Assembly (NCBI GenBank): GCA_040753085.1
Contig: JBFMHI010000004.1
Span: 1-63,116 of the forward strand
From: a bacterium
GTDB lineage: Bacteria > UBA9089 > JASEGY01
Direction of reading: 5' to 3'
DNA: 63,116 nt
Positions 1-63,116 of the stretch are shown in pieces. The position numbers and the translations under genes were made by a program. The notes under the pieces are model-generated. The model saw only the letters and a list, made by a program, of their open reading frames with translations, ran no database searches and was not told the origin of the DNA. Numbering within the stretch: position 1 is the first letter of the stretch; each line of letters starts with the position of its first letter.

Positions 1-108
1 CTTCGCGCTATCAACCTCAGCGATGATATGGACAAGTATTGGGATTTCCATATCAGAGAGGAACAGAAACGTCTTTACGGGACTTACGAATGGAAAATGG
101 CTGCATGA
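1..108 (+). CDS. C-terminal fragment of an unidentified protein, possibly a transposase
   Basis: An open frame enters from the left edge and ends at TGA 106-108; only the last 35 residues are visible, including NLSDDMDKYWDFHIREEQ. This tail loosely resembles C-termini of some transposases, but the fragment is too short to assign. It lies upstream of a VapBC-type remnant in a region rich in mobile debris. Function not claimed; the call rests on an open frame and codon texture only. Confidence 0.35.
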   Translation, partial: LRAINLSDDMDKYWDFHIREEQKRLYGTYEWKMAA

Positions 109-169
109 AAAGTAGCCACACCCTAATTAATCAAGGCTGTTTTGCAGATTCTGGAATTATCAGTCAGTT

Positions 170-210
170 CTATATCAGTTCTATATCAGTTTATATCAGT
201 CTATATCAGT
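170..210. promoter_or_regulatory. Four-fold 10-bp direct repeat upstream of an antitoxin gene
   Basis: The decamer YTATATCAGT is repeated four times in a row (170-179, 181-190, 191-200, 201-210), with a single T between the first two units. The array ends 22 bp before the antitoxin start. Direct repeats here are a plausible operator for TA autoregulation; that role is inference. Confidence 0.5.
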
Positions 211-232
211 TGATAGTCGGTAGGAGGGCAAA

Positions 233-457
233 ATGACCACACTTGTTGATAAAGTAGTTGACCAACTAAAGACCTTACCATACGAGATGCAGTGGCGGGT
301 CTTTGAATTCACGCGCGCACTCGTCGTGTCCGTTCCGCACGGCGTTCCTGGTTCACAACTATTGCGGTTTGCAGGCGCGATCCCACTAGATGATTTACAA
401 CTGATGCGCCAAGCGATTGAAGAAGGTTGCGAGCGGGTGGACACCAATGAATGGTAA
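233..457 (+). CDS. VapB-like antitoxin
   Basis: This 74-residue acidic protein begins MTTLVDKVVDQLKTLP and resembles short antitoxins paired with PIN-domain VapC toxins. A good ribosome binding site (GGAGGG) precedes ATG 233. Its 3' end overlaps the vapC start (ATG 447) in the usual translationally coupled TA arrangement. It would neutralise the ribonuclease toxin and repress the operon, perhaps through the decamer repeats at 170-210. The partner toxin is broken, so the antitoxin is probably an orphan. Family assignment is by pattern and context. Confidence 0.65.
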   Translation: MTTLVDKVVDQLKTLPYEMQWRVFEFTRALVVSVPHGVPGSQLLRFAGAIPLDDLQLMRQAIEEGCERVDTNEW

Positions 458-918
458 ATACCTTCTTGATACCAATATCGTTATTGCCCTGTTCGCAAAT
501 GATACCGCGGTTAAAGACAACCTCGCCAAAGCGGATGAAATTTTCGTCCGTGGTTGTTGCGTGTATACCGCTGCAACGGTAGGTTAAAGACAACCTCGCC
601 AAAGCGGATGAAATTTTCGTTCCCAGCGTCGCGATAGGTGAGTTGTGTTTCGGCGCGCGAAAATCAGCGCGGGTAGATGAAAACCTGAAGCGTATTGACG
701 AATTTGTCACCAATAGCGCCGTGCTGGGGTGCGACGCCGAGACTGCACGGCGATACGGGGAAATCAAAAATGCGTTCCGGGTAAAAGGACATCCAATACC
801 AGAAGAGGAATGGCACAATAGCATTACCAAAGACGCCATTGCTGAGGCGATCAAGTTGTCGGGTGAGGCATTTCTCAAACATGCAGATGAGTTTGTGCTG
901 GAGCCAATACCGGCATGA
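447..918 (+). pseudogene. VapC-like PIN-domain toxin, disrupted by a duplication and chimeric at its end
   Basis: The frame starts MNGKYLLDTNIVIALFAND, the classic PIN N-terminus with the first catalytic Asp. A 39-bp segment is then repeated (509-547 and 582-620), adding 73 bp and shifting the frame so translation stops near 585. Skipping the first copy restores a frame through GELCFGARKSAR and ETARRYGEIKNAFRVKGHPIPE. At about 804 the sequence leaves the PIN fold: the expected late acidic motif (normally near DIWIAA) is replaced by a tail resembling a different antitoxin (EEWHNSITKDAIAEA...). The gene therefore carries two lesions. The swapped-in tail leads straight into a second toxin start at 915, suggesting a deletion that fused two TA modules. 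Confidence 0.7.
509..620. repeat. 39-bp direct duplication inside vapC
   Basis: Positions 509-547 and 582-620 are identical over 39 bp, separated by 34 bp of other sequence. The net insertion (73 bp) is not a multiple of three and breaks the toxin frame. Confidence 0.85.
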
Positions 919-1055
919 ACATTCTGGATGAGAACGTCCTCGAAAGTCGGCGGCAACTGCTAATCAAGTGGCATGTGCCTTTTCGGCAAATCGGCTACGA
1001 GGTAGGCAGGAAATTGCGGCGTGCTACGGCGTTTGGCGAAATGCTCTTGCCCTGA
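915..1055 (+). pseudogene. DUF5615-like PIN toxin, N-terminal fragment
   Basis: ATG 915 overlaps the preceding stop (ATGA). The 46-residue product begins MNILDENVLESRRQLL and contains RQIGYEVGRK, characteristic of the N-terminus of DUF5615-type PIN-like toxins, which usually exceed 100 residues. After GRK the sequence diverges and ends at TGA 1053-1055, so only the first third survives. With the antitoxin-like tail fused to vapC just upstream, it forms the remains of a second TA module. Family recognition is by pattern; inactivity is inferred from length. Confidence 0.5.
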
Positions 1056-1070
1056 GAAGACTTCTGCGAA

Positions 1071-1406
1071 ATGAGCGCATTTGACGAGGTCAACTTGAAG
1101 ACGATATTGGAGCAAATCCGTGCTCAGGCTATAGAGGAAAACATCCGTATCACTCAGCACGCGCAACAGGAGATGGCGGAGGAGAACATCACGCTTGACG
1201 AGATTCTTCAGGTAATTGCCACAGCCCAGATATTGGAAAACTATCCTGAGCACAAAGGAGGACCATGCTGCTTGCTTAATGGCGTTACCGTTCACGGACG
1301 TCCTGTGCATATTGTATGTACGACAGCCCAGCCAGTGTTGATTGTGATTACGGTGTATGATCCCAAACCACCGAAATGGGTGACACCCACCCAAAGGAAG
1401 CGATAA
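1071..1406 (+). CDS. DUF4258 family toxin-like protein
   Basis: A 111-residue protein with the DUF4258 layout: ITQHAQQEMAEENITLDEI near residues 25-45, then ILENYPEHKGGPCCLL and VHIVCTTAQPVLIVITVYDP. DUF4258 proteins resemble RelE-type toxins and are commonly encoded just before a YgiT-type zinc-finger antitoxin, as here (3-bp gap). It probably acts as an mRNA interferase-like toxin, but no catalytic residues are established for the family. The gene appears full length. Confidence 0.7.
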   Translation: MSAFDEVNLKTILEQIRAQAIEENIRITQHAQQEMAEENITLDEILQVIATAQILENYPEHKGGPCCLLNGVTVHGRPVHIVCTTAQPVLIVITVYDPKPPKWVTPTQRKR

Positions 1407-1409
1407 AAT

Positions 1410-1634
1410 ATGAAGTGCAGTATTGTAGGATGTCCTGGTGAGTACGAAGAACGGCAGATCATCCATACCGTGCGATATCATGGACAGGTGATCGTGTTTG
1501 ATCATGTGCCAGCCGAAGTTTGCTCTGTATGTGGCGACGTGCTTCTAAGACCAGAGACCGTGCGTCGGATCGAGACGTTGTTGCAAGCAGCAATGCAGCC
1601 AGCGAGAGCAGTTCCCCTTTACGAGTTTGCTTAA
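1410..1634 (+). CDS. YgiT-type zinc-finger antitoxin
   Basis: A 74-residue protein with a zinc-binding N-terminus: MKCSIVGCPGEYEER (Cys at residues 3 and 8) and a second pair EVCSVCGD near residues 37-43. A short segment after the CxxC ends LLQAAMQPARAVPLYEFA. This matches the zinc-finger half of MqsA/YgiT antitoxins, which bind the DUF4258 toxin and often the operator DNA. It follows the DUF4258 gene by 3 bp. There is no HTH domain, so DNA binding may be weak. Confidence 0.7.
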   Translation: MKCSIVGCPGEYEERQIIHTVRYHGQVIVFDHVPAEVCSVCGDVLLRPETVRRIETLLQAAMQPARAVPLYEFA

Positions 1635-1818
1635 GGGGCACTTCGGCAAACACTCGCCTGCCGACAACGCCTGAACGATTTCTTGTTGGTGCTGGCTGGC
1701 AAAGGGCGGTGTTGCGTCAGGCTCTGCGTTCTGCATCATGCCCTTCCTATCCAAGCGTCGTCGGTCAGTCGCAAGTATGGCGTAGCGAGTTGAATATTCT
1801 ACAAAGCAAGGTACACTG

Positions 1819-2282
1819 ATGATTGAACAAATACGCGCCAGGATTCAGGCAGGACAATTCGAGTTCTCAAAGCACGCCGTTGACCAAAGCGTCCTCCGTC
1901 GTAACCGTTCAGGTATAGCTGCACGGATTAGCACGGATAAATAACACAGGACAGAAGGCGGAAGTGTAGGGACAGGGCTTGTCCCTGTCCGTGCTTGTCC
2001 ATGTCCGTTCCGTAGACGGACAACCACAAGGGTTGTCCCTACAGCCTAAGGACAGACCCGAATCACGGACACGGCTCACGGATTTTCCGTGTTTCATCTG
2101 TGTGCATCTGTGGCTGAACGGTTACCCTCCGTCAAATCAGCGTACAGGAATTGCGGGAGGCGATTGCGAATGGCGAGATTATCGAAGACTATCCAGAGGA
2201 TAAGTATGGTCCAAGTTGCTTACTGCTGAAGCGTTTACGACACGCCTGCGAGATTCGGCAGTCACTTTCGCAGAGATTGTAG
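1819..2282 (+). pseudogene. Second DUF4258 gene, split by a family A mobile element
   Basis: The 5' part (MIEQIRARIQAGQFEFSKHA...) starts at ATG 1819 and is interrupted at 1901 by a 225-bp element. Removing the element plus one copy of the 8-bp duplication CCTCCGTC joins SVLRQISVQELREAI in frame and continues through EIIEDYPEDKYGPSCLLL, a clear DUF4258 core. After LLKRLRHA the frame appears degenerate and stops at 2280-2282, so the C-terminal strand is also lost. The toxin is therefore inactivated, most visibly by transposition. This is a clean before/after example of element insertion. Confidence 0.8.
1901..2125. mobile_element. Family A MITE-like element inside a DUF4258 gene
   Basis: 225 bp with perfect 12-bp inverted ends GTAACCGTTCAG / CTGAACGGTTAC, flanked by the 8-bp direct repeat CCTCCGTC (1893-1900 and 2126-2133). 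The interior carries the 'GTAGGGACAGGG...TTGTCCCTAC' foldback module also seen at 37169, 40729, 53354 and 62880. It has no coding capacity for a transposase. Confidence 0.9.
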
Positions 2283-2295
2283 AAAGAAGAACGGT

Positions 2296-2412
2296 ATGAG
2301 CGTTACGGTTGCTCAAATGAACAGAGAGGAACTGAAAGAAATCATTTTACTGCCTCCCTTTCTGGAAAAAGTTCAAAATCTTCTTATGGATAATCTCATT
2401 GGCCGAAACTAA
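2296..2412 (+). pseudogene. Truncated VapB-like antitoxin fragment
   Basis: ATG 2296 opens MSVTVAQMNREELKEII, typical of the first residues of small VapB-type antitoxins. The frame then runs into the 3' end of the convergent phosphatase gene, giving an unrelated tail that stops at 2410-2412. It follows the broken DUF4258 toxin and is likely the remains of its partner or of another TA module. Confidence 0.4.
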
Positions 2413-3336
2413 ATAGGAGAGACCTGCTTCCGGGCCTTCCAAGAGGGGGAAATCATCCAGACCTTGGCCATAGGCGTCACTAACCATACAGCCGGCTTCT
2501 TTGGCGATGAGGTAAGAAGCAGCAATATCATAAGGACACGGACCCAGTATCTTCCCTCCCCCCAGAACCTTGGCGGTCTTGAGGCTCTCCGGGTATTCTC
2601 TGAGAAGCCGGCCGCCCACGTCCACATGGGCATCCAATTGTCCCAGCAAGATGCGACTGGTGGTGAAGGAGGAGCTGCTCAGGAGGAAGCAGGCCCCTTT
2701 AACGGCGGAGGTATCCACTAATGAACCAATAAATTGAAATAGAGGTAAACTTGGCCGTCCTACCACTTCAAAACTCCATCTTAATCTCTCCATATCCTGA
2801 TTAGAAGAGAGCACCACCGGGATTTCTTCCTGGTTAGGGAATATCTGGGCAGCGCCTCCGCTCCCCTGCTCCTGTGCTCCCCGGCTCCTTTGTGCCTGAC
2901 AGTGGAATATCTTTGTGCCTTTACCTCTTTCAGCCCAAAAAAGGCGATCCCCTTTTATCTCCTTCAGACAGCCGTATTTAATATCTTTAAACGCCGGCTT
3001 CTCCTTCCGGTAATCAGCCAGGGCCACAGAGACGCAAGCGGCTTCAAAACCTACGGCCGCCGGCCGCGAGCCATCAACCGGGTCAACTACCAGGAGAAAG
3101 CGAGGCGCCGGGCCGAATTTTACCAAACCTTTGTCTTCTGAAAAGTAAGCCCAATCAGGGCCTTTATCTTTAACGCACTCATAAAGGATCTCTTCGCCTA
3201 TCTCATCAATCCGGAAGGTAGGATCGCCGCTGGCCGCCCACCCGGTGATTTCTCTGGCTGAAGCCTGGCCCAGATAAGGACTGACCGCAGACCATATCTT
3301 CTCAGTTAGAATTAACACCACATCCTTTTCGTTCAT
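2347..3336 (-). CDS. Inositol monophosphatase-family phosphatase
   Basis: A 329-residue protein of the Mg-dependent, Li-sensitive phosphatase superfamily. The metal-binding signature DPVDGS lies near residues 86-91, the upstream acidic metal ligand region near RIDEIGEEI, and the C-terminal signature as CPYDIAASYLIAKEAG. Members hydrolyse inositol phosphate, fructose-1,6-bisphosphate or PAP; the substrate cannot be told here. A low-complexity stretch (QAQRSRGAQEQGSGGAAQ, around residues 147-164) comes from a CT-rich word repeat at about 2855-2905 and looks like an in-frame repeat insertion. The gene stands alone, convergent with the TA debris, preceded by a GGGAGAGGTGG-type ribosome site. Confidence 0.75.
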   Translation of the reverse strand: MNEKDVVLILTEKIWSAVSPYLGQASAREITGWAASGDPTFRIDEIGEEILYECVKDKGPDWAYFSEDKGLVKFGPAPRFLLVVDPVDGSRPAAVGFEAACVSVALADYRKEKPAFKDIKYGCLKEIKGDRLFWAERGKGTKIFHCQAQRSRGAQEQGSGGAAQIFPNQEEIPVVLSSNQDMERLRWSFEVVGRPSLPLFQFIGSLVDTSAVKGACFLLSSSSFTTSRILLGQLDAHVDVGGRLLREYPESLKTAKVLGGGKILGPCPYDIAASYLIAKEAGCMVSDAYGQGLDDFPLLEGPEAGLSYLVSANEIIHKKILNFFQKGRQ

Positions 3337-3381
3337 TACCCCACCTCTCCCCCCTACCTTGAGTATAACTTAAAAAATCCC

Positions 3382-3429
3382 GCTAACTATTCAGCCACTG
3401 ATTAACACGGATTAGCACGGATAAAATAA
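3382..3429. repeat. Family A left-end remnant
   Basis: CTAACTATTCAGCCACTGA followed by the CACGGATTAGCACGG interior word matches the left half of family A elements such as 7903. No matching right end is present; a family B element begins 2 bp later. Confidence 0.5.
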
Positions 3430-3431
3430 TT

Positions 3432-3665
3432 CGACCTGTACGGTTAGGCTGAGCCTTGAAAACCGCTAAAGCGGTTATGATTCTATATGTTGTCTTATTC
3501 GCATCACCCTGATAAATCAGGGTGCTAATCTCAGTAGAAATGGGGATATTAATCTCGCTAGAAATGAGGAGATGATGAGAATAGCACCCCGATTTATCGG
3601 GGTGAATCGGTAGAGAACAAGTCCACCTCCTAACCGCTTCAGCGGTTTTTTAACCAGACAGGTTG
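3432..3665. mobile_element. Family B element, eroded right end
   Basis: The left end CGACCTGTACGGTTAG is intact; the right end reads AACCAGACAGGTTG, a decayed copy. The interior (AACCGCTAAAGCGGTT and CACCCTGATAAATCAGGGTG hairpins) is nearly identical to the element at 9010. No duplication is readable. It occupies a gene-free 750-bp stretch together with the next element. Confidence 0.8.
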
Positions 3666-3734
3666 CCTTTTTTGAATCTGTAAACGAGCCGTGCATTTCA
3701 TAGCCAGAAATATGCCAACTCTGCCGAAAAAAAC

Positions 3735-3997
3735 CGACCTGTACGGTTAGGAATTACAAGCAATTTCCCTCAAACCTGAAAGGTTTGAATTTTACATAAC
3801 CACAGGTGAACCCTGCGAAAACGAAACATCTACCACAGCTCAACCCTGAAAGGGTTGAATTCTATGTGATGGATAATATTCGACCCTTGCAGGGTCGAGC
3901 GTTGCAGGTGTATTTATCTTCCGTAGCTTGCATCTACGGCTATTTAAAATTTGACGCTTTCAGCGTCAGTAGTCTACAACCTTAACCGTACAGGTCG
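3735..3997. mobile_element. Family B element with a different interior
   Basis: Perfect ends CGACCTGTACGGTTAG and its complement (TTAACCGTACAGGTCG). The interior has a series of short hairpins (AACCTGAAAGGTTTGAAT, AACCCTGAAAGGGTTGAAT, CGACCCTTGCAGGGTCG). The flanks are AAAAAAAC (3727-3734) and A plus AAAAAAAC (3998-4006), consistent with an 8-bp duplication in an A-tract. Confidence 0.8.
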
Positions 3998-4089
3998 AAA
4001 AAAAACTTGAACATCGAGTAACAAACCCCGACCTGGGCCTACCAATTAACCCCGAATGGACACGAATACAGTTCCATTTTGTCTACCTC

Positions 4090-5253
4090 TTACAGATAAT
4101 TCTCTTCCAGATATGCCTTCCTCTCTTTAGCCTTATTAATCCACTTACTATTAGGATATTCGTGGATAAGCCTGCCGTAAGCCTCAACCGCTTTTTTGTA
4201 ATCCCTGGTTTCATAAACCCGGTCGTAAAGTTCCCCCATATTAAAGAGGGCCTGTTCCGCCTCCGGGGTATGGGGATGGTTCGCTACTACCTTATGATAT
4301 TCGGCTAAGGCCTGTCGATAGTCTTTTAGTTTTCGATAGCTATCAGCCACGCCCATTTGCGCCTCAGGCGCCAGAGAACTGGCCGGATAAAGATCAAGCA
4401 AACGGAGGTATTCCAGCCTGGCATTTACGTAATCTTCTTTGGCATAATTAGAGTGGGCGATCAGAAGCTGGGCATCGTCCAGTAGATTACTTTGGGGATA
4501 ACTGTCCTTAATATCCTCGGCGGTAGTAATGGCCGCATCAAAGGCCTTATTGTCGAATTGACACTGGGCTATTCCAAAGGTGGCCTTATCTAACAGTTTA
4601 CTTTTGGGATAGTTGCTGATTAACCGCTCATATTCGGTTATGGCTTGATCGCATAACTTCCTTCGATACAGATCCTCAGCCAGATTGAACTGTTCCTGAT
4701 CCTCCGGCACCTTTAAGCCTTCTTCCACCGGTTCTTCCGGTAACTCTTTTCCCCCTATCGGCCGGGGCTTGAGAGGCAGCTCTTCTTCCTTCAAGGGCTC
4801 TCGGACAAGGGGAAGAGGCAGGGCCTCGGTTTCTCCCTTATCCTTTACGGCTGTCTCTTTGACCGCCGTATCAGCCTCTTCAGACACAACTGTCTCTTTA
4901 ACCGCCGTATCAGGCTTTTCATAACCTGATACCTCTCCCCGCGTTTCACTGCCGACTTCTCCTTTTGTTTCCTCAACTTTTTCCCTGGCAAAGGGTGAAG
5001 CTTCCGGTTTCTCGGCTGGTCCCTTCAGTTCCTGGATCTTTTTGGATAGGGCTTCTTCAAAGGCTTCTCTGGCCTTAAGATTGGCCGGATCTTCCTTTAA
5101 AATTTGACCAAGGATGACCAGAGCGCGCTCATACTTCCTTTCTCTAAGGTAACTTAACCCCTCCTCCAGCGAGGCCGCTTCTTTAGCCTGGCTATATTGA
5201 GCTGAAACAGGCAGAAGGGAAATCACCACCATAATAAATAGTAATCTCTTCAT
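4090..5253 (-). CDS. Secreted TPR-repeat protein, YbgF/BamD-like C-terminus
   Basis: A 387-residue protein (from ATG 5253) with a cleavable signal peptide (MKRLLFIMVVISLLPVSAQYSQA). An N-terminal TPR pair (about residues 25-75) is followed by a charged, Glu/Pro-rich linker containing two copies of DTAVKET (about 90-180), then at least four TPR units whose helices end in YPxS/YPxSK phrases (YPKSKLLDKA, YPQSNLLDDA, YPASSLAPEA, YPNSKWINKA). This is the layout of periplasmic YbgF (CpoB) or BamD-type scaffolds acting in envelope assembly. The start overlaps the upstream gene's stop (ATGA), indicating translational coupling with the small TPR lipoprotein. Confidence 0.7.
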   Translation of the reverse strand: MKRLLFIMVVISLLPVSAQYSQAKEAASLEEGLSYLRERKYERALVILGQILKEDPANLKAREAFEEALSKKIQELKGPAEKPEASPFAREKVEETKGEVGSETRGEVSGYEKPDTAVKETVVSEEADTAVKETAVKDKGETEALPLPLVREPLKEEELPLKPRPIGGKELPEEPVEEGLKVPEDQEQFNLAEDLYRRKLCDQAITEYERLISNYPKSKLLDKATFGIAQCQFDNKAFDAAITTAEDIKDSYPQSNLLDDAQLLIAHSNYAKEDYVNARLEYLRLLDLYPASSLAPEAQMGVADSYRKLKDYRQALAEYHKVVANHPHTPEAEQALFNMGELYDRVYETRDYKKAVEAYGRLIHEYPNSKWINKAKERKAYLEENYL

Positions 5254-5651
5254 TCTTTCTCCATCCATAATTCTTCATTTTCTACTTCCGGGACAGAGAT
5301 ATTCTTCAGGCTGGGATCAAGCTTGATGGCCTGGATGTAAGCATTAATCGATTCCGTGTCCTTACCCATATCCTCATATACTCTTCCCAATTCCAGGTGA
5401 AGATAAGCGTCTTTAGGATCGAGTTTGACTGCCTCCTCCAGGACGCTGACCGCCTCCTCATAATCTCCGGCCAGATAGTAAAGTTCGGCTTTTTTTATGT
5501 AATCATCTTTAGTTAATGGAGCTTTCCGGCTCTCTGGCTTAACCCCCGTCTCTTCCTGTGGCCCGCATCCTCTGCAACCCCAGAATCCACCGATCAGGAT
5601 TAAGCTCAGGACCAGTCCGACTATCCACCACCAGCTATTATTACTACTCAT
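5250..5651 (-). CDS. Small membrane-anchored TPR protein
   Basis: A 133-residue protein with an N-terminal hydrophobic segment (WWWIVGLVLSLILIGGFWGC) that could be a membrane anchor or lipoprotein signal ending at Cys26. Two TPR units follow (DYIKKAELYYLAGDYEEAV, then HLELGRVYEDMGKDTESI). It lies directly upstream of the larger TPR protein and overlaps it by 4 bp, so the two are probably made together as an envelope scaffold pair. The specific role is unknown. Confidence 0.65.
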   Translation of the reverse strand: MSSNNSWWWIVGLVLSLILIGGFWGCRGCGPQEETGVKPESRKAPLTKDDYIKKAELYYLAGDYEEAVSVLEEAVKLDPKDAYLHLELGRVYEDMGKDTESINAYIQAIKLDPSLKNISVPEVENEELWMEKE

Positions 5652-5677
5652 GTCTTGTCTCCTCTTCTATTTTTTTT

Positions 5678-5839
5678 GTATCTATTCAGCCACGAAGACA
5701 CTAAGACACATACGTGTCTTCGTGCCTTGGTGGCTGAACGGTTACAAAACTTTTTTGCTCTGTTGCTCTCTACGACACATACATTTTAATAAGTGGCACA
5801 ATACTTTGTGCCTTCGTGCCTTAGTGGCTGAATAGTTAC
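5678..5839. mobile_element. Family A element, eroded and composite
   Basis: Left end TCTATTCAGCCACGAAG, an internal right end GGCTGAACGGTTAC at 5745, and an outer right end GGCTGAATAGTTAC ending at 5839. The arms (CACGAAGACACTAAGACAC / GTGTCTTCGTGCC) can fold back. The flanks are T-rich and no clear duplication is seen. It separates the TPR pair from the Gx transporter gene. Confidence 0.6.
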
Positions 5840-6366
5840 TATATTTTTTCAAAGCCGGTTATACCCTGCTCCGCTAAACCATTAATCAATTGAGTCGCTA
5901 TCCAGCCATTAAACAGGCCGGTAATGGTAGAAAGAATAAGTAAAAAAGGCAATTGAATAAAGATACCGATATGTTTGACCAGAATAAGATAAACGAGGCC
6001 AATTTGAATCAGACTGTGAGTTATCGCCCCGATCACACTGATCATCATCAAAGAAAGCCCCGGATAAAACCATCTTAAGCTGAACCCCATAATTCCTGCG
6101 CTGCCGAGGCCGCCTGATATACTGAGGATAAAAGCAGGTCCCAGTAAGGTGCCGCTTACCAGACCTCCCAGGATACATCGCATAATAGTTACGATCATTC
6201 CTCCCCTTAGGCCAAAAACCACCAGGGCTAAGATGGTGACTATATTAGCCAGCCCCAGCCTGATCCAGAGAACAGGGGTAAAGATAAGGGCTTCTATCGT
6301 ATGAAGAATGACGGCTAAAGAAGTGAGCAGGGCCATTCTGGTTATTTGGTTAGGCTTAAGTCTCAT
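5839..6366 (-). CDS. Gx transporter family membrane protein (heptaprenyl synthase component I-like)
   Basis: About 175 residues, almost wholly hydrophobic with five or six predicted membrane segments (MALLTSLAVILHTIEALI, IVTILALVVFGLRGG, LSLMMISVIGAITHSLIQIGLVYLILV, LPFLLILSTITGLFNGW). The pattern GLANIVTILALVVFGLRGG and a Gly-rich middle segment (ILGGLVSGTLLGPAFILSISGG) are typical of the Gx transporter family, often encoded next to apbE and RnfG-like genes, as here. It may transport a redox cofactor precursor, but the substrate is unproven. ATG 6366 is chosen; an in-frame start at 6381 is possible. A mobile element ends 17 bp upstream. Confidence 0.7.
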   Translation of the reverse strand: MRLKPNQITRMALLTSLAVILHTIEALIFTPVLWIRLGLANIVTILALVVFGLRGGMIVTIMRCILGGLVSGTLLGPAFILSISGGLGSAGIMGFSLRWFYPGLSLMMISVIGAITHSLIQIGLVYLILVKHIGIFIQLPFLLILSTITGLFNGWIATQLINGLAEQGITGFEKI

Positions 6367-6383
6367 TATATCAATTATCAATT

Positions 6384-6477
6384 GTAACTATTCAGGTAGA
6401 TAGGCTGAAGGCTGAAGGTGGAAGGCTTTTAGGGACAGCCTTCAGCCTTCAGCCTTCAGTCTATGCTGAACGGTTAC
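6384..6477. mobile_element. Family A element with GGCTGAAGG foldback interior
   Basis: 94 bp, GTAACTATTCAG left end and CTGAACGGTTAC right end. The interior is a word repeat (AGGCTGAAGG...CCTTCAGCCTT) that folds into a near-complete hairpin. No 8-bp duplication is readable. A sister copy lies at 28491-28595. Confidence 0.75.
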
Positions 6478-6483
6478 CAAGGG

Positions 6484-7458
6484 CTAATTATTAGTCATTC
6501 TTGACGAAGTTATAACTTTCCCCGCCGGGGTAACGATAATTCCTTCTATTCCTTCAAGCTGCTCGATGAGTTTCATCCCTTCAATGGGGCCGGCAATAAA
6601 TACAGCCGTAGCCGCTACGTCTGCCTCAATGCAGGTCGGTGCAGTGATAGTGACACTAATACATTCGCCGGCCGGATAACCCGCTCGAGGATCGATTATA
6701 TGGTGATATCTGGCTCCATCTTTGATAAAGAAACGCTCATAATCTCCTGAAGTAGCTACGGATGAATCCTTCAGTTCCACCACCGTCAAAATCTTATCCT
6801 CTCTCGGATGTTGAACGCCTATCCTCCAGGGTTTTCCCTTATGGTTTCGACCTATCGTCCTTATATCTCCGCCGGCATTGACCAATCCGTGGGTAATGCC
6901 TTTTTTAACCAGGACATCAATAGCTCGGTCCACCGCGTATCCCTTGGCTACCCCACCTAAATCGAGTTTCATCCCGGGCTCAAGGGCGCATTGCCACCCC
7001 TCATCTCCCGCCGCTCGTCTCTCAATGGCCACTCTTTTATAATCCACCAGCGATAGGGCCGACTTAAGCCGGTCTTTAGGCGGAAGTTTATAAGGTGGCG
7101 CCTGTTTGAAATCCCATAATTCGGTTACCGGGTCAATGGTTACATCAAACAGTCCATTGGTTAGTTCAGAATACTTGATCGATGTTTTTAGCACCTCCAT
7201 GAGTTCAGGGCTGATCTCTTGGGGGGTCTCACCCAACCGGGAAGGCTCGCTTTCCGGTCCTTTACCCAGAAGGGTCTCGATTCTTTTCATTTCAGAGAAG
7301 GCCGCCTTGATGGCCTCATCCGCTTTCTTTCTATCCTGATCCACTACCTTTATTTCCACTAAGGTATCCATCAGGGAATTGGTCCTGACTATTAGTTCCT
7401 TTTGACACCCGGTGATGAAAATAATTCCTATTATGAGGCAATATAGACAGTTTAGCAT
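6484..7458 (-). CDS. apbE: FAD:protein FMN transferase, lipoprotein form
   Basis: A 324-residue ApbE-family protein that attaches FMN to a Thr or Ser in flavoproteins such as RnfG/NqrC. A lipoprotein signal is visible (IIGIIFITGC, Cys18), so it acts in the periplasm. Family signatures include LFDVTIDPVTELWDF (about 103-117), the FAD-binding LDLGGVAKGYAVDRA (about 166-180), NAGGDIRTIG, SVATSGDYERFF and HHIIDPRAGYPAG. Length is normal. It is followed, after one mobile element, by the Gx transporter gene, a partnership recurrent in redox-complex gene sets, although no rnf genes lie in this window. Confidence 0.9.
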   Translation of the reverse strand: MLNCLYCLIIGIIFITGCQKELIVRTNSLMDTLVEIKVVDQDRKKADEAIKAAFSEMKRIETLLGKGPESEPSRLGETPQEISPELMEVLKTSIKYSELTNGLFDVTIDPVTELWDFKQAPPYKLPPKDRLKSALSLVDYKRVAIERRAAGDEGWQCALEPGMKLDLGGVAKGYAVDRAIDVLVKKGITHGLVNAGGDIRTIGRNHKGKPWRIGVQHPREDKILTVVELKDSSVATSGDYERFFIKDGARYHHIIDPRAGYPAGECISVTITAPTCIEADVAATAVFIAGPIEGMKLIEQLEGIEGIIVTPAGKVITSSRMTNN

Positions 7459-7704
7459 AGCGTGACCTCCTAGCCACCCTCAAAGAACAACCTAACGGTT
7501 GTCGTAGGTGTTCCCTAACTTTCATGGTGCCCTTATAATTCTCGCCGATAACACCAATGTTGCGGGGTAATACTATACTAAGCATAGTTTACGCCTAAGG
7601 ATAGAAGTTGTCAAGTTATAAATTACTTTTTTGTAAGGCTAATTGTATCTGCTTAGCCACCAGGACACGAAGACACAAAGATTACAGAAAATTTAAGAAG
7701 GTGC

Positions 7705-7733
7705 TTGACAAGTATCCGGGGGTATGTTATACT
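7705..7733 (+). promoter_or_regulatory. Sigma70-type promoter for tRNA-Val
   Basis: TTGACA (7705-7710), 17-bp spacer, TATACT (7728-7733). The tRNA begins 18 bp after the -10 box. Confidence 0.8.
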
Positions 7734-7751
7734 ACTGGTCGATGAAATCAA

Positions 7752-7827
7752 GGGCGGTTAGCTCAGTTGGGAGAGCGCATGCGTCACATGCATGAGGTCA
7801 CAGGTTCAAGCCCTGTACCGCCCACCA
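7752..7827 (+). tRNA. tRNA-Val(CAC)
   Basis: A 76-nt cloverleaf with encoded CCA. The acceptor GGGCGGT pairs with ACCGCCC; the D-loop contains AGCTCAGTTGGGAGAGC; the anticodon stem CATGC/GCATG closes the loop GTCACAT, giving anticodon CAC (Val, codon GTG); the T-arm is CAGGTTCAAGCCCTG. A consensus promoter sits directly upstream. Confidence 0.95.
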
Positions 7828-7835
7828 ACTTAACT

Positions 7836-7893
7836 GATGGCGGATTCTCAGAAAGAGGAAACTCCGCCATCTGAAATCCACCATCCGAAATAA
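7836..7893. repeat. GGCGGA/TCCG word repeat with hairpin after tRNA-Val
   Basis: GATGGCGGA (7836-7844) pairs with TCCGCCATC (7863-7871); the tail CCACCATCCGAAATAAA recurs at 16900, 22380 and 25450. It could end tRNA transcription but lacks a T-run. Confidence 0.55.
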
Positions 7894-7902
7894 AAAGAGG
7901 GG

Positions 7903-8283
7903 GTAACTATTCAGCCACTGATTGACACGGATTAGCACGGATAAAATAGAATGAGTTTAGTAAGTGTTCAGCCACAAAGACACTAAGACACAAAGATTAA
8001 AGAATTATTTCTTAATAGCTCAACAGAGCAGTAGCCCAGTAGTTAAAGACTTTTCTGAAAGTTCCAGAAGTGCTGCTCTATTGCTCTACTGCTTTCTAAG
8101 GCACATACTTTTTAATAAGTAGCACATTAAAATTGATTAAAAACCAGACTCCTTTTTACCACGAAGACACAAAGAGACTAAATTCATAAATAATTTCCCC
8201 TTCGTGTCTTCATGCCTTGGTGGCTGAAGGGTTACCAAAAAAATCAGTGTTTCATCCGTGTAAATCTGTGGCTGAATAGTTAC
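7903..8283. mobile_element. Family A element carrying a nested family A element
   Basis: Ends GTAACTATTCAG and CTGAATAGTTAC, flanked by AAGAGGGG on both sides (7895-7902 and 8284-8291). A second element (7960-8235) sits inside. The duplicated AAGAGGGG supplies the ribosome site of the next gene, whose TTG start is 15 bp downstream. Confidence 0.9.
7960..8235. mobile_element. Nested family A element with ACACAAAG arms
   Basis: Left end GTAAGTGTTCAGCCAC, right end GTGGCTGAAGGGTTAC. The arms carry the AAGACACTAAGACACAAAG word and its complement. It interrupts the older element at 7903; no TSD is readable. Confidence 0.7.
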
Positions 8284-8298
8284 AAGAGGGGTAAGGAA

Positions 8299-9009
8299 TT
8301 GGATGAGCAATTAGGATTATTAGTTAATCTGCAAGCAGTGGATGGTAGTATTCATGAGTTGGAAGCATCCAGGGCCGATCTTGACGCAGGGATTGAAAAA
8401 TCGCGGGATTGTTTTAACCGTGAATCCGAGGATTTTAACCGGCTAAATCAGGAGCTGGAAGAAAACAGAAAGGAGCTTAGAAGTCAGGAGAGAAAACTTC
8501 AACAGACAGAAGATAAGCTGGCTCATTATGAACAAAAGATATATTCTGTCAAGAGCCAAAAGGAGATGGAGGCGGTAGACCACGAAATCAAAGCCGCCCG
8601 GGAGGAAAAAGAAAAGCTGGAGGAATCGATCCTGTATTTACTTGAAGCCATTGACGAACTTTTGGTTAAGGTGACGGATGAAGAAGAGAAATTAAATCAG
8701 GCTAAGGCTAAGCTGAAGGATGAGGAAGGAAACTATAAAAAGCGTTTAATCCGGTTCAATCAGTCTATACAATCTAATAAAGAAAAACGAGAGGAGATCT
8801 TGGGAAGGATTCGTTCGGAGAATCTATCATTATACGAAAAACTTCAAACTAACCGGGGCAATTTAGCGGTAGTCTCTATTCTTGGAAGGGCGTGCGGAGG
8901 CTGTTTTATGACCCTTCCTCCTCAGGTGATCAATGAGGTTAAGGCTAATGCCTCCATAATTAGATGTCAAAGTTGCACGCGAATCCTTTATTGGGACGAG
9001 AAAAAATAA
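8299..9009 (+). CDS. C4-type zinc-ribbon coiled-coil protein (PF02591-like)
   Basis: About 236 residues from TTG 8299. The first ~190 are a long antiparallel coiled coil (rich in E/K/L/Q heptads), followed by a zinc ribbon RACGGCFMTLPPQV...IIRCQSCTRILYWDE with two CxxC pairs. This is the common bacterial 'zinc ribbon domain' protein encoded before RNase HI-like genes, as here; a nucleic-acid-binding role is proposed for the family but not settled. TTG is preferred because AAGAGGGGTAAGG lies just upstream; an ATG farther upstream would start inside the mobile element. A family B element starts at the base after the stop codon. Confidence 0.75.
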   Translation: MDEQLGLLVNLQAVDGSIHELEASRADLDAGIEKSRDCFNRESEDFNRLNQELEENRKELRSQERKLQQTEDKLAHYEQKIYSVKSQKEMEAVDHEIKAAREEKEKLEESILYLLEAIDELLVKVTDEEEKLNQAKAKLKDEEGNYKKRLIRFNQSIQSNKEKREEILGRIRSENLSLYEKLQTNRGNLAVVSILGRACGGCFMTLPPQVINEVKANASIIRCQSCTRILYWDEKK

Positions 9010-9243
9010 CGACCTGTACGGTTAGGCTGAGCCTTGGAAACCGCTAAAGCGGTTATGATTCTATATGTTGTCTTATTCGCATCACCCTGATAAATCAGGG
9101 TGCTAATCTCAGTAGGAATGGGGATATTAATCTCGCTAGAAATGAGGAGATGATGAGAATAGCACGCCGATTTATCGGGGTGAATCGGTAGAGAACAAGT
9201 CCACCTCCTAACCGCTTCAGCGGTTTCTTAACCATACAGGTCG
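9010..9243. mobile_element. Family B element at the stop codon of the zinc-ribbon gene
   Basis: CGACCTGTACGGTTAG left end and TTAACCATACAGGTCG right end. Flanks AAAAATAA (9002-9009) and AAAAATAG (9244-9251) match at 7/8, and the left copy contains the gene's TAA. The interior is almost identical to 3432-3665. Confidence 0.85.
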
Positions 9244-9261
9244 AAAAATAGTAAGCATAAG

Positions 9262-9332
9262 GTAACTACTCAGGTAATCAGCCGATCGGTGACCACTGAT
9301 TACTCCTCACCGATAACCGATGACATGGTTAC
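9262..9332. repeat. Possible degenerate family A element
   Basis: GTAACTACTCAGG at the left and CATGGTTAC at the right, with a GATTAC/GTAATC word interior. Degenerate ends and no duplication. Confidence 0.4.
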
Positions 9333-9408
9333 CCCGATTTAGTGAGAAGAGTCATTGATTACTGATTACCGATCATCTGATTAAGGGATGCTTAAGTAGA
9401 TTATTGGT

Positions 9409-9873
9409 ATGGCACACGATAGCAGTCTGATAGATCCAACCGTTTTAGTTATTTACACCGATGGGGCAGCGAAAGGGAATCCTGGGCCGGCCGGCGCCGG
9501 AGCGGTCATCTATAATAGAGACGGTATCAGGCTAAAGACCCTTAGTCAACCCCTTGGCCGGACCACAAATAATGTGGCTGAATATCGAGCCTTAATTCTG
9601 GCCCTTAAAGAAGCGGAAGAGATAGGTGGTAAACAGATTAGACTTTACAGTGACAGTGAATTGATGGTCAGACAGCTTAAGGGAGAATATAAGGTGAAGA
9701 ATATGGGATTAAGACCGCTCTATACTCAGGCCGTTAGACAAATAAAAAATTTTGAAGAGGTGAACATTTCTCATCTCCCCAGGGAAGATAACGAAGAGGC
9801 TAATGCCCTGGCTGACCAAGCCAGCAAGATGCAGAGTCCAGAACACAGAGCCCAGAATCCAGAAGGCCGTTGA
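9409..9873 (+). CDS. Ribonuclease HI family protein
   Basis: 154 residues with the complete RNase H active site: VIYTDGAAKGNPGPAG (first Asp), TNNVAEYRAL (Glu), LYSDSELMVRQL (second Asp) and LPREDNEEANALADQA (last Asp). It cleaves RNA in RNA/DNA hybrids, or acts as the 'reverse transcriptase-like' RNase H variant. It follows the zinc-ribbon protein, a frequent pairing, though a mobile element now separates them by 400 bp. Fourteen residues precede the core; ATG 9409 has no strong ribosome site, so a later start is possible. The tail (MQSPEHRAQNPEGR) is encoded by word repeats and is probably not native. Confidence 0.85.
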   Translation: MAHDSSLIDPTVLVIYTDGAAKGNPGPAGAGAVIYNRDGIRLKTLSQPLGRTTNNVAEYRALILALKEAEEIGGKQIRLYSDSELMVRQLKGEYKVKNMGLRPLYTQAVRQIKNFEEVNISHLPREDNEEANALADQASKMQSPEHRAQNPEGR

Positions 9874-9900
9874 TTTCTGTATTCTGGGTTTTTTAACTAT

Positions 9901-9987
9901 GCCGAAGTGGTGGAATTGGCAGACGCGCATGGTTCAGGGCCATGTAGGAGTAATCCTGTGGGGGTTCAAATCCCCCCTTCGGCACCA
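9901..9987 (+). tRNA. tRNA-Leu(CAG)
   Basis: An 87-nt class II tRNA with CCA encoded. Acceptor GCCGAAG pairs with CTTCGGC; anticodon stem CATGG/CCATG closes loop TTCAGGG, anticodon CAG (Leu, codon CTG); a long variable arm (TAGGAGTAATCCTG) and T-arm GGGGTTCAAATCCCC follow. Its 5' end is 27 bp past the RNase HI stop. Confidence 0.95.
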
Positions 9988-10003
9988 GTCTAAAGTTCCC
10001 ATC

Positions 10004-10036
10004 AGACACCAGGAGTCTGGCCGGCTCCTGGTGTCT
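10004..10036 (+). terminator. Hairpin after tRNA-Leu, likely terminator
   Basis: AGACACCAGGAG (10004-10015) pairs perfectly with CTCCTGGTGTCT (10025-10036), followed by TTGTGGTTAATT. A 12-bp stem with modest T content downstream. Confidence 0.6.
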
Positions 10037-10088
10037 TTGTGGTTAATTAGTTGTTAAGCTGTATCCTCATCAATAAATCAGGGCCCTA

Positions 10089-10216
10089 ATCGCCTATCCC
10101 AAAACTTTGGCGAGATGAAAGCCGATAAAGGGGGTGGCGACAACTGCCGAGGGATAAAGGACGCCAGTGGTCGCTCCCCAACGGTGGCGGCGCGGATCGG
10201 TTTTGGGATAGGCTCT
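10089..10216. mobile_element. Family D (IS5/IS427-like) short element
   Basis: GCCTATCCCAAAAC near the left end and GTTTTGGGATAGGC near the right, bordered by TA on both sides (10087-10088, 10217-10218). The 128-bp interior has no gene. The remainder of 10037-10434 holds a GAGAGTTGAG/CTCAACTCTC foldback word and no gene. Confidence 0.65.
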
Positions 10217-10434
10217 TAGTGAATAAGAGTTGAGAACTGAGGGTGAAGAGCGGAGAGGTTTCTTCTCTCAACTCTCAACTCGGGGTGGGTTATAGTATTA
10301 CCCTGCCACATTGGCGTTGTCGGCGAGAATTATAGATACACCGCAAAAATAGGAACCACCGATTAGACCGAGGGTATATTTTTAATAATATCGGTGAAAT
10401 CTGTGGTTTCTTTTGGAGGTGGCTTTGCGGCGCT

Positions 10435-11835
10435 ATGATAACACAAGATATTATAATAGTTGTTGACGACCATGATGATCAGCGGGAATTTCTTTATGAT
10501 ACTTTAACGAATGAAGGATACCATACTATTCCTGTCAAAAGTGGGGCAGAGGCCCTGGAGAAAGTCAAGGAAGTCTCCACCAATGTAGTCATTACTGACC
10601 TAAAGATGCCTGGCATGGATGGCCTTCAGTTAATGAATGCCCTAAAAAAGACCTATCCGGCTATTGAGGTAGTTGTCGTTTCCGGGTATGGAACGATAGA
10701 GGATGCAGTGGAAGCTATGAAGCAGGGGGCCTTTGAATATATAACCAAACCTATTCGGGTTAATGAGTTGAAGATTATTGTCAAGAAGGTTATGGAACAA
10801 CAGAAGCTAAAGGAAGAGAATAGAACCCTCAAGAGGAGGCTGGGGAGCAAGGAAGGATTTCACAATATTATTATTGGTCGTGAGAGTAAAATGCAGGATA
10901 TTTACTCCCTCATTGAGACGGTGGCTGACTCTAATGCTAATATTCTTATTCGTGGGGAGAGTGGGACAGGTAAACGGGTTATTGCTCAAGCTATTCACAC
11001 CAATTCCTATCGAAAGGATCGACCTTTTGTGGAAGTAAGTTGTGGCGCTCTTCCGGAGACTATTTTGGAATCGGAGCTTTTTGGTCATGTCAAGGGGGCC
11101 TTTACCGGGGCCATAAAGGATAAAATCGGCCGATTTGAATTAGCCAATGGGGGGACTATCTTTCTGGATGAGATAGATGCCTTTAGCATGAACCTCCAGG
11201 TAAAACTCCTTCGAGTTATTCAGGAGAAAGAATTTGAAAGGGTAGGGGATACCAGAACTATCAAGGTTGACATCCGAATTATTGCCGCTACCAACCGGAA
11301 TTTGGACGAAGAGATCGCCAAACGGAGGTTCAGAGAGGACCTTTATTATCGCCTGAATGTGGTCAATATTATGCTGCCTCCTTTGAGAGACCGAATAGGC
11401 GATATTCCCCTCCTGGTAGAGCACTTTCTGAGCAAATACAGCTACGAAGCCAACAAAGAGGTGTTGGGCATCCACGAAGAAGCGATGAAGATGCTTCTTC
11501 GTTATAATTGGCCGGGGAATGTCCGAGAGCTGGAGAATATTATTGAACGGGCGGTTGTTCTGGCTAAAGGTTCTTCCATTACTTTGGAGGATTTACCCAA
11601 GCCTTTACAAATAGTCAGGGATAGAAGGACCGGCCTTCAGGTAAAAAATATCCATAGGAGCTTGAGGCAATCTTTAGAAGAACCAGAGCGCCAGATCATT
11701 TTGAATGTCCTTAAACGAACTAACTGGAATAGAAAGCGGGCCGCTCAAGTTCTGGGAATTAACCGGAGTACCCTTTATAATAAGATGAGAAAATTTGGAT
11801 TACATGATGATAATAATGAGGTGAAAGATGATTAA
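10435..11835 (+). CDS. Sigma54-dependent response regulator, NtrC family
   Basis: 466 residues in three modules. A receiver domain (1-120) has Asp11/12, the phosphoacceptor Asp55 in [13 protein letters not shown] and Lys105 in YITKPI. A sigma54-interacting AAA+ domain (about 145-380) has Walker A GESGTGKR (174-181), the intact GAFTGA loop (221-226) and Walker [11 protein letters not shown] (239-248). A Fis-type HTH (about 425-460) reads [20 protein letters not shown]. When phosphorylated it should activate sigma54 promoters. No histidine kinase is adjacent. It overlaps the trpD start by 8 bp, so the two are cotranscribed, an uncommon pairing. The first ATG has no strong ribosome site. Confidence 0.93.
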
Positions 11836-12838
11836 AGAGGCGTTCAATCAGGTTGTTACCGGCCAAGATCTAAGCGAGGAACAAAGTCGGGCGGTTATGG
11901 AAGAAATTATGAGTGGCGAGGCCACCCCGGCTCAAATTGCTGCCTTTATTACGGCCTTAAGGATGAAGAAAGAGACGGTGGCTGAAATTACTGGTGGGGC
12001 CAGGGTGATGAGGGATAAGGCCGTTAAGATAAAGGTGGAAGGTGATGTGGTGGATACCTGCGGCACTGGGGGGGATGAAGCCGGGACTTTTAATATTTCT
12101 ACGGTAGCTGCTTTTGTGGCTGCCGGCGCCGGCGTTAAGATTGCCAAACATGGGAATAGGTCGGTTTCTTCTAAATGTGGCAGCGCCGACTTGCTTATGG
12201 CCCTGGGGGTCAAGATAAACCTGCCCCCGGAAGGGATAGAAAAGTCGATTCAAGAAGTGGGTTTTGGTTTTCTTTTTGCCCCTGATCTACATGGGGCGAT
12301 GAAGTATGCTATCGGTCCGCGCCGGGAAATAGGGATTAGAACCGTATTTAATATCCTGGGACCTCTAACCAACCCTGCTGGAGCAAGGTATCAACTCCTG
12401 GGAGTCTATGATCCGGATTTAACCGAGATTATGACCCTGGTTTTGAGAAACTTAGGTTCGGAAAGGGTCTTTTGCGTTTATGGTGAAGATGGATTGGATG
12501 AAGTCTCTCTTTCTTCTTCAACTAAAGTCACTGAGCTTAAGAGGGGAGAGATCAATACTTACCGAATTAGGCCGGAGGAGTTTGGTTTTAAGAGGGCACC
12601 GCTTTCTGCCTTAGCCGGGGGTTCTCCTGAAGAAAATGCCTCGATGGCGATAGACGTGCTTAAAGGAAAGTTCGGCCCCAGGCGGGATATTGTCCTGCTT
12701 AATGCCGCTCTGGCCCTGGTAGCGGGCAAGCTGACAGAGACAGTGGAAGAAGGGATAAATCGAGCCGCCATGAGCATTGATTCCGGGGCAGCCCTGGCAA
12801 AGCTGGAGGCATTGAAGGAGCTGACCAACTCATTTTAG
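11828..12838 (+). CDS. trpD: Anthranilate phosphoribosyltransferase
   Basis: 336 residues; transfers phosphoribose from PRPP to anthranilate, the second step of tryptophan synthesis. Signatures: [17 protein letters not shown] (PRPP loop, about 76-92), [15 protein letters not shown] (about 106-120), [21 protein letters not shown] and the DEVSLSS metal/PRPP motif. No other trp gene lies nearby; it is coupled by overlap to the NtrC-type regulator. Some TrpD-like paralogues act on other substrates, but all visible active-site motifs here are canonical. Confidence 0.93.
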
Positions 12839-12922
12839 GTAAGGTTTCGAGTTCCGGGTTCCTTTAAACCCGAAACCCGACGACCCGCCAGCGGCTGCCC
12901 CCAACCCGAAACTTGAATAATC

Positions 12923-13111
12923 GTAAGCGTTCAGCCACTAAACCGCTAAAGCGGTTGCTTGGGTTTATTAGTATTCCCCCATTCACCCTGATAAATCGGG
13001 GTGCTATTCTCAGGCTTATTGAGTTTAGCACCCTGATTTATCAAGGTGTTACGGATAGGATAACATCTAGAATCATAACCGCTTTAGCGGTTTCAACCCC
13101 TGAACGGTTAC
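12923..13111. mobile_element. Family A element with the CACCCTGATAAATC interior
   Basis: Left end GTAAGCGTTCAG, right end CTGAACGGTTAC, flanked by GAATAATC on both sides (12915-12922, 13112-13119). The interior (AACCGCTAAAGCGGTT, CACCCTGATAAATC) is the same module as in family B elements at 3432 and 9010. It ends 19 bp before the GH57 start. Confidence 0.93.
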
Positions 13112-13130
13112 GAATAATCGAGGAGGAAAC

Positions 13131-14846
13131 ATGAGTCAAGTTTATGGAAACTTTGCTTTTGTATTGCACACCCATTTACCTTACGTTTTGGCCTATGGTA
13201 AGTGGCCCTATGGTACTGACTGGCTGAATGAGGCCGTGGCAGAGACCTATATCCCGCTTTTAAATCTTTTAAATAGATTGATTGAGGAGGGTATTTCTCC
13301 TAAGTTGACTATCAGTATTACTCCGATTCTGACCGAGCAATTAGCCGATGAGTCCTTTAAGGTCGAATGTGTGAGTTATCTCCAGAATAAGATCGATGAT
13401 GCCCTGGCCAACCAGGCGGAATTTAATCGGTTCAATAGGCCCCATATGTTAGAGTTGGCTAAATTCTGGCAGGATTATTATACCCGAATTATTATAGATT
13501 TTAAAGAAAGATATGGGAGCGATCTAGTGGGGGCCTTCAAGAAACTCCAGGATGAAGGTCATATTGAGATCATAACCTGCGCGGCTACCCATGGGTATCT
13601 CCCCCTGTTGAGCCGGGACGTGAGTATTCAGGCCCAGATCAAGCAAGGCGTGGCTACTTATAGCCGTCATTATGACCGCCCTCCCCGGGGAATCTGGCTG
13701 CCAGAGTGCGCCCACCGGCCCGGATATGAATGGACCCCCCCAGTGGGCGAGAAAAGAGCGGCCTATTCCCGTAAAGGTATAGAGGAATTCCTTAGTGAAA
13801 GTCAGCTTGAATATTTCATTATTGACTCTCATCTATTAGCCGGTGGTAAAGCGATGGGTGTCTATATTGACCGGTTTGAGGTCTTACAAAGACTTTGGTC
13901 CCGGTTCGAGAAAGAATATCAAGAGAGGCTGGAAGATCCAGAGAAAAGCCCTTACGAGGTCTACTTAGTCGGCGCCTCTCTCGAGGGTAAGAAGCCGGTG
14001 GCTGTCTTTACGCGGGATTCGGCTACCGGTCTTCAGGTCTGGCGGAGAGAACATGGGTATCCTGGAGAGGGGTGGTATCTTGACTTCCACAAAAAGCATT
14101 TTCCTGGTGGCCACAGGTATTGGCGGGTGACATCCGCTAAATGCGATCTGGCTGATAAGTGGGAATATAAGCCTGATAAAGCGGCGGAAAGAGTTCCTGA
14201 AGATGCAGGCCATTTTAAAGATATGATTAAAAATCGGCTCAGAACTCATTACCAAGCGGCCGGTAAACCAGGCATACTGGTATCTCCTTTTGCTACAGAA
14301 CTCTTTGGTCATTGGTGGTTTGAAGGATGTGATTGGCTTTATCACGTCTTGAAAGGGGTGGCCCAAGATCCGGAAATAGAGCTTACTACCTGTGGGAGTT
14401 ATCTTGACCAAAATCCTCCCAGCCGGGTTGTTTCTCTTCATGAAGGCTCCTGGGGTGAAGGCGGTTCCCACCGGATATGGCTAAACGACTGGACAGAGTG
14501 GACATGGAAACATATCTATAAAGCTGAGGCAGAGATGCAAGAATTAGCTAAGGAATTTGGCGAACGGGAGGATAGAGAGATGCGGGCTATCCTTAAACAG
14601 GCGGCCAGGGAACTCCTCTTACTTCAGTCTTCTGATTGGCAGTTTTTGATCTCCACCTGGGCTGCCCGGGACTATGCTGAAATAAGGCTGGTGGAGCATT
14701 ACCAGAATTTCAAACGTTTAGCCGTGATGGCCCGCCGTTATGGCCGAGGGGAGTGGATGGATCCGGGGGAGTGGAATTTCCTGGGTTACTGTGAAGAAAA
14801 AAACCGGCCATTCTCGGATGTCGAGCCTAAGTGGTGGGCGGGGTAA
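13131..14846 (+). CDS. GH57 family (DUF1957-type) 1,4-alpha-glucan branching-like enzyme
   Basis: 571 residues. GH57 regions in order: LHTHLPYV (12-19), CAATHGYLPLL (150-160), GIWLPECA with nucleophile Glu192, and SPFATELFGHWWFEG (385-399), then the DUF1957 helical C-terminus ending in GEWNFLGYCEEKN. Family members make alpha-1,6 branches in glycogen. In characterised branching enzymes the catalytic acid is an Asp in the ...DTELFGHWW motif; here that position is Ala388 (codon GCT 14292-14294). The protein is otherwise full length, so it may be inactive, or work differently, or carry a base error. AGGAGG precedes ATG 13131 and an element ends 19 bp upstream. Confidence 0.85.
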   Translation: MSQVYGNFAFVLHTHLPYVLAYGKWPYGTDWLNEAVAETYIPLLNLLNRLIEEGISPKLTISITPILTEQLADESFKVECVSYLQNKIDDALANQAEFNRFNRPHMLELAKFWQDYYTRIIIDFKERYGSDLVGAFKKLQDEGHIEIITCAATHGYLPLLSRDVSIQAQIKQGVATYSRHYDRPPRGIWLPECAHRPGYEWTPPVGEKRAAYSRKGIEEFLSESQLEYFIIDSHLLAGGKAMGVYIDRFEVLQRLWSRFEKEYQERLEDPEKSPYEVYLVGASLEGKKPVAVFTRDSATGLQVWRREHGYPGEGWYLDFHKKHFPGGHRYWRVTSAKCDLADKWEYKPDKAAERVPEDAGHFKDMIKNRLRTHYQAAGKPGILVSPFATELFGHWWFEGCDWLYHVLKGVAQDPEIELTTCGSYLDQNPPSRVVSLHEGSWGEGGSHRIWLNDWTEWTWKHIYKAEAEMQELAKEFGEREDREMRAILKQAARELLLLQSSDWQFLISTWAARDYAEIRLVEHYQNFKRLAVMARRYGRGEWMDPGEWNFLGYCEEKNRPFSDVEPKWWAG

Positions 14847-14891
14847 GTTTCAAGTGGCGGGTGGCGTGTTGCAAGTCTATTAATCCGAAAC

Positions 14892-15231
14892 GTAACCGTT
14901 CAGTCCTTTTTTGTCGTAAGGGAAGAGGAGGTAGTAGAGAGAGCGGATAATGTGCTCATGATAATTGCGTTACCAAAAACGCCCACGAAACCGCGGCCAG
15001 TCGAGAGTTCTAACGCCACGGATGTATTCAACCGTCGTCAACGATTTAAAGGCGCCAACCACGTCACCCACTGTAGGGGCAACCCTTGTGGTTGCCCCTG
15101 TGGTTGCCCTGTCATTTTGGGCAAGGGGTTGGGCACCCACAAGGGGTGCCCCTACGATTAAAATCTGTGTCATCCGTGTGCTATTCTATCATTCTCTTCG
15201 TGGCTTAGTGGCTTTGTGGCTGAACGGTTAC
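14892..15231. mobile_element. Family A element, 340 bp
   Basis: GTAACCGTTCAG and CTGAACGGTTAC ends; TCCGAAAC repeats on both sides (14884-14891, 15232-15239). The interior includes a GTAGGGGCAACCC/GGGTGCCCCTAC foldback and a CGTGGCTTAGTGGC word. Confidence 0.93.
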
Positions 15232-15251
15232 TCCGAAACTAAAAAGGAGAA

Positions 15252-15408
15252 GTAACTATTTAGCCACAAAGATACGAAGACATTAAGATTATAGAAGCCA
15301 ATAGGCAATAGGGCATTCTTCCCTCTTGCCTATTGGCTATTGGTTATTGGCTCTTGCCTATTGCCTTTGTGTCTTAGCGTCTTAGTGTCTTTGTGGCTGA
15401 ATAATTAC
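15252..15408. mobile_element. Family A element 13 bp upstream of atpG
   Basis: Left end GTAACTATTTAG, right end CTGAATAATTAC; AAGGAGAA on both sides (15244-15251, 15409-15416). The duplicated AAGGAGAA is the atpG ribosome binding site. The interior is a CCAATAGGCAATAG foldback word. Confidence 0.93.
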
Positions 15409-15421
15409 AAGGAGAATAGCT

Positions 15422-16270
15422 ATGGCTACGGTGCGAGACATCAAAAATCGAATCAATTCCATCAAAAACATTAGACAAATTACCCGAACCATGATGCTGA
15501 TATCCGCGGCTAAAATGACTAAGGCACATAATGCGGTCAAGGCTGCCAGGCCTTATGCCTACCATCTTCAGCAAATTATGGCTAATTTGGCCTTGAGGAC
15601 AGAACGGGATATTCATCCTCTATTAGCGGAAAGAGAGGCGAAAAAGACGGGACTCATTCTCCTTACCTCGGATAGAGGCTTATGCGGTGCCTTCAACTCC
15701 AATGTTATCAAAAGGGCAGTTACCTATCTGGAAGAGTCTGCCTGTCCGACCACCATGATAACCATAGGCCGAAGGGGTAATTTGATCTTCTCCAGGAGAA
15801 AGGTAGAGGTGCTTAATTTTTATTCTATGCCTGATCCGGTCGGGTTTGAGCTGGCAGATAAAATAGGCGACCGGGTTATTGAGCTTTTTCTGAACCATAC
15901 CTGGGATAGGGTAGAGGTGATATACAATAAAGCTACTTCTACCTTCAAGCAAGAAGTTACGGTGGAGAGACTGCTGCCTTTAACCCCGGCCAAGAGAGAG
16001 ACAAGATATCTGACTGATTATCTTTATGAGCCTTCCCCTGGCGCCGTCCTCGAATCTGTTTTGGTCAGGCACATTAAGACCCAAATTTACCGGATGATGT
16101 TGGAATCAGTCGCTTCAGAGCATTCTGCCCGCATGGTGACGATGGAGAATGCCACTAAAAACGCTAAAAAGATGATCGATCACCTTATCCTTTCCTTCAA
16201 CCGGGCCAGACAGGCAGCTATTACCAAAGAGGTAGCCGAGATCGTGGGCGGGATAGAGGCGTTGAAATAG
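15422..16270 (+). CDS. atpG: F1F0 ATP synthase gamma subunit
   Basis: 282 residues. The gamma subunit is the rotor shaft: N-terminal helix MATVRDIKNRINSIKNIRQIT with SAAKM, central Rossmann-like part (LLTSDRGLCGAFNSN) and C-terminal helix ASEHSARMVTMENATKNA. Length is standard. In most bacteria atpA directly precedes atpG and atpD follows closely; here atpA is absent, two mobile elements and a GH57 gene lie upstream, and 660 bp with an element and a small antitoxin-like gene separate it from atpD. The ribosome site AAGGAGAA was regenerated by a transposon's target duplication. Confidence 0.96.
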   Translation: MATVRDIKNRINSIKNIRQITRTMMLISAAKMTKAHNAVKAARPYAYHLQQIMANLALRTERDIHPLLAEREAKKTGLILLTSDRGLCGAFNSNVIKRAVTYLEESACPTTMITIGRRGNLIFSRRKVEVLNFYSMPDPVGFELADKIGDRVIELFLNHTWDRVEVIYNKATSTFKQEVTVERLLPLTPAKRETRYLTDYLYEPSPGAVLESVLVRHIKTQIYRMMLESVASEHSARMVTMENATKNAKKMIDHLILSFNRARQAAITKEVAEIVGGIEALK

Positions 16271-16359
16271 TGACAATACAACAAATTGCTGAGATAATAA
16301 AAGACCTGGGATTCCCGATAGTAGTGGCGGGGAGTCTTGTTATATTTTGTCCTGCATAA
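16270..16359 (+). CDS. Possible 29-residue YvrJ-like peptide
   Basis: GTG 16270 overlaps the last base of the atpG stop. The product (VTIQQIAEIIKDLGFPIVV...) contains a GFPI phrase followed by a short hydrophobic run, as in YvrJ-type small phage proteins. No ribosome site is clear; it could be chance. Confidence 0.3.
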   Translation: MTIQQIAEIIKDLGFPIVVAGSLVIFCPA

Positions 16360-16391
16360 GGTGGATAAATGAGAGGTAAGCTAAATCATAG

Positions 16392-16642
16392 GTAACCGTT
16401 CAGGGGGTAATGAAAGTTGAGGGGAAATTTTTGTAACTATTCAGCTCTTAAGACACAAAGGCACAAAGGCACAAAGACACAAAGATTACCAATAATAGCA
16501 CACGGATTACACGGATGAGACGGATTGACACGGATAAAAATTTATTAGAAAAAATCCGTGAGAATCCGCCAAAATCTGTGTCATCCGTGTGCTATTCTAT
16601 CATTCTCTTCGTGGCTTAGTGGCTTTGTGGCTGAACGGTTAC
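16392..16642. mobile_element. Composite family A element between atpG and atpD
   Basis: A left end at 16392 (GTAACCGTTCAG), a second left end at 16433 (GTAACTATTCAG) and a right end at 16642 (CTGAACGGTTAC). The first 41 bp (16392-16432) reappear inverted at 18690-18730, so an older element seems to have been invaded. No clean duplication is seen. Confidence 0.7.
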
Positions 16643-16686
16643 AGAAAAATTTTGACAATACTCTAGCCGGTTGGAGGAGGGACATA

Positions 16687-18594
<1,908 letters not shown>

Positions 18595-18600
18595 TAATTG

Positions 18601-18730
18601 GTAATTACTCAGCCACAAGGATACGAAGGCACGTAACTACTCAAAACTAAGTTAAGCAGTTAGTTGGGAGACAAAGCGAAATTCCCTCTAAAAATTTCCC
18701 CTCAACTTTCATTACCCCCTGAACGGTTAC
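18601..18730. mobile_element. Family A element after atpC
   Basis: GTAATTACTCAGCCACAAG at the left and CTGAACGGTTAC at the right, with a second left-like end (GTAACTACTCAA) at 18634. Its right 41 bp are the inverse of 16392-16432. No duplication is readable. Confidence 0.65.
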
Positions 18731-18746
18731 TTGAATTAAATGAAGG

Positions 18747-18936
18747 GTGAATTCCAATGATCGATATTTTGAAGCCAATGATGTGGTTCTTAAATTCCCA
18801 AAGCAACTAGTTTCTTCCAGGTACGTCCAAAATTTCCTCGAAAGACTGCGGTTGGAAACCAGAAAAACAGGTTTGGGAATTATCCGAGGAAATAAAAGAC
18901 GAGTGGTGGCAGAAAAACAAAAAGGAGGCAAAGTGA
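18747..18936 (+). pseudogene. Frameshifted antitoxin-like gene
   Basis: GTG 18747 opens a frame with NDVVLKFPKQLVSSRYVQNFLERLRLE, a phrase typical of short antitoxins. After RLRLE the matching sequence continues in a different frame as EKQVWELSEEIKDEWWQKNKKEAK and ends at TGA 18934-18936. One frameshift therefore disrupts a roughly 60-residue antitoxin. Its 3' end holds the ribosome site of the next gene. Recognition is by pattern. Confidence 0.45.
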
Positions 18937-20510
18937 ACCACCTCAAATTCTTTCTTATGGTGATAGTTTTGCTTTCTGTCTCTTGCAGCATGCACCGAAA
19001 AGGGGGAATTTCTCCCTCTGACGAAGACCGGGTAAAGGCTTACACTCACTACAGTCAGGGAGTGATCTTTGAACAAAATGGTAAGATAGATGAGGCCATA
19101 GCCGAATATACGAAAGCCGTCGGCTTTGATCCGAAATCAGCCGAAATACAAATAGCCATAGCCGAGGCCCTCCTGAAGAAGGGAGACAAAAAAGGGGCGG
19201 AAGGGTACGCTAAAGCCACCCTTAAGCTTGACCCTCAAAATGTGCCGGCCCATCTTCTCCTTGGAAAGATATACTTAAATGAGCGAACCATTGACCAGGC
19301 CATCCATGAATTGGAGATAGTGACTGATCTGGATCCTGATCATGCGGAAGCTGCCTATTTACTTGCCTCCATTTATACTACTCAAGAAGATTACCCTCGA
19401 GCCATTGAGAACTATAAACGGGTAATTCAACTTAGACCTCACTATCTTCCTTCTTACTATGATCTGGCCGATGTATATGTATCCGCCGGCCAGTTGGACG
19501 AAGCCATTGCCATTTACGAAGAGATCAGAGAGCAGGCGCCTGATGATGTCAGACCGGTTTTAGGGCTGGGAGCTATCTACGAGTCCCAAGGGCAGACGAA
19601 AAAAGCAGAGGAGATATACCAGCGGGCCTTTTCCCTTTTTCCTGACGAAGATACTATCCTCAGAAAAAGTTTGATCAGACTTTATCTGGGGGAAGAGCGG
19701 TTGGATGAGGCTATCTTGCAACTTAAAGATATCCTCAAAATTGCCCCGCAGGACGCCGAAAGCCACTTCCTTTTAGGGAGTATCTACGAGGAAAAGGAGG
19801 CATATGATTTAGCCATTGCCTCCTTAAAAGAGGCGCTGGCTATAGACCCGCGATATATTGACGCTTACATCCATTTGGGTTATATCTATGGGCTTCAAGA
19901 TAAGTATGATCAGGTGGTCGAGGCCCTCTCGCCAGCGGCTAGACTCAGGCTCCCAGACCCGAATATCTATCTCCTCCTGGGAATGGCCTATGAGGCCAAG
20001 AAAGAATATAACCAGGCCATTGTGTCTTATCAGGGGGCTATTGAGCTTGATCCTGAAAATGAAATGGCCCATTATCAAATGGGAATAGCCTACGAGAGGT
20101 CAGGGCGGATAGAGGAAGCCGCCACCCATTTTTATCAGACCATTAAGCTTAACCCCGAGTTGGCTGATGCTTATAATTATATGGGCTATATGTATGCTGA
20201 TGCCGGGATCAAATTAGACGAGGCAGAGAAACTAATCAGAAAGGCCCTTAAACTGGATCCGGACAATGGGGCTTACGTAGACTCGTTAGGTTGGGTTTAC
20301 TATCAGCGGGGTGACTACGATAAGGCCCTGACGAAATTGCTCCAGGCGGCTGGACTCCTGGAAGATCCTGTTATTCTGGAACATATAGGGGATGCTTATA
20401 AGGCAAAGGGTGATAAGGAAAAGGCCCTCTCTTACTGGGAAAAGTCAAAGGAGGCCGGTAATAAAGATGAAAAGTTTCTGGAGAAGCTGAGGAAAACGAA
20501 GGAAGAATGA
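18933..20510 (+). CDS. TPR-repeat lipoprotein
   Basis: 525 residues from GTG 18933 behind AAAGGAGG. A lipoprotein signal (MNHLKFFLMVIVLLSVSCS, Cys18) targets it to the envelope. Then come about 14 TPR units of 34 residues with the usual W/L-G-Y-A-P pattern, many ending in LDPxN/LDPDH phrases (KLDPQNVPAHLLLGKIY, DLDPDHAEAAYLLASIY, ELDPENEMAHYQMGIAY). Such proteins scaffold assembly machines in the periplasm. The specific partner is unknown. The upstream start that would add 62 residues is rejected because the lipobox would become internal and the added part is an antitoxin relic. Confidence 0.8.
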   Translation: MNHLKFFLMVIVLLSVSCSMHRKGGISPSDEDRVKAYTHYSQGVIFEQNGKIDEAIAEYTKAVGFDPKSAEIQIAIAEALLKKGDKKGAEGYAKATLKLDPQNVPAHLLLGKIYLNERTIDQAIHELEIVTDLDPDHAEAAYLLASIYTTQEDYPRAIENYKRVIQLRPHYLPSYYDLADVYVSAGQLDEAIAIYEEIREQAPDDVRPVLGLGAIYESQGQTKKAEEIYQRAFSLFPDEDTILRKSLIRLYLGEERLDEAILQLKDILKIAPQDAESHFLLGSIYEEKEAYDLAIASLKEALAIDPRYIDAYIHLGYIYGLQDKYDQVVEALSPAARLRLPDPNIYLLLGMAYEAKKEYNQAIVSYQGAIELDPENEMAHYQMGIAYERSGRIEEAATHFYQTIKLNPELADAYNYMGYMYADAGIKLDEAEKLIRKALKLDPDNGAYVDSLGWVYYQRGDYDKALTKLLQAAGLLEDPVILEHIGDAYKAKGDKEKALSYWEKSKEAGNKDEKFLEKLRKTKEE

Positions 20511-20578
20511 ATCGCGAATCTCGAATTGCGAATTGCGAATCGTGAATTGTGAATTGCGAATCGCGAATCGCGATTGAA
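20511..20578. repeat. GAATTGCGAATCGCGAA word repeat, left copy
   Basis: About eight degenerate copies of GAATYGYGAAT between the TPR gene and the four-helix-bundle gene; an inverse-related copy lies at 20939-20992. Confidence 0.7.
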
Positions 20579-20584
20579 AAAAGG

Positions 20585-20938
20585 ATGGATCAAGAAGAGC
20601 TTCGAAGACGAACCAAGAGATTTGCCTTACGGATTATAAAATTAGTTACAGTTTTACCAAAAACAAGGGAGGCAGATGTAGTTGGGAGGCAAGTTTTAAA
20701 ATGTGGGACTTCAGTGGGCGCAAATTATCGTGAGGCTACACGAGCCCGATCAAAGGCAGATTTTATCTCCAAGATAGGAATTGTTGAACAAGAGGCAGAT
20801 GAAACCTTATACTGGTTGGAATTATTAGCGGAGTCTAATATTATGGATCCAACAAGGTTAGATGCCCTCATTACAGAAGCCAGAGAATTATTAGCAATCT
20901 TTGTTTCCTCAGGCAAGACTGCTAAGAAAGAAAGATAG
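20585..20938 (+). CDS. Four-helix-bundle protein (23S rRNA intervening-sequence type)
   Basis: 117 residues from ATG 20585 behind AAAAAAGG. It matches the four-helix-bundle family: FALRIIKLVTVLPKTREADVVGRQVLKCGTSVGANYREATRARSK, followed by IGIVEQEADETLYWLELL. Relatives are found in rRNA intervening sequences and as the Avd accessory protein of diversity-generating retroelements; most copies stand alone with unknown function. No reverse transcriptase lies nearby. The gene is enclosed between two AATTCGCGA word repeats (20511-20578, 20939-20992), as if the gene and its flanks travel as one unit between the TPR gene and eno. Confidence 0.85.
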   Translation: MDQEELRRRTKRFALRIIKLVTVLPKTREADVVGRQVLKCGTSVGANYREATRARSKADFISKIGIVEQEADETLYWLELLAESNIMDPTRLDALITEARELLAIFVSSGKTAKKER

Positions 20939-22325
<1,387 letters not shown>

Positions 22326-22327
22326 TC

Positions 22328-22396
22328 AATGGCGGATGGCCGATTTCGGCTGGCGGAATGAAGAATCCGAATTCCAAAGGCCACCATCCGAAATAA
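22328..22396. repeat. GGCGGATGG/CCATCCGAAAT word repeat after eno
   Basis: ATGGCGGATGGCCGATTTCGG and CCACCATCCGAAATAAA form a foldback; could act as an eno terminator. Confidence 0.55.
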
Positions 22397-22424
22397 AGTA
22401 ATGTCAAATAGGATATGAAAAGGG

Positions 22425-22559
22425 GTTAACCATTCACCTCACCACGGAGACACAGAGACACTGAGAAAAATCTAAAGGACAAATCTCAATTATTTACTCT
22501 GTAAGTGCTTTTTCTAAAATCATTCTCCGTGTTTCTGTGTCTCTGTGGTGAACGATTAC
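22425..22559. mobile_element. Family A-like element, divergent ends
   Basis: Left end TTAACCATTCAC, right end GTGAACGATTAC, arms CACGGAGACACAGAGACAC / GTGTTTCTGTGTCTCTGTGG. No duplication found. Positions 22560-22715 then hold a frame with WKEAQREVRRLQMRIAKAV that may be a reverse transcriptase (group II intron) scrap. Confidence 0.6.
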
Positions 22560-22715
22560 GAATTCCATTAAGTGGAAGGAAGCTCAACGGGAAGTCAGAA
22601 GGCTGCAAATGCGTATCGCAAAGGCTGTGATTGCTTGGGAAGGATCACAGTCGGGCTGTCCCACAAGGGCCGCCTTTGAGATGCTTGAGCTGTATGGGGG
22701 GAAACCTCGCTGACT

Positions 22716-22803
22716 GCCTAACCTCTCACTCCAGCCGACTGCGCTCCGCTCGGTCACTTCGCTCCCTCGCTCCACGCAGCGGCTGAGCTCGGTGCCGTTA
22801 GCC
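22716..22803 (+). other. Integron attC-like recombination site 1
   Basis: R'' box GCCTAAC (22716-22722) and R' box GTTAGCC (22797-22803) are complementary except at one position. Inside them CAGCCGACTGCG on the left faces the complement of CGCAGCGGCTG on the right, with one unpaired A, the extrahelical base diagnostic of attC. Size 88 bp with a variable loop. The strand-exchange point would be G/TTAGCC. Confidence 0.7.
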
Positions 22804-22859
22804 GCCCCGTCGAGATCGTGCGTCTATGTGAGAAAGACGAAACAGCAAAGGAGACCATA

Positions 22860-23087
22860 ATGGTTATCTCTGAGAGGATTCAAGAGTACGTTCAAAGACT
22901 ACCAGCCTCCTTTCAAGCAGAGGTGCTTGATTTTGTCGAGTATCTTTTAGCAAAGACGGACCGCGAAATACTCCGTCGAGAAGAAAGGGCCTGGTCAGAT
23001 TTGTCTCTGCAGTCTGCCATGCGTGGAATGGAAGACGAAGCTACGCCGATGTACACTGCTTCCGACTTGAAGGTAGTCTTCGCATGA
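22860..23087 (+). CDS. DUF2281-type antitoxin
   Basis: 75 residues from ATG 22860 behind AAAGGAG. MVISERIQEYVQRLPASFQAEVLDFVEYLLAKTD is the hallmark of DUF2281 antitoxins, followed by an acidic linker and ASDLKVVFA. It overlaps the downstream MazF/PemK-like toxin (ATGA). The pair lies between two attC-like sites, the position of a gene cassette; TA cassettes are common in chromosomal integrons. With its toxin interrupted by a stop, it may be an orphan. Confidence 0.7.
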   Translation: MVISERIQEYVQRLPASFQAEVLDFVEYLLAKTDREILRREERAWSDLSLQSAMRGMEDEATPMYTASDLKVVFA

Positions 23088-23431
23088 AACAAGCAGGACA
23101 GATTGGACTGTTCCGTTTTCCCCACACTGACTTGGAAGAAGAGAAATTTCGGCCTGCGCTCCTGCTCGGCCGACTTCCAGGTGAATACGACCACTGACTG
23201 ATATGCATGATTTCTTCGCAGATACGGCACTATGTCTCTGGGTTTGATAAAATCGTCAAAGAAGATGACCCCGATTTTGCCAACAGTGGTTTGAAAGTAT
23301 CCAGCGTCATTCGGGTTGGTCGTCTTGCTGTGGTTGAAGGTGAGATTCTTCTTGGAGCGATAGGTCAAGTCGCACCCGAGAGACTTCAGCGCATCAAAGG
23401 CCGTTTGGCAGAGTGGCTTGTGCGGTCGTAG
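23084..23431 (+). pseudogene. MazF/PemK-like toxin with an in-frame TGA
   Basis: ATG 23084 opens MKQAGQIGLFRFPHTDLEEEKFRPALLLGRLPGEYDH, then TGA at 23195-23197 where relatives have Trp (…YDDWLICMIS). The frame continues LICMISSQIRHYVSGFD...LKVSSVIRVGRLAVVEGEILLGAIGQV to 23431, 115 codons in all, typical of PemK/MazF ribonucleases. A single TGG to TGA change explains the lesion. Other genes here use TGA as stop, so recoding is not supported. The toxin is probably dead, or the change is a sequencing error. Confidence 0.7.
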
Positions 23432-23457
23432 TGCCAGAATGGCAATTGAGAAAGGCG

Positions 23458-23529
23458 GGCTAACCCACGCTTGCAGCCGACGTTGCTCCGCTGCGGTCCG
23501 CGGCGCGGGTGAAGCGCAGGCCATTGGGT
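23458..23529 (+). other. Integron attC-like recombination site 2, R' box mutated
   Basis: R'' box GGCTAAC (23458-23464), L'' CAGCCGACG, then L' CGCGGGTG and R' ATTGGGT (23523-23529; consensus GTTRRRY, first base changed). CAGCCGACG faces the complement of CGCGGGTG with one extra A, again the extrahelical-base layout. It begins 26 bp after the toxin stop, as expected for a cassette's attC. Confidence 0.55.
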
Positions 23530-23567
23530 GGCAGTCTGCAACCCAGTAGTGCACAGGATAGTGGAGC

Positions 23568-23804
23568 TTGAGACATTTTGAGATTATCGGCGAGATTACC
23601 GATATCGAAACAATAGCTGTGGGTAGCAGCATTCGTATATTGCCTTTGCTGCAAGAACAGTATGGTTCTGGTCGTTGGCGGAAGCTAAAAGGGATTGCCA
23701 CAGTGCACTTGCCCAACGATACGGTACGGCTCGCCGAAATTCACTGGTTTGAGGCTCATGGTATCGGTAAAAGGAAAATGAGAATCAAACGCTTCTTGGA
23801 TTAG
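23568..23804 (+). CDS. Conserved hypothetical small protein in the cassette region
   Basis: 78 residues from TTG 23568. A compact basic protein with IGEITDIETIAVGSSIRI, GSGRWRKLKGIATVHLPNDTVRLAEIHWFEAHGIG and KMRIKRFLD. I recognise the phrase style from TA-neighbouring proteins of cyanobacteria and Chloroflexi but cannot name a function. It is followed 1 bp later by another small gene, and both lie downstream of attC-like site 2, so they could form a second cassette whose own attC has been lost. Confidence 0.6.
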   Translation: MRHFEIIGEITDIETIAVGSSIRILPLLQEQYGSGRWRKLKGIATVHLPNDTVRLAEIHWFEAHGIGKRKMRIKRFLD

Positions 23805-23805
23805 G

Positions 23806-24045
23806 ATGATGATCGAGTCCCCACAACCCCGTCCACAATTTGCCATCTGCATCCATAGCGATGATCCGGATTTGCTCACGCCGCGCATGATCTATGAAGT
23901 CTTGCCCGACGAGAGTGCCGCGCGATCACATTATGTGCGAGTGATCGATAACGAGGGCGAAGATTACCTCTATCCGGCGGACTACTTTGTGTTTGTAGAT
24001 TTTTCGCCCCCGATCCAGGAGATCTTATTGCGCACATCAGTGTAA
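23806..24045 (+). CDS. Conserved hypothetical small acidic protein
   Basis: 79 residues with ICIHSDDPDLLTPRMIYEVLPDESAARSHYVRVIDNEGEDYLYPADYFVFVDF. The pattern is that of short conserved proteins of unknown function often found beside TA genes. It starts 1 bp after the preceding gene and ends 2 bp before the next, so the three are probably one transcription unit. No catalytic motif can be seen. Confidence 0.6.
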   Translation: MMIESPQPRPQFAICIHSDDPDLLTPRMIYEVLPDESAARSHYVRVIDNEGEDYLYPADYFVFVDFSPPIQEILLRTSV

Positions 24046-24047
24046 GG

Positions 24048-25300
<1,253 letters not shown>

Positions 25301-25303
25301 AGG

Positions 25304-25463
25304 GCGGATGGCGGAATGAAAAATCCAGGAAAAAATTAATTCCTGGCAATCGGTGGAATCTGTGTTCATTTTTGGGTGCGGCTTAAATAAATACGAAGAC
25401 GTAAGATTTTACCCCAAAATGATCGATGGTGAACCGTCCCAAAAATCCGAAATCCGAAATAAG
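25304..25463. repeat. Split GGCGGATGG word repeat with a family C end
   Basis: GGCGGATGGCGGAATG at 25304 and TCCGAAATCCGAAATAAGG near 25463 are the arms; between them lie other words and a lone family C end GTGAACCGTCCC (about 25431-25442). Confidence 0.45.
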
Positions 25464-25473
25464 GAGGGAAACG

Positions 25474-26661
25474 GTGTTTAATAAGCTGACAGTAGAAGAT
25501 ATTGATCTGGCGGGGAAAAAGGTTCTGATGAGGGTAGATTTTAATGTCCCACTCCAGCAAGGTCAGGTAGTGGATGATTACAAAATCAAGGCTGCCCTGC
25601 CCACGATAAATTATTGTCTTCAGCAAGGGGCGAGTCTTATCCTTATGTCGCATCTTGGCAGGCCAAAGGGGAGGGAGTGTGACAAATACAGTCTGATGCC
25701 GGCCGCCAAGCGATTGGGAGAACTGCTTAATCAAGAAGTACTTATGATTAGTGACTGTGTGGGAGAAGAGGCCAGACGCGAATTGGAGGAAATGGCGCCC
25801 GGAGGTGTGGCTTTATTGGAGAACCTGAGATTCTATGAGGAAGAAGAGAAGAATGATCCGGCTTTCTCGCAAGAGTTGGCTGCCCTGGCTGATCTCTATG
25901 TCAACGATGCCTTTGGCACGGCTCATCGCGCCCATGCCTCGACGGTTGGGGTGACCAAATATTTTGCCCAGGCGGCCGCCGGCTTCCTGATGAAAAGTGA
26001 GTTTGAGCATATGGAAACGGTCAGAACCGACCCTGAAAGGCCCCTGGTGGCTATTATTGGGGGAGCCAAAATCTCAACCAAACTGAAGGAGATTAAAATC
26101 CTCCTGACCAAGGTTGATACGCTGCTTTTAGGTGGAGGGATGAGTTTCACCTTTTTAAAGGCCCAAGGGATGCCGGTAGGTAATTCCCTGGTGGAGGAAG
26201 ACATGATCGAAGAAGCCGGGCTTATTCTGGAACAGGCCAAAGAGAGGGGGGTTCCTCTGGTGTTTCCCTTTGATTCTGTTATTGTTAGAAGTATCGATTC
26301 CCCGGCTGAACGGCGAATTGTGCCTGAGGATGGAATCCTTGAGGGCTGGATAGGGGTGGATATTGGTCCGGTCACTATAACCGAATTTGGACAAGTAATC
26401 CAGGAGGCCAGAACCATTATCTGGAATGGCCCGGTCGGGATTTTTGAGGTGCCTGAATTTGCCCGGGGAACCGAAGAGATAGCCAGACTGGTAGCCAATT
26501 GTTCAGCCAAGAGTATCGTAGGTGGCGGAGAGTCTGCCGCGGCTATTATTAAACTGGGTCTCCAGGATAAGATCAGCCATATCTCTACTGGAGGCGGGGC
26601 TTCGCTGGAATTTTTAGAAGGAAAGGAATTGCCGGGCATTACTGCTTTGACGGATAAGTAG
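25474..26661 (+). CDS. pgk: Phosphoglycerate kinase
   Basis: 395 residues from GTG 25474 behind AAGGAGGG; the frame is open farther upstream but only through repeats. Signatures: MRVDFNVPL, LMSHLGRP, FGTAHRAHAS, the hinge region GGAKISTKLKEI, GGGMSFTFLKAQG and the nucleotide loop GGGESAAAI. It transfers phosphate from 1,3-bisphosphoglycerate to ADP. It lies 173 bp after gap and 103 bp before tpiA, in the classical order gap-pgk-tpiA. Confidence 0.96.
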   Translation: MFNKLTVEDIDLAGKKVLMRVDFNVPLQQGQVVDDYKIKAALPTINYCLQQGASLILMSHLGRPKGRECDKYSLMPAAKRLGELLNQEVLMISDCVGEEARRELEEMAPGGVALLENLRFYEEEEKNDPAFSQELAALADLYVNDAFGTAHRAHASTVGVTKYFAQAAAGFLMKSEFEHMETVRTDPERPLVAIIGGAKISTKLKEIKILLTKVDTLLLGGGMSFTFLKAQGMPVGNSLVEEDMIEEAGLILEQAKERGVPLVFPFDSVIVRSIDSPAERRIVPEDGILEGWIGVDIGPVTITEFGQVIQEARTIIWNGPVGIFEVPEFARGTEEIARLVANCSAKSIVGGGESAAAIIKLGLQDKISHISTGGGASLEFLEGKELPGITALTDK

Positions 26662-26764
26662 TTAGTAGACAGGAGGCATTTAACCTGATCCTGGCCAAGG
26701 TCAGGGAGGGTAACTATTCGTTGCTATTTTCTCCAGTGCACAGAGAGGAGGTTGCCGCCATACA

Positions 26765-27526
26765 ATGCGAAGACCTATTATGGCCGCTAATTGGAAGATG
26801 AACAAGATCAGGCCTGAGGCCGTGGAATTGGCGGAGGGCTTGGTGAAACAGCTTAAGGATGTCTCAGAGGTGGAGATAGTTCTGTGCCCTCCCTTTACTG
26901 CCCTCGGTGAAGTAGCTGACGTTATTGAGGGAAGCCGCCTGGCCCTGGGGGCACAGAATATGTATTATCAACCTGCCGGGGCTTATACCGGCGAGGTGTC
27001 CGGAGCGATGTTGGTTGATCTGGGATGTCAATATGTTATTATTGGCCATTCGGAGAGGAGAGAATATTTCCATGAGGATAACGAGCTCATTAATTTAAAG
27101 GTGAAAGCCGCCTTGGGGTGCGGCCTTTCTCCCATCCTTTGTGTGGGCGAAAGATTGTTTGAACGCCAAGCCGGAAAAGCCGAAGAGGTGGTTTATGAAC
27201 ACCTTACCGCCGGGCTGAAAGGCATTACCCGCCAAGAGATGCTTAAGGTAGTTATCGCCTACGAGCCGGTCTGGGCGATTGGAACAGGCCAGACGGCCAC
27301 TCCCAAAGACGCTGAGACGATGCATCTCTTTATTCGAAAGACGTTGACTCAGATGTATGATCAGAAGTTAGCTCAAGCGGTCCGTATTCAGTACGGCGGT
27401 AGTGTCAAACCGGAGAACATCGAGGCCTTGATGGCTGAGCCGGATATAGATGGCGCCCTGGTTGGTGGCGCCAGTTTAGAGATAGATTCCTTTAGCCGGA
27501 TTGTTAGATTCAATGTCCTTGCCTAA
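26765..27526 (+). CDS. tpiA: Triosephosphate isomerase
   Basis: 253 residues with NWKMNK (active Lys12), IGHSERREYF (His near 95), the catalytic Glu loop AYEPVWAIGTGQTATP (about 167-182) and the phosphate-binding YGGSVKPENI. It interconverts DHAP and glyceraldehyde 3-phosphate. Complete, third gene of gap-pgk-tpiA. A DUF433 antitoxin relic directly abuts its stop codon. Confidence 0.96.
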   Translation: MRRPIMAANWKMNKIRPEAVELAEGLVKQLKDVSEVEIVLCPPFTALGEVADVIEGSRLALGAQNMYYQPAGAYTGEVSGAMLVDLGCQYVIIGHSERREYFHEDNELINLKVKAALGCGLSPILCVGERLFERQAGKAEEVVYEHLTAGLKGITRQEMLKVVIAYEPVWAIGTGQTATPKDAETMHLFIRKTLTQMYDQKLAQAVRIQYGGSVKPENIEALMAEPDIDGALVGGASLEIDSFSRIVRFNVLA

Positions 27527-27658
27527 CAGACCGTTGAGCAGATTCTCGACGCTCATCCCCGGTTGATCCGCCAAATGATTCAGGCAGCGCTGGCGTTTGC
27601 TGCCGAGGCTTTGCGATCCGACGGCGCTATTCGCATTCGCCGATGGAGAAGTTCATAA
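27527..27658 (+). pseudogene. DUF433 antitoxin C-terminal relic
   Basis: In the frame continuing past the tpiA stop, 43 codons read QTVEQILDAHPRLIRQMIQAALAFAAEALRSDG, matching the C-terminal HTH-like part of DUF433 antitoxins (TVEQIL…HPxLT…IxAALAFAAE). There is no start codon or N-terminal half, so this is a fragment captured after tpiA. Confidence 0.5.
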
Positions 27659-27659
27659 T

Positions 27660-28436
27660 TTGATCGACATTCACGCGCACATCCTCCCTGGCCTTGATGA
27701 TGGGGTAAGATCCATTGATGAGGCCGTAGAGATAATTAAACAGGCAGAAAGGGGTGGCATAAAAATTATCGTGGCCACCCCTCATCTTATCTGGGGCACA
27801 GCTTATGCCCCTAGCCGGGAGACAATAGAAAAAGGGATGAAAGAACTCCAAAGCAGATTATCCCCTGCTTGCAGGCATGTTACTTTCCTGTCCGGAGCCG
27901 AACTCTATCTGGACGGCACTCAGGATATCAACCGAATTTTAAAGGAAGACCCGATTACCCTCAATAATCAAAACTACCTTTTGATTGAATTTCCCCTCCA
28001 CCAGGTTCCCCCTAATACCAGGGAGATTGTAACCGCTTTTCTCAACGAAGGTATTATCCCCATTATTGCCCATCCCGAAAGAAATAAGGATATTCTGGAC
28101 AAGCCTAATCTGCTCTTTGAATTGATCGAACAAGGGGCTGTTTCTCAATTAGATGGCGGCAGCCTCCTGGGCCACCATGGACGCCGGGCTAAAAAATGGG
28201 CGGAGATATTTCTGGTTCATCATCTGGTGCAGGTTATTGCTTCTGACGTCCATTTCTTCCTGCCCGGAGATGTGCCTTATCTTTATCTGGCCTATGAACG
28301 AGCGGTTGATCTTATCGGTGAAAGGGCGGCCAAAATCAAGGTTATTACCAACCCCAAGCGGATTATCGAGGGAAAAGAGATCCGCCATCTCCCACCGCCC
28401 ATCCCTTATGAGGAAGAAGACATATCCGGGATCTGA
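27660..28436 (+). CDS. CpsB/CapC-like PHP-fold phosphatase
   Basis: 258 residues from TTG 27660 behind GGAGAAG. PHP-fold metal motifs: LIDIHAHILPGLDDG (first cluster), ATPHLIWG, LSGAELYLDG, PIIAHPERN and IASDVHF. The family (CpsB/CapC/YwqE) dephosphorylates bacterial tyrosine kinases that govern capsule or exopolysaccharide export. No kinase or polysaccharide genes are adjacent. The TTG start is preferred because upstream sequence in the same frame belongs to the DUF433 relic region. Confidence 0.8.
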   Translation: MIDIHAHILPGLDDGVRSIDEAVEIIKQAERGGIKIIVATPHLIWGTAYAPSRETIEKGMKELQSRLSPACRHVTFLSGAELYLDGTQDINRILKEDPITLNNQNYLLIEFPLHQVPPNTREIVTAFLNEGIIPIIAHPERNKDILDKPNLLFELIEQGAVSQLDGGSLLGHHGRRAKKWAEIFLVHHLVQVIASDVHFFLPGDVPYLYLAYERAVDLIGERAAKIKVITNPKRIIEGKEIRHLPPPIPYEEEDISGI

Positions 28437-28450
28437 TGAGAAAATAATTG

Positions 28451-28479
28451 TTGACAGGATTACTCGGCTAAGTTAAACT
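28451..28479 (+). promoter_or_regulatory. Sigma70-type promoter upstream of the PP-loop gene
   Basis: TTGACA (28451-28456), 17-bp spacer, TAAACT (28474-28479). A family A element lies between it and the gene, so it would become part of the 5' leader. Confidence 0.55.
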
Positions 28480-28490
28480 AAAGGAGAGAG

Positions 28491-28595
28491 GTAACTATTC
28501 AGGTAGATAGGCTGAAGGCGTTTAGGCTGAAGGTGGAAGGCTTTTAGGGACAGCCTTCAGTCTTCAGTCTTCAGCCTATCTACCTGAGTAACTAC
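28491..28595. mobile_element. Family A element with GGCTGAAGG interior
   Basis: GTAACTATTCAGG left end, CCTGAGTAACTAC right end; the interior is the AGGCTGAAGG foldback seen at 6384. The flanks GGAGAGAG and AGAGAGGT share AGAGAG, a possibly shifted duplication. It ends 18 bp before the next start. Confidence 0.75.
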
Positions 28596-28613
28596 AGAGA
28601 GGTAATCAGTAAT

Positions 28614-29612
28614 ATGAACAAAAAGGCGGTAGCTTTATTATCCGGCGGACTTGACTCAACCTTAGCGGTCAAGGTTTTATTAGATCAGGGGATAGAAGTT
28701 ACCGCTTTAAACTTCCTCAGTCCTTTTTGTCGATGCAATAGTAAAACCGGCTGCCGGCTTGAATCAAGGAAGGTGGCGGAGAAACTTGGCATAGAGCTAA
28801 AAGTAACCGGACTGGGCAAAGATTACCTGGAAATAGTCAAAAGCCCTCCGCACGGCTATGGCAAGAACATGAACCCGTGTATTGACTGCCGGATTCTGAT
28901 GCTTAAGAAGGCCAAAGAATATATGGAAGAAAGCGGGGCTTCTTTCCTTATTACGGGTGAGGTGCTGGGGCAGCGACCTATGTCGCAACATAAACAGGCC
29001 ATGCGCCTCATTGAGCGGGAAGCAGGGATAGAAGGACTTATCCTGCGGCCATTATCAGCCAAACTTCTTGAGCCTACGACGATGGAAAAGCTGGGCCTGA
29101 TTGACCGACAGAAGCTATTGGACATTAGCGGCCGATCACGAAAGCCACAGATGCAGCTTGCCATAGATTACGGCCTCAAGGACTACCCCTGTCCGGCAGG
29201 CGGCTGCCTGCTAACTGATCCTGGCTTTGCTAAAAGGCTTAAGGATCACCTGAAATATTCGGATGAACTTTCCTTTAATGATGTTGAACTGCTCAAAATA
29301 GGCCGCCACTTCAGACCTTCAAACTCAACCAAGATTATTGTGGGTCGAAATAAGGAAGAGAATGATCGACTATTGCAACTGGTCAGGGGAGAAGATGTAA
29401 TCTTTAAAGTAGCGGATTATGTCGGTCCATTGGTGATTAGCCGGGGCAGGGTCAATGGAGAAATAATTCCGCTGGCGGCTGGAATAACAGTCCGCTACAG
29501 TGATGCCCCGGCCGAGATACCGATAACGGTTTCTTATCAGAGGGGTGAAGAGAAATACTCCATAGAAGAGACGGCCATAGAGGATAGTCAGTTGGAAGTC
29601 TTGAGGATATAA
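28614..29612 (+). CDS. PP-loop ATPase, MnmA/ThiI-like with NFACT-R-like C-terminus
   Basis: 332 residues. The N-terminal adenylating PP-loop is LLSGGLDSTLAVKVL (about 8-22), followed by Cys-rich FCRCNSKTGCR and NPCIDCRILML, an LITGEVLGQRPMSQHKQAM motif and DYPCPAGGCLLTDP. The C-terminal ~120 residues resemble the NFACT-R_2 domain (LLKIGRHFRPSNSTKIIVGRNKEEND). Such proteins are annotated as tRNA 2-thiouridine synthase relatives; the exact nucleotide or sulfur donor is unknown. It stands as a single gene with its own promoter. Confidence 0.75.
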   Translation: MNKKAVALLSGGLDSTLAVKVLLDQGIEVTALNFLSPFCRCNSKTGCRLESRKVAEKLGIELKVTGLGKDYLEIVKSPPHGYGKNMNPCIDCRILMLKKAKEYMEESGASFLITGEVLGQRPMSQHKQAMRLIEREAGIEGLILRPLSAKLLEPTTMEKLGLIDRQKLLDISGRSRKPQMQLAIDYGLKDYPCPAGGCLLTDPGFAKRLKDHLKYSDELSFNDVELLKIGRHFRPSNSTKIIVGRNKEENDRLLQLVRGEDVIFKVADYVGPLVISRGRVNGEIIPLAAGITVRYSDAPAEIPITVSYQRGEEKYSIEETAIEDSQLEVLRI

Positions 29613-29642
29613 CATCAACTGATTAGATGGGAGGATAATCCT

Positions 29643-29737
29643 TTAATCTTTGTGTCTTAGTGTCTTTGTGGCTAAATACTTACATCTACGAAACCAATCT
29701 GTGAAATCTGTGGTTTCGTTAGGCCCATGAACGGTTA
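29643..29737. repeat. Two family A right ends without left ends
   Basis: GTGGCTAAATACTTAC (ends 29682) and ATGAACGGTTAC (ends 29737) with the CTTTGTGTCTTAGTGTC word; left ends are missing. Lies between convergent genes. Confidence 0.4.
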
Positions 29738-29745
29738 CCATATAT

Positions 29746-30315
29746 CTAACCAACGATAATGTCATCTAATGGTCGTTTTGGCACGTGGTGAATACCTTCA
29801 CTGTCGCGCCAATACTTAATGTCTCCAGTAGGGCCGGCTGTCTCGATTACTACTTCCTCCCTGGGCCGGCCAAGAGCCAGGACAAGAAGTATCTCATAAC
29901 TGGATGGTATCTCTAAGGTCTTCCGAAGCTCCTGCCTTTGGATTGAACCGATCATACAGCCCCCTAACCCCTTCTCTGTCGCACCCAGGAGAATATTTTG
30001 AGCGGCTATTCCATAGTCACAGCTGAAAGACTGACTTATCTCTGTGTCCCCAAGAATGATGATGTAAGCCGATGGTTTTTCTCCATCACACGGACCGGGC
30101 CAGTCTTTGAGATAACCGGCCCAGGCCAGGTGGGGAAATATCAAGGCATTTTTTTGAGGATCACAAGAAAGGATATATTTTAGCGGCTGTTTATTGGCCG
30201 ATGAGGCAGAAAGTCTGGCCAGGTCAACAAGCTCTCTTAGCGTCTCAGGTTCTACGGCCTCCTCCTGATAGAATCGCCGATAGCTCCTATTCTTTAGGAT
30301 TAAATCCCTTATCAT
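29746..30315 (-). CDS. Nitroreductase-family flavoprotein
   Basis: 189 residues from ATG 30315, chosen because AAGGAGG lies 5 bases upstream. FMN-binding N-terminus LKNRSYRRFYQEEAV, SASSANKQPLKYIL (about 40-53), the central DYGIAAQNILLGATEKGLGGCMIGS, and LVLALGRPRE are typical of the nitroreductase fold. Such enzymes reduce nitro compounds, quinones or flavins with NAD(P)H; the physiological substrate is unclear. It is followed 3' by only repeats and preceded by the MBL gene on the same strand, 44 bp away. Confidence 0.85.
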   Translation of the reverse strand: MIRDLILKNRSYRRFYQEEAVEPETLRELVDLARLSASSANKQPLKYILSCDPQKNALIFPHLAWAGYLKDWPGPCDGEKPSAYIIILGDTEISQSFSCDYGIAAQNILLGATEKGLGGCMIGSIQRQELRKTLEIPSSYEILLVLALGRPREEVVIETAGPTGDIKYWRDSEGIHHVPKRPLDDIIVG

Positions 30316-30359
30316 TTCAACCTCCTTATCCCGTCTAATCATATCAGCCGGCTCATCTT

Positions 30360-31010
30360 TTATTGGTTTTCACATAAGTTTGTGACCGGGTTGAGGATAA
30401 AGGGATTATCTCTCCGCTCTCTCCCAATGGTTGAAGACCCACCATGTCCTGGATAGATTACGGTTTCGTCCGGAAAGATAAGAAGGCGATTTTTTATGCT
30501 GGAGATGAGTGTTTGGTAAGAACCACCAGGCAGGTCTGTTCGGCCAATTCCAGAGGCAAAGAGGGTATCACCCGTGAAGAGAGATTGATTTACCTTCAGA
30601 GTTATCCCCCCTTCAGTATGTCCTGGCGTGTAAATAACCTCTATCTTCAGCTCGCCTAACCAGATAATATCTCCATCTTCCAGTATTCTGTCCGCTGGAG
30701 GCGAGACGATTTCCCAGCCAAAGGTAGAGGAAAGATTGAGATAAGGCTCATTCAGCTTAGGGGCATCGGCTCGATGGATAAGGATTTTAGCTCCCGTGGC
30801 AGAAGCCACAGCAGAATTGGCCCCAATATGATCACCATGTCCATGGGTGTTAATGATGTAAACCAATTTAGCCTTTGAGTCTTGTTGGGCTTTCAGGATT
30901 CTGTCTGCATCATCTCCTGGATCGATCACTACCGCCTGTCCGGTAGCCCTGTCTGCCAGGAGATAGCAGTTAGTCTCCAGGTCACCTACGGTTAAGATCT
31001 TAAGTTCCAT
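30360..31010 (-). CDS. MBL-fold hydrolase, glyoxalase II-like
   Basis: 216 residues. The metallo-beta-lactamase metal motif INTHGHGDHIGA (about 53-64), further ligands in YTPGHTEGGI and LFTGDTLFASGIGRTDLPGG, and YPGHGG near the end define a class of hydroxyacylglutathione hydrolase-like or persulfide dioxygenase-like enzymes. It is about 40 residues shorter than true GloB, which has an extra helical C-terminus. The substrate is therefore uncertain. Same strand as the nitroreductase, likely cotranscribed. Confidence 0.85.
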   Translation of the reverse strand: MELKILTVGDLETNCYLLADRATGQAVVIDPGDDADRILKAQQDSKAKLVYIINTHGHGDHIGANSAVASATGAKILIHRADAPKLNEPYLNLSSTFGWEIVSPPADRILEDGDIIWLGELKIEVIYTPGHTEGGITLKVNQSLFTGDTLFASGIGRTDLPGGSYQTLISSIKNRLLIFPDETVIYPGHGGSSTIGRERRDNPFILNPVTNLCENQ

Positions 31011-31138
31011 AACGATTGTTTTACGAAGGGTAATACCCTCTGAAATTTGACGTTAGTAGCAGGCTGGCTTGAACTTCCATAAACAATTTAATATAACATA
31101 ATTCAGGAGCTAATGTCAAGCAGAAAATTAAATTTTCG

Positions 31139-31204
31139 CAATACCGCCAAAGCCACCCTGGCAACTTGGCAGAGTAATTTCTGAGCGACTTTTGCGGTAT
31201 TGTC
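31139..31204. repeat. GCAATACCGC inverted repeat
   Basis: GCAATACCGC (31139-31148) and GCGGTATTGT (31195-31204) bracket 46 bp. A TTGACA promoter-like box begins 10 bp downstream. The rest of 31011-31472 shows no gene; it holds GGCTGAAGG-like word scraps. Confidence 0.5.
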
Positions 31205-31213
31205 AAAAAAGTA

Positions 31214-31242
31214 TTGACACGATAAAATAGAAGGTGTAAAAT
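31214..31242 (+). promoter_or_regulatory. Sigma70-type promoter upstream of the trxB relic and ptsI
   Basis: TTGACA (31214-31219), 17-bp spacer, TAAAAT (31237-31242). The first coding sequence is 230 bp downstream. Confidence 0.5.
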
Positions 31243-31472
31243 GACAGCCAGCGTTCAGCCATCAGCCTTAAAAGCCTTCCGCCTTCAGTCTATTCACCTA
31301 AGAAGACATACATACCTTGGAGTGGTTAAAAGTAGGGGGAAGGCAAGCCAAATTTACATACCTACCTAAAAATATAAGAAATTAAGAAAAGCTTAGGCAA
31401 AAACTTTTGAGAGTACGAAGATGCGTGAGGGGAGGAATGACGGAATTTATTCTGCCTGAAGAGATAAAATAG

Positions 31473-31790
31473 GTGCCTGTAGAAGAGGCTAAGCTCTATG
31501 AGCTTATTATTATTGGAGCTGGTCCGGCAGGGATGACGGCGGCGGTAGGAGGCGTCTTTATTGAGATTGGACTTATGCCTAACACTGAATTTGTCGGGGA
31601 TGTGGTTGAGCTTAATCATGACCGGGAGATAGTGGTAGATTGCGGCTGCAGGACAAGTGTTCCCGGAATATTTGCGGCAGGTGATGTCACCACTGTGCCG
31701 GAAAAACAGATTATTGTAGCAGCCGGGGAAGGAGCCAAGGCGATTCTTGGCGCCTATCGCTATCTGCTGAAGAAAACAGAGGACAGATGA
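31473..31790 (+). pseudogene. Thioredoxin reductase-like gene with a large internal deletion
   Basis: 105 codons. Residues 1-27 hold the FAD-binding N-terminus (YELIIIGAGPAGMTAAV); the next residue joins directly to a C-terminal segment GGVFIEIGLMPNTEFVGD...GIFAAGDVTTVPEKQIIVAAGEGAKAILGAYRYLL. A full enzyme has about 310 residues, so the NADPH domain with its CxxC is missing while the frame is kept. The product could not work as a reductase. The stop overlaps the ptsI start. Confidence 0.75.
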
Positions 31791-32770
31791 CAGAGGACAG
31801 AAGACAGAGGACAGACGAACAAAAGATTAGTGCCGAGACACATTTTACCGGAATACCGATAAGCGGGGGTATAGTCGTGGCCAGGGTGTGCCTTTTTAAT
31901 GAAAGGCGGCACAGCAAGTTGCCTCTTTATAAAGTAACCGGCAAGGGACAGAATCGGGAGAAGGCCCGGCTCAAACGGGCTGTTAAAATCGCAGCCGATA
32001 GGCTCGAAGCTTTAAAGAAAGATGTGGCCGAGCGTATTGGTTCATCCGAGGCGAAAATCTTTGCTGCCCAGAAAATGATCCTGCTGGACAAGGGTGTTAA
32101 CCGGGAAATGATGGAGGCCATTGAAAATAAGGATCTTAATGCCGAGACGGCAGTAGCAACCACCTTGGAGGCCTATGAAACGCGATTGCTCAGTGTGGAC
32201 AACGAATATATCAAAAATGATGCCTCAGATATCGGGGAGATTAAGCGTAGGTTATTAGACGTCTTAAGAAATATGAACCCGTCCTTTCAGTGTGCCGGTC
32301 AAGAACACTGTCAGCGCGGCCGGAACCGTATTGTGGTTGCGGAGGAACTCACGCCCAGCCTCACTTTGGAATTGAATACCGGACAAATCAAGGGATTTGT
32401 GACAGAGCGCGGAGGCAAGGCTTCTCATGCGGCCATCCTGGCCAGAGCACTAGGCATCCCTGCAGTAAGCGGTCTCAAGAATATCCACAGCCTCCTCGAT
32501 TGTGGAACCGAAGTCCTGATTAATGGCGAGACAGGAGAAGTTGTTATTTGGCCCGGCGAGGAAACCATCTCTAAAATACCTTCGCTGCAGCGCATCGAAG
32601 TCCGGAGGTCACAGATTGTCGAGCCTGTGGCAGGGTTTAAGGTAATGGCTAATATCAGCCTTTCGTCGGATGTGGTTGAGGCAAAGGATATGCAGACCGA
32701 GGGAATCGGCTTGTATCGGACGGAGTTTGAATTTATGTCCAGTGAAAAAATCCGGGACGGTTCAAAATAG
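31787..32770 (+). pseudogene. ptsI: PTS enzyme I, N-terminal part, cut by a family C element
   Basis: About 322 native residues before the insertion at 32754, then 5 element-encoded codons. EI takes phosphate from PEP and passes it to HPr. The swivelling-domain active His lies in RGGKASHAAILARALGIPAV, and the HPr-binding helical domain precedes it (VDNEYIKNDASDIGEI). The PEP-domain start TEGIGLYRTEFEFMSSEKI breaks at the element. Removing the element and one TSD copy joins EKI to LKEDEQFERY in frame. The N-terminal ~14 residues are encoded by a GACAGAGG word repeat, so the true start is uncertain. No ptsH or EII gene is nearby. Confidence 0.85.
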
Positions 32771-33017
32771 TCCATTTTCTTGTGAAACCTTGCGACCTGT
32801 AGTGAGCTTTTAGCCCCGTAGGGGCGTATTTATAGCAAGATGCCAACCCTTACATCTCAAGCCCCGTAGGGGCGACATATGTAAAAACATATCGCTTCTA
32901 CGGAGCTTTAACCTTTAACAACATGGTTGTGCCTGGGGAACTATAAATATTCCGCCCCGCTGGGGCTATTGTCGATAATTTTTAGTCGCAAGCTTTCACA
33001 GTAAGGTGAACCGTCCC
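32754..33017. mobile_element. Family C element splitting ptsI
   Basis: 264 bp. Left end GGGACGGTTCA, right end TGAACCGTCCC; AAAAATCC on both sides (32746-32753, 33018-33025). The interior holds AGCCCCGTAGGGGCG and CCGCCCCGCTGGGGC hairpins. A longer copy is at 58424. Confidence 0.93.
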
Positions 33018-33025
33018 AAAAATCC

Positions 33026-33726
33026 TAAAAGAAGACGAGCAATTTGAACGCTATACTGCCGTGCTAAAGGCCATGGACGGGAAGCCGGTTAATTTTAGAC
33101 TTCTGGATATAGGAAGCGATAAGTCTCTCTCTTTTTTGGATATGCCGCGGGAAGAAAATCCATCCCTGGGTTGCCGGGGAGCGCGCTTTCTTTTGGAAAG
33201 GCCGGACCTTTTAAAAACTCAGGCGCGGGCTTTGGCCAGGGCCTCTCTCCATGGTCCCGTTAATGTAATGTATCCTATGATTACAGATATTGAACAGTTC
33301 CGTAAGCTAAAGAACATGTTTAATGAGGCCATAGCCGATTTAGCCGGGGGAGAGATAAATCACGGCCTTATGTTTGAAGTGGTTTCAGCCGCCTTACAGG
33401 CACGGGAAATTTTAAAAATAGCCGATTTTGGGAGCATCGGAAGCAACGATCTTATTCAGTATCTGTTTGCGGTGGATCGTGATAATGAGCGGGTTGCCTA
33501 TGACTATGACCCTAACAGAGATGTTTTCTGGTCATTGATAGGTGAGATAGCCAGAGCCGCATCTGAAATGGGGAAACCTCTGTCGATCTGCGGAGAATTG
33601 GCTGGAGAGCCTAAATACATTCCAAAGCTTATTGAGCTTGGGATGCGAATAGTCAGCGTCAGCCCACGACTTATCCCGAAAGTGCGGATGGCGGCAAAGC
33701 AATCGCTTGGGGCAAAGAAGGAGTAA
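33026..33726 (+). pseudogene. ptsI: PTS enzyme I, C-terminal PEP-binding part
   Basis: The native frame resumes after the right TSD copy (LKEDEQFERYTAVLKAMDGKPVNFR...). It carries PEP-domain motifs: LLDIGSDKSLSF, PSLGCRGARFLLERP, NVMYPMIT, GLMFEVVSAA, FGSIGSNDLIQYLFAVDRDNE and the active Cys in SICGELAGEP. All expected motifs survive, so the insertion is recent or both halves are made separately (an internal GTG at 33061 would allow that). A small unknown gene follows 8 bp later. Confidence 0.85.
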
Positions 33727-33734
33727 TGTAAGGG

Positions 33735-33890
33735 ATGGTTAAGAAGAGATATCTAATTGATTTAGAAGGGATTGATATTAAAGAGATCCCGGAATCGTTT
33801 TGGGAAGATATTGCCGATATGGAAATTCAGAAGGACCTGATTAATAAAAAGATATTTCATCCTCAACTGGGTGGCCACCTAAGGCCCTAA
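33735..33890 (+). CDS. Small hypothetical protein
   Basis: 51 residues from ATG 33735 behind AAGGG, just after ptsI: MVKKRYLIDLEGIDIKEIPESFWEDIADMEIQKDLI... It is acidic with two amphipathic helices and no recognisable domain. It ends at 33890, overlapping the stop of the opposing nucleotidyltransferase gene by 4 bp. It might be an antitoxin-sized relic. Confidence 0.45.
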   Translation: MVKKRYLIDLEGIDIKEIPESFWEDIADMEIQKDLINKKIFHPQLGGHLRP

Positions 33891-34525
33891 GATGATAATA
33901 ACTCCTCAGGGATATCTTCTCCCCCCGTGGTTAAAGGTCTGAGGGCTGTTTCGTTTATTAGATCGGCAAGGTTCTTATCTCTGCCAGCCCTTTTGGCTAT
34001 CTTTTTGGTTAGCTCGATTTCAGAGTTAGACATGGTCTTTAGAAGCTCCATAATATCCAACTCATCTTTTTTCCCGCCGGCCCTTAATTTCATGGCAATA
34101 AGATACGGTTTGGGTAAAACAGGCACAGGAAGCCCTTCGATGAAATCAGAATGAATTAAACCCTCGGCTTCCCATTTGTATTGGGCAAGAAGAATGTCTA
34201 TCCGGGGATATTCTTCCTTCCTATCATCCAGAAAGATTACATCGTGCCTTAAAGGATCGGATAAATCCCTGGAGGCCTCAATATATCGAGATTGGAACCG
34301 CTCTGAATGATACTGATGGATATATTGATAGAGATGCCTGCCGGGTCTGGGGACAGAGGCTAAGGTATGGAAGCAAAGATCTATATCCGTAGTGGTTCTT
34401 TCCACCCCGTGTAAGATAACAGCATATCCACCGATTAAGGATAGATAGCCTTTTATCCCAGAAAAACGGCTGAAACCATCAAAGATCTCTTTGATCTTTT
34501 CTAAGGTATCGCTTATAGACTTCAT
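33887..34525 (-). CDS. Nucleotidyltransferase-fold protein, possible TA-type toxin
   Basis: 212 residues. The nucleotidyltransferase signature is LSLIGGYAVILHGVERTTTDIDLCFH (GG then DxD, about 30-53), with a later acidic residue in YPRIDILLAQY and a helical end (LPKPYLIAMKLRAGGKKDELDIMELL) as in AbiEii/MNT-like proteins. Partners encoded just upstream on the same strand overlap it by 47 bp. The context suggests a toxin-antitoxin or abortive-infection pair, but activity is not proven. All key acidic residues are present. Confidence 0.7.
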   Translation of the reverse strand: MKSISDTLEKIKEIFDGFSRFSGIKGYLSLIGGYAVILHGVERTTTDIDLCFHTLASVPRPGRHLYQYIHQYHSERFQSRYIEASRDLSDPLRHDVIFLDDRKEEYPRIDILLAQYKWEAEGLIHSDFIEGLPVPVLPKPYLIAMKLRAGGKKDELDIMELLKTMSNSEIELTKKIAKRAGRDKNLADLINETALRPLTTGGEDIPEELLSS

Positions 34526-34667
34526 ATTCCGAAACCCCTTCCGCCGTGCTCTTGATCTTTAATATATCATTAAATATTTTCTCCATGGTCTTGATCCTCT
34601 CAAGAGGAGAAAGGGAGAGGAACTTTTTTCTTCCTTCATCTTTTCGTTGTTCAATTATATTAGCCAT
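34479..34667 (-). CDS. Small partner of the nucleotidyltransferase
   Basis: 62 residues (MANIIEQRKDEGRKKFLSLSPLERIKTMEKIFNDILK...EYEVYKRYLRKDQRDL). The gene precedes and overlaps the nucleotidyltransferase gene in the same transcription direction, so the two are coupled. The charged helical character fits an antitoxin. A GAGGTAG ribosome site precedes its ATG, and a family B element lies 18 bp upstream with the duplication CAAGATTT. Confidence 0.6.
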   Translation of the reverse strand: MANIIEQRKDEGRKKFLSLSPLERIKTMEKIFNDILKIKSTAEGVSEYEVYKRYLRKDQRDL

Positions 34668-34685
34668 TATTCTACCTCAAGATTT

Positions 34686-34867
34686 CGACCTGTATGGTTA
34701 GCTTAACCTTACTCACATCTTTTAAAAACCACGAAGAACACGAAGAACACGAAGGACACCACGAAGATTTTTTTAATCACATTTACCTTACCCTTAATTA
34801 CTTTCTTCGTGAACTTTGTGCTCTTCGTGGTTTATCTTTGCTTTTCCCTACCTAATCATACAGGTCG
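34686..34867. mobile_element. Family B element with ACGAAGAACACGAAG arms
   Basis: CGACCTGTATGGTTAG left end and CTAATCATACAGGTCG right end; CAAGATTT on both sides (34678-34685, 34868-34875). The arms hold the CCACGAAGAACACGAAG word and its complement. Confidence 0.93.
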
Positions 34868-34964
34868 CAAGATTTCGGACGGCGGACTCGGGAAAAGCAG
34901 CGCCGCTTAATTGGTAGTGAGAGTGGAGAGAAGAGACATCTCCGCTCTCCACTCTCCGCTCTTA

Positions 34965-35022
34965 GAGCCTATCCTAAAACCAGGGCCACTGATTACGCAG
35001 GAGAGGTTTTGGGATAGATACT
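34965..35022. mobile_element. Family D minimal element
   Basis: 58 bp between TA dinucleotides: GAGCCTATCCTAAAACC at the left, GGTTTTGGGATAGAT near the right end. Possibly the smallest of the set; the surrounding 34876-35085 has GAGAGTGG words and no gene. Confidence 0.6.
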
Positions 35023-35086
35023 TAGTATAGCATCAATCGTGGGAATTGTAAAGGATTAATTCAGGCCCAAGTAACTTATAAAGGTC

Positions 35087-35117
35087 TTGACTTTGAATCA
35101 GATTCATGTTATATAAT
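35087..35117 (+). promoter_or_regulatory. Sigma70-type promoter for the Rpn gene
   Basis: TTGACT (35087-35092) and TATAAT (35112-35117), spacer 19 bp, or TTATAT at 35109-35114 with a 16-bp spacer. The gene starts 69 bp downstream. Confidence 0.5.
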
Positions 35118-35185
35118 AAAGTTACCTGGTAAGCGTTCAGGTATCATTTAGTCGGGGCTGCCCTTAAAGGTGAAGGAGTAAACTT

Positions 35186-36061
35186 ATGGAATTCTTAGAT
35201 GTCAAAACAGACTTTGCCTTCAAGAAGATCTTTGGTTCAGAGGCGAGCAAGGATATCTTAATCAGCTTCCTGAATTCTGTCATCGATTTTGAAGGAAATG
35301 AACGGATAGTTGACCTGACTATCGTCGATCCCTATCAGATACCATTAATCAAAGGGATGAAGGATACATTCGTCGATGTTAAGGCCAGACTGTCAAATCA
35401 GAAAAGGGTCATCATCGAGATGCAGGTTTTAAATGTAGAGGGGTTTGAGAAAAGGATCTTGTACAATGCCGCTAAGGCCTATTCCTCTCAACTAAAGAAA
35501 GCAGAGTCATTCACCACCCTTGAGCCTATTATTGCCCTGACCATTACAGACTTCAGGATGTTTGAGGAGATAGATAATATCATTACCTATTTCAACCTGA
35601 TAGAAAAAGAGACATTAATAAAATACAGTGATGAGATAGAATTGATTTTTATCGAGCTTCCCAAGTTTACAAAAAATGAAGATGAGCTTAGCTCAATAAC
35701 CGACAAATGGATATACTTTATAAAAAATGCCGGCAGCCTCGAATATACCCCCAAGACATTAATCGAAGAGGTGGAAATAAAAAAGGCCTTTGAGATAGCC
35801 AATACCGCCGGTATGAGTGAAGCAGAGTTAGAGGTCCAATTTAAGAGACACGATTTTATCTACCTCCAGAAGAGTTCCATTGAGTTTGCCCTGAAACGGG
35901 GTCGGGAAGAAGGCAAAAAGGAAGGCAAGGAAGAGGGCAGAAAGGAAGGCAAAAAGGAAAAGGCAATAGAGGTGGCCAAGTCTCTTTTAGGTCTGGGGGT
36001 TGATATGGAAAAAATATCAAAGGCTACCGGATTAACCATAGAAGAGGTTGAAGGGTTGTGA
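35186..36061 (+). CDS. Rpn/PD-(D/E)XK-type nuclease (transposase-like)
   Basis: 291 residues. It begins EFLDVKTDFAFKKIFGSEASKDILISFLNSVI, the hallmark of Rpn-family recombination-promoting nucleases, with the PD-(D/E)XK core around FVDVKARLSNQKRVIIEMQV (about 71-90). The C-terminus has a highly charged repeat (REEGKKEGKEEGRKEGKKEK) before a short helix, as usual for this family. Rpn proteins are DNA endonucleases that promote RecA-independent recombination or act in defence. Behind GTGAAGGAG. It ends 12 bp before hypE but is not functionally related. Confidence 0.85.
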   Translation: MEFLDVKTDFAFKKIFGSEASKDILISFLNSVIDFEGNERIVDLTIVDPYQIPLIKGMKDTFVDVKARLSNQKRVIIEMQVLNVEGFEKRILYNAAKAYSSQLKKAESFTTLEPIIALTITDFRMFEEIDNIITYFNLIEKETLIKYSDEIELIFIELPKFTKNEDELSSITDKWIYFIKNAGSLEYTPKTLIEEVEIKKAFEIANTAGMSEAELEVQFKRHDFIYLQKSSIEFALKRGREEGKKEGKEEGRKEGKKEKAIEVAKSLLGLGVDMEKISKATGLTIEEVEGL

Positions 36062-36073
36062 GACCATTTGGCA

Positions 36074-37087
36074 ATGAACACCAATAGAATCCTTCTTTCC
36101 CATGGCTCTGGGGGGAAACTTACCCATTCTTTAATTCGCGAGATATTTTTAAAGGAATTTAGAAATGAAATATTGGAGCCGCTAAGTGACAGCGCTGTCT
36201 TCAGGGTAAAGGAAGGAAGGTTGGCTTACACTACTGACTCGTATGTAGTCGATCCTATCTTCTTTCCAGGCGGGGACATAGGAAGACTTTCCGTGTGCGG
36301 CACCGTAAATGATTTAGCTATGAGTGGGGCAAAGCCGCTCTATCTATCCGCTTCTTTCATTATGGAAGAAGGCCTTCTGGTAGCTGCTCTAATGGCCATC
36401 CTGAAGTCAATGAAAGAGGCAGCCAATGAGGCAGGCGTTAAAATTGTCTGTGGAGATACAAAGGTTGTTTCCAAAGGCGCCGCCGATAAGATATTCATTA
36501 CTACCTCTGGACTTGGTTTGATTCCGGAGGGGGTGGAGATTTCGCCAACTCAAATAAGACCAGGCGACGGTGTGATCCTAAGTGGTCCCATAGGCGACCA
36601 CGGCATAGCCATATTAAGCCAAAGGGAAGGGCTTGCGTTTAGCTCAAGTATCTCCTCGGATGCGGCCCCCTTAAATCATCTGGTGGCTTCAATATTGGAT
36701 GAGGCCGGGGACGGGATCCATGCCCTTCGTGATCCGACCAGAGGTGGATTGGCGACAACCTTGAATGAATTTACCCATGAGGCTGATTTTGGAATAAGAA
36801 TCTATGAGGAGAAGATACCGGTGAGAGATAGTGTTAAAGGGGCATGTGAACTACTTGGTCTTGATTCCCTTTATATGGCCAATGAGGGAAAGTTAGTGGC
36901 GGTTACCTCCAGGGATTCTTCTAAAAAGGTTCTTTCCTGCATGAAAAGAAATAGCCTGGGGGTAGATGCTGAGATTATCGGGGAAATTATAAAGGAACCG
37001 GCCGGTATTGTCTCTTTAGTCACCCGCCTTGGTGGGACAAGGATATTAGACATGCAGACCGGAGAACAGCTTCCCAGGATATGTTAA
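36074..37087 (+). CDS. hypE: Hydrogenase maturation carbamoyl dehydratase
   Basis: 337 residues. HypE dehydrates a thiocarboxamide on its own C-terminal Cys to make the cyanide ligands of [NiFe] hydrogenases. The essential C-terminus LPRIC is intact; other signatures are LSHGSGGKLTHSLI, TTDSYVVDPIFFPGGDIG, GTVNDLAMSGAKP and HALRDPTRGGLATTLNE. It is normally found in a hyp operon (hypABCDF), yet no other hyp or hydrogenase gene lies in the window. ATG 36074 is preferred to TTG 36068. Confidence 0.95.
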   Translation: MNTNRILLSHGSGGKLTHSLIREIFLKEFRNEILEPLSDSAVFRVKEGRLAYTTDSYVVDPIFFPGGDIGRLSVCGTVNDLAMSGAKPLYLSASFIMEEGLLVAALMAILKSMKEAANEAGVKIVCGDTKVVSKGAADKIFITTSGLGLIPEGVEISPTQIRPGDGVILSGPIGDHGIAILSQREGLAFSSSISSDAAPLNHLVASILDEAGDGIHALRDPTRGGLATTLNEFTHEADFGIRIYEEKIPVRDSVKGACELLGLDSLYMANEGKLVAVTSRDSSKKVLSCMKRNSLGVDAEIIGEIIKEPAGIVSLVTRLGGTRILDMQTGEQLPRIC

Positions 37088-37168
37088 CGGCCGGCCCGTA
37101 TCTTCTCCATAATTCGGGGTAAGGTAAGATAGAGATTGGAGATAGTTACTGCCAAAGGCGGCCTAATT

Positions 37169-37389
37169 GTAACCGTTCAGCCACAGATGCACACAGATGA
37201 AACACGGAAAATCCGTGAGCCGTGTCCGTGATTCGGGTCTGTCCTTAGGCTGTAGGGACAACCCTTGTGGTTGTCCGTCTACGGAACGGACATGGACAAG
37301 CACGGACAGGGACAAGCCCTGTCCCTACACTTCCGCCTTCTGTCCTGTGTTATTTATCCGTGCTAATTCGTGCATACCTGAACGGTTAC
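37169..37389. mobile_element. Family A element, GGGACAGGG type
   Basis: 221 bp, GTAACCGTTCAG / CTGAACGGTTAC; GCCTAATT on both sides (37161-37168, 37390-37397). Inverse orientation of the 1901 copy. Ends 21 bp before the GT gene start. Confidence 0.95.
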
Positions 37390-37410
37390 GCCTAATTTAA
37401 GGAGGAGGCT

Positions 37411-38706
37411 ATGATAAAGTTTGAAGATAAGAATCAACGATTGAAATCGACCACTAAATATCTGATCTCAATTTTTTCTCTGGCTTTATTGATCGGGTTA
37501 TTGATGGCTATTTTTTTCCCTTGCCCAGAATCAGAATTTGAGGATCAGGCCGAATATAATAATATCGCCTGGAATATCCTTCAAGGGCATGGTTATTCTA
37601 TAAATAAAGTTGAGCCTTATGATCCTACAGCTCGACGTGGCCCTACCTATCCTTTCTTTCTGGCCGCCATTTATTTATTTTTTGGGCAGAATTATACCGC
37701 CGTCTATATAATCCAGGCCATTCTATATGCCTTCACCTGCTTGATAATTTACCTGCTGGGAAGAGAAGCCTTTGATAATAAACGGATTGGCTTGATAGCC
37801 GCTTTGGGAGCCGCCCTATATCCTGCCTTTTGGGTATTCATCCGACAACTTATGACCGAACCATTATTTGCCTTTTTATTAGCCATGATTCTTCTCTTAT
37901 GGATTAGAGCTATTAAAGAAAAATCAGCCCGGTGGTATCCGCTCCTAGGGGTATTAATCGCCATAGGGGCCTTGTGCCGAACTACCCTGGCGGCTTTTCC
38001 CCTTTTCATCTTATTAGGTTTACTCCTTCTCTACCAGGATAAAAAGAGGGCTATCATTGATGGAGGAGTAGTTCTCCTGATAACCTTTCTGGTGATTGCT
38101 CCTTGGACGGCCAGGAACTATTTTGTCTTACATCGCTTTATTCCTATTACATCTGATATGGGTAGAGCTCTCGTGGCGGCAATAATACCCTACGAGAATC
38201 GGAAGCAACAGGAAGCTGTTAGAAAGGAGATTATGCCTAAACTTGAAAAGATGATGAGTGAAGAGAAAAAGTCCTTTGATGAGGCGGCTCAGGCGTTAGC
38301 CCGGAGTGAATTCAAAAAGGATCCTTGGAAATACTTTAAGTTCTTACCCCAGAAATTGTTCTTATTTTGGAGGCCGTATAGCTACAGTGAGATGTTTGGC
38401 GTGAAGGCTCCAAGTTGGGAATATATGGAGAATAAGTCTTATGGCCCCTTATTCTTAAAGTTTGCCTTATTGACCTTGAATACACTTCCTCTCCTATTGG
38501 GGATGGTGGGCCTATTTTTTATTCGAGATAAATGGCGGACGGCTCTACCTCTCCTTTTAATAATTGTTTACTTTACACTTGTTCATACTATGGTTCATGC
38601 TGGAACCGGCACTCGTTACCACGTCCCGATAATGTCGGCTGTATTTGTCCTTGCTTCACTTGGAATTGTAAAGGTAATCGGGTTGGTAAAACCCGGTGAT
38701 CGGTAA
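37411..38706 (+). CDS. GT-C type membrane glycosyltransferase (GT39/PMT-like)
   Basis: 431 residues with about ten hydrophobic segments. The first membrane span (LISIFSLALLIGLLMAIFF) is followed by an acidic extracytoplasmic loop PESEFEDQAEYNNIAWNILQGHGYS, the typical catalytic-loop position of GT-C enzymes, then RRGPTYPFFLAAIYLFFG. Such enzymes transfer sugars from polyprenyl phosphate to proteins or lipids. The acceptor is unknown. Preceded by AAGGAGGAGG. The downstream polyprenyl synthase could supply the lipid carrier. The stop codon borders a 7-bp tandem array. Confidence 0.75.
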   Translation: MIKFEDKNQRLKSTTKYLISIFSLALLIGLLMAIFFPCPESEFEDQAEYNNIAWNILQGHGYSINKVEPYDPTARRGPTYPFFLAAIYLFFGQNYTAVYIIQAILYAFTCLIIYLLGREAFDNKRIGLIAALGAALYPAFWVFIRQLMTEPLFAFLLAMILLLWIRAIKEKSARWYPLLGVLIAIGALCRTTLAAFPLFILLGLLLLYQDKKRAIIDGGVVLLITFLVIAPWTARNYFVLHRFIPITSDMGRALVAAIIPYENRKQQEAVRKEIMPKLEKMMSEEKKSFDEAAQALARSEFKKDPWKYFKFLPQKLFLFWRPYSYSEMFGVKAPSWEYMENKSYGPLFLKFALLTLNTLPLLLGMVGLFFIRDKWRTALPLLLIIVYFTLVHTMVHAGTGTRYHVPIMSAVFVLASLGIVKVIGLVKPGDR

Positions 38707-39000
38707 GATGCTCGATGCTCGATGCTCGATGCTCGATGTTCGATACTCGATGCTGGATGCTCGATGCTGGATGCTCGATGCTGGATGCTCGATGCTCGAT
38801 GCTGGATGCTCGATGCTCGATGCTGGAGGCTGGATGCTCGATGCTGGATGCTCGATGCTGGATGCTCGATGCTCGATGCTCGATGCTCGATGCTTGATGC
38901 TCGATACTCGATGCTGGATGCTCGATGCTCGATGCTGGATGCTCGATGTTGGGAAAGGATTCAGTATCCAGCATCGAGGATCGAATATCGAGCATCGAGG
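38707..39000. repeat. Long 7-bp tandem array (ATGCTCG/ATGCTGG)
   Basis: About 34 consecutive heptamers from 38707 to about 38950, alternating ATGCTCG and ATGCTGG, then GGGAAAGGATTCAGTATCC and inverted heptamers (AGCATCGAGG) to 39000. Because 7 is not a multiple of 3, all three forward frames stay open (MLDARCS-type repeats), as does a reverse frame. The same word and the same loop appear inside family A elements at 43740 and 58955. Confidence 0.9.
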
Positions 39001-39029
39001 ATGGTCTTGTGGCGGCGGGAGGCCGCGCT

Positions 39030-39722
39030 ATGAGGTCATTGTTCACGTTTCTAACCGCAGCTTTTTTATTTCAAGCAAGTTGTTCACCGGTTAACACGGT
39101 AACCATTACCAAAGAAGTAAGCCCTCAAATAGATAGTAAACAGATAAAAAGAACAGCCATTATATCTTTTACGGCTGAAGAAACTAATAAAGACATAGGG
39201 GGTGTAATTGAAAATATATTTAGGGGAGAGATAGCCCCTCATACTTCCTTTTACATCTTGAATTCTTATGAGGTTCAAAACTTGAGTGAAGGAGCGGAGG
39301 TCAGTGAGACTGTAATCACCAATGAAGCTAAAGCAATTGAATTGGCTGAACGACTTAACATAGATATTCTGCTGTTTTTAAAGATAGATGATTTTGAAGT
39401 GGAAGAAAGGCATGATTTTGTCCTCAAGGATCGCTATTTACCTTCAGAACAGAGATATCAATTTTATAGGGTGGATTATCTTGAGCTAAGCAACCAGTTG
39501 AAAATGAAGGTCTATTTATTAAGCGGGTCATCAGGGCATATCCTCTGGGAAAAAGAATATACCCAGGTTGAATCTAAACGTACCCTGGCCAGGGATGAAT
39601 CTCCTCGTGAAGAGTATGATGGTGATCTCTTGAAGGCGTTATTGAAGCCGTCAATAACTGATTTTATGGCCTTAATTAGTTCCAGGAAGCGAGCCTATAA
39701 GAGACACCTTGTCTTAGAATAG
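39030..39722 (+). CDS. Lipoprotein with CsgG-like domain style
   Basis: 231 residues from ATG 39030. A lipoprotein signal (LFTFLTAAFLFQASCS, Cys18) leads to a mature domain beginning RTAIISFTAEETNKDIGG, with VIENIFRGEI and AIELAERLNIDILLFLKIDDFEVEE. That is the phrase structure of envelope proteins in the CsgG/LpoB-like group (a strand, then a helix, then 'AxxLxADILLxxxV'). Function unknown. The longer open frame upstream is only the heptamer array, so it is not used. Confidence 0.6.
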   Translation: MRSLFTFLTAAFLFQASCSPVNTVTITKEVSPQIDSKQIKRTAIISFTAEETNKDIGGVIENIFRGEIAPHTSFYILNSYEVQNLSEGAEVSETVITNEAKAIELAERLNIDILLFLKIDDFEVEERHDFVLKDRYLPSEQRYQFYRVDYLELSNQLKMKVYLLSGSSGHILWEKEYTQVESKRTLARDESPREEYDGDLLKALLKPSITDFMALISSRKRAYKRHLVLE

Positions 39723-39769
39723 ATGCTCGATGCTCGATGCTCGAGCATCGAGTACAAAGGGGAGAGAGA

Positions 39770-40726
39770 TTGATCTTAGAAGATATTTACCGGGATATTA
39801 AAGAAGATCTAATCAAAGTGGAAGAACTTCTCAAGGAGGCGCTTAGTGACGACAACCCTTTCATTCACCACATAAATGACTATCTCCTTACCTTCCAAGG
39901 AAAACGTCTGCGACCGGCTATGGTGCTTTTGACGGCTTCGGCCTTTAACTATCAGGGCGAGGAAAAGATTAAACTGGCTACAGCTATTGAACTTATCCAT
40001 ACGGCCACTTTGGTTCATGATGACATTATTGATGAAGCTGATACCAGGCGTTTCAGCCCCACCTTAAATGCCCGTTTCAGTCCTCAAATAGCTGTTCTGG
40101 TGGGTGATCTCCTTTATGCCAGGGCGCTGTATATGCTGGCTGGGCAGGTTGATTCTGAAATCACCAGGGTCATGGCGGCCAGCGTTAACCAGGTTGTCAC
40201 CGGAGAGATAGAACAGATCTCCCATTGCTATAACCAGGCATTGACCCAGACCCAGTACCTGGAGATTATCGCTAAAAAAACCGGTTCCCTTATGGCGGCC
40301 TGTTCCCAGACAGCCGCTATGCTGGCGGGAAGGTCCCCCCAGGAAGTAGAAATTCTTAGGGATGGTGGTCTTAAGGTGGGCATTGCCTTTCAGATTGTGG
40401 ATGATTGCCTTGATCTTACCTCCAGAGAAAGCCGTTTAGGTAAACCGGTTAGAAATGATTACCACCGAGGCAAGCTGACTCTGCCCTTAATTTACGCCCT
40501 GTCCAGGGCCAGAGAAGAAGAGAGGAAAACTCCGGATAATATCTTTGAGTGGGCCTCCGAACAGATTGCTGAGCTGTTAGATAGATACGAGGCCATTGAT
40601 TATTCCTTTCAGGTAGTTAAGAAGTATGTAGATGAGGCCAAAGAGAAGCTGGAAATCATAGAAAAAAAGGAAAGTCGAGAAAGACTAAAGAAATTGTTCG
40701 ATTACATAGTTGAGAGGGAATATTAA
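39770..40726 (+). CDS. Polyprenyl diphosphate synthase
   Basis: 318 residues from TTG 39770 behind AAAGGGGAGAG. Both aspartate-rich motifs are present: LVHDDIIDEADTRR (first DDxxD, about 80-93) and QIVDDCLDLTSRESRLGKP (second, about 206-224), plus GKRLRPAM and the Lys/Arg substrate-binding residues. The size and the long-chain form resemble IspB/HepS-type synthases that make the polyprenyl tail of quinones or the lipid carrier. The frame is open farther upstream only through ATGCTCG words. Confidence 0.9.
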   Translation: MILEDIYRDIKEDLIKVEELLKEALSDDNPFIHHINDYLLTFQGKRLRPAMVLLTASAFNYQGEEKIKLATAIELIHTATLVHDDIIDEADTRRFSPTLNARFSPQIAVLVGDLLYARALYMLAGQVDSEITRVMAASVNQVVTGEIEQISHCYNQALTQTQYLEIIAKKTGSLMAACSQTAAMLAGRSPQEVEILRDGGLKVGIAFQIVDDCLDLTSRESRLGKPVRNDYHRGKLTLPLIYALSRAREEERKTPDNIFEWASEQIAELLDRYEAIDYSFQVVKKYVDEAKEKLEIIEKKESRERLKKLFDYIVEREY

Positions 40727-40728
40727 CC

Positions 40729-40975
40729 GTAACCGTTCAGGTATGCACGAATTAGCACGGATAAATAACACAGGACAGAAGGCGGAAGTGTAGGGACAGG
40801 GTTTGTCCCTGTTCGTGAGGGACAGGGCTTGTCCCTGTCCGTGCTTGTCCATGTCCGTTCCGTAGACGGACAACCACAAGGGTTGTCCCTACAGCCTAAG
40901 GACAGACCCTAATCACGGACACGGCTTACGGATTTTCCGTGTTTCATCTGTGTGCATCTGTGGCTGAACGGTTAC
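40729..40975. mobile_element. Family A element, GGGACAGGG type
   Basis: 247 bp, GTAACCGTTCAG / CTGAACGGTTAC. Flanks TATTAACC (40721-40728) and AATTAACC (40976-40983) match 7/8; the left copy contains the TAA of the polyprenyl synthase. The interior carries an extra GGGACAGGGTTTG repeat. Confidence 0.9.
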
Positions 40976-41007
40976 AATTAACCCTCTATAGGGGCGGAGG
41001 AAGGTTT

Positions 41008-41680
41008 ATGCCCAAATACTTCAACACGGCTGGGCCATGTCGGTCGGAGCTGCATTATATGCTGCCGCCAGAACGGCGACTGGGGAACTTGGACCGTCTG
41101 ATTGAACGGCAGGAGTATTTTGTTTTGCACGCTCCCCGGCAGACAGGGAAGACGACGGCGGTCCAGGCACTGTGTGAGCGATGTCATCCCACGCCTTCTT
41201 ACCTACGTGATGGAAGCCAACATTACCCACGAAACAGCCTGGTATGTCCAGGAGGATGGATCATTGGATCTGCCGGCGCTACTCCGGGCCTTCCAGGAGT
41301 TCTACCGAGAGCACAACGAGGCCTGGTTGGCGCGATTTGATTTTCAGGAAGCAGGGCCGCACCTTATGCTGATGGCCTTTTTGCAACGGATAGTCAACAC
41401 CGGCGGGACAGTGTCGCGCCAATTCGCTATTGGTTCAGGCCGGACTGATATAGTCGTGCGTTGGAAGAAGCAGACAGAAATCGTCGAATTGAAGGTGCGA
41501 CGTGGGGAACAGACAGAAGCCCAGGGGTTGGCTCAGTTGGCCGCCTACCTGGAACGGTTAGGGCTGGAAAAAGGTTATTTGTTTATCTTTGACCGACGAA
41601 AGAATGTGGGGTGGGAGGAAAAAATCTACGCGCGGACAGCCAAATATGCGGAAAAACGGATTCAGATATTCGGTGCCTGA
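41008..41680 (+). pseudogene. AAA-type ATPase (AAA_35-like) with an internal deletion
   Basis: The N-terminus MPKYFNTAGPCRSELHYMLPPERRL...YFVLHAPRQTGKTTAVQALCERC carries the Walker A loop (APRQTGKTT) of archaeal/bacterial AAA ATPases fused to a restriction-like C-terminus. After CERC the frame shifts and most of the ATPase core (Walker B, sensor motifs) is missing. The C-terminal half resumes in another frame (VMEANITHETAWYVQEDGSLD...RQFAIGSGRTDIVVRWKKQTEIVELKV), including the ExK-type nuclease motif IVELKV. The gene is therefore a relic. A mobile element lies 32 bp upstream. Confidence 0.7.
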
Positions 41681-41715
41681 TAGATAGAATTCCGCCCAGA
41701 TTTAAAGGAAGAAAT

Positions 41716-42708
41716 GTGACTCGTGCCAGAAGGTATCTTGGTTATCTTAGTTCAACTAAACTGACCCTCGTCCTTCTTTTTGCCCTGGTCTTCTCTTCTA
41801 TCCTGTCTACCTTAATCAATATTGACATCTATCACTCCTGGTGGTTTAGGGGAATCCTTGGACTCCTGAGTCTTCACCTCGGGGTGTGTTCCCTGAACCG
41901 ATGGCCTTCTATTACCTCAGCCAGGAAAAGGAAGCTGCCTCTACTTGGTTTCTACCTTACCCACCTGAGCCTTCTTTTTATTCTATTGGGTGGATTGATT
42001 GGGGGGCTGACTGGTTTTTCTACTCAGGTAATAGTTAACAAAGGAGAGGTTATTCAGGTAGAAGAAGTGCCTGGTTTATGGGTAAGGTTGAATGACTTCT
42101 GGATTGAATATTATCCTGATTCAGCCATGCCTAAGGACTTTAAAAGTGATTTAAGCCTTATTCGGGACGGTCGGGAGGTACTCAGAAAAACTATTGAAGT
42201 CAACGACCCCCTTGATTATGAAGGGATTAAGTTCTATCAATCCACCTATGGCCATGGTGAAGTGGATGAGGTAGAGATTGAGATTAAGGGAAAGCCGTTT
42301 AATCTTAAGATAGGCGAGGAAGTCACCCTTCCTGATTCCAGGGACAAGATTAGAATGACAAAGTTCGTTCCTGATTTGGTTGTAACGGAAAGCGGACAAG
42401 TAATCTCCCGTTCAATGGAACCAAATAACCCGGCGGTGAAGGTAGAATTATCTCGATCAGGCCAAGAACCTTCAAGATTTTGGTTATTCTACCATTTCCC
42501 TGACTTCCATCAGGAAGATCACGGTCTGGATATTAAATTAACGGGATTCCATCAAGGTGTCTTTAGTGGACTTCAAGTAGTCAATGACCCAGGTGCGCCC
42601 TTTGTCTGGTTTGGGTGTGCCTTACTGATGCTCGGCCTCTGTATTTCTCTTTTCGTTTCCCACCGTCGAATGAAAATAATGCCACAGAGACGCGAAGACA
42701 CAGATTAA
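41716..42708 (+). CDS. resB: Cytochrome c biogenesis protein ResB (Ccs1)
   Basis: 330 residues from GTG 41716 behind AAGGAAGAA. N-terminal membrane spans (LTLVLLFALVFSSILSTLINI; FRGILGLLSLHLGVCSLNRWPS; LTHLSLLFILLGGLIGG) lead to a large periplasmic domain and a final span (FGCALLMLGLCISLFVS). ResB works with CcsA/ResC to carry heme out and ligate it to apocytochrome c (system II). Its partner ccsA is encoded 1.35 kb downstream, separated by a sugar nucleotidyltransferase gene and a mobile element. Phrases DYEGIKFYQSTYG and MEPNNPAVKVEL support the call. Confidence 0.88.
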   Translation: MTRARRYLGYLSSTKLTLVLLFALVFSSILSTLINIDIYHSWWFRGILGLLSLHLGVCSLNRWPSITSARKRKLPLLGFYLTHLSLLFILLGGLIGGLTGFSTQVIVNKGEVIQVEEVPGLWVRLNDFWIEYYPDSAMPKDFKSDLSLIRDGREVLRKTIEVNDPLDYEGIKFYQSTYGHGEVDEVEIEIKGKPFNLKIGEEVTLPDSRDKIRMTKFVPDLVVTESGQVISRSMEPNNPAVKVELSRSGQEPSRFWLFYHFPDFHQEDHGLDIKLTGFHQGVFSGLQVVNDPGAPFVWFGCALLMLGLCISLFVSHRRMKIMPQRREDTD

Positions 42709-42715
42709 GATTTTA

Positions 42716-43696
42716 ATGAAAGCGATGATCCTGGCGGCTGGCCTGGGGACAAGGCTCAGACCACTTACCCATAGGTGTCCTAAGGTTATGATCCCGGTAG
42801 CCAATCGTCCCTTAATAGAACACACCTTGTGTTTCCTTAGGAGATTTGGTATTCGTGAGGCCATCATCAACCTCCACTATCTCCCTGAAATTATCAAAAA
42901 AAGGCTGGGAGATGGATATAGACTCGGAATGAAGATAGCCTATTCTTACGAACCAACCATCATGGGAACAGCCGGAGGCTTAAAACAGACCGAATATTTC
43001 CTTAAGGGTGAAACTTTTATCCTGATAAATGGAGACACCCTAATAGATTTTGATCTCAAGGCTGCCCTGGCCTATCATAAGGCAAAGCAAGCTTTAGCCA
43101 CAATGATCCTCACAGACTACCGCCCTGAGTTTGGAGCCGTAGAGGTAGATCAAGAAGGCAGGATTCGAGATATCGTGGGTATTCTAAACCAAAGAGACGA
43201 AGTGGGTGCGCCATCCGCCATCCCAATGACCTTTGTTGGCCTCCATATCCTTGAGCCGAAAATATTCGACTACATCCCTCAGGGCAGACCGGCTGAAATA
43301 AACCGGGAAATATATCCGGCTATGATCAAAGAAGGAAAGAGGATATATGGCTATCAGATGCAAGGCTACTTTCGGGATTTAGGTGAAGTAAGCTCCTATC
43401 TTGAAGCCCATCAGGATATAATGGACGGCAAATTGAAACTCGAAATCGATCTAAGGGAGAAAGGGGACGGGATTTGGATGAAGCCAGGCGGGGCAATAGC
43501 CGGCCGGTTTGAAATCACCCCGCCGGTTATGATTGGTAACAACTGCCGCCTCAAAGGGAGGGCTGAGATTGGAGAATACACGGTTATCGGAGATAATTGT
43601 ATTCTCGAAGCCGGAATAAGTATAAGCCGAAGTGTAGTCTGGGAAGGCAGCAGAGTGAAGGGGAGGATAGAGAAGTCTGTGGTTACTCCGCAGTGA
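42716..43696 (+). CDS. Sugar-phosphate nucleotidyltransferase
   Basis: 326 residues. The N-terminal nucleotide-binding signature MKAMILAAGLGTRLRPLTHRCPKVMIPVANRP, the GTAGG loop (IMGTAGGLKQTE), the metal-site LINGDTLIDFDL and a short left-handed beta-helix C-terminus (VMIGNNCRLKGRAEIGEYTVIGDNCILEAG) match mannose-1-phosphate guanylyltransferase/glucose-1-phosphate uridylyltransferase relatives. The exact sugar cannot be told. The gene begins 8 bp after resB and separates resB from ccsA; envelope glycan synthesis is a plausible role. Confidence 0.88.
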   Translation: MKAMILAAGLGTRLRPLTHRCPKVMIPVANRPLIEHTLCFLRRFGIREAIINLHYLPEIIKKRLGDGYRLGMKIAYSYEPTIMGTAGGLKQTEYFLKGETFILINGDTLIDFDLKAALAYHKAKQALATMILTDYRPEFGAVEVDQEGRIRDIVGILNQRDEVGAPSAIPMTFVGLHILEPKIFDYIPQGRPAEINREIYPAMIKEGKRIYGYQMQGYFRDLGEVSSYLEAHQDIMDGKLKLEIDLREKGDGIWMKPGGAIAGRFEITPPVMIGNNCRLKGRAEIGEYTVIGDNCILEAGISISRSVVWEGSRVKGRIEKSVVTPQ

Positions 43697-43739
43697 TTCA
43701 GACCCAAGGATTAAGAATTAGGTTATGAATAGAAATAAC

Positions 43740-43916
43740 GTAAGCGTTCAGCCACTAAGGCACAAAGACACAACCTCGATCCTCGATCCTGGATGCTCGA
43801 TGCTGGATGCTCGATCCTGGATACTGAATCCTTTACCAGCATCGAGCATCCAGCATCGAGCATCCAGCATCGAGCATCCAGCATCGAGCATCCAGGATCA
43901 TGTGCTGAACGGTTAC
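43740..43916. mobile_element. Family A element with CTCGATG interior
   Basis: GTAAGCGTTCAG / CTGAACGGTTAC; GAAATAAC on both sides (43732-43739, 43917-43924). The interior is the CTCGATGCTGGATG heptamer word folded around GAATCCTTTACCAGC. Confidence 0.95.
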
Positions 43917-44061
43917 GAAATAACAAGCTGTTGTAGAGGGTGCTTGTTTGGCAAGGGAATATTTATGTCGCCAATGATAGATACTGGAGGGACAACCCCC
44001 TGTGGTTACCCTTCAGACTCTTTTATGTCACAAGTTGCGTTTTTGCGGAGAGGTAGGGATA

Positions 44062-44856
44062 ATGACCACCATCTCTTTTAGCCTTGCTTTAGGGGCCTAT
44101 TTTTTAGCCAGCTTTCTTTACGGAGCTGGTATTTTTTTCCAACGGCTGGGACGAATACCTGCCTTGATTACCGGCCTTGGTTTCCTGGCCCACAGCGCCG
44201 GCCTCCTGCACCGGACCATAGAGGCTTCTCACGCCCCTTTTGCCAACCTTTATGAATCTATGATCTTCTTTTCCTGGGCCATCGTCCTTACTTCCCTTGT
44301 TCTGGAGTTTAGGCTCAAGACACGGATCCTGGGGGTAGTTACCACCCCCCTTGCCTTTCTGGCCATTGCTTCAGCCTCAATGCTGCCTGACCATTATAAA
44401 GAGATCACCCCCCTCATACCCGCCCTTCAGAGCTATTGGCTGGAAATCCATGTCATAACCTGCTTCCTGGGCTACGGCGCCTTTGCCGCGGCCTTTGGCA
44501 TAAGCATCCTTTACCTAGTTAAGAAACATTCTAAAACAAACCAACTATCTCAGGAAGACCGACTGGATGAGCTGAGCTATCAAACTATCGCCATAGGCTT
44601 TCCTTTCTTAACCCTGGGAATCATCACCGGGGCTATCTGGGCCAACTATGCCTGGGGCACTTATTGGAGCTGGGACCCCAAGGAGACCTGGTCATTGATC
44701 ACCTGGCTTATTTATGCGGCTTATCTTCACGTGCGGTTAAGGAGGGACTGGCGGGGAAACAAGGCTGCCTGGCTTTCTATCATAGGTTTTGCCGCCGTAA
44801 TTTTCACTTACCTGGGGGTTAATCTTATTCTTTCCGGGCTGCATAGTTATACATAG
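44062..44856 (+). CDS. ccsA: Cytochrome c assembly protein CcsA (ResC)
   Basis: 264 residues from ATG 44062 behind GAGAGGTAGGG. About eight membrane spans. The heme-handling WWD-type signature is WANYAWGTYWSWDPKETWSLITW (residues about 203-225); conserved histidines occur in LLHRTIEASHAPFANLYES and LEIHVITCFLGYG. CcsA pairs with ResB to form the system II synthetase for c-type cytochromes. Complete length. The upstream in-frame extension (to 44002) lacks a ribosome site. Confidence 0.93.
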   Translation: MTTISFSLALGAYFLASFLYGAGIFFQRLGRIPALITGLGFLAHSAGLLHRTIEASHAPFANLYESMIFFSWAIVLTSLVLEFRLKTRILGVVTTPLAFLAIASASMLPDHYKEITPLIPALQSYWLEIHVITCFLGYGAFAAAFGISILYLVKKHSKTNQLSQEDRLDELSYQTIAIGFPFLTLGIITGAIWANYAWGTYWSWDPKETWSLITWLIYAAYLHVRLRRDWRGNKAAWLSIIGFAAVIFTYLGVNLILSGLHSYT

Positions 44857-44985
44857 CGGCTCCAGGCGGATTCGAGGAATAAACTCTGCCCTGTGTCCAC
44901 CTTGGGTTTGCGCAGGGGAGAAATTGTCGACCGGTGTAATCAATATTTATAAACAATTTTAGCTTAAACCTTTAACGTTGCCTCC

Positions 44986-45143
44986 CTTATCCTTACCCAC
45001 ATCTTTTAAAAACCACGAAGAGCACGAAGGGTACGAAGAATTATAAAAATAAAACAAATATTTTTTTCTTCGTGTCCTTCGTGCTCTTCGTGGTTTATCC
45101 TTACTTCTCCCATCCTTTTACCCAATTTGTGGGTAAGGATAAG
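44986..45143. repeat. Inverted-repeat element with CACGAAGAGCACGAAG arms
   Basis: CTTATCCTTACCCAC at the left and GTGGGTAAGGATAAG at the right. The interior word matches that of the family B element at 34686 (ACATCTTTTAAAAACCACGAAG), but the outer B termini are missing. No gene in 44857-45496. Confidence 0.7.
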
Positions 45144-45144
45144 A

Positions 45145-45306
45145 GTAACCGTTCAGCCACCAAGGCACGAAGACACGTATGTGTCTTAGAGAGCAGTAGA
45201 GCAATAGAGCAGCAGTTCTGGAACTTTCAGAAAAGTCTTTAACTACTGCTCTGCTGCTCTACTGCTCTATTTTTGTGTCTTAGTGTCTTTGTGGCTGAAT
45301 ACTTAC
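45145..45306. mobile_element. Family A element
   Basis: GTAACCGTTCAG / CTGAATACTTAC; GGATAAGA on both sides (45137-45144, 45307-45314). Arms carry the GGCACGAAGACACG word and GAGCAGTAGAGC hairpin. It lies next to the inverted-repeat element just upstream. Confidence 0.95.
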
Positions 45307-45396
45307 GGATAAGATTACCTCCGGGGGGTAAAGCGCGACATGAAACAGAACAAACTTTGAGACTACGAAGTTAGCTAGCACAAGGCGAGATTTTCC

Positions 45397-45425
45397 TTGA
45401 CTTGGCCATTTATATGGAATATAAT
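45397..45425 (+). promoter_or_regulatory. Sigma70-type promoter for the PEGA-domain gene
   Basis: TTGACT (45397-45402), 17-bp spacer, TATAAT (45420-45425). The gene starts 71 bp downstream. Confidence 0.7.
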
Positions 45426-45496
45426 ATGAGACTATTGAGATAAACCCCCTTTGAGGGGTTTGCCTTACGGTCGAGGCAGGTAAAAAGGAGATTTGA

Positions 45497-47209
45497 ATGT
45501 TTACTATACTAAGATATCTTTTGGTTTGTTTATCGTTACTATTATTACCCCAATTGGCCGGGGCGGCGGCAATGGCTGTCTTGGATTTTGAGGATAAAAG
45601 TCCGGTTCCAAGCTTGACCGGCCAGGATGCAGTCAATCAACTCTTTACCGACCTTTTTCCAGCGGCCGGGATAACCTTGATTGACCGGCAGGTAGTCCAG
45701 CGGGTGGTGACGGCCCAAACTCAGAAGATTATGGGTGAACTCAGTCCGGAGATAGCCAATATCTTGGGCAAGATCCTGGAGGCAGACATCCTGGTTAAAG
45801 GAGATTATGAAGAAATCCGTGGGCCAGGGGGATCGAGTTCCTTCCTGATTAATGCCTCATTTATTGGCGCTGAAAGAGAAAATCTGGCCGGGATGGATAA
45901 ACGGATTCTGAACCTTTTTGAGGGCGCCTATGCCCTATCCGGCTTGATTGAACGGATAGTCAGCCCCTCAGAGGTAATTATTGACCTGGGGACCTATCAC
46001 GGCGTAAAGATTGGGTCGCCATTTACTGTCTTGCGGGCAGGAATAGAGATAGCTGAACTTCAGGTATCAAAGACCTACCGCTACCGTTCTGAAGCCATTG
46101 TGGTCACCAGGACAGCCGACCGCCTGATTCAAGGGGATCAGATCAGGAAGAGCTTGACTACCTTGGGGGAGCCGGTGGCTCCGCCTCACTCCCTTATTAT
46201 AACCTCTAATCCCTCGGCAGCCGAGGTTAAACTGGATGCCAGACTGGTGGGACTTAGCCCGCTCATTATTAAAAATCCTGAGATCAAGGCCTACGGACTG
46301 GAGCTTATCAAGGAAGGCTACGGCGGGCTTACCGGAAAGATCACCCTGCGGGTTCTACCGTCTGCCTTTTTAACCGTCTCATTGCTTATGGCCAGGATAG
46401 AAGAAGGCGCCCAGCCATTGATTGAGCCGGGTTCTCTCCTGGTAACTTCTCTGCCGTCCAATGCCAAGATTTATCTTCAGGGGGAACTAAAGGGCACCAC
46501 CCCGCTTCTCATTTCCAATCTTGCCCCGGCCTTATATGAACTTTCCCTGACCATGACCGGTTATGAAACAGCCGAAAGGAAAATAATTCTAAAAACCGGA
46601 GAAAAGTATGAACTTAATGTCCACCTTAACCCTATCCAGGCTATCCCTACCCTGCCCCCGGTGGCTAAAGAGGGACTCCCCTCACCCCGACTCCTTTCCA
46701 CCAACAAGCCTTACGTTCAGGAGAAAACCGCCTTGTTTGCCGGTCTCTCTTATCCGGGAGGGGTAATTGTTAACGTTGGTGTTTTGGATAAGTTAGAGTT
46801 GCGGGCTGAAGGATTTGGCATAGGGGCCAAATACCGTGTGGCCAGAGGCAATCGACTGGCCTTAGATTTGCTTTATTCTCTCCATAATATCCATCCTGAC
46901 CGTCGAGAAGAGTTACTCCAGGTGATGGCCTTATTGAACTATGAACTTGACACCCCAGTAGGTCTTTTTGATCTCTCTGGCGGGGCGGGGCTTCTTACCC
47001 TGGACAGGGATGAATTTGCAGGCTTCTTTGGTCTGGAAACCTACCTTACTTCTAAAGCCAAGCTGATCCTTGAATATAGCTATCCTGACGGTCCGGGATT
47101 TGGCTTGCAGTTTCCCTTGCGTAACAACTTGTGGTTTGATATTGGGGTGGCCCATGAGGAAGAGGAAGGCTGGCATCCGGAGGGGGGGGTATATTACAGT
47201 AGTGAATAA
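45497..47209 (+). CDS. Secreted CsgG-like/PEGA-domain envelope protein
   Basis: 570 residues. A signal peptide (LRYLLVCLSLLLLPQLAGAAA) precedes a CsgG-like first domain (MAVLDFEDKSPVPSL...LFTDLFPAAGITLIDRQVVQRV, LEADILVKGDYEEI). Two PEGA domains follow: LIITSNPSAAEVKLDARLVG (about 232-300) and LLVTSLPSNAKIYLQGELKG (about 315-380), then a C-terminal segment with alternating aromatic strands (ALFAGLSYPGGVIVNVGVL... GLETYLTSKAKLILEYSYPDGPG) that looks like an outer-membrane barrel or beta-sandwich. It starts the envelope cluster with two related proteins downstream. It has its own consensus promoter. Confidence 0.7.
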   Translation: MFTILRYLLVCLSLLLLPQLAGAAAMAVLDFEDKSPVPSLTGQDAVNQLFTDLFPAAGITLIDRQVVQRVVTAQTQKIMGELSPEIANILGKILEADILVKGDYEEIRGPGGSSSFLINASFIGAERENLAGMDKRILNLFEGAYALSGLIERIVSPSEVIIDLGTYHGVKIGSPFTVLRAGIEIAELQVSKTYRYRSEAIVVTRTADRLIQGDQIRKSLTTLGEPVAPPHSLIITSNPSAAEVKLDARLVGLSPLIIKNPEIKAYGLELIKEGYGGLTGKITLRVLPSAFLTVSLLMARIEEGAQPLIEPGSLLVTSLPSNAKIYLQGELKGTTPLLISNLAPALYELSLTMTGYETAERKIILKTGEKYELNVHLNPIQAIPTLPPVAKEGLPSPRLLSTNKPYVQEKTALFAGLSYPGGVIVNVGVLDKLELRAEGFGIGAKYRVARGNRLALDLLYSLHNIHPDRREELLQVMALLNYELDTPVGLFDLSGGAGLLTLDRDEFAGFFGLETYLTSKAKLILEYSYPDGPGFGLQFPLRNNLWFDIGVAHEEEEGWHPEGGVYYSSE

Positions 47210-47228
47210 TGAGATTCAAGGACTTAAG

Positions 47229-47262
47229 GCCGTAGGGGCACGTTGCCACGTGCCCCTACGGC
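47229..47262. terminator. Strong hairpin after the PEGA gene
   Basis: GCCGTAGGGGCACGT (47229-47243) pairs with ACGTGCCCCTACGGC (47248-47262), a 15-bp stem with a 4-base loop, no T-run after it. It uses the same GTAGGGGC word seen in family A interiors, so it may be a repeat rather than a terminator. Confidence 0.45.
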
Positions 47263-47398
47263 TTGGAACCCTTGACCCTTATCTGACTCTAAACCGGCCA
47301 GGAACTTAGGCCGTGTTGTATTAGTATCTGGGTGGCTGAGTAGTTACAAAGCACTAAACCTTGGAACTCGAAGCCCGAAACTTAACCTGGAGGAACCG

Positions 47399-48901
47399 AT
47401 GAAAATTGCCATAGTAGTGGCCTTGTTTTTAGGAGTGGCCTATTTACCTTCAATCCTGTTCCCTGACTTACAGAAGGAAAAAACACCGGCGACGGTCGAA
47501 GAGACTAAAAGAGATACAGACCACCCTATAGTCACGGAAATTGAGGAGACCGGAGAGGCAATAGAATCTGAGACGGAAGCCTTGATTACTGAGGCGGAAT
47601 TGGAAGAGCCAAGACAATTAGAGCCATCAATAGAGCCTCAGCCACTGGTCGTAGAGTCAGAGATGAGGGAACTAAAAAGAACGGCGGCGCCTGTTTTTAA
47701 GCCCGAAACCAAGGCGGCTGTGACTGAAGAGGTTGAAGCAGAACTTCCACCTGAGAAGGAGCTAAAAAGAGCGCCTGTGCCTGTTTTTAAGCCTGAAACC
47801 GAGGCGGCTGTGACTGAAGAGGTTGAAGCAGAACTTCAACCTGAGAAGGAGCTAAAAAGAGCGCCTGTGCCTGTTTTTAAGCCTGAAACCGAGGCGGCTG
47901 TGACTGAGGAGGTTGAAGCAGAACTTCCATCTGAGAAGGAGCTAAAAAGAGAACCGGCGCCTGTTCTTGAGCCTCAAGAAATAGAGGCTACTGAGACCGA
48001 AGAGCTTAAAGTAGAACTTCAAGCTAAGAGGAAGATACCTGAAGAGGCAGAGGATACCAGAGCGATCTCTTTACCTACGGAGGCTATTGAGGTAGAGCTT
48101 ATCCCTTCTCCGTCTCCCCCAAAGGCCCTTCCCCCTAAAAAAGAACCCGCCGTCGAAGAAAAAGAAAGAGTAATTGAGGTCTCCCCCTTGCCTGGACCTA
48201 CCCTGCCGGAAGTTGTCCCCGAGAGACGACTGGTGCTGGTCCTGTTCAGCCTGCCGGGCGATCCGGCCAATCTTGTCTTAAAACAATTAGGGCAGGGCTT
48301 GCGGGAGACTAATTTATTCAAGGTCGTTTCGCTTAATTTGCCACTTTTAGAAGAGAGCCTGATAGAGACCACCCGAAATATAGCTCATCTGGAGGGGGTT
48401 TCTATGAAAGAGGCCGTTGACATCTGGGGAGCAAACGTGGCTATCACTGGCAAGGTCGTAAGTAACACTTACTTCTCCTCGATGGTATTAAATGTTAAGC
48501 TCCTTAGACTCCCGGATGGCAAAGAACTATTGAGCAGAACGATCTTGACTTCCAGAGACAGGGTGGAATCAGAGATCGAAGCCCTGATAGAGGAGATAAA
48601 GGATCAATTTCCTATTCAACAGGGCCGGGTAATCCAGGTTGAAGGGGATTACATCATCCTCGATTTAGGTTATCTCCACGGCTTAAAGGAAGGGATGGAA
48701 CTATTAGTCTACCGGGTAGGGGGACTGCTCAAGGAATCAGCCCAAGGTTCTGCTTCGAGCGGTGAGATAATGGGAGCCAGAACAGAAGATGTAGCTATTA
48801 TTCGGGTAGACAAGGTTACTGACAAAAGCGCCCGGGCCAGCCTTCTGGAACTCTTTCCTGTCCAGGAAATTAAGGTTGGGGATCGGGTAATAAGCAGGTA
48901 A
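47399..48901 (+). CDS. Membrane-anchored protein with tandem acidic/Pro repeats and CsgG-like C-terminus
   Basis: 500 residues. One N-terminal membrane span (IAIVVALFLGVAYLPSILF) and a ~240-residue Glu/Pro-rich linker containing about 3.5 tandem copies of a 30-residue unit (ELKRAPVPVFKPETEAAVTEEVEAELPPEK, between about 47670 and 47990). The C-terminal ~230 residues (RLVLVLFSLPGDPANLVLKQLGQGL...DIWGANVAITGKVVS... QGRVIQVEGDYIILDLGYLHGLKEGMELLVYR) resemble CsgG or FlgT-like domains and share the 'DLGxxHGxKxG' phrase with the preceding PEGA protein. Likely an envelope protein that spans the periplasm by its linker; role unknown. Confidence 0.65.
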   Translation: MKIAIVVALFLGVAYLPSILFPDLQKEKTPATVEETKRDTDHPIVTEIEETGEAIESETEALITEAELEEPRQLEPSIEPQPLVVESEMRELKRTAAPVFKPETKAAVTEEVEAELPPEKELKRAPVPVFKPETEAAVTEEVEAELQPEKELKRAPVPVFKPETEAAVTEEVEAELPSEKELKREPAPVLEPQEIEATETEELKVELQAKRKIPEEAEDTRAISLPTEAIEVELIPSPSPPKALPPKKEPAVEEKERVIEVSPLPGPTLPEVVPERRLVLVLFSLPGDPANLVLKQLGQGLRETNLFKVVSLNLPLLEESLIETTRNIAHLEGVSMKEAVDIWGANVAITGKVVSNTYFSSMVLNVKLLRLPDGKELLSRTILTSRDRVESEIEALIEEIKDQFPIQQGRVIQVEGDYIILDLGYLHGLKEGMELLVYRVGGLLKESAQGSASSGEIMGARTEDVAIIRVDKVTDKSARASLLELFPVQEIKVGDRVISR

Positions 48902-48911
48902 GGGATTTCAG

Positions 48912-50219
48912 ATGGTAAGATGCTTTAACATGCGAACCACTCCTTTTGTTTGGCTATTTGGTCTACTTTTCATAATAACTGGCTGTGCTTATAGATATAG
49001 AGGAATAAGATTAGATGAGGCCGTAATTCCTAATTATGTCCCAGTTCTTTCTATGGGTCGATTAGGCAATGGCCAGGCCGAATTTGACCACCCTAATGGA
49101 TTGGCCATTGATAACAAGGGGAATCTTTATGTCACTGATATGGGTAATCATCGGGTGCAGGTCTTTGATCAGGCCGGTCGATTTAAGAATCTCTTTTATC
49201 GGGAAGGGGTGGGCGTAAGTTCTTTTAAGAGTCCGGCGGGGATCGCTGTTTTTAATCGTCGCCTTTATGTGGTGGATCGGGAAACAAATATATTAAGCGA
49301 ATTTACTCTTGAGGGGGGTTTTCTGACGGCCAGGCCCCACTTTGAGTGGGTAAAAGAGAAAGGCGGAGAGACGGGCCAGGAGCATTTTATCGGCCTTAAT
49401 AGCGTAACCGTGGATAAAGATGGCACCCTTTATGGTCTTGAAGGTGACCGGGCTATTACCTGTGATGGAAGACATATTTATTTAGCCAATATAGACCGGG
49501 TTCAGAAGCTGACCATTCCTGAACGGAAGGTCATTCTGGAATTCGGTCAATGGGGCAAGGCCCTGGGAGAATTTAGACTTCCCCAGGGGATTGCGGTTGG
49601 ACCTGAAGGAAAGATCTTTGTGGCCGATACCCTTAATAATCGCATTCAGATCTTTGATCGACATGGAAATTTCCTGGGTGTCATTGGCCAGTATGGCAAG
49701 GGAGCCGGAGAATTCTATCATCCCACCGGGGTTGGGGTAAATGATCAAGAAGAGGTCTGGGTAGCCGATTATGACAATCACCGTATCCAGAAGTTTATCC
49801 CCCGATTTAAGGTGGAAGTCCCGGCCGGCCTTGAGGGGCAAGACTCTGCTTATATCTACCATGAAGGCCGTCGGCTTCTGACCCTTAATCGTTATCATCA
49901 GGCCATTGCTTATTTCTCTCTGCTGGTTGAAGGAAGGGACGAATTGGCTGATAATGCCCAATTTTATATAGGCCAAGCCTGGCAGGGCCTCAAGGAATAC
50001 GAAGAGGCATTTTTAGCTTACGACCGCCTCATCCGAAACTACCCGGCTTCAGATAAGATAGCGGCGGCTTTACTCAGAAAAGGGGATATGGCCAGAGAGC
50101 TTGGCTTCCTCTCAGAGGCGAAGGAGGCTTATGAGCAGATTTTAACCCGGTTCCCCGGTGAGTATTTGCTCAGGGAGAGGGCTAAGCAGAGGCTTAAATT
50201 GCTGGGGGGAAGGCAATAG
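48912..50219 (+). CDS. NHL-repeat and TPR lipoprotein
   Basis: 435 residues. A lipoprotein signal (VWLFGLLFIITGCAY) with Cys25 leads to about five NHL beta-propeller blades: FDHPNGLAIDNKGNLYVTDMGNHRVQVFD, FKSPAGIAVFNRRLYVVD, FRLPQGIAVGPEGKIFVADTLNNRIQIFD and FYHPTGVGVNDQEEVWVADYDNHRIQKF. A TPR tail (NAQFYIGQAWQGLKEYEEAFLAYDRLIRNYPAS) follows, like YbgF. It sits third in the PEGA/CsgG-like cluster and is probably an envelope scaffold. ATG 48930 is an alternative start. Confidence 0.75.
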   Translation: MVRCFNMRTTPFVWLFGLLFIITGCAYRYRGIRLDEAVIPNYVPVLSMGRLGNGQAEFDHPNGLAIDNKGNLYVTDMGNHRVQVFDQAGRFKNLFYREGVGVSSFKSPAGIAVFNRRLYVVDRETNILSEFTLEGGFLTARPHFEWVKEKGGETGQEHFIGLNSVTVDKDGTLYGLEGDRAITCDGRHIYLANIDRVQKLTIPERKVILEFGQWGKALGEFRLPQGIAVGPEGKIFVADTLNNRIQIFDRHGNFLGVIGQYGKGAGEFYHPTGVGVNDQEEVWVADYDNHRIQKFIPRFKVEVPAGLEGQDSAYIYHEGRRLLTLNRYHQAIAYFSLLVEGRDELADNAQFYIGQAWQGLKEYEEAFLAYDRLIRNYPASDKIAAALLRKGDMARELGFLSEAKEAYEQILTRFPGEYLLRERAKQRLKLLGGRQ

Positions 50220-50318
50220 CCAAAAGGCAAAAGGCAATAGCCAATAGGCAACAGCCAATAGGCAATAGGCAACAGCCAATAGGCAAAAGCCAATAGCCAA
50301 TAGGCAACAGCCAATAGG
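50208..50318. repeat. CCAATAGGCAATAGC word repeat, with a family A right end
   Basis: About ten degenerate copies of CCAATAGGCAA follow the NHL gene, then TTTGGTCCC words, ending in CTGACTAGTTAC (right end at 50390), 14 bp before the PFK start. No left end found. Confidence 0.65.
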
Positions 50319-50404
50319 CAATAGTCTCTTTAGTCCCTTTGGTCCCTTTGGTCCCTTTAGTCCCTTTGGCTTTGGTGCTGACTAGTTACAGAAAGGAGTT
50401 AGAG

Positions 50405-51625
50405 ATGGAACTAAAAGGCAAAATAGTGGTAGCTCAGGGTGGCGGGCCTACCGCTGTGATCAACCAGAGCTTAGTGGGTGTGGTTCTTGAAGCCCGGAAG
50501 TTTCCCCAGGTAACCAAGATTTATGGGGCAGAACACGGTGTCCGGGGCATTGTTAATGAAGATTTCCTGGATTTAACCCAGGAGACAGGCCATAACCTGG
50601 AGCAGGTCGCCAGAACACCTGCCTCAGCCTTGCTGTCTACGCGGGATAAACCTGATGAGAAATATTGTGCGGAAATCTTCGAGGTCTTAAAAGCCCACGA
50701 GGTGCGGTATTTCTTTTATATTGGCGGCAATGATTCATCCGATACCGTCAGGATTGTCAATGAAGAAGCCAAAAAGGCCGACTATGAATTCAGGGCCATC
50801 CACATCCCCAAGACCATTGATAATGATCTGGTTTTGAATGACCATACGCCCGGCTATCCTTCTGCGGCCAGATTTGTGGCCGAGGCGTTTATCGGCGCTA
50901 ACCTTGACAACCGGGCATTACCCGGCGTTTATATCGCCGTAGTTATGGGCCGGCATGCGGGGTTCTTAACGGCCGCCTCAGCCATGGCTCAAAAATTTCC
51001 GGATGATGGACCGCATCTGATTTATTTACCCGAGGTTTCTTTTAATCTCGATAAATTCACCAGGGATGTCTCAGCGGTCTATGATAAGTACGGTCGATGT
51101 GTCATTGCTGTCTCAGAAGGCATACAGGACGAAGATAAGGTGCCGATTGCCGCTAAGCTTCAAGCCGTGGTGGAAAAAGATGACCACGGCAATGTCCAGT
51201 TATCAGGCAGCGGGGCCCTGGGAGACCTGTTAAGCGAGCATATTAAAAATACCACTAATATTAAAAGAATCCGCTCCGACACCTTTGGCTATCTGCAAAG
51301 GTCCTTTATGGCTTGTGTCAGTGAGGTGGACAGGCAGGAAGCCAGGGAAGTCGGCGAAAAGGCCGTTCAATATGCCTTATGGTATGATAAAGGCGGCTCA
51401 GTAACCATTCAGCGCACCGGTTCTTACGCCGTGGAATACGGATTTGTCCCTGTCTCGGAAATAGGCGGCAAGACGAGACATATGCCGGATGAGTTTATCG
51501 ATAGCCAGAGAAGTCATATCACAGAGGCCTTCAGAAATTACTTAAGGCCTTTGCTGGGGGCTGATTTTCCCCAGGCCTATAGAATTCGGGCTCCCCGGGT
51601 GGAGAAGATATTAAATAAGCGGTAA
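50405..51625 (+). CDS. PPi-type 6-phosphofructokinase
   Basis: 406 residues from ATG 50405 behind AAAGGAG. The nucleotide/PPi loop is VVAQGGGPTAVINQSL, the conserved catalytic Asp is in PKTIDNDL (the Lys here is the PPi-type marker), and the site GGNDSSDTVRIV carries a bulky residue where ATP-dependent enzymes have Gly. Together they favour pyrophosphate use, which makes the step reversible. Other motifs: MGRHAGFL and CVSEVDRQEA. It complements the lower-glycolysis genes of 21-27.5 kb, though it lies far from them. Confidence 0.88.
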   Translation: MELKGKIVVAQGGGPTAVINQSLVGVVLEARKFPQVTKIYGAEHGVRGIVNEDFLDLTQETGHNLEQVARTPASALLSTRDKPDEKYCAEIFEVLKAHEVRYFFYIGGNDSSDTVRIVNEEAKKADYEFRAIHIPKTIDNDLVLNDHTPGYPSAARFVAEAFIGANLDNRALPGVYIAVVMGRHAGFLTAASAMAQKFPDDGPHLIYLPEVSFNLDKFTRDVSAVYDKYGRCVIAVSEGIQDEDKVPIAAKLQAVVEKDDHGNVQLSGSGALGDLLSEHIKNTTNIKRIRSDTFGYLQRSFMACVSEVDRQEAREVGEKAVQYALWYDKGGSVTIQRTGSYAVEYGFVPVSEIGGKTRHMPDEFIDSQRSHITEAFRNYLRPLLGADFPQAYRIRAPRVEKILNKR

Positions 51626-51658
51626 GGTTTATTGTAACCGTTCACGGAGGTTAATCAA

Positions 51659-51982
51659 ATGATGACGACCCTTGAAAAAGTCAGACGGCTGGAACAATAT
51701 ATTGCTGTTGATAACTCGGCAGTTAACCCTGTACTGGATATGACCATTGATAAACTATTGGCACGTGAAATCGAACGGATGAGCGAACTTAAGGCACGCT
51801 TGGCAAAGCAGCTTTCAGAGTTTGAGGAACGCTATGCATTAAAGTCAGCAGATTTTTATAGACGTTATGAAAACGGCGAAATGGGTGATGCAATGGACTT
51901 TATTGAGTGGTCGTCTACTGTGGAAATGTTGGCAGCCACTGAAAGACGGCTATCATTGCTGGAGAGGTCATCTGTCTCGTGA
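51659..51982 (+). CDS. TumA-like antitoxin
   Basis: 107 residues, mostly helical: VRRLEQYIAVDNSAVNPVLDMTIDKLLAREIERMSELKARLAKQLSEFEERYALKSADFYRRYENGEMGDAMDFIEWSS. The phrase 'FEERY…SADFYRRYENGEMGDAMDFIEW' is shared in style with the antitoxin at 57716. Such proteins pair with DUF6516 (TumE) toxins encoded just downstream, as here with a 4-bp overlap. Preceded by GGAGG, and by a lone family A left end (GTAACCGTTCAC, 51634). Its toxin is frameshifted. Confidence 0.6.
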   Translation: MMTTLEKVRRLEQYIAVDNSAVNPVLDMTIDKLLAREIERMSELKARLAKQLSEFEERYALKSADFYRRYENGEMGDAMDFIEWSSTVEMLAATERRLSLLERSSVS

Positions 51983-52334
51983 ATCCAATCATTAGGCAAC
52001 ATTTTGACAGAGTTGAGGCTCGGCTTATCCAAAGTCCGGTCGTCGTTTCCTATCAGATATTAAGGCGAGAAATTACCACTTCTGATGGCAAATTGCGAAT
52101 CAAGGTGGCGCTAAGCGAGGGGGTAACGTCGAATTATTCGAGTATGTGGCTGAGTTAGGCGGGCGTATGCACTTGAAGAAATACAGTTTCCACTGGCAAG
52201 ATGCTCAAGGAAAGTTGCAACGGCGTTGGGATAATGCACCGCACCATCCCAATTTGCCTAAGGCACCCCATCATATTCACAGCGAAGACAACTCGGTAAG
52301 GATAATAAGGTTGTTTTCGATTGCAAAAATATGA
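51979..52334 (+). pseudogene. DUF6516 (TumE-like) toxin with a poly-G frameshift
   Basis: GTG 51979 opens VNPIIRQHFDRVEARLIQSPVVVSYQILRREITTSDGKLRIKVALSEGV..., then the frame runs to a stop. Adding one G in the run GAGGGGGTAAC continues GGNVELFEYVAELGGRMHLKKYSFHWQDAQGKLQRRWDNAPHHPNLPKAPHHIHS, the DUF6516 core with its WDNAPHHP and HHIH signature. So one base is missing, or the assembly miscounted the G-run. The native C-terminus after HHIHSEDNSV is lost. Its antitoxin upstream is intact. Confidence 0.7.
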
Positions 52335-53347
52335 TTACCGATATTGAAGGGCTTAAGGCTTTAGCCCGGGAATACTGGGGGTCTCAGGCGCTTTTTGTCT
52401 CCCTTCGATTAGGCCTCTTTGAAGCCCTGGCCGAAAAGGCTTCTCCACCTTCAGAGATAGCTAAAAGGCTGCAACTTAATAAGGAGGCCTTGAAGCAAAT
52501 TCTTAACGCCCTGGTCGCTCTGGGATTGGTAGCTAAGGCCAATGAAAATTACACCCTCACCCCTTTAAGCCAACGCTGTCTGGTAAAAGAAGGTGATGCC
52601 TACCTGGGCCATTACATCCGGCATAACGAACACCTCCTTACTTACTGGCTCCACCTGGATGAGGCCGTCAGAACCGGCAAACCACCGGCTTTTAGAATGA
52701 CGGCTGATCAGTCGGATAATCCACAGAGACGGAGGATTTTTATCGAGGCGATGGAGGACCTGGGCCGCCTCTCAGCCCCTGAAATTTATCACGCCCTGGA
52801 TTTAACGCCTGCCTTGAATCTCCTCGATGTGGGTTCCGGACCAGCTACCCTGCCCCGATACTTTCTGAAACAAAATCCTGGCCTGAGGGTGACCATCATT
52901 GACCTGCCCCAAGTCATAGAAATAGCTAAGGAGAAGATCGCTCAGGATAAGCTGACCGGTCAAATAGCTATTCTGGCAGGGGATCTGAGGGAAATAGATT
53001 GGGGAAGCAGTGAGTTCGAGATCGTCCTTTTCTCCAACATTATTCACATGTACGACTCGGAGACTAACCGCCAACTGGTCAAAAAGGCCGCCCGTGCCCT
53101 GAAAGAAGGGGGAAGATTGGTCATCCACGATTATGTCCTGAGGCAAGAGGGAACAATGCCCTTAGAGGGAGCCCTCTTTTCTCTGAATATGCTTATCGGC
53201 ACGGCTGGCGGGAAAAGCTACCAGGAGGATGAGATTACCGCCTGGCTATCTGAAGCCGGCTTTAGCTCCCCTGAACGGATAGATTTAACTACCTCACACT
53301 CCCTTACGATTGGGGAAAAGTCTTCAGGAGTAGGGGAGTCTTATTAA
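52331..53347 (+). CDS. SAM-dependent O-methyltransferase-like protein
   Basis: 338 residues. An N-terminal winged-helix dimerisation domain (LFVSLRLGLFEALAEKASPPSEIAKRLQLNKEALKQILNALVALGLV) leads into the class I fold: LDVGSGPATLPRYFLKQNPG (SAM motif I, about 164-183), IIDLPQVIEIAKEKI, and VLFSNIIHMYDSETN. This matches the Methyltransf_2/TcmN-type small-molecule O-methyltransferases. It starts inside the last bases of the TumE relic with no strong ribosome site. Substrate unknown. Confidence 0.85.
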   Translation: MITDIEGLKALAREYWGSQALFVSLRLGLFEALAEKASPPSEIAKRLQLNKEALKQILNALVALGLVAKANENYTLTPLSQRCLVKEGDAYLGHYIRHNEHLLTYWLHLDEAVRTGKPPAFRMTADQSDNPQRRRIFIEAMEDLGRLSAPEIYHALDLTPALNLLDVGSGPATLPRYFLKQNPGLRVTIIDLPQVIEIAKEKIAQDKLTGQIAILAGDLREIDWGSSEFEIVLFSNIIHMYDSETNRQLVKKAARALKEGGRLVIHDYVLRQEGTMPLEGALFSLNMLIGTAGGKSYQEDEITAWLSEAGFSSPERIDLTTSHSLTIGEKSSGVGESY

Positions 53348-53353
53348 GATTAG

Positions 53354-53550
53354 GTAACTGTTCAGCCACTGATTAACACGGATTAGCACAGATAAATAAC
53401 AGAGGACAGAAGGCTGAGTTGTAGGGACAAGGCTTGTCCCTGTCCGTTCCGTAGGCGGACAATTGTCCCTACAACCTTAGTTGCAGGAAAATACGCCGTA
53501 GCGGGATTTTTCCGTGTTTCATCTGTGTGCATCCGTGGCTGAACGCTTAC
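53354..53550. mobile_element. Family A element, GGGACAGG type
   Basis: GTAACTGTTCAG / CTGAACGCTTAC; AAGATTAG on both sides (53346-53353, 53551-53558). 197 bp with the shared GGGACAAGGCTTG module. Confidence 0.95.
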
Positions 53551-53642
53551 AAGATTAGAACAGAGAAAGGAAGTCTCTATTGAAAAGGAGAAGCTTCAAG
53601 AGCAGACGGCTTAGGATATAGTCTGGGTAGGAGGTGATAATT

Positions 53643-54221
53643 ATGCCAGAGACTGCAACGATTTCTTCTCCACAACTAAAGCCTAAAGTGAGTCTGGAGG
53701 AATTCCGCAACCTGCCTGAAGGTCCGCCTGATTACGAATTTGAAGAAGGAGAGGTGATTCCATTGGCCCGGCCACACGGACGCCATCAGTTGCTGTTAAT
53801 TCGATTAGGCGCTGCTCTGGATGGCTATGTAACTCAGCGAAAGGCGGGTCGAATCTGGCCGGAAATTGATGTAGAATTGACCGAACAGAGGAGTTATGTC
53901 CCGGATTTGGTTTATTTGGCTCAGGAACATCTGGATCGGATGGGTAATGACGGTAAAATTCACGGCGCGCCTGATCTGGTCGTGGAAATAGGTTCACCAG
54001 GCACAGTCAGCCGTGACCGGGTGACAAAATTTAATACCTATCTTGAGGCTGGCGTTTCCTGGTACTGGATCATTGATCCTGAAGAATTGACCATTGAAGA
54101 ATATAACCGGCATGAGGATGGCTACTACTGGCGGACAAAGAGCATTGATGCGGATGACATCTTCCGGCCGGATTTGTTTCCGGGCCTGGAATTAAATCTA
54201 CAGAAAATGATGGAAGGATAG
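53643..54221 (+). CDS. Uma2 family endonuclease-like protein (DUF820)
   Basis: 192 residues from ATG 53643 behind AGGAGGTG. The PD-(D/E)XK core is EFEEGEVIPLARPHGRHQLLL, IWPEIDVELTEQRSYVPDLVYLAQ (Asp), and PDLVVEIGSPGTVSRDRVTKFNTYLEAGVSWYWIIDPEE (ExG...KxxxY). Uma2 proteins are very abundant in cyanobacteria and similar genomes and have no proven role. The gene ends one base before xerD, so the two may be cotranscribed. Confidence 0.85.
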   Translation: MPETATISSPQLKPKVSLEEFRNLPEGPPDYEFEEGEVIPLARPHGRHQLLLIRLGAALDGYVTQRKAGRIWPEIDVELTEQRSYVPDLVYLAQEHLDRMGNDGKIHGAPDLVVEIGSPGTVSRDRVTKFNTYLEAGVSWYWIIDPEELTIEEYNRHEDGYYWRTKSIDADDIFRPDLFPGLELNLQKMMEG

Positions 54222-55121
54222 ATGGAACGCTGGATAGCCGGATTTATTGACCGTCTTGCCCTTGAAGAGGGCCTGGCTGAGGCCACCTGTGAGGCCTACG
54301 AGCAGGATCTGCGCCAATTCAGGGCCTATTTGAAAGAAAAAGAGATTAACTCCTGGCCAGATGTCAGCCGGGATGAGATTGTCTCCTTTCTCCTTCACTT
54401 AAAAGAGATCGGCCTTTCCCCTACTTCGCTGGCCCGAAAACAGATCGCCCTCAAGCGATTTTTTCGCTACCTATCTCAAGAGAAGGTAGTAGCCATAGAC
54501 CCCACTATTAACCTGGCCGCCCCCAAGACAGGAAAAAGTTTGCCCAAGGTCTTGACTTACGAAGAGGTCGAAAGACTCCTGGCTCAACCTGATCTAAACT
54601 CGGAGATTGGAAGACGGGACAAGGCCATGCTGGAGTTTCTCTATGCTACCGGAGTGAGGGTCTCTGAGTTAATCTCTGTGGCTCCCTCGGATATTAACTT
54701 AGAGGTCGGCTTTGTCAGGGTGATGGGCAAGGGGAGTAAAGAAAGGATTATCCCCCTGGGTAGAACCGCTTCCAAGGCGGTGAAAGATTATTTAGAGGAG
54801 GTTAGAGGCAGATTGGCTAAAAAGAATAAAAGTGGTAAGATAAGTCCCTTTCTTTTCTTAAATTGGAGGGGCAGGTCGCTTACCAGACAGGGCTTTTGGA
54901 AGATCATCAAACATTATGCCCGTTCGGCCGGAATCAAAACCCCTCTTACCCCGCATACCTTACGGCATTCCTTTGCCACTCATTTACTGGCTAATAAAGC
55001 CGATCTGAGGTCTATTCAGGAGATGCTCGGTCACGCCGATATATCTACTACTCAGATTTATACCCATCTGGATCAAACCCGGCTGAAAGATATCCATGCC
55101 CAATACCATCCCCGGGGGTAA
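54222..55121 (+). CDS. xerD: XerD-type tyrosine recombinase
   Basis: 299 residues. SAM-like N-terminal domain (1-100), then the catalytic domain with Arg146 (GVRVSELI), Lys173 (GKGSKER), His245 and Arg248 (HTLRHSF), His271 (LGHADI) and nucleophile Tyr280 (TTQIYTH). This is a complete housekeeping XerC/XerD that resolves chromosome dimers at dif. No dif site was recognised in the window. It is flanked on both sides by tightly packed genes, unlike an integron integrase, which would carry an extra insertion between Lys and His that is absent here. Confidence 0.93.
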   Translation: MERWIAGFIDRLALEEGLAEATCEAYEQDLRQFRAYLKEKEINSWPDVSRDEIVSFLLHLKEIGLSPTSLARKQIALKRFFRYLSQEKVVAIDPTINLAAPKTGKSLPKVLTYEEVERLLAQPDLNSEIGRRDKAMLEFLYATGVRVSELISVAPSDINLEVGFVRVMGKGSKERIIPLGRTASKAVKDYLEEVRGRLAKKNKSGKISPFLFLNWRGRSLTRQGFWKIIKHYARSAGIKTPLTPHTLRHSFATHLLANKADLRSIQEMLGHADISTTQIYTHLDQTRLKDIHAQYHPRG

Positions 55122-55124
55122 AAA

Positions 55125-57407
55125 ATGACGGAAATCATTGTTACCCACGTAAATGCTGATTTTGACGCCCTGGCTTCGATGGCTGCCGCCCAACTCCTTT
55201 ATCCCGAAGCCAAATTGGTTATTCCCGGCTCATGTGAAAAAAATGTCCGGGAATATCTGGAAAACATTGACCACGAACTCTCCCTTTACTCTATTCGCCA
55301 GATAGATCCAAAGAAAATAAAAAGGCTAATCATTGTGGATACCCACAGCAGCGGTCGGGTAGAGGAGTTTGAAACCCTCATTGAGTCGCAGCCGGTGATT
55401 CACATCTATGACCATCACCCTGGCCAGGATATGGAGATTACCCCTGAGGTATCCGTGATTAAAGAGCAGGGGGCAACTATAACTATTCTCCTTGATCTTA
55501 TCAGAGAGAAACGGCTTACTATTACGCCGGTTCTGGCTACCCTTTTTCTCCTAGGCATCTACGAGGAAACCGGCGCCTTCACTTTCCCGACCACCACAGA
55601 ATTTGATCTTTCTACGGCGGCTTACCTTTTTAGTCAGCAGGCAGATTTAAAGACCGTCAACCGGTTTTCAGCCCAAACCCTGAATAACGACCAGCTCGAT
55701 CTCCTGGCCGATCTGATTAAGTCAAGGCGAATCCACTTTCTTCCCAACGGTCGGGAAATTATGCTCCTCAAATCTTCTCTGGATAAATATATCAGTGACT
55801 TAGCCGTGGTGATCCACAAAATCATGGACCTGGCGAGGCCTCAAGCGATGCTGGCCATGGTTTGGATGAAAGACAGGGTCTATGTTATTGGCCGAAGCCG
55901 GATACCGGAGATAAATGTGAGCCGGATCCTTTTACCTTTAGGGGGTGGAGGGCACAGCAGCGCGGCTTCGGCCACCATTAAAGAGATAGACCTTAAAGAA
56001 GTCGAAAATAAAATTATTGACTGCTTAGACAACCGCACCAGTCAATCTTACCTCAATATTAAAGACTTAATGGAGGAAAGACTTCCTTACGCTATCCAGG
56101 AATTGATCAAAAAGATCGCTGAGGCGGCTGATCAGGCCAGTTATCCATGTTTTATTGTGGGTGGGCTGGTCAGAGATATACTTTTGGGCAAGATAAGTTT
56201 CGACTTAGATGTAGTGGTGGAAGGTGACGGAATTGACTTTTCCAGGCTTCTGGTGAAAAAAAGCGGCGGAGAGGTAAAGAGATTCGCCAAGTTCAAGACA
56301 GCCGTGGTCAGCTTTCCCAACGGCTTTAAGTTAGACGTAGCCACGGCCAGAACAGAACATTACGCCTATCCTGGGGCCTTACCTAAAGTAAAACCAAGCT
56401 CTATCCGGGAGGACCTCTTTCGTCGGGATTTTACTATCAATGCCCTGGCTATCCAGATCAATGCCGCCCATTACGGTGATCTAATCGATTTCTTTGGAGG
56501 CCGCAATGATTTAGCCGCCCGTCTTATCAGAGTCCTCCATCCGGACAGCTTTCGTGATGATCCCACCCGGATATTTCGGGCGGTAAGATTTGAAAACCGG
56601 CTTGGGTTTATCACAGAAGCCGGGACAGAAGGTCTTATGAAGGAAGCCGTAGCTGATGGTATGCTGGAGCAAATAACCAATCAAAGGATCAGGGAGGAAC
56701 TGATTCAAATCCTGTCCGAGGATCAGCCATATTCCGCCCTGAAGAAATTACAAGACCGGGGGATACTGGCCAGGCTTCACCCGGCCTTGTCTCTCCCTGA
56801 CAACCTTGTTTCTCTTTTTAAGCAGATTCACGATATCCTCTTCCATTTCCGTTTAATCATCGGCGAAAAAGAAATAGAAACATGGCTGATCTATTTCCTG
56901 GCAATGACAGAGGACCTGGATTATCCGCATATTGAAAGACTCGTATCCGATCTTAAGTTTACCAGGAGACAGAAGAATAAGATCCTGACCGCCAGGAAGC
57001 GAAGTCAGCGAATCATTGACCTGCTTACCGTTTCCCCCCAAAGTCTTACGCCAGCTTTTATCTATCGTGAACTGCAATTAGTTTCCACTGAAACCCTTAT
57101 TTTAGTTATGGCCAGGATTAGCCTCCTGCCGGATAAAAATCTAAGTGAAGAGGCCAAAAGAAGGGTGGCTACTTATCTGGTTCACCTCAATCGAATGAAG
57201 GTTATGATTACTGGAGAGGATCTGAAGGGGATGGGTATACCGCCGGGGCCTGAATATACCCGCATTAAGGAAGCCGTCTTCTCTGCCCGCCTGGACGGCC
57301 ACGTCTTAACCAAAGCCGACGAACTTGATTACGTTCAAACCCACTTTGGACAACTGAGAAGTCAGAAGTCGGAGGCCAGATGTCAGAAGCCGAAAGACAG
57401 AAGTTAG
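55125..57407 (+). CDS. DHH phosphoesterase - tRNA nucleotidyltransferase fusion
   Basis: 760 residues. Residues 1-310 form a DHH/DHHA1 domain: VTHVNADFDALASM (DxD), IVDTHSSGR, YDHHPGQ (DHH) and LGGGGHSSAAS. Residues 330-760 are a poly(A) polymerase/CCA-adding enzyme head: CFIVGGLVRDILLGKISFDLDVVVEGDG (GG, DxD), RRDFTINALAI, DDPTRIFRAVRFENRLGF and QRIREELIQI. Known fusions of this type, such as A-adding enzymes of the Aquifex group, carry two CBS domains between the modules; here only about 25 residues join them. It would maintain tRNA 3' ends and perhaps cleave short RNAs. Both tRNAs in the window encode CCA. The last ~20 residues come from repeats. Confidence 0.88.
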   Translation: MTEIIVTHVNADFDALASMAAAQLLYPEAKLVIPGSCEKNVREYLENIDHELSLYSIRQIDPKKIKRLIIVDTHSSGRVEEFETLIESQPVIHIYDHHPGQDMEITPEVSVIKEQGATITILLDLIREKRLTITPVLATLFLLGIYEETGAFTFPTTTEFDLSTAAYLFSQQADLKTVNRFSAQTLNNDQLDLLADLIKSRRIHFLPNGREIMLLKSSLDKYISDLAVVIHKIMDLARPQAMLAMVWMKDRVYVIGRSRIPEINVSRILLPLGGGGHSSAASATIKEIDLKEVENKIIDCLDNRTSQSYLNIKDLMEERLPYAIQELIKKIAEAADQASYPCFIVGGLVRDILLGKISFDLDVVVEGDGIDFSRLLVKKSGGEVKRFAKFKTAVVSFPNGFKLDVATARTEHYAYPGALPKVKPSSIREDLFRRDFTINALAIQINAAHYGDLIDFFGGRNDLAARLIRVLHPDSFRDDPTRIFRAVRFENRLGFITEAGTEGLMKEAVADGMLEQITNQRIREELIQILSEDQPYSALKKLQDRGILARLHPALSLPDNLVSLFKQIHDILFHFRLIIGEKEIETWLIYFLAMTEDLDYPHIERLVSDLKFTRRQKNKILTARKRSQRIIDLLTVSPQSLTPAFIYRELQLVSTETLILVMARISLLPDKNLSEEAKRRVATYLVHLNRMKVMITGEDLKGMGIPPGPEYTRIKEAVFSARLDGHVLTKADELDYVQTHFGQLRSQKSEARCQKPKDRS

Positions 57408-57497
57408 AAAGTTCTTCTGCCAAAAAATGGCTGGACATCTGGAGGTTGATGTGGTATACTTTTCACGAGATAGAGATTTGAGATAGAGAAGGCGTTG

Positions 57498-57532
57498 CAC
57501 CTGACCAAAACCGCAAGCGGTTTTGGCAGGTG
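57498..57532. other. Hairpin with a bulged A, attC-like centre
   Basis: CACCTGACCAAAACCGC pairs with GCGGTTTTGGCAGGTG, leaving one unpaired A, like an attC L-box stem. No R'/R'' boxes were found (flanks GGCGTTG and AACTTTGTTGTTC), so integron origin is uncertain. It precedes a TA module. The rest of 57408-57715 shows no gene. Confidence 0.35.
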
Positions 57533-57715
57533 AACTTTGTTGTTCTACTCTTCGCTTTGCTGCGGGGAGAACAAGGCACGGGAGACAGATGCCCCTTCAG
57601 GGCGACCACTCAGTGCCGCATTAGCGTGCTTCTTAGCGAGCAAGGCAAGAATACATTACGCATGTAAGTGAGAGTACAACAAGCAGAGGAGAGAAGCCTT
57701 TGAGGAGAAATACGT

Positions 57716-58024
57716 ATGCTTCAGTTACAATTAGACGTTCAACCACAGACCGAGCAACGGCTCAAAAAACTGCTCCAAGTTATCCCTGATCAAGAACAGT
57801 TTGCCCAAAATCTGCTGGACTATCAGGTGGCCGAGTTCAAGAAGAGTCTTCTCAATCTTCGTCTGGATCTCCAGCAGTTTGAAGAGACCTATCACCTCAG
57901 CACCGAGGAGTTTTATCAGCAATTTCAAGCTGGAATCCGCGATGATCGGGAAGACTATATGGTCTGGGCAGGACTTTATGAACTGTTGTGTGAGAATGAA
58001 CAACGCCTGCGAGAGCTGACATGA
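57716..58024 (+). CDS. TumA-like antitoxin
   Basis: 102 residues, mostly helical (LQLQLDVQPQTEQRLKKLLQVIPDQEQFAQNLLDYQVAEFKKSLLNLRLDLQQFEETYHLSTEEFYQQFQAGIRDDREDYMVWAG). The 'FEETYHLSTEEFYQQFQAG…DDREDYMVW' core parallels the antitoxin at 51659. It overlaps the downstream DUF6516 toxin by 4 bp (ATGA). Preceded by GAGGAG. Unlike the copy at 51.7 kb, both partners look intact here. Confidence 0.7.
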   Translation: MLQLQLDVQPQTEQRLKKLLQVIPDQEQFAQNLLDYQVAEFKKSLLNLRLDLQQFEETYHLSTEEFYQQFQAGIRDDREDYMVWAGLYELLCENEQRLRELT

Positions 58025-58440
58025 TTGACACCTATTTTACCGAGTTGGAACAGCTGCTCCAGCAAGGGGTCCCGATCCGGTCGTATAGCCTCAAGAAAAA
58101 GGTGTATAATACCAAATATGGCTGTATAAGGGGGACGATTGTGTTTGAACAGGGCACACAGTTAGACTTTATGGAAGTCAAAAATACCGATGTCTCGGCC
58201 AAAATCAAATATCGGTATCACTATATGACGAGTCAACAAGCGTTGATCTTTCGGTACGATAATGCCCCGCATCATCGGCAGTTGAAGACCTTTCCGCATC
58301 ATAAACATCTCCCCCAGGGCGAGCAGGAAAGTGACGAGCCGACGTTAGAAGCGGTGTTATTCGAAATTGCCCAACACGAACGGAAGAAGGGGAGACAAGA
58401 TCGTTGCCAGACTGAGAACATTGGGGACGGTTCAAAATAG
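58021..58440 (+). CDS. DUF6516 (TumE-like) toxin
   Basis: 139 residues, of which about 130 are native: MIDTYFTELEQLLQQGVPIRSYSLKKKVYNTKYGCIRGTIVFEQGTQLDFMEVKNTDVSAKIKYRYHYMTSQQALIFRYDNAPHHRQLKTFPHHKHLPQG. The RYDNAPHHR and FPHHKHLP motifs are characteristic of DUF6516, a toxin family that cleaves RNA. The last ~6 residues (GDGSK) are encoded by the left end of a family C element. The core motifs are complete, so the toxin could be active. Confidence 0.8.
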   Translation: MIDTYFTELEQLLQQGVPIRSYSLKKKVYNTKYGCIRGTIVFEQGTQLDFMEVKNTDVSAKIKYRYHYMTSQQALIFRYDNAPHHRQLKTFPHHKHLPQGEQESDEPTLEAVLFEIAQHERKKGRQDRCQTENIGDGSK

Positions 58441-58779
58441 TCCATTTTCTTGTGAAACCTTGCGACCTGTAGTGAGCTTTTAGCCCCGTAGGGGCGATAT
58501 ATTTATAGCGAGATGCCAACACTTACATCTCAAGCCCCGTAGAGGCGATATATGTAAGAACATATCGCTCCTACGGAGCTTTAACCTTTAACATGGTTCT
58601 GCCTGGGGAACTATAAATATTCCGCCCCGCTGGGGCTATTGTCGATAATTTTTAGAGCCTATCCCAAAACCTCTCCAGTGTGACCAGAAGCCGAGTTTCT
58701 TCAAGAAACCAGGTTTCTATCGCGGAGGTTTTGGGATAGGCCATTAGTCGCAAGCTTTCACAGCAAGGTGAACCGTCCC
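58424..58779. mobile_element. Family C element carrying a family D element
   Basis: GGGACGGTTCA / TGAACCGTCCC, interior nearly identical to the ptsI copy, interrupted at 58655 by a TA-bounded family D element. No 8-bp duplication readable at the outer ends. Confidence 0.85.
58655..58744. mobile_element. Family D element nested in the family C element
   Basis: 90 bp between TA dinucleotides (58653-58654, 58745-58746); GCCTATCCCAAAACCTC and its complement near each end. The ptsI copy of the host element reads TTTTTAGTCGC without it, so this is an insertion. Confidence 0.85.
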
Positions 58780-58869
58780 AACTTAACCCATAGTACTATA
58801 ATCTGTAATGAGCTTACTTTTTTAACTTGATTTTGAGTAGATACCTTACCCCGAATTATTGAGAAGATA

Positions 58870-58942
58870 GTAAGTGTTTAGCCACAAAGACACATCCTTT
58901 TTTTCCCTTCGTGTCTTCGTGCCTTGGTGGCTGAACGGTTAC
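58870..58942. mobile_element. Short family A element
   Basis: 73 bp, GTAAGTGTTTAG / CTGAACGGTTAC; flanks AGAAGATA (58862-58869) and AGAAGATC (58943-58950), 7/8. Interior is the CACAAAGACAC / GTGTCTTCGTGCC foldback. Confidence 0.88.
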
Positions 58943-58954
58943 AGAAGATCCAGG

Positions 58955-59089
58955 GTAAGCGTTCAGCCACTAAGGCACAAAGACACAACCTCGATGCTCG
59001 ATCCGGGATACTGGCTCCTTTACCAGCATCGAGGATCGAGCATCGAGGATCGAGCATCGAGAATCCAGTATCATGTGATGAACGGTTAC
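58955..59089. mobile_element. Family A element 19 bp upstream of gyrA
   Basis: GTAAGCGTTCAG left end; right end ATGAACGGTTAC; GATCCAGG on both sides (58947-58954, 59090-59097). Interior CTCGATG heptamer word with the TCCTTTACCAGC loop, as in 43740. Confidence 0.95.
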
Positions 59090-59108
59090 GATCCAGGAGT
59101 TATAATCT

Positions 59109-61550
59109 ATGGAGATCACGGAACGAATCGTCCCGGTATATATCGAGGACGAGATGAAGAATTCTTATATTGATTATGCCATGAGCGTAATTGTCGGCCG
59201 GGCTTTGCCTGATGTGCGAGATGGGCTGAAGCCGGTGCATCGCCGCATCCTTTACGCCATGAACGAGATGGGGTCAACCCATGATAAGCCCTACCGTAAG
59301 TCGGCCAGGATCGTGGGTGAAGTCCTGGGTAAATATCATCCTCACGGTGATATGGCTGTTTATGACACTATGGTCAGGATGGCCCAAGACTTTTCCTGCC
59401 GCTATCTTCTAATTGATGGTCAGGGCAATTTTGGTTCTGTTGACGGTGATTCCCCGGCGGCCATGCGTTACACTGAAAGCCGATTGACGGCCATAGCTGA
59501 AGGCCTGTTAGAAGATATAGATAAGGAAACGATCAATTTTGTCCCCAACTTCGATGAGAGTTTAAAAGAACCTACAGTCTTGCCGGCCAAACTCCCTCAT
59601 TTACTTTTGAACGGCTCTTCCGGAATAGCCGTGGGTATGGCCACCAATATCCCCCCTCATAACCTGCCTGAATTGATAAGCGCTATTGTCCGCTTGATTG
59701 ATGAGCCGGAGATAGAGGAAAATGAGTTTATCTCCCTTATTTCCGGCCCGGACTTCCCTACCGGCGGCATCATATTTGGCCGGGAAGGGATAAGAGAGGC
59801 ATATACTACCGGCCGCGGAAAGATTGTCCTTCGGGCCAGGGCCGAGATCGAAGAGGTAAAAGGGGGCCGAGAGAACATTATTATTACTGAAATCCCCTAT
59901 CAGGTTAATAAGGGACTTCTCCTTAAAAAGATCGGCGAGTTGATTCAGACCAAGGGGGTGGAAGGTTTGAGTGACCTCAGAGATGAATCGGATCGGGAAG
60001 GAATGAGGATCGTTATCGAACTCAAAAAGGGTGCTCCAACCAACATCATTCTTAATCAACTTTATAAACATACCCCCCTGCAAGTTACCTTTGGGGTGAT
60101 TATGCTCGCCCTGGTTAATAATTACCCCAAGATTCTGACCTTAAAGGAGATGGTTTATGCCTTCCTCCAGCATCGCCGGGAAGTGGTCAGAAAGAGAACC
60201 GAATACGAGCTGAGGGTGGCTGAGGCCAGGGCCCATATCCTGGAAGGACTTAAAGTGGCCCTGGCTAATTTGGATGCAGTCATTCAGCTTATCCGCGCAT
60301 CTAAGACCACTAAAGAGGCCAAAGAAGGCTTGATCAGAGAATTTGCCCTCTCTGAAAAACAGGCCCAGGCCATCTTAGAGATGCAGCTTCAGAGATTGAC
60401 CGGTCTGGAACAGGAAAAGATCGAAAAAGAATATTTAGCCTTAATCAAGGAAATAGCCAGGCTGAAATTTATTCTGGAAAATCCCAGGGAGATCGATCTT
60501 ATCATCAGAGAAGAATTGCTTGAAATAAAAAAAACTTACGCTGATGGCCGAAGGACGCAGATCGTGGACGCCACCTCGGAGCTTAGTGTGGAAGACCTGA
60601 TTCCTGAAGAAGATATGGTCATCACTATCTCTCATACCGGCTACATCAAACGGCTGCCGGTAACCACCTATCGCAAACAAAGAAGAGGCGGAAAAGGCAT
60701 CACCGGGATGGAGACCAGAGAGGAAGATTTTGTAGAATATCTCTTCATCGCTTCCACCCACGATTATATCCTCTTTTTTACCAATAAGGGCAAGGTTTAC
60801 TGGTTGAAGGTTCATGCGATTCCTCAGGCAGGAAGGACGGCGCGGGGCACACCCGCGGTCAACCTTATCCGGATTGAAAAGGGGGAAAGAATCAGCGCCT
60901 TTATCCCTATTCATCAGTTTACGCCTGATGATTATTTAGTCATGGCCACCAGGCAGGGATTAGTTAAAAAGACAGCCCTTTCGGAATATTCCAGACCCAG
61001 ACCGAGTGGGATTATTGCCATTACCCTGGAAGAAGGAGACGAGTTGGTGGGCGTAGAGTTGACTGAGGGGCATCAAGAAATACTTTTAGCCACCAGGACC
61101 GGTAAAAGCATTCGATTCCCCGAGACAGACGTTCGGCCTACGGGGCGGGCTTCCCGTGGAGTAAGAGGAATTCGCTTTGGGGTCCGAAAAGATGAGGTAA
61201 TAGGCATGGAGGTGGTCGGGTCTGAAATGACGCTGGTTACCGTGACGGAGCAGGGGTTTGGCAAGCGGACGGACCTGTCTGAATATCGCACCCAGGCCAG
61301 GGGAGGCCAAGGAATCATTAACATCAAGATCACTCCCCGCGGCGGAGAGGTAGCCGGCATCCTTGAGGTGGATAATGACGACGAGTTGATGATAATTACC
61401 CAGAGTGGGATGGTTATTCGTTTAGCCGTCGAGGGGATGCGTCCGATGGGCAGAGCCACCCAGGGGGTGTCTGTTATTCGCTTAAAGGAAAATGACCGGA
61501 TTACTTCGGTAGCCAAGGTAGTGGGAAAGAAGGAAGAAGAGGAAGTTTAA
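59109..61550 (+). CDS. gyrA: DNA gyrase subunit A
   Basis: 813 residues. Breakage-reunion domain: [25 protein letters not shown], the drug-binding region [17 protein letters not shown] (Met82 at the position of E. coli Ser83), catalytic Tyr121 in [10 protein letters not shown]. The C-terminal pinwheel contains six GyrA-type blades and the GyrA-box QRRGGKG (near residue 520), which separates gyrase from topoisomerase IV. It introduces negative supercoils together with GyrB, which is not in this window. Met82 is a difference from the common Ser. It has a family A element 19 bp upstream. Confidence 0.97.
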
Positions 61551-61782
61551 AATGATCTTCGATGTTAATTATAGCAAAACCTACACTTCTGGTTACCATT
61601 TGACCATTTGCCATAATAAAAACTAAATCTTTTTTTTCACGCTTAACGCCTATACTATTGAGTATTTCAGTTAAAACCCATGTATACTCACTACCTGTAT
61701 CAACAAGTATTTTAGGTATACGAACGCTCTTTTTTCTGTTAATATGATTTCTAATTGTACACCCTGTGTAAAAAGTCCCCAT
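61501..61782 (-). pseudogene. Retropepsin-like aspartic protease, truncated
   Basis: 93 residues on the minus strand from ATG 61782, preceded by GGAGG. The core PKILVDTGSEYTWVL holds the aspartic protease DTG motif (about 26-30), followed by a flap-like part ([25 protein letters not shown]). Clan AA proteins of this kind are usually about 120 residues; the C-terminal domain with ψ-loop is missing and the last ~20 residues run antisense into gyrA. It was probably truncated by a rearrangement next to gyrA. Confidence 0.6.
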
Positions 61783-61809
61783 AAAACCTCCTTCTTTTTT
61801 TCCTGCTTT

Positions 61810-62658
61810 TCATTCCGCAATCCACCTTCCGCCAGGTTCATTCCGCCACTCGAAATCTGCCTTCCGTAATCGCTCTACCATCTCATCTGAAATTACCCGC
61901 TCTCCGATCATTATTCTCCCCTTACCCAGACCATGACAATCAGAACCTCCGGTAATTAATAGCCCGTATTTCTCAGCCAGACATCGATAATGTTCCTCTA
62001 TATCCGGAGGATGTTCCGTATGGTAGGCCTCCAGCCCTGCTAATCCTTCTGAAATAAGTTGGGGGATAAATTCATCACCATCGAGGGTGCCAGGATGAGC
62101 CAGGACAGGCAAACCACCAGCCGTTCGGATAATCTGGATGGCCTGCCTCGGAGAAATATGATATTTAGGCACATAACAGGGGCCGTTCTGGCCGATGTAT
62201 TGAAAGGCCTCAGCCGTGGAGTCCACTATTCCCGCCTCACGCATCACGGTGGCCACATGCAGCCGGCCAATACAGCCCCGCCCGGCCAGCTCTTTAATCC
62301 GGTTAAAAGAAATTCTTGGCCCGAGTTTAGCCAATTTTTCAACTATTTTCTGAGCCCTTTGGTAGCGGGTTTCCCTGAAAGTCCTGAGATAAGTCCGTAA
62401 CGATTCGCTGTTCTGGTCGATAAAATACCCCAGCATGTGGATTTCTCTCTTGAGGGTATCGGCGGATAATTCTACGCCGGGTATGACATATAAACCGTAT
62501 TGTTCTCCCCAATAATTGGCTTCACTTATACCATCAATGGTATCGTGATCAGTAATAGCAATAGTAGAAAGCCTGCGTCGGCAGGCCTCCTCGACTATCT
62601 CCCTGGGAGAAAGGGTAGAATCAGAAAAGTAGGTATGTATGTGTAGATCTGCTGGCAT
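61810..62658 (-). CDS. PHP-domain phosphoesterase
   Basis: 282 residues from ATG 62658. PHP metal motifs: MPADLHIHTYFSDSTLSP (first cluster), IAITDHDTIDG (second), PVLAHPGTL and GSDCHG. The layout matches the YciV/RnmA-type or RNase AM-like PHP phosphoesterases (3',5'-nucleoside bisphosphate phosphatase family). The substrate is uncertain. The frame is open to 62793, but only through CTCGATG words, so the PHP start is used. The opposing gyrA lies 260 bp away. Confidence 0.85.
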   Translation of the reverse strand: MPADLHIHTYFSDSTLSPREIVEEACRRRLSTIAITDHDTIDGISEANYWGEQYGLYVIPGVELSADTLKREIHMLGYFIDQNSESLRTYLRTFRETRYQRAQKIVEKLAKLGPRISFNRIKELAGRGCIGRLHVATVMREAGIVDSTAEAFQYIGQNGPCYVPKYHISPRQAIQIIRTAGGLPVLAHPGTLDGDEFIPQLISEGLAGLEAYHTEHPPDIEEHYRCLAEKYGLLITGGSDCHGLGKGRIMIGERVISDEMVERLRKADFEWRNEPGGRWIAE

Positions 62659-62684
62659 TCTTTTTTTTCCTGTTAGGTAACCGT

Positions 62685-62744
62685 GACTCGATGCTCGATG
62701 CTCGATATTGGACCCTTCACCTTCCTCGAGCATCGAGCATCGAG
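62685..62744. repeat. CTCGATG foldback word
   Basis: CTCGATGCTCGATGCTCGAT and GAGCATCGAGCATCGAGG fold around TTGGACCCTTCACC. A lone GTAACCGTGA (62677) resembles a decayed family A left end. Confidence 0.6.
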
Positions 62745-62825
62745 GAATAATCGCCTGCGTTTTTAGTCTAACATCTTTTTGAGGAAATGTCAACCAAATG
62801 CTTGATCCCCCAGGTGTGAAAAATG

Positions 62826-63116
62826 GTAATTATTCAGCCACTGATTGACACGGATTAGCCCGGATAAAATAGAATGAGTGTAACCGTTCAGCCACAGATG
62901 CACACAGATGAAACACGGAAAATCCGTGAGCCGTGTCCGTTGATTCGGGTCTGTCCTTAGGCTGTAGGGACAGCCCTTGTGGTTGTCCATCTACGGAACG
63001 GACATGGACAAGCACGGACAGGGACAAGCCCTGTCCCTACACTTCCGCCTTCTGTCCTGTGTTATTTATCCGTGCTAATCCGTGCAGCTATACCTGAACG
63101 GTTACGAATGAGTTTA
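62826..63116. mobile_element. Family A outer element, interrupted by another copy and by the window edge
   Basis: GTAATTATTCAGCCACTGA then the CACGGATTAGC word, the same sequence as the outer element at 7903. The element at 62880-63105 sits inside it; sequence resumes as GAATGAGTTTA at 63106, the same bases as 7949-7958. Confidence 0.85.
62880..63105. mobile_element. Family A element nested in a family A element
   Basis: 226 bp, GTAACCGTTCAG / CTGAACGGTTAC, GGGACAGGG type, flanked by GAATGAGT on both sides (62872-62879, 63106-63113). Without it the host sequence reads as in the 7903 copy. Confidence 0.95.

Follow-up and report, generated by a model that had tools for sequence, protein, structure and literature searches.

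A large population of IS66-type MITEs, many of them probable emptied shells of GxxExxY-gene elements

The window, the whole 63,116-nucleotide stretch of bacterial DNA analysed here, contains numerous short elements with similar ends.

Target duplications and copy number

All 11 perfect 8-bp target-site duplications (TSDs) claimed by a sequence-only reading, at 1901, 7903, 12923, 14892, 15252, 37169, 43740, 45145, 53354, 58955 and 62880, were reproduced, as were its two 7/8 matches at 40729 (TATTAACC/AATTAACC) and 58870 (AGAAGATA/AGAAGATC). Perfect 8-bp flank matches were found at 11 of the 25 end pairs in the window; over 2000 trials in which one flank was shifted at random, the count averaged 0.03 and never exceeded 2. 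As had been stated, none of the window copies contains a transposase gene. The observation is confirmed, with the correction that some copies are nested or adjacent (7960 in 7903, 62880 in 62826, and 58955 in the flank of 58870).

The elements vary in length and interior; where no strand is given below, none is assigned. A 225-bp IS66-type element (1901-2125) has ends GTAACCGTTCAGGTATAGCT / GTAACCGTTCAGCCACAGAT and TSD CCTCCGTC. Two others belong to one family with it: a 221-bp element with a hairpin fold (37169-37389; TSD GCCTAATT; DNA fold of -50.5 kcal/mol, z -6.5) and a 247-bp element with the 7/8 TSD (40729-40975). Elements of 189 bp (12923-13111; TSD GAATAATC), 340 bp (14892-15231; TSD TCCGAAAC) and 177 bp (43740-43916; TSD GAAATAAC) are also present, and an open reading frame (43725-44081) runs through the last of these. 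Three more have arms: CCACAAAG arms in a 157-bp element (15252-15408; TSD AAGGAGAA), CCACCAAG / CCACAAAG arms in a 162-bp element (45145-45306; TSD GGATAAGA), and CCACTGATTAACACGGAT / CCACGGATGCACACAGAT arms in a 197-bp element (53354-53550; TSD AAGATTAG). A minimal element of 73 bp (58870-58942; TSD 7/8) has a 135-bp element (58955-59089; TSD GATCCAGG) in its duplicated flank.

We took the census beyond the window by combining genome-wide pattern counts with a full reading of 432 kb, namely the window plus 20 further stretches of the same genome. The end GTAACCGTTCAG, with at most one mismatch, has 649 matches genome-wide versus 15 for a reversed-pattern control, and the genome carries several hundred such short elements. 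In the 432 kb, perfect flank matches peak sharply at the expected length (31 at 8 bp, none at 5-7, one at 9, none at 10, one at 11 and none at 12). The 43 TSD-bearing elements of this sample measure 33-555 bp and combine the features of miniature inverted-repeat transposable elements (MITEs): short length, no transposase, inverted ends, a TSD and many copies. Both flanks are non-coding in 31 of the 43, though 78% of the sample is coding, and the TSDs are 68% A+T against a comparison value of 53%. A search of the window against Rfam returned two tRNAs alone, so the elements are not a known RNA family.

Transposases with the same ends

The elements have both terminal inverted repeats beginning GTAA and the 8-bp duplication characteristic of the IS66 family. 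The sequence-only reading had inferred this link from ends and TSDs; it is supported by the same ends around TnpC genes in relatives within the phylum and in other phyla, and by the matching ends and 8-bp repeat of the published ISBst12-group element ISDge4. The result that would have refuted that reading, a lack of full-length IS66 elements with these ends in the genome and its relatives or TSD matches at random level, was looked for and did not appear. Full-length elements with these ends exist in two relatives from the same phylum. One (L042) encodes an intact TnpC (PF03050) of 468 aa between GTAACCGTTCAC ends. The other (L043), between GTAACCGTTCAG ends, has a TnpC of 473 codons with two in-frame stops and is a pseudogene. 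One L043 end is identical at 20/20 bp to the GTATAGCT end of the 1901 element, and L043 has GTAACCGTTCAGGTATAGCT in common with window elements. Both elements are ~1.5 kb long with one gene each and no tnpA or tnpB, as in the ISBst12 group; neither of these TnpC elements with the right ends has a clear TSD.

Outside the phylum, such ends together with perfect 8-bp TSDs were found at TnpC elements of Acidobacteriota (L093) and of Omnitrophota (L095); a Bacteroidota TnpC element (L116) has GTAATTATTTAGCAGC ends; across several phyla, TnpC elements match the window-type ends at 11-12 of 12 bases. In a genome from another phylum (G105), five elements have perfect TSDs, and a further element adjoins a TnpC gene, where its left end has 14 bp in common with the five. 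A PF03050 profile search found no match in the window's own genome (a fragmented assembly of 250 contigs) or in one congeneric genome. A protein search of the own genome recovered two short decayed TnpC pieces, one of them inside a short segment bounded by GTAACCGTTCAC-like ends. We set aside an IS66 TnpC without these ends (L041), which is not the partner, and two weak PF03050 matches with no such ends nearby (L051, L059).

GxxExxY genes, arms and shells

A new finding, beyond what the sequence-only reading could show, is that a good number of the MITEs are shells: emptied versions of elements that carried a GxxExxY gene (TIGR04256). Genes or gene fragments of this family lie between IS66-type ends with 8/8 TSDs at nine loci in three genomes: two in the own genome (L182, L183), four in the phylum relative G013 (L197, L201, L203, L208) and three in G018 (L213, L227, L228). 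Of 58 GxxExxY loci, 26 are tightly bracketed by a left and a right end, and in nine of these the gene-containing unit as a whole is enclosed by an exact 8-bp duplication; about half of the G013 and G018 loci are without paired IS66-type ends. The TIGR04256 profile confirmed family membership for L197 and L213, with profile matches at E values of 3.6e-47, 8.8e-38 and 6.8e-43. Within the phylum, GxxExxY matches are most numerous where the ends are richest (65 in G013, 55 in G018, 21 in the own genome, all of them fragments, and 0-9 in the others), and outside it G105 ranks highest for both fused ends (20) and GxxExxY matches (12).

The emptied version is present in the window. The shell at 7903-8283 (forward strand; TSD AAGAGGGG) consists of an CCACTGATTGACACGGATTAGCACGGATAAA arm, the gene's first codons (ATGAGTTTA), which are all of the gene that is kept, and a right arm. 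Its ends align with those of L183, which retains a GxxExxY fragment, and it hosts a nested element (7960-8235; ends GTAAGTGTTCAG / GTAACCCTTCAG) with no clear TSD. A second copy of this shell is represented by its left half (62826-62879, forward strand), cut at the start codon by a nested 226-bp element (62880-63105) whose TSD, GAATGAGT, spans the shell's ATG. The window also has an element with a second type of ends (34686-34867; CGACCTGTATGGTTAG ... CTAATCATACAGGTCG, TSD CAAGATTT), within which lie GxxExxY-type arms (ACCACGAAGAACACGAAGAACACGAAGG). Its halves align with the two flanks of a G018 GxxExxY gene, L168 (alignment scores of 51 and 34, against a control maximum of 27), and with the own-genome GxxExxY remnants L186 and L188.

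The arms are inward-facing quasi-repeats of ~9-bp units. GxxExxY genes of unrelated bacterial genomes are bordered by them too, in places where IS66-type ends are absent. There the arm motif faces inward both left and right of the gene at 13 of 27 GxxExxY loci, a descriptive rate since the motif was defined after examples had been viewed; the background is 6 of 376 strand-windows. Because some arms are common to several loci, mis-paired loci are contaminated as a control, and we used the motif test instead. IS66-type ends enclose several arm types, and CC-type arms stand at 55 of 86 ends. Many element interiors, with CTCGAT-type or GGCTGAAGG-type repeats, contain no GxxExxY sequence. Alignment gives a shell origin direct support only for those element families that align with GxxExxY loci or remnants; for the other CC-type arms it is suggested.

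The GxxExxY protein is predicted to be a small PD-(D/E)XK nuclease, a minimal relative of Cas4 and lambda exonuclease. Its structure model (pLDDT 95.8) best matches SSO0001 (4ic1), the Cas4 protein Pcal_0546 and LHK-Exo in the PDB. An alignment of 25 proteins holds D69, E79, K81 and Q93 invariant, a predicted D..ExK..Q active site, together with G27, E30 and Y33 of the GxxExxY motif. No cysteine is invariant in this alignment, whereas Cas4 proper holds its iron-sulphur cluster on conserved cysteines; the protein is not assigned to Cas4 proper.

Proposed origin and comparison with known systems

We propose, with a probability of roughly 0.86 for the account as a whole, that these are ISBst12-like IS66 MITEs moved by TnpC in trans, many of them emptied of GxxExxY cargo. 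The window elements would be non-autonomous transposons of the IS66 group that has a single transposase gene. TnpC, supplied in trans, would recognise little beyond the outermost 12 bp, GTAACCGTTCAG or one of its variants, which would suffice for it to move the shells, and insertion into A+T-rich intergenic DNA would leave the 8-bp duplication. Much of the population would descend from ancestors with GxxExxY cargo between inward-facing arms. Internal deletion probably took the gene out, and the ends and arms would have stayed and gone on multiplying. The nuclease itself is presumably active now or was so formerly.

The gene and its arms might instead form a mobile module of their own, with the nuclease working on the arms to bring about capture or movement and IS66-type ends being only one of several vehicles that it joins. 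We think this unlikely. The arms do flank GxxExxY genes in unrelated genomes that have no such ends (the 13/27 versus 6/376 above), several arm types do occur within the same ends and such arms in the second end family, and the invariant D..ExK and Q and the confident Cas4-like model fit an acting nuclease; but arm-only loci yielded no target duplication or empty site, the 8-bp TSDs adjoin transposon ends and not arms, IS66 TnpC elements that have no arms share these ends and TSDs, and the shells multiplied in a genome without intact GxxExxY. Conceivable, though doubtful, is a broader version: GxxExxY genes and their arms would be an unrecognised mobile module found across many bacterial phyla, its minimal Cas4-like nuclease working on the arms and joining, time and again, transposon ends of unrelated families, and the window MITEs would be the gene-less remains of that partnership.

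That the transposase belongs to another 8-bp-duplicating family, its end likeness to IS66 being convergence, would accord with the lack of an intact IS66 gene in the own and congeneric genome searches and of clear TSDs at L042 and L043. It is very improbable given 11-12/12 end bases matching multi-phylum TnpC elements, L093 and L095 with their perfect 8-bp TSDs, the 20/20 bases that L043 and window ends have in common, and the recurrence of the TnpC/MITE end pairing in G105, in another phylum. We give scarcely any credence to a bystander effect, by which repeat-rich genomes have MITEs near many genes, GxxExxY included. The unpaired half or so of the G013 and G018 loci speaks for it; against it stand the 26/58 tightly bracketed loci, nine with an exact duplication around the gene-containing unit, and the window's copy of this shell, which lacks the gene.

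Our preferred reading, of trans-mobilised MITEs emptied of cargo, joins a very large IS66-type MITE population, the GxxExxY nuclease family and the inverted quasi-repeat arms on either side of its gene. With it the arms acquire a testable origin, in the sequence bordering a nuclease gene that was mobile, and GxxExxY a testable role, as transposon cargo or partner. The cargo gene belongs to a family (TIGR04256; PDDEXK_3, PF13366) that is widespread yet almost unstudied: the literature we searched barely mentions GxxExxY (it is named in two papers, and its Pfam accession in one) and held no description of a mobile-element context for it, and searching it with the end and arm strings returned nothing or primer coincidences only.

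Mobile insertion cassettes (MICs) have a passenger gene between IS-type ends and no transposase, and are presumed to be mobilised in trans. The elements described here resemble them in having a passenger between IS-type ends without a transposase, and differ in that the passenger is always a GxxExxY nuclease gene, which brings inverted arms of its own; MICs of Bacillus cereus are named in PMC3281130. The ISBst12 group of IS66 includes ISDge4 of Deinococcus geothermalis, which was caught transposing, makes an 8-bp repeat and has ends GTGACTACTCAGCA / GTAACTGCTCAGCA (PMC12898284). Our elements have in common with it the end type, the 8-bp duplication and, in full-length relatives, a single TnpC-like gene; unlike it, the window copies carry no transposase, have arms or cargo remnants as interiors, and belong to a population of several hundred. 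Among bacterial MITEs, MITECca01 of Cardinium is IS982-derived with 169 copies (PMC9769881), and ERIC and QMITE are covered in a review (PMC10969869) in which IS66-derived MITEs go unmentioned. Like these, the window elements are short, lack a transposase, have terminal inverted repeats and a target duplication and are mostly intergenic; they differ from them in their IS66-type ends, their very heterogeneous interiors and, for part of the population, an interior left over from nuclease-gene cargo.

Ends, target duplications and anatomy of the elements

The best-supported reading of the window elements is that they are IS66 MITEs of the ISBst12 group, which has a single transposase gene, moved in trans, and that a large part of them are gene-less shells of elements bearing GxxExxY, a small predicted PD-(D/E)XK nuclease family (TIGR04256). 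The window is a complete contig (C4) of a 3.05 Mb genome in 250 contigs. Pairing left and right ends in the window recovered all of the 11 perfect and two 7/8 8-bp repeats claimed in the sequence-only reading; the 25 pairs gave 11 perfect 8-bp matches, versus a mean of 0.03 with one flank shifted. We also took end pairs within 1.5 kb from a wider sample, the window plus another 20 stretches, together 432 kb. At length 8, 31 of these 131 pairs matched perfectly and a further 12 had a single mismatch; perfect matches at lengths 5, 6, 7, 9, 10, 11 and 12 numbered 0, 0, 0, 1, 0, 1 and 0. Genome-wide, the end was counted 649 times with at most one mismatch, versus 15 for a reversed control. Both flanks were non-ORF (cut-off at least 100 aa) for 31 of the 43 elements with no more than one mismatch in the target duplication (TSD); 78% of the sample is coding. 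Perfect TSDs were 68% A+T versus 53% overall.

The end spans 12 bp, with a consensus of roughly GTAA[CGT][CT][GA]TT[CT]AG. Inside it, the commonest class (55/86 ends) has CC-type arms, degenerate units of ~9 bp pointing inward from both ends (e.g. CCACAGATGCACACAGATG, CCACTAAGGCACAAAGACAC), and 14/86 ends have GTA... instead. One representative element folds into a strong hairpin. Some elements are nested (7960-8235 within 7903-8283; 62880-63105 within a shell starting at 62826), and the 58955 element sits in the duplicated flank of the 58870 element. Elements 43740-43916, 58955-59089, 6384-6477 and 28491-28595 share the end type and have different short quasi-repeat interiors (CTCGATCC, GGCTGAAGG). 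The target duplicated at 15252-15408, AAGGAGAA, resembles a ribosome-binding site and lies just upstream of a gene start, making an effect on gene expression possible. Some TSD-less elements (L171, L087, L043) lie between near reverse-complement flanks, such as CTAATTTT / AAAATTAA, a hint that they may have inserted into short A+T palindromes.

Link to IS66 transposases

No IS66 transposase was found by profile in the window's assembly, and a protein search there returned only two short decayed pieces. Elsewhere in the phylum, PF03050 (TnpC) genes lie between matching ends at L042 (intact, 468 aa) and L043; their proteins are 40% identical, and the L043 left end, GTAACCGTTCAGGTATAGCT, equals window element ends over 20 bases. 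In other phyla, GTAACCGTTCAC ends together with perfect 8-bp repeats occur at the TnpC relatives L093 (ATCCATTT) and L095 (AATTCTTT), and a TnpC relative in Bacteroidota (L116) has GTAATTATTTAGCAGC ends with AAAAAAAC. G105, a genome from another phylum, has short elements of its own with perfect TSDs, and they have 14 bp in common with the left end of a TnpC gene in that genome. ISDge4, an ISBst12-group element whose transposition has been observed, has ends GTGACTACTCAGCA / GTAACTGCTCAGCA and an 8-bp repeat, CCTCGATG (PMC12898284).

GxxExxY cargo, probable emptied shells and a second end family

In a profile search, GxxExxY matches were commonest in the end-rich genomes, with 65 in G013, 55 in G018 and 21, all fragments, in the window's own genome, versus 0-9 in other genomes of the phylum. 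Left and right ends enclose 26 of the 58 GxxExxY loci that were read in G013, G018 and the window's own genome, nine of the 26 with perfect 8-bp repeats; among the intact enclosed genes are L197 (126 aa) and L213 (132 aa), which belong to TIGR04256. At L143 (G018), a GxxExxY element with GTAACCGTTCAG ends (1127-1501) starts within a separate 124-codon ORF, at the 3' end of that ORF. In the window's own genome, L087 retains the beginning of the protein, enclosed by CCACAGAGACACGGAG arms and GTAACCGTTCAC-type ends, and L183 retains a fragment (TSD GTTCTCTG). The two ends of L183 could be aligned to the outer halves of window element 7903-8283, which keeps the first GxxExxY codons (ATGAGTTTA) and lacks the rest of the gene; the 225-bp family (1901, 37169, 40729, 62880) aligns less closely to these arms. 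An ISBst12-group transposase acting in trans would mobilise MITEs of which a large share would be GxxExxY-bearing elements that shed the gene. Because shells without GxxExxY multiplied in this genome, GxxExxY is not needed for shell transposition.

Among 27 GxxExxY loci from 27 genomes, most of which lack IS66-type ends and come from other phyla, an inward-facing arm motif, picked post hoc from examples, was present upstream of 15, downstream of 16 and on both sides of 13, compared with 6/376 background strand-windows. The arms are a property of GxxExxY and not of IS66. A second inverted-repeat family, also with an 8-bp TSD, is represented at 34686-34867 (ends CGACCTGTATGGTTAG / CGACCTGTATGATTAG; perfect TSD CAAGATTT) and at 9010-9243, 3735-3997 and 3432-3665 (family ends CGACCTGTACGGTTAG / CTAACCGTACAGGTCG; 7/8 matches at 9010 and 3735). 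The ACCACGAAGAACACGAAG arms inside 34686-34867 align with both flanks of a G018 GxxExxY gene (alignment scores of 51 and 34, versus at most 27 in controls) and with GxxExxY remnants of the window's own genome, and the same kind of cargo unit therefore appears in two unrelated end types. Four G013 GxxExxY genes (L193, L195, L196, L206) have an outer flank, TTCGACCTGTGAAATAGG, similar to the second end family. That GxxExxY recurs with differing arms and in more than one end type favours a putative function for it connected with the arms; it may travel purely as cargo or may take part in mobility or capture.

The GxxExxY protein

Across 25 homologues, G25, G27, E30, Y33, Y58, D69, E79, K81, Q93, Y97, N110, F111 and R120 are kept. 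A search of the PDB found no sequence relative. Modelling gave a high-confidence structure (pLDDT 95.8), which among solved structures matches Cas4-type proteins and lambda-type exonucleases best. GxxExxY thus resembles Cas4 in modelled structure but differs in having no invariant cysteines among the 25 homologues, and is therefore better described as Cas4-like than as Cas4.

Follow-up and report, generated by a model that had tools for sequence, protein, structure and literature searches.

The stretch of DNA analysed here (the window, 63,116 nucleotides) is all of contig C4 of a 3.05-Mb draft genome, which comprises 250 contigs and is 97% complete. At the right end of the window, an inner element of the M2 family interrupts an outer element of the M1 type. 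The inner element reads GTAACCGTTCAGCCAC..CTGAACGGTTAC, and the exact 8-bp sequence GAATGAGT stands on both sides of it. An earlier note had described a 226-bp element at 62880, and we find its positions to be exact. Our analysis confirms that the 226-bp element is a real unit insertion into an older element of the type seen at 7903, with an 8-bp target duplication. Further elements of the same terminal-repeat superfamily lie across the window (Table 1). One of them splits a DUF4258 gene; of the two halves, which were searched separately, the downstream one matches the DUF4258 profile from position 13 on.

Table 1. Nested insertion at the right end of the window and other superfamily elements within it
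Feature	Positions	Strand	Details
Outer (M1-type) element, left part	62826..62879	+	GTAATTATTCAGCCACTGATTGACACGG..GAATGAGT; contig C84 carries on as GAATGAGTTTAAAATATGG
8-bp target duplication, left copy	62872..62879	+	GAATGAGT
Inner 226-bp non-autonomous IS66-type element (M2 family)	62880..63105	+	ends GTAACCGTTCAGCC / GTAACCGTTCAGGTATAGCT; interior non-coding, palindromic
Inner element, right terminal repeat	63086..63105	-	reverse complement GTAACCGTTCAGGTATAGCT; 20 nt identical to left end of IS66 TnpC element, G013 (L207:893)
8-bp target duplication, right copy	63106..63113	+	GAATGAGT; then TTA to window edge
Outer-element comparison copy, 381 bp	7903..8283	+	duplication AAGAGGGG on both sides; inner GTAA-ended element 7960-8235 without its own duplication
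M2 copy, 225 bp	1901..2125	-	duplication CCTCCGTC; splits DUF4258 gene
M2-family copy, 221 bp	37169..37389	+	duplication GCCTAATT
M2-related element, 247 bp	40729..40975	-	duplication TATTAACC/AATTAACC
GTAAGCG-ended element, 177 bp	43740..43916	+	duplication GAAATAAC; with 58955-59089, uninterrupted form of the C140 host
GTAAGCG-ended element, 135 bp	58955..59089	+	duplication GATCCAGG
Same-superfamily element, 197 bp	53354..53550	+	duplication AAGATTAG
Same-superfamily element, 189 bp	12923..13111	+	duplication GAATAATC
Same-superfamily element, 340 bp	14892..15231	+	duplication TCCGAAAC
Same-superfamily element, 157 bp	15252..15408	+	duplication AAGGAGAA
Same-superfamily element, 162 bp	45145..45306	+	duplication GGATAAGA

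Other repeats are also present in the window. A second family, AACCACGAAGAACACGAAG..CTTCGTGCTCTTCGTGGTT, occurs at 34702-34853 and 44986-45116, and in genome G018 its longer relative (L364) has a complete GxxExxY gene inside it. Arrays of a 7-bp unit (CTCGATG/CTGGATG) at 38665-39002, 43775-43910 and 58976-59080 fall partly within GTAAGCG-ended, target-duplicated elements, while a different 7-bp unit (AGGCAAT/AGCCAAT) is arrayed between ORFs at 50190-50336. Three 90-bp tandem repeats (47665-47977) probably lie within the ORF at 47399-48901. Finally, a 240-bp repeat is duplicated at 32743-32985 and 58413-58655 with approximately 95% identity; it contains the palindromes CCCCGTAGGGGCG and CCCCGCTGGGGC and is unrelated to the GTAAC family.

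Pre-insertion copies and continuation of the locus

Excision of the 226-bp insert in silico yields ATAGAATGAGTTTA, the same sequence as in the 7903 copy, and alignment of the outer left 54 nt to 7903-7956 reveals only two mismatched positions. The earlier note regarded the 7903 copy as a record of the pre-insertion state. The match after excision holds, but the 7903 copy is itself interrupted. Because its nested element (7960-8235) begins 3 nt past the target, the copy documents only those 3 nt and is not the cleanest witness of the empty site. Better empty sites are provided by other contigs of the genome. Outer-type copies there contain the 18-nt sequence GAATGAGTTTAAAATATG without a break: it is exact on C19, C37, C147 and C210 and has a single mismatch on C2, C90 and C181. 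The pre-insertion state therefore does exist elsewhere.

At least eight outer copies have a GTAA-ended element at or beside the junction of AATGAGTT with GTAA (7960-8235 in the window; L012, L013, L018, L022, L024, L026 and L033). These elements lack a right-hand duplication, and both the inner elements and their orientations vary. This pattern could go back to a single nested insertion in an ancestor that was later altered by deletion, inversion or terminal-repeat exchange.

Beyond position 63116, the locus can be followed in contig C84, whose first 127 bp are identical to the final 127 bp of the window and which proceeds as GAATGAGTTTAAAATATGG, the sequence of intact outer copies. The shared 127 bp is a typical assembly overlap. 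The sequence GTTACGAATGAGTTT has exactly two occurrences genome-wide, here and at C84:112; the assembly has just one further near match, in C152, which is a single base off and belongs to an unrelated insertion. As the earlier note had expected, the sequence goes on as the 7903-type element, for 19 nt; past AAAATATGG, the further nested end GTGACCGTTCAGCC follows. The right end of the outer element was searched for in C84 and not found, which indicates that the outer element is truncated. No terminal repeat precedes the 8-mer GAAAAATG at C84:551, and we take it as a chance match.

The 226-bp family and its target duplications

Exact 8-bp duplications flank 28 of the 33 M2-family copies examined, and none is 7 or 9 bp long. 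When the flanks of different copies were paired with each other as a control, no match appeared (0/1056), which rules out coincidence. Together with the empty sites, these counts bear out the idea of the earlier note that the repeats move as units. The M2 copies differ from their consensus by 0.54%, and their mean pairwise identity of 99.0% points to a recent burst.

The same length preference is seen beyond this family. Among GTAA-type terminal inverted repeat (TIR) pairs over 575 kb of this genome, 55 have exact duplications of 8 bp, none of 6 or 7 bp and one of 9 bp, and shifted controls gave none. None of the exactly duplicated TIR pairs found in the same 575 kb spans more than 600 bp. Exact ends number 327 in the genome, against 0 with a reversed-pattern control. 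On contig C140 we observed a second nested M2 insertion with the duplication AGGCACAA, and the uninterrupted form of its host is present in the window at 43740 and 58955.

The 226-bp family is short and non-autonomous, with inverted repeats, target duplications and many near-identical copies, which are the features of miniature inverted-repeat transposable elements (MITEs). No GxxExxY match was detected in it.

IS66-type ends and GxxExxY cassettes

The published marks of IS66 are ends starting with GTAAGCG and 8-bp direct repeats (PMC11946415). In this genome, the ends begin with GTAACCG, GTAACTA, GTAAGCG or GTAAGTG, and GTAAC is commoner than the published GTAAGCG start. The elements thus share with IS66 the GTAA start of the terminal repeats and duplications of 8 bp, with essentially no other length. 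Genome G013 of the same phylum contains a decayed solo-TnpC IS66 element of 1563 bp, bounded by GTAACCGTTCAGGTATAGCT and GTAACCGTTCAGGTAGGTAG. The former end and the right end of the 226-bp element agree at every position over 20 nt; the first 16 nt of the latter are common to the GxxExxY-carrying elements of G013 (L346). Ca. Desulfaltia has an intact TnpC of 541 aa inside GTAACTATTCAG ends, in an element of 3.3 kb.

The 226-bp and the 197/256-bp elements encode no transposase and are hence not autonomous IS66 elements. Searching the genome's own bin with the PF03050 and NF033517 profiles revealed no full IS66 transposase, only weak scraps, one of them at E 0.009. The sole clear IS66 trace is a TnpC scrap (QLCWAHLKRNL; L395, G000:C160 ~1440-1600), approximately 100 bp inside an GTAACCGTTCAG end. 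A multi-copy TnpC element of 1.5-2.5 kb would collapse to a short contig and might thereby have escaped binning. PF03050 likewise finds no match in several Desulfobacterales genomes that carry these ends, one of them the complete chromosome G063. At the TnpC copies with matching ends (L207, L251 and L253), no recognisable target duplication was found; mobilisation in trans by TnpC is thus the best explanation, yet one that we infer.

Among GTDB genomes, the sequence GTAACYRTTCAGCCACNGATNNACACNGAT is present under the labels Desulfobacterales/Deltaproteobacteria, Methylobacter and Armatimonadetes, and a Methylobacter copy (L105) has an exact 8-bp duplication. Known plasmids and viral contigs gave no match, and GTAACYRTTCAGCCACNGATNNACACNGAT is absent from the viral contigs. 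A Methanophagales contig (L116, QENJ01000019.1) was considered as a sign of archaeal spread. Since ECF sigma-factor and IS3-like genes are present on it, bacterial contamination is the probable explanation, and we make no archaeal claim.

Intact outer elements measure 195-257 bp, and several have perfect 8-bp duplications. Inside them is a degraded segment that, once translated, resembles the GxxExxY family (PDDEXK_3), with PF13366 matches in the copies on C90 (E 1e-9) and C210 (E 1e-7). The genome itself has 21 GxxExxY fragments (PF13366) and no full-length gene; a related complete ORF matches TIGR04256 (E 6e-39). Desulfobacterales genomes have complete GxxExxY genes enclosed by the same GTAACTATTCAGCC ends with equal spacing, and the alignment spans both ends. 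One such complete element with the same ends (L082) has a duplication matching at 7 of 8 positions. Genomes of the same phylum as the window also contain complete versions, and among GTAA-ended elements with GxxExxY genes the 8-bp duplications are perfect in L352 (GTGTATAA), L356 (GATAGGTG) and L368 (AAATGGGA). The complete elements therefore combine IS ends and a target duplication around a non-transposase gene, as mobile insertion cassettes do. The outer element appears to be what internal deletion has left of a small cassette, in which IS66-type ends enclosed a single GxxExxY gene.

Flanking inverted repeats exceed the 95th percentile of controls at 46 of 54 GxxExxY genes (G013, G018 and other genomes), and the p value of ~4e-28 overstates independence, since the GxxExxY copies are related and the 807 controls are open reading frames taken at those loci and not genes from an annotation. 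The ends are abundant in G000, G013 and G018, and it is these genomes that have the most PF13366 matches in the phylum; the ends are absent from G001 of the same genus. No solved GxxExxY structure was found at the sequence level. Judged by title and abstract, the literature searched contains no report on GxxExxY mobility or a cassette link, and such absence is not proof of novelty.

Candidate movers and wider meaning

We consider it highly probable that the 226-bp element is an IS66-type MITE, moved in trans by a TnpC-family transposase into a derivative of a GxxExxY cassette. In this model, the transposase would bind the GTAAC-type inverted repeats of the 226-bp element and move it, and insertion with an 8-bp duplication would follow in an older element having the same kind of ends. 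The older host would have arisen by internal deletion from a cassette with one GxxExxY gene inside IS66-type ends. We infer that TnpC does the mobilising in this genome and that GxxExxY travels as a passenger and is not a mobiliser. The latter is treated as a passenger because the M2 burst family lacks GxxExxY, as do IS66 elements with the same ends.

GxxExxY, which has a PD-(D/E)XK nuclease fold, might instead be the enzyme or an essential partner, with the MITEs as its non-autonomous derivatives and IS66 merely similar in its ends. It is the sole gene of the complete elements, at fixed spacing to both ends, and the excess of flanking inverted repeats includes ends other than GTAAC. The genomes that have these ends and no PF03050 match, and the joint abundance of ends and PF13366 matches within the phylum, also speak for such a role. 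However, we judge it unlikely. Only GxxExxY fragments are present in the own genome, in which the 226-bp copies are nevertheless 99% identical; some IS66 TnpC elements have the same ends and lack GxxExxY, and the 226-bp family itself has no match to it. Moreover, no transposase of PD-(D/E)XK fold is known to act alone. A broader idea is that GxxExxY genes generally are the single gene of minimal mobile elements, in several phyla and with varied inverted repeats. The nuclease would then aid movement, and short environmental repeats (GTAACTATTCAGCCAC.., ACCACGAAGAACACGAAG..) would be their remains; we offer this only as a speculation with a rather small chance of being right.

It is quite improbable that the mover belongs to another transposase family. 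IS256, ISL3 and IS1595 are known to make 8-bp duplications, and TnpC is missing from the bin, which would suit one of these or an unknown family. The GTAA ends and the 20-nt identity to the end of a same-phylum IS66 TnpC element argue against it. In addition, no transposase of another family was found between such ends, and the TIR pairs with exact duplications over 575 kb contain nothing above 600 bp.

The window is a complete contig that ends inside repeats, so the nested structure might have been created by joining two repeat copies during assembly. We give this very little credence in view of the exact 8-bp duplication, the overlap with C84, which is unique in the assembly, and 27 other exact duplications of the 226-bp family in contig interiors. 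A structured RNA or a REP/ERIC-type repeat spread by recombination is refuted for practical purposes: the strong fold of the 226-bp element (MFE -97.3 kcal/mol, z -7.5) follows from its nested palindromes, but the duplications are sharply specific in length, the ends are common to TnpC elements, and Rfam at the gathering threshold detects only two tRNAs in the window and no family at the element.

The elements can be compared with several known systems. They resemble solo-TnpC IS66 elements in their GTAA ends, 8-bp duplications and 20-nt terminal identity, whereas no transposase lies inside them and none is complete in the bin. Like prokaryotic MITEs (MITEAba12, PMC6382973; reviewed in PMC10969869), they are short and non-coding, with inverted repeats, many near-identical copies, duplications and probable movement in trans. 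They differ from those MITEs in how densely they lie, in nesting repeatedly and in having terminal repeats common to several phyla; the 2024 review of prokaryotic MITEs mentions neither IS66 nor nesting (PMC10969869).

The complete GxxExxY elements are similar to mobile insertion cassettes, with IS-like ends, one non-transposase gene and target duplication. Unlike those cassettes, their passenger is a widespread orphan nuclease-like family, with tens of copies, which also occurs inside other kinds of inverted repeats. RAYT/REPIN systems likewise unite many short dispersed palindromic repeats with a gene family of related distribution. In contrast to them, the elements here have 8-bp duplications and IS66-type ends, and the gene linked to them does not encode a RAYT transposase. 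ERIC and Correia repeats, from enterobacteria and neisseriae, are also intergenic, palindromic, mobile and nested; they differ from the present elements in the 8-bp target duplication, the GTAAC ends and the sequence itself. REP and ERIC repeats are marked by the lack of a target duplication of fixed length, and 8-bp duplications are present here.

In an uncultured lineage, the nested insertion and its empty sites preserve a clear trace of transposition. They connect the repeats that crowd intergenic regions of environmental genomes with IS66-type ends and with GxxExxY, a widespread gene family that is rich in paralogues and little covered in the literature searched. If GxxExxY genes are cassette passengers, mobility explains their patchy distribution and copy number. 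The cassette remnant that forms the outer element suggests how a widespread orphan gene, GxxExxY, multiplies in bacterial genomes.
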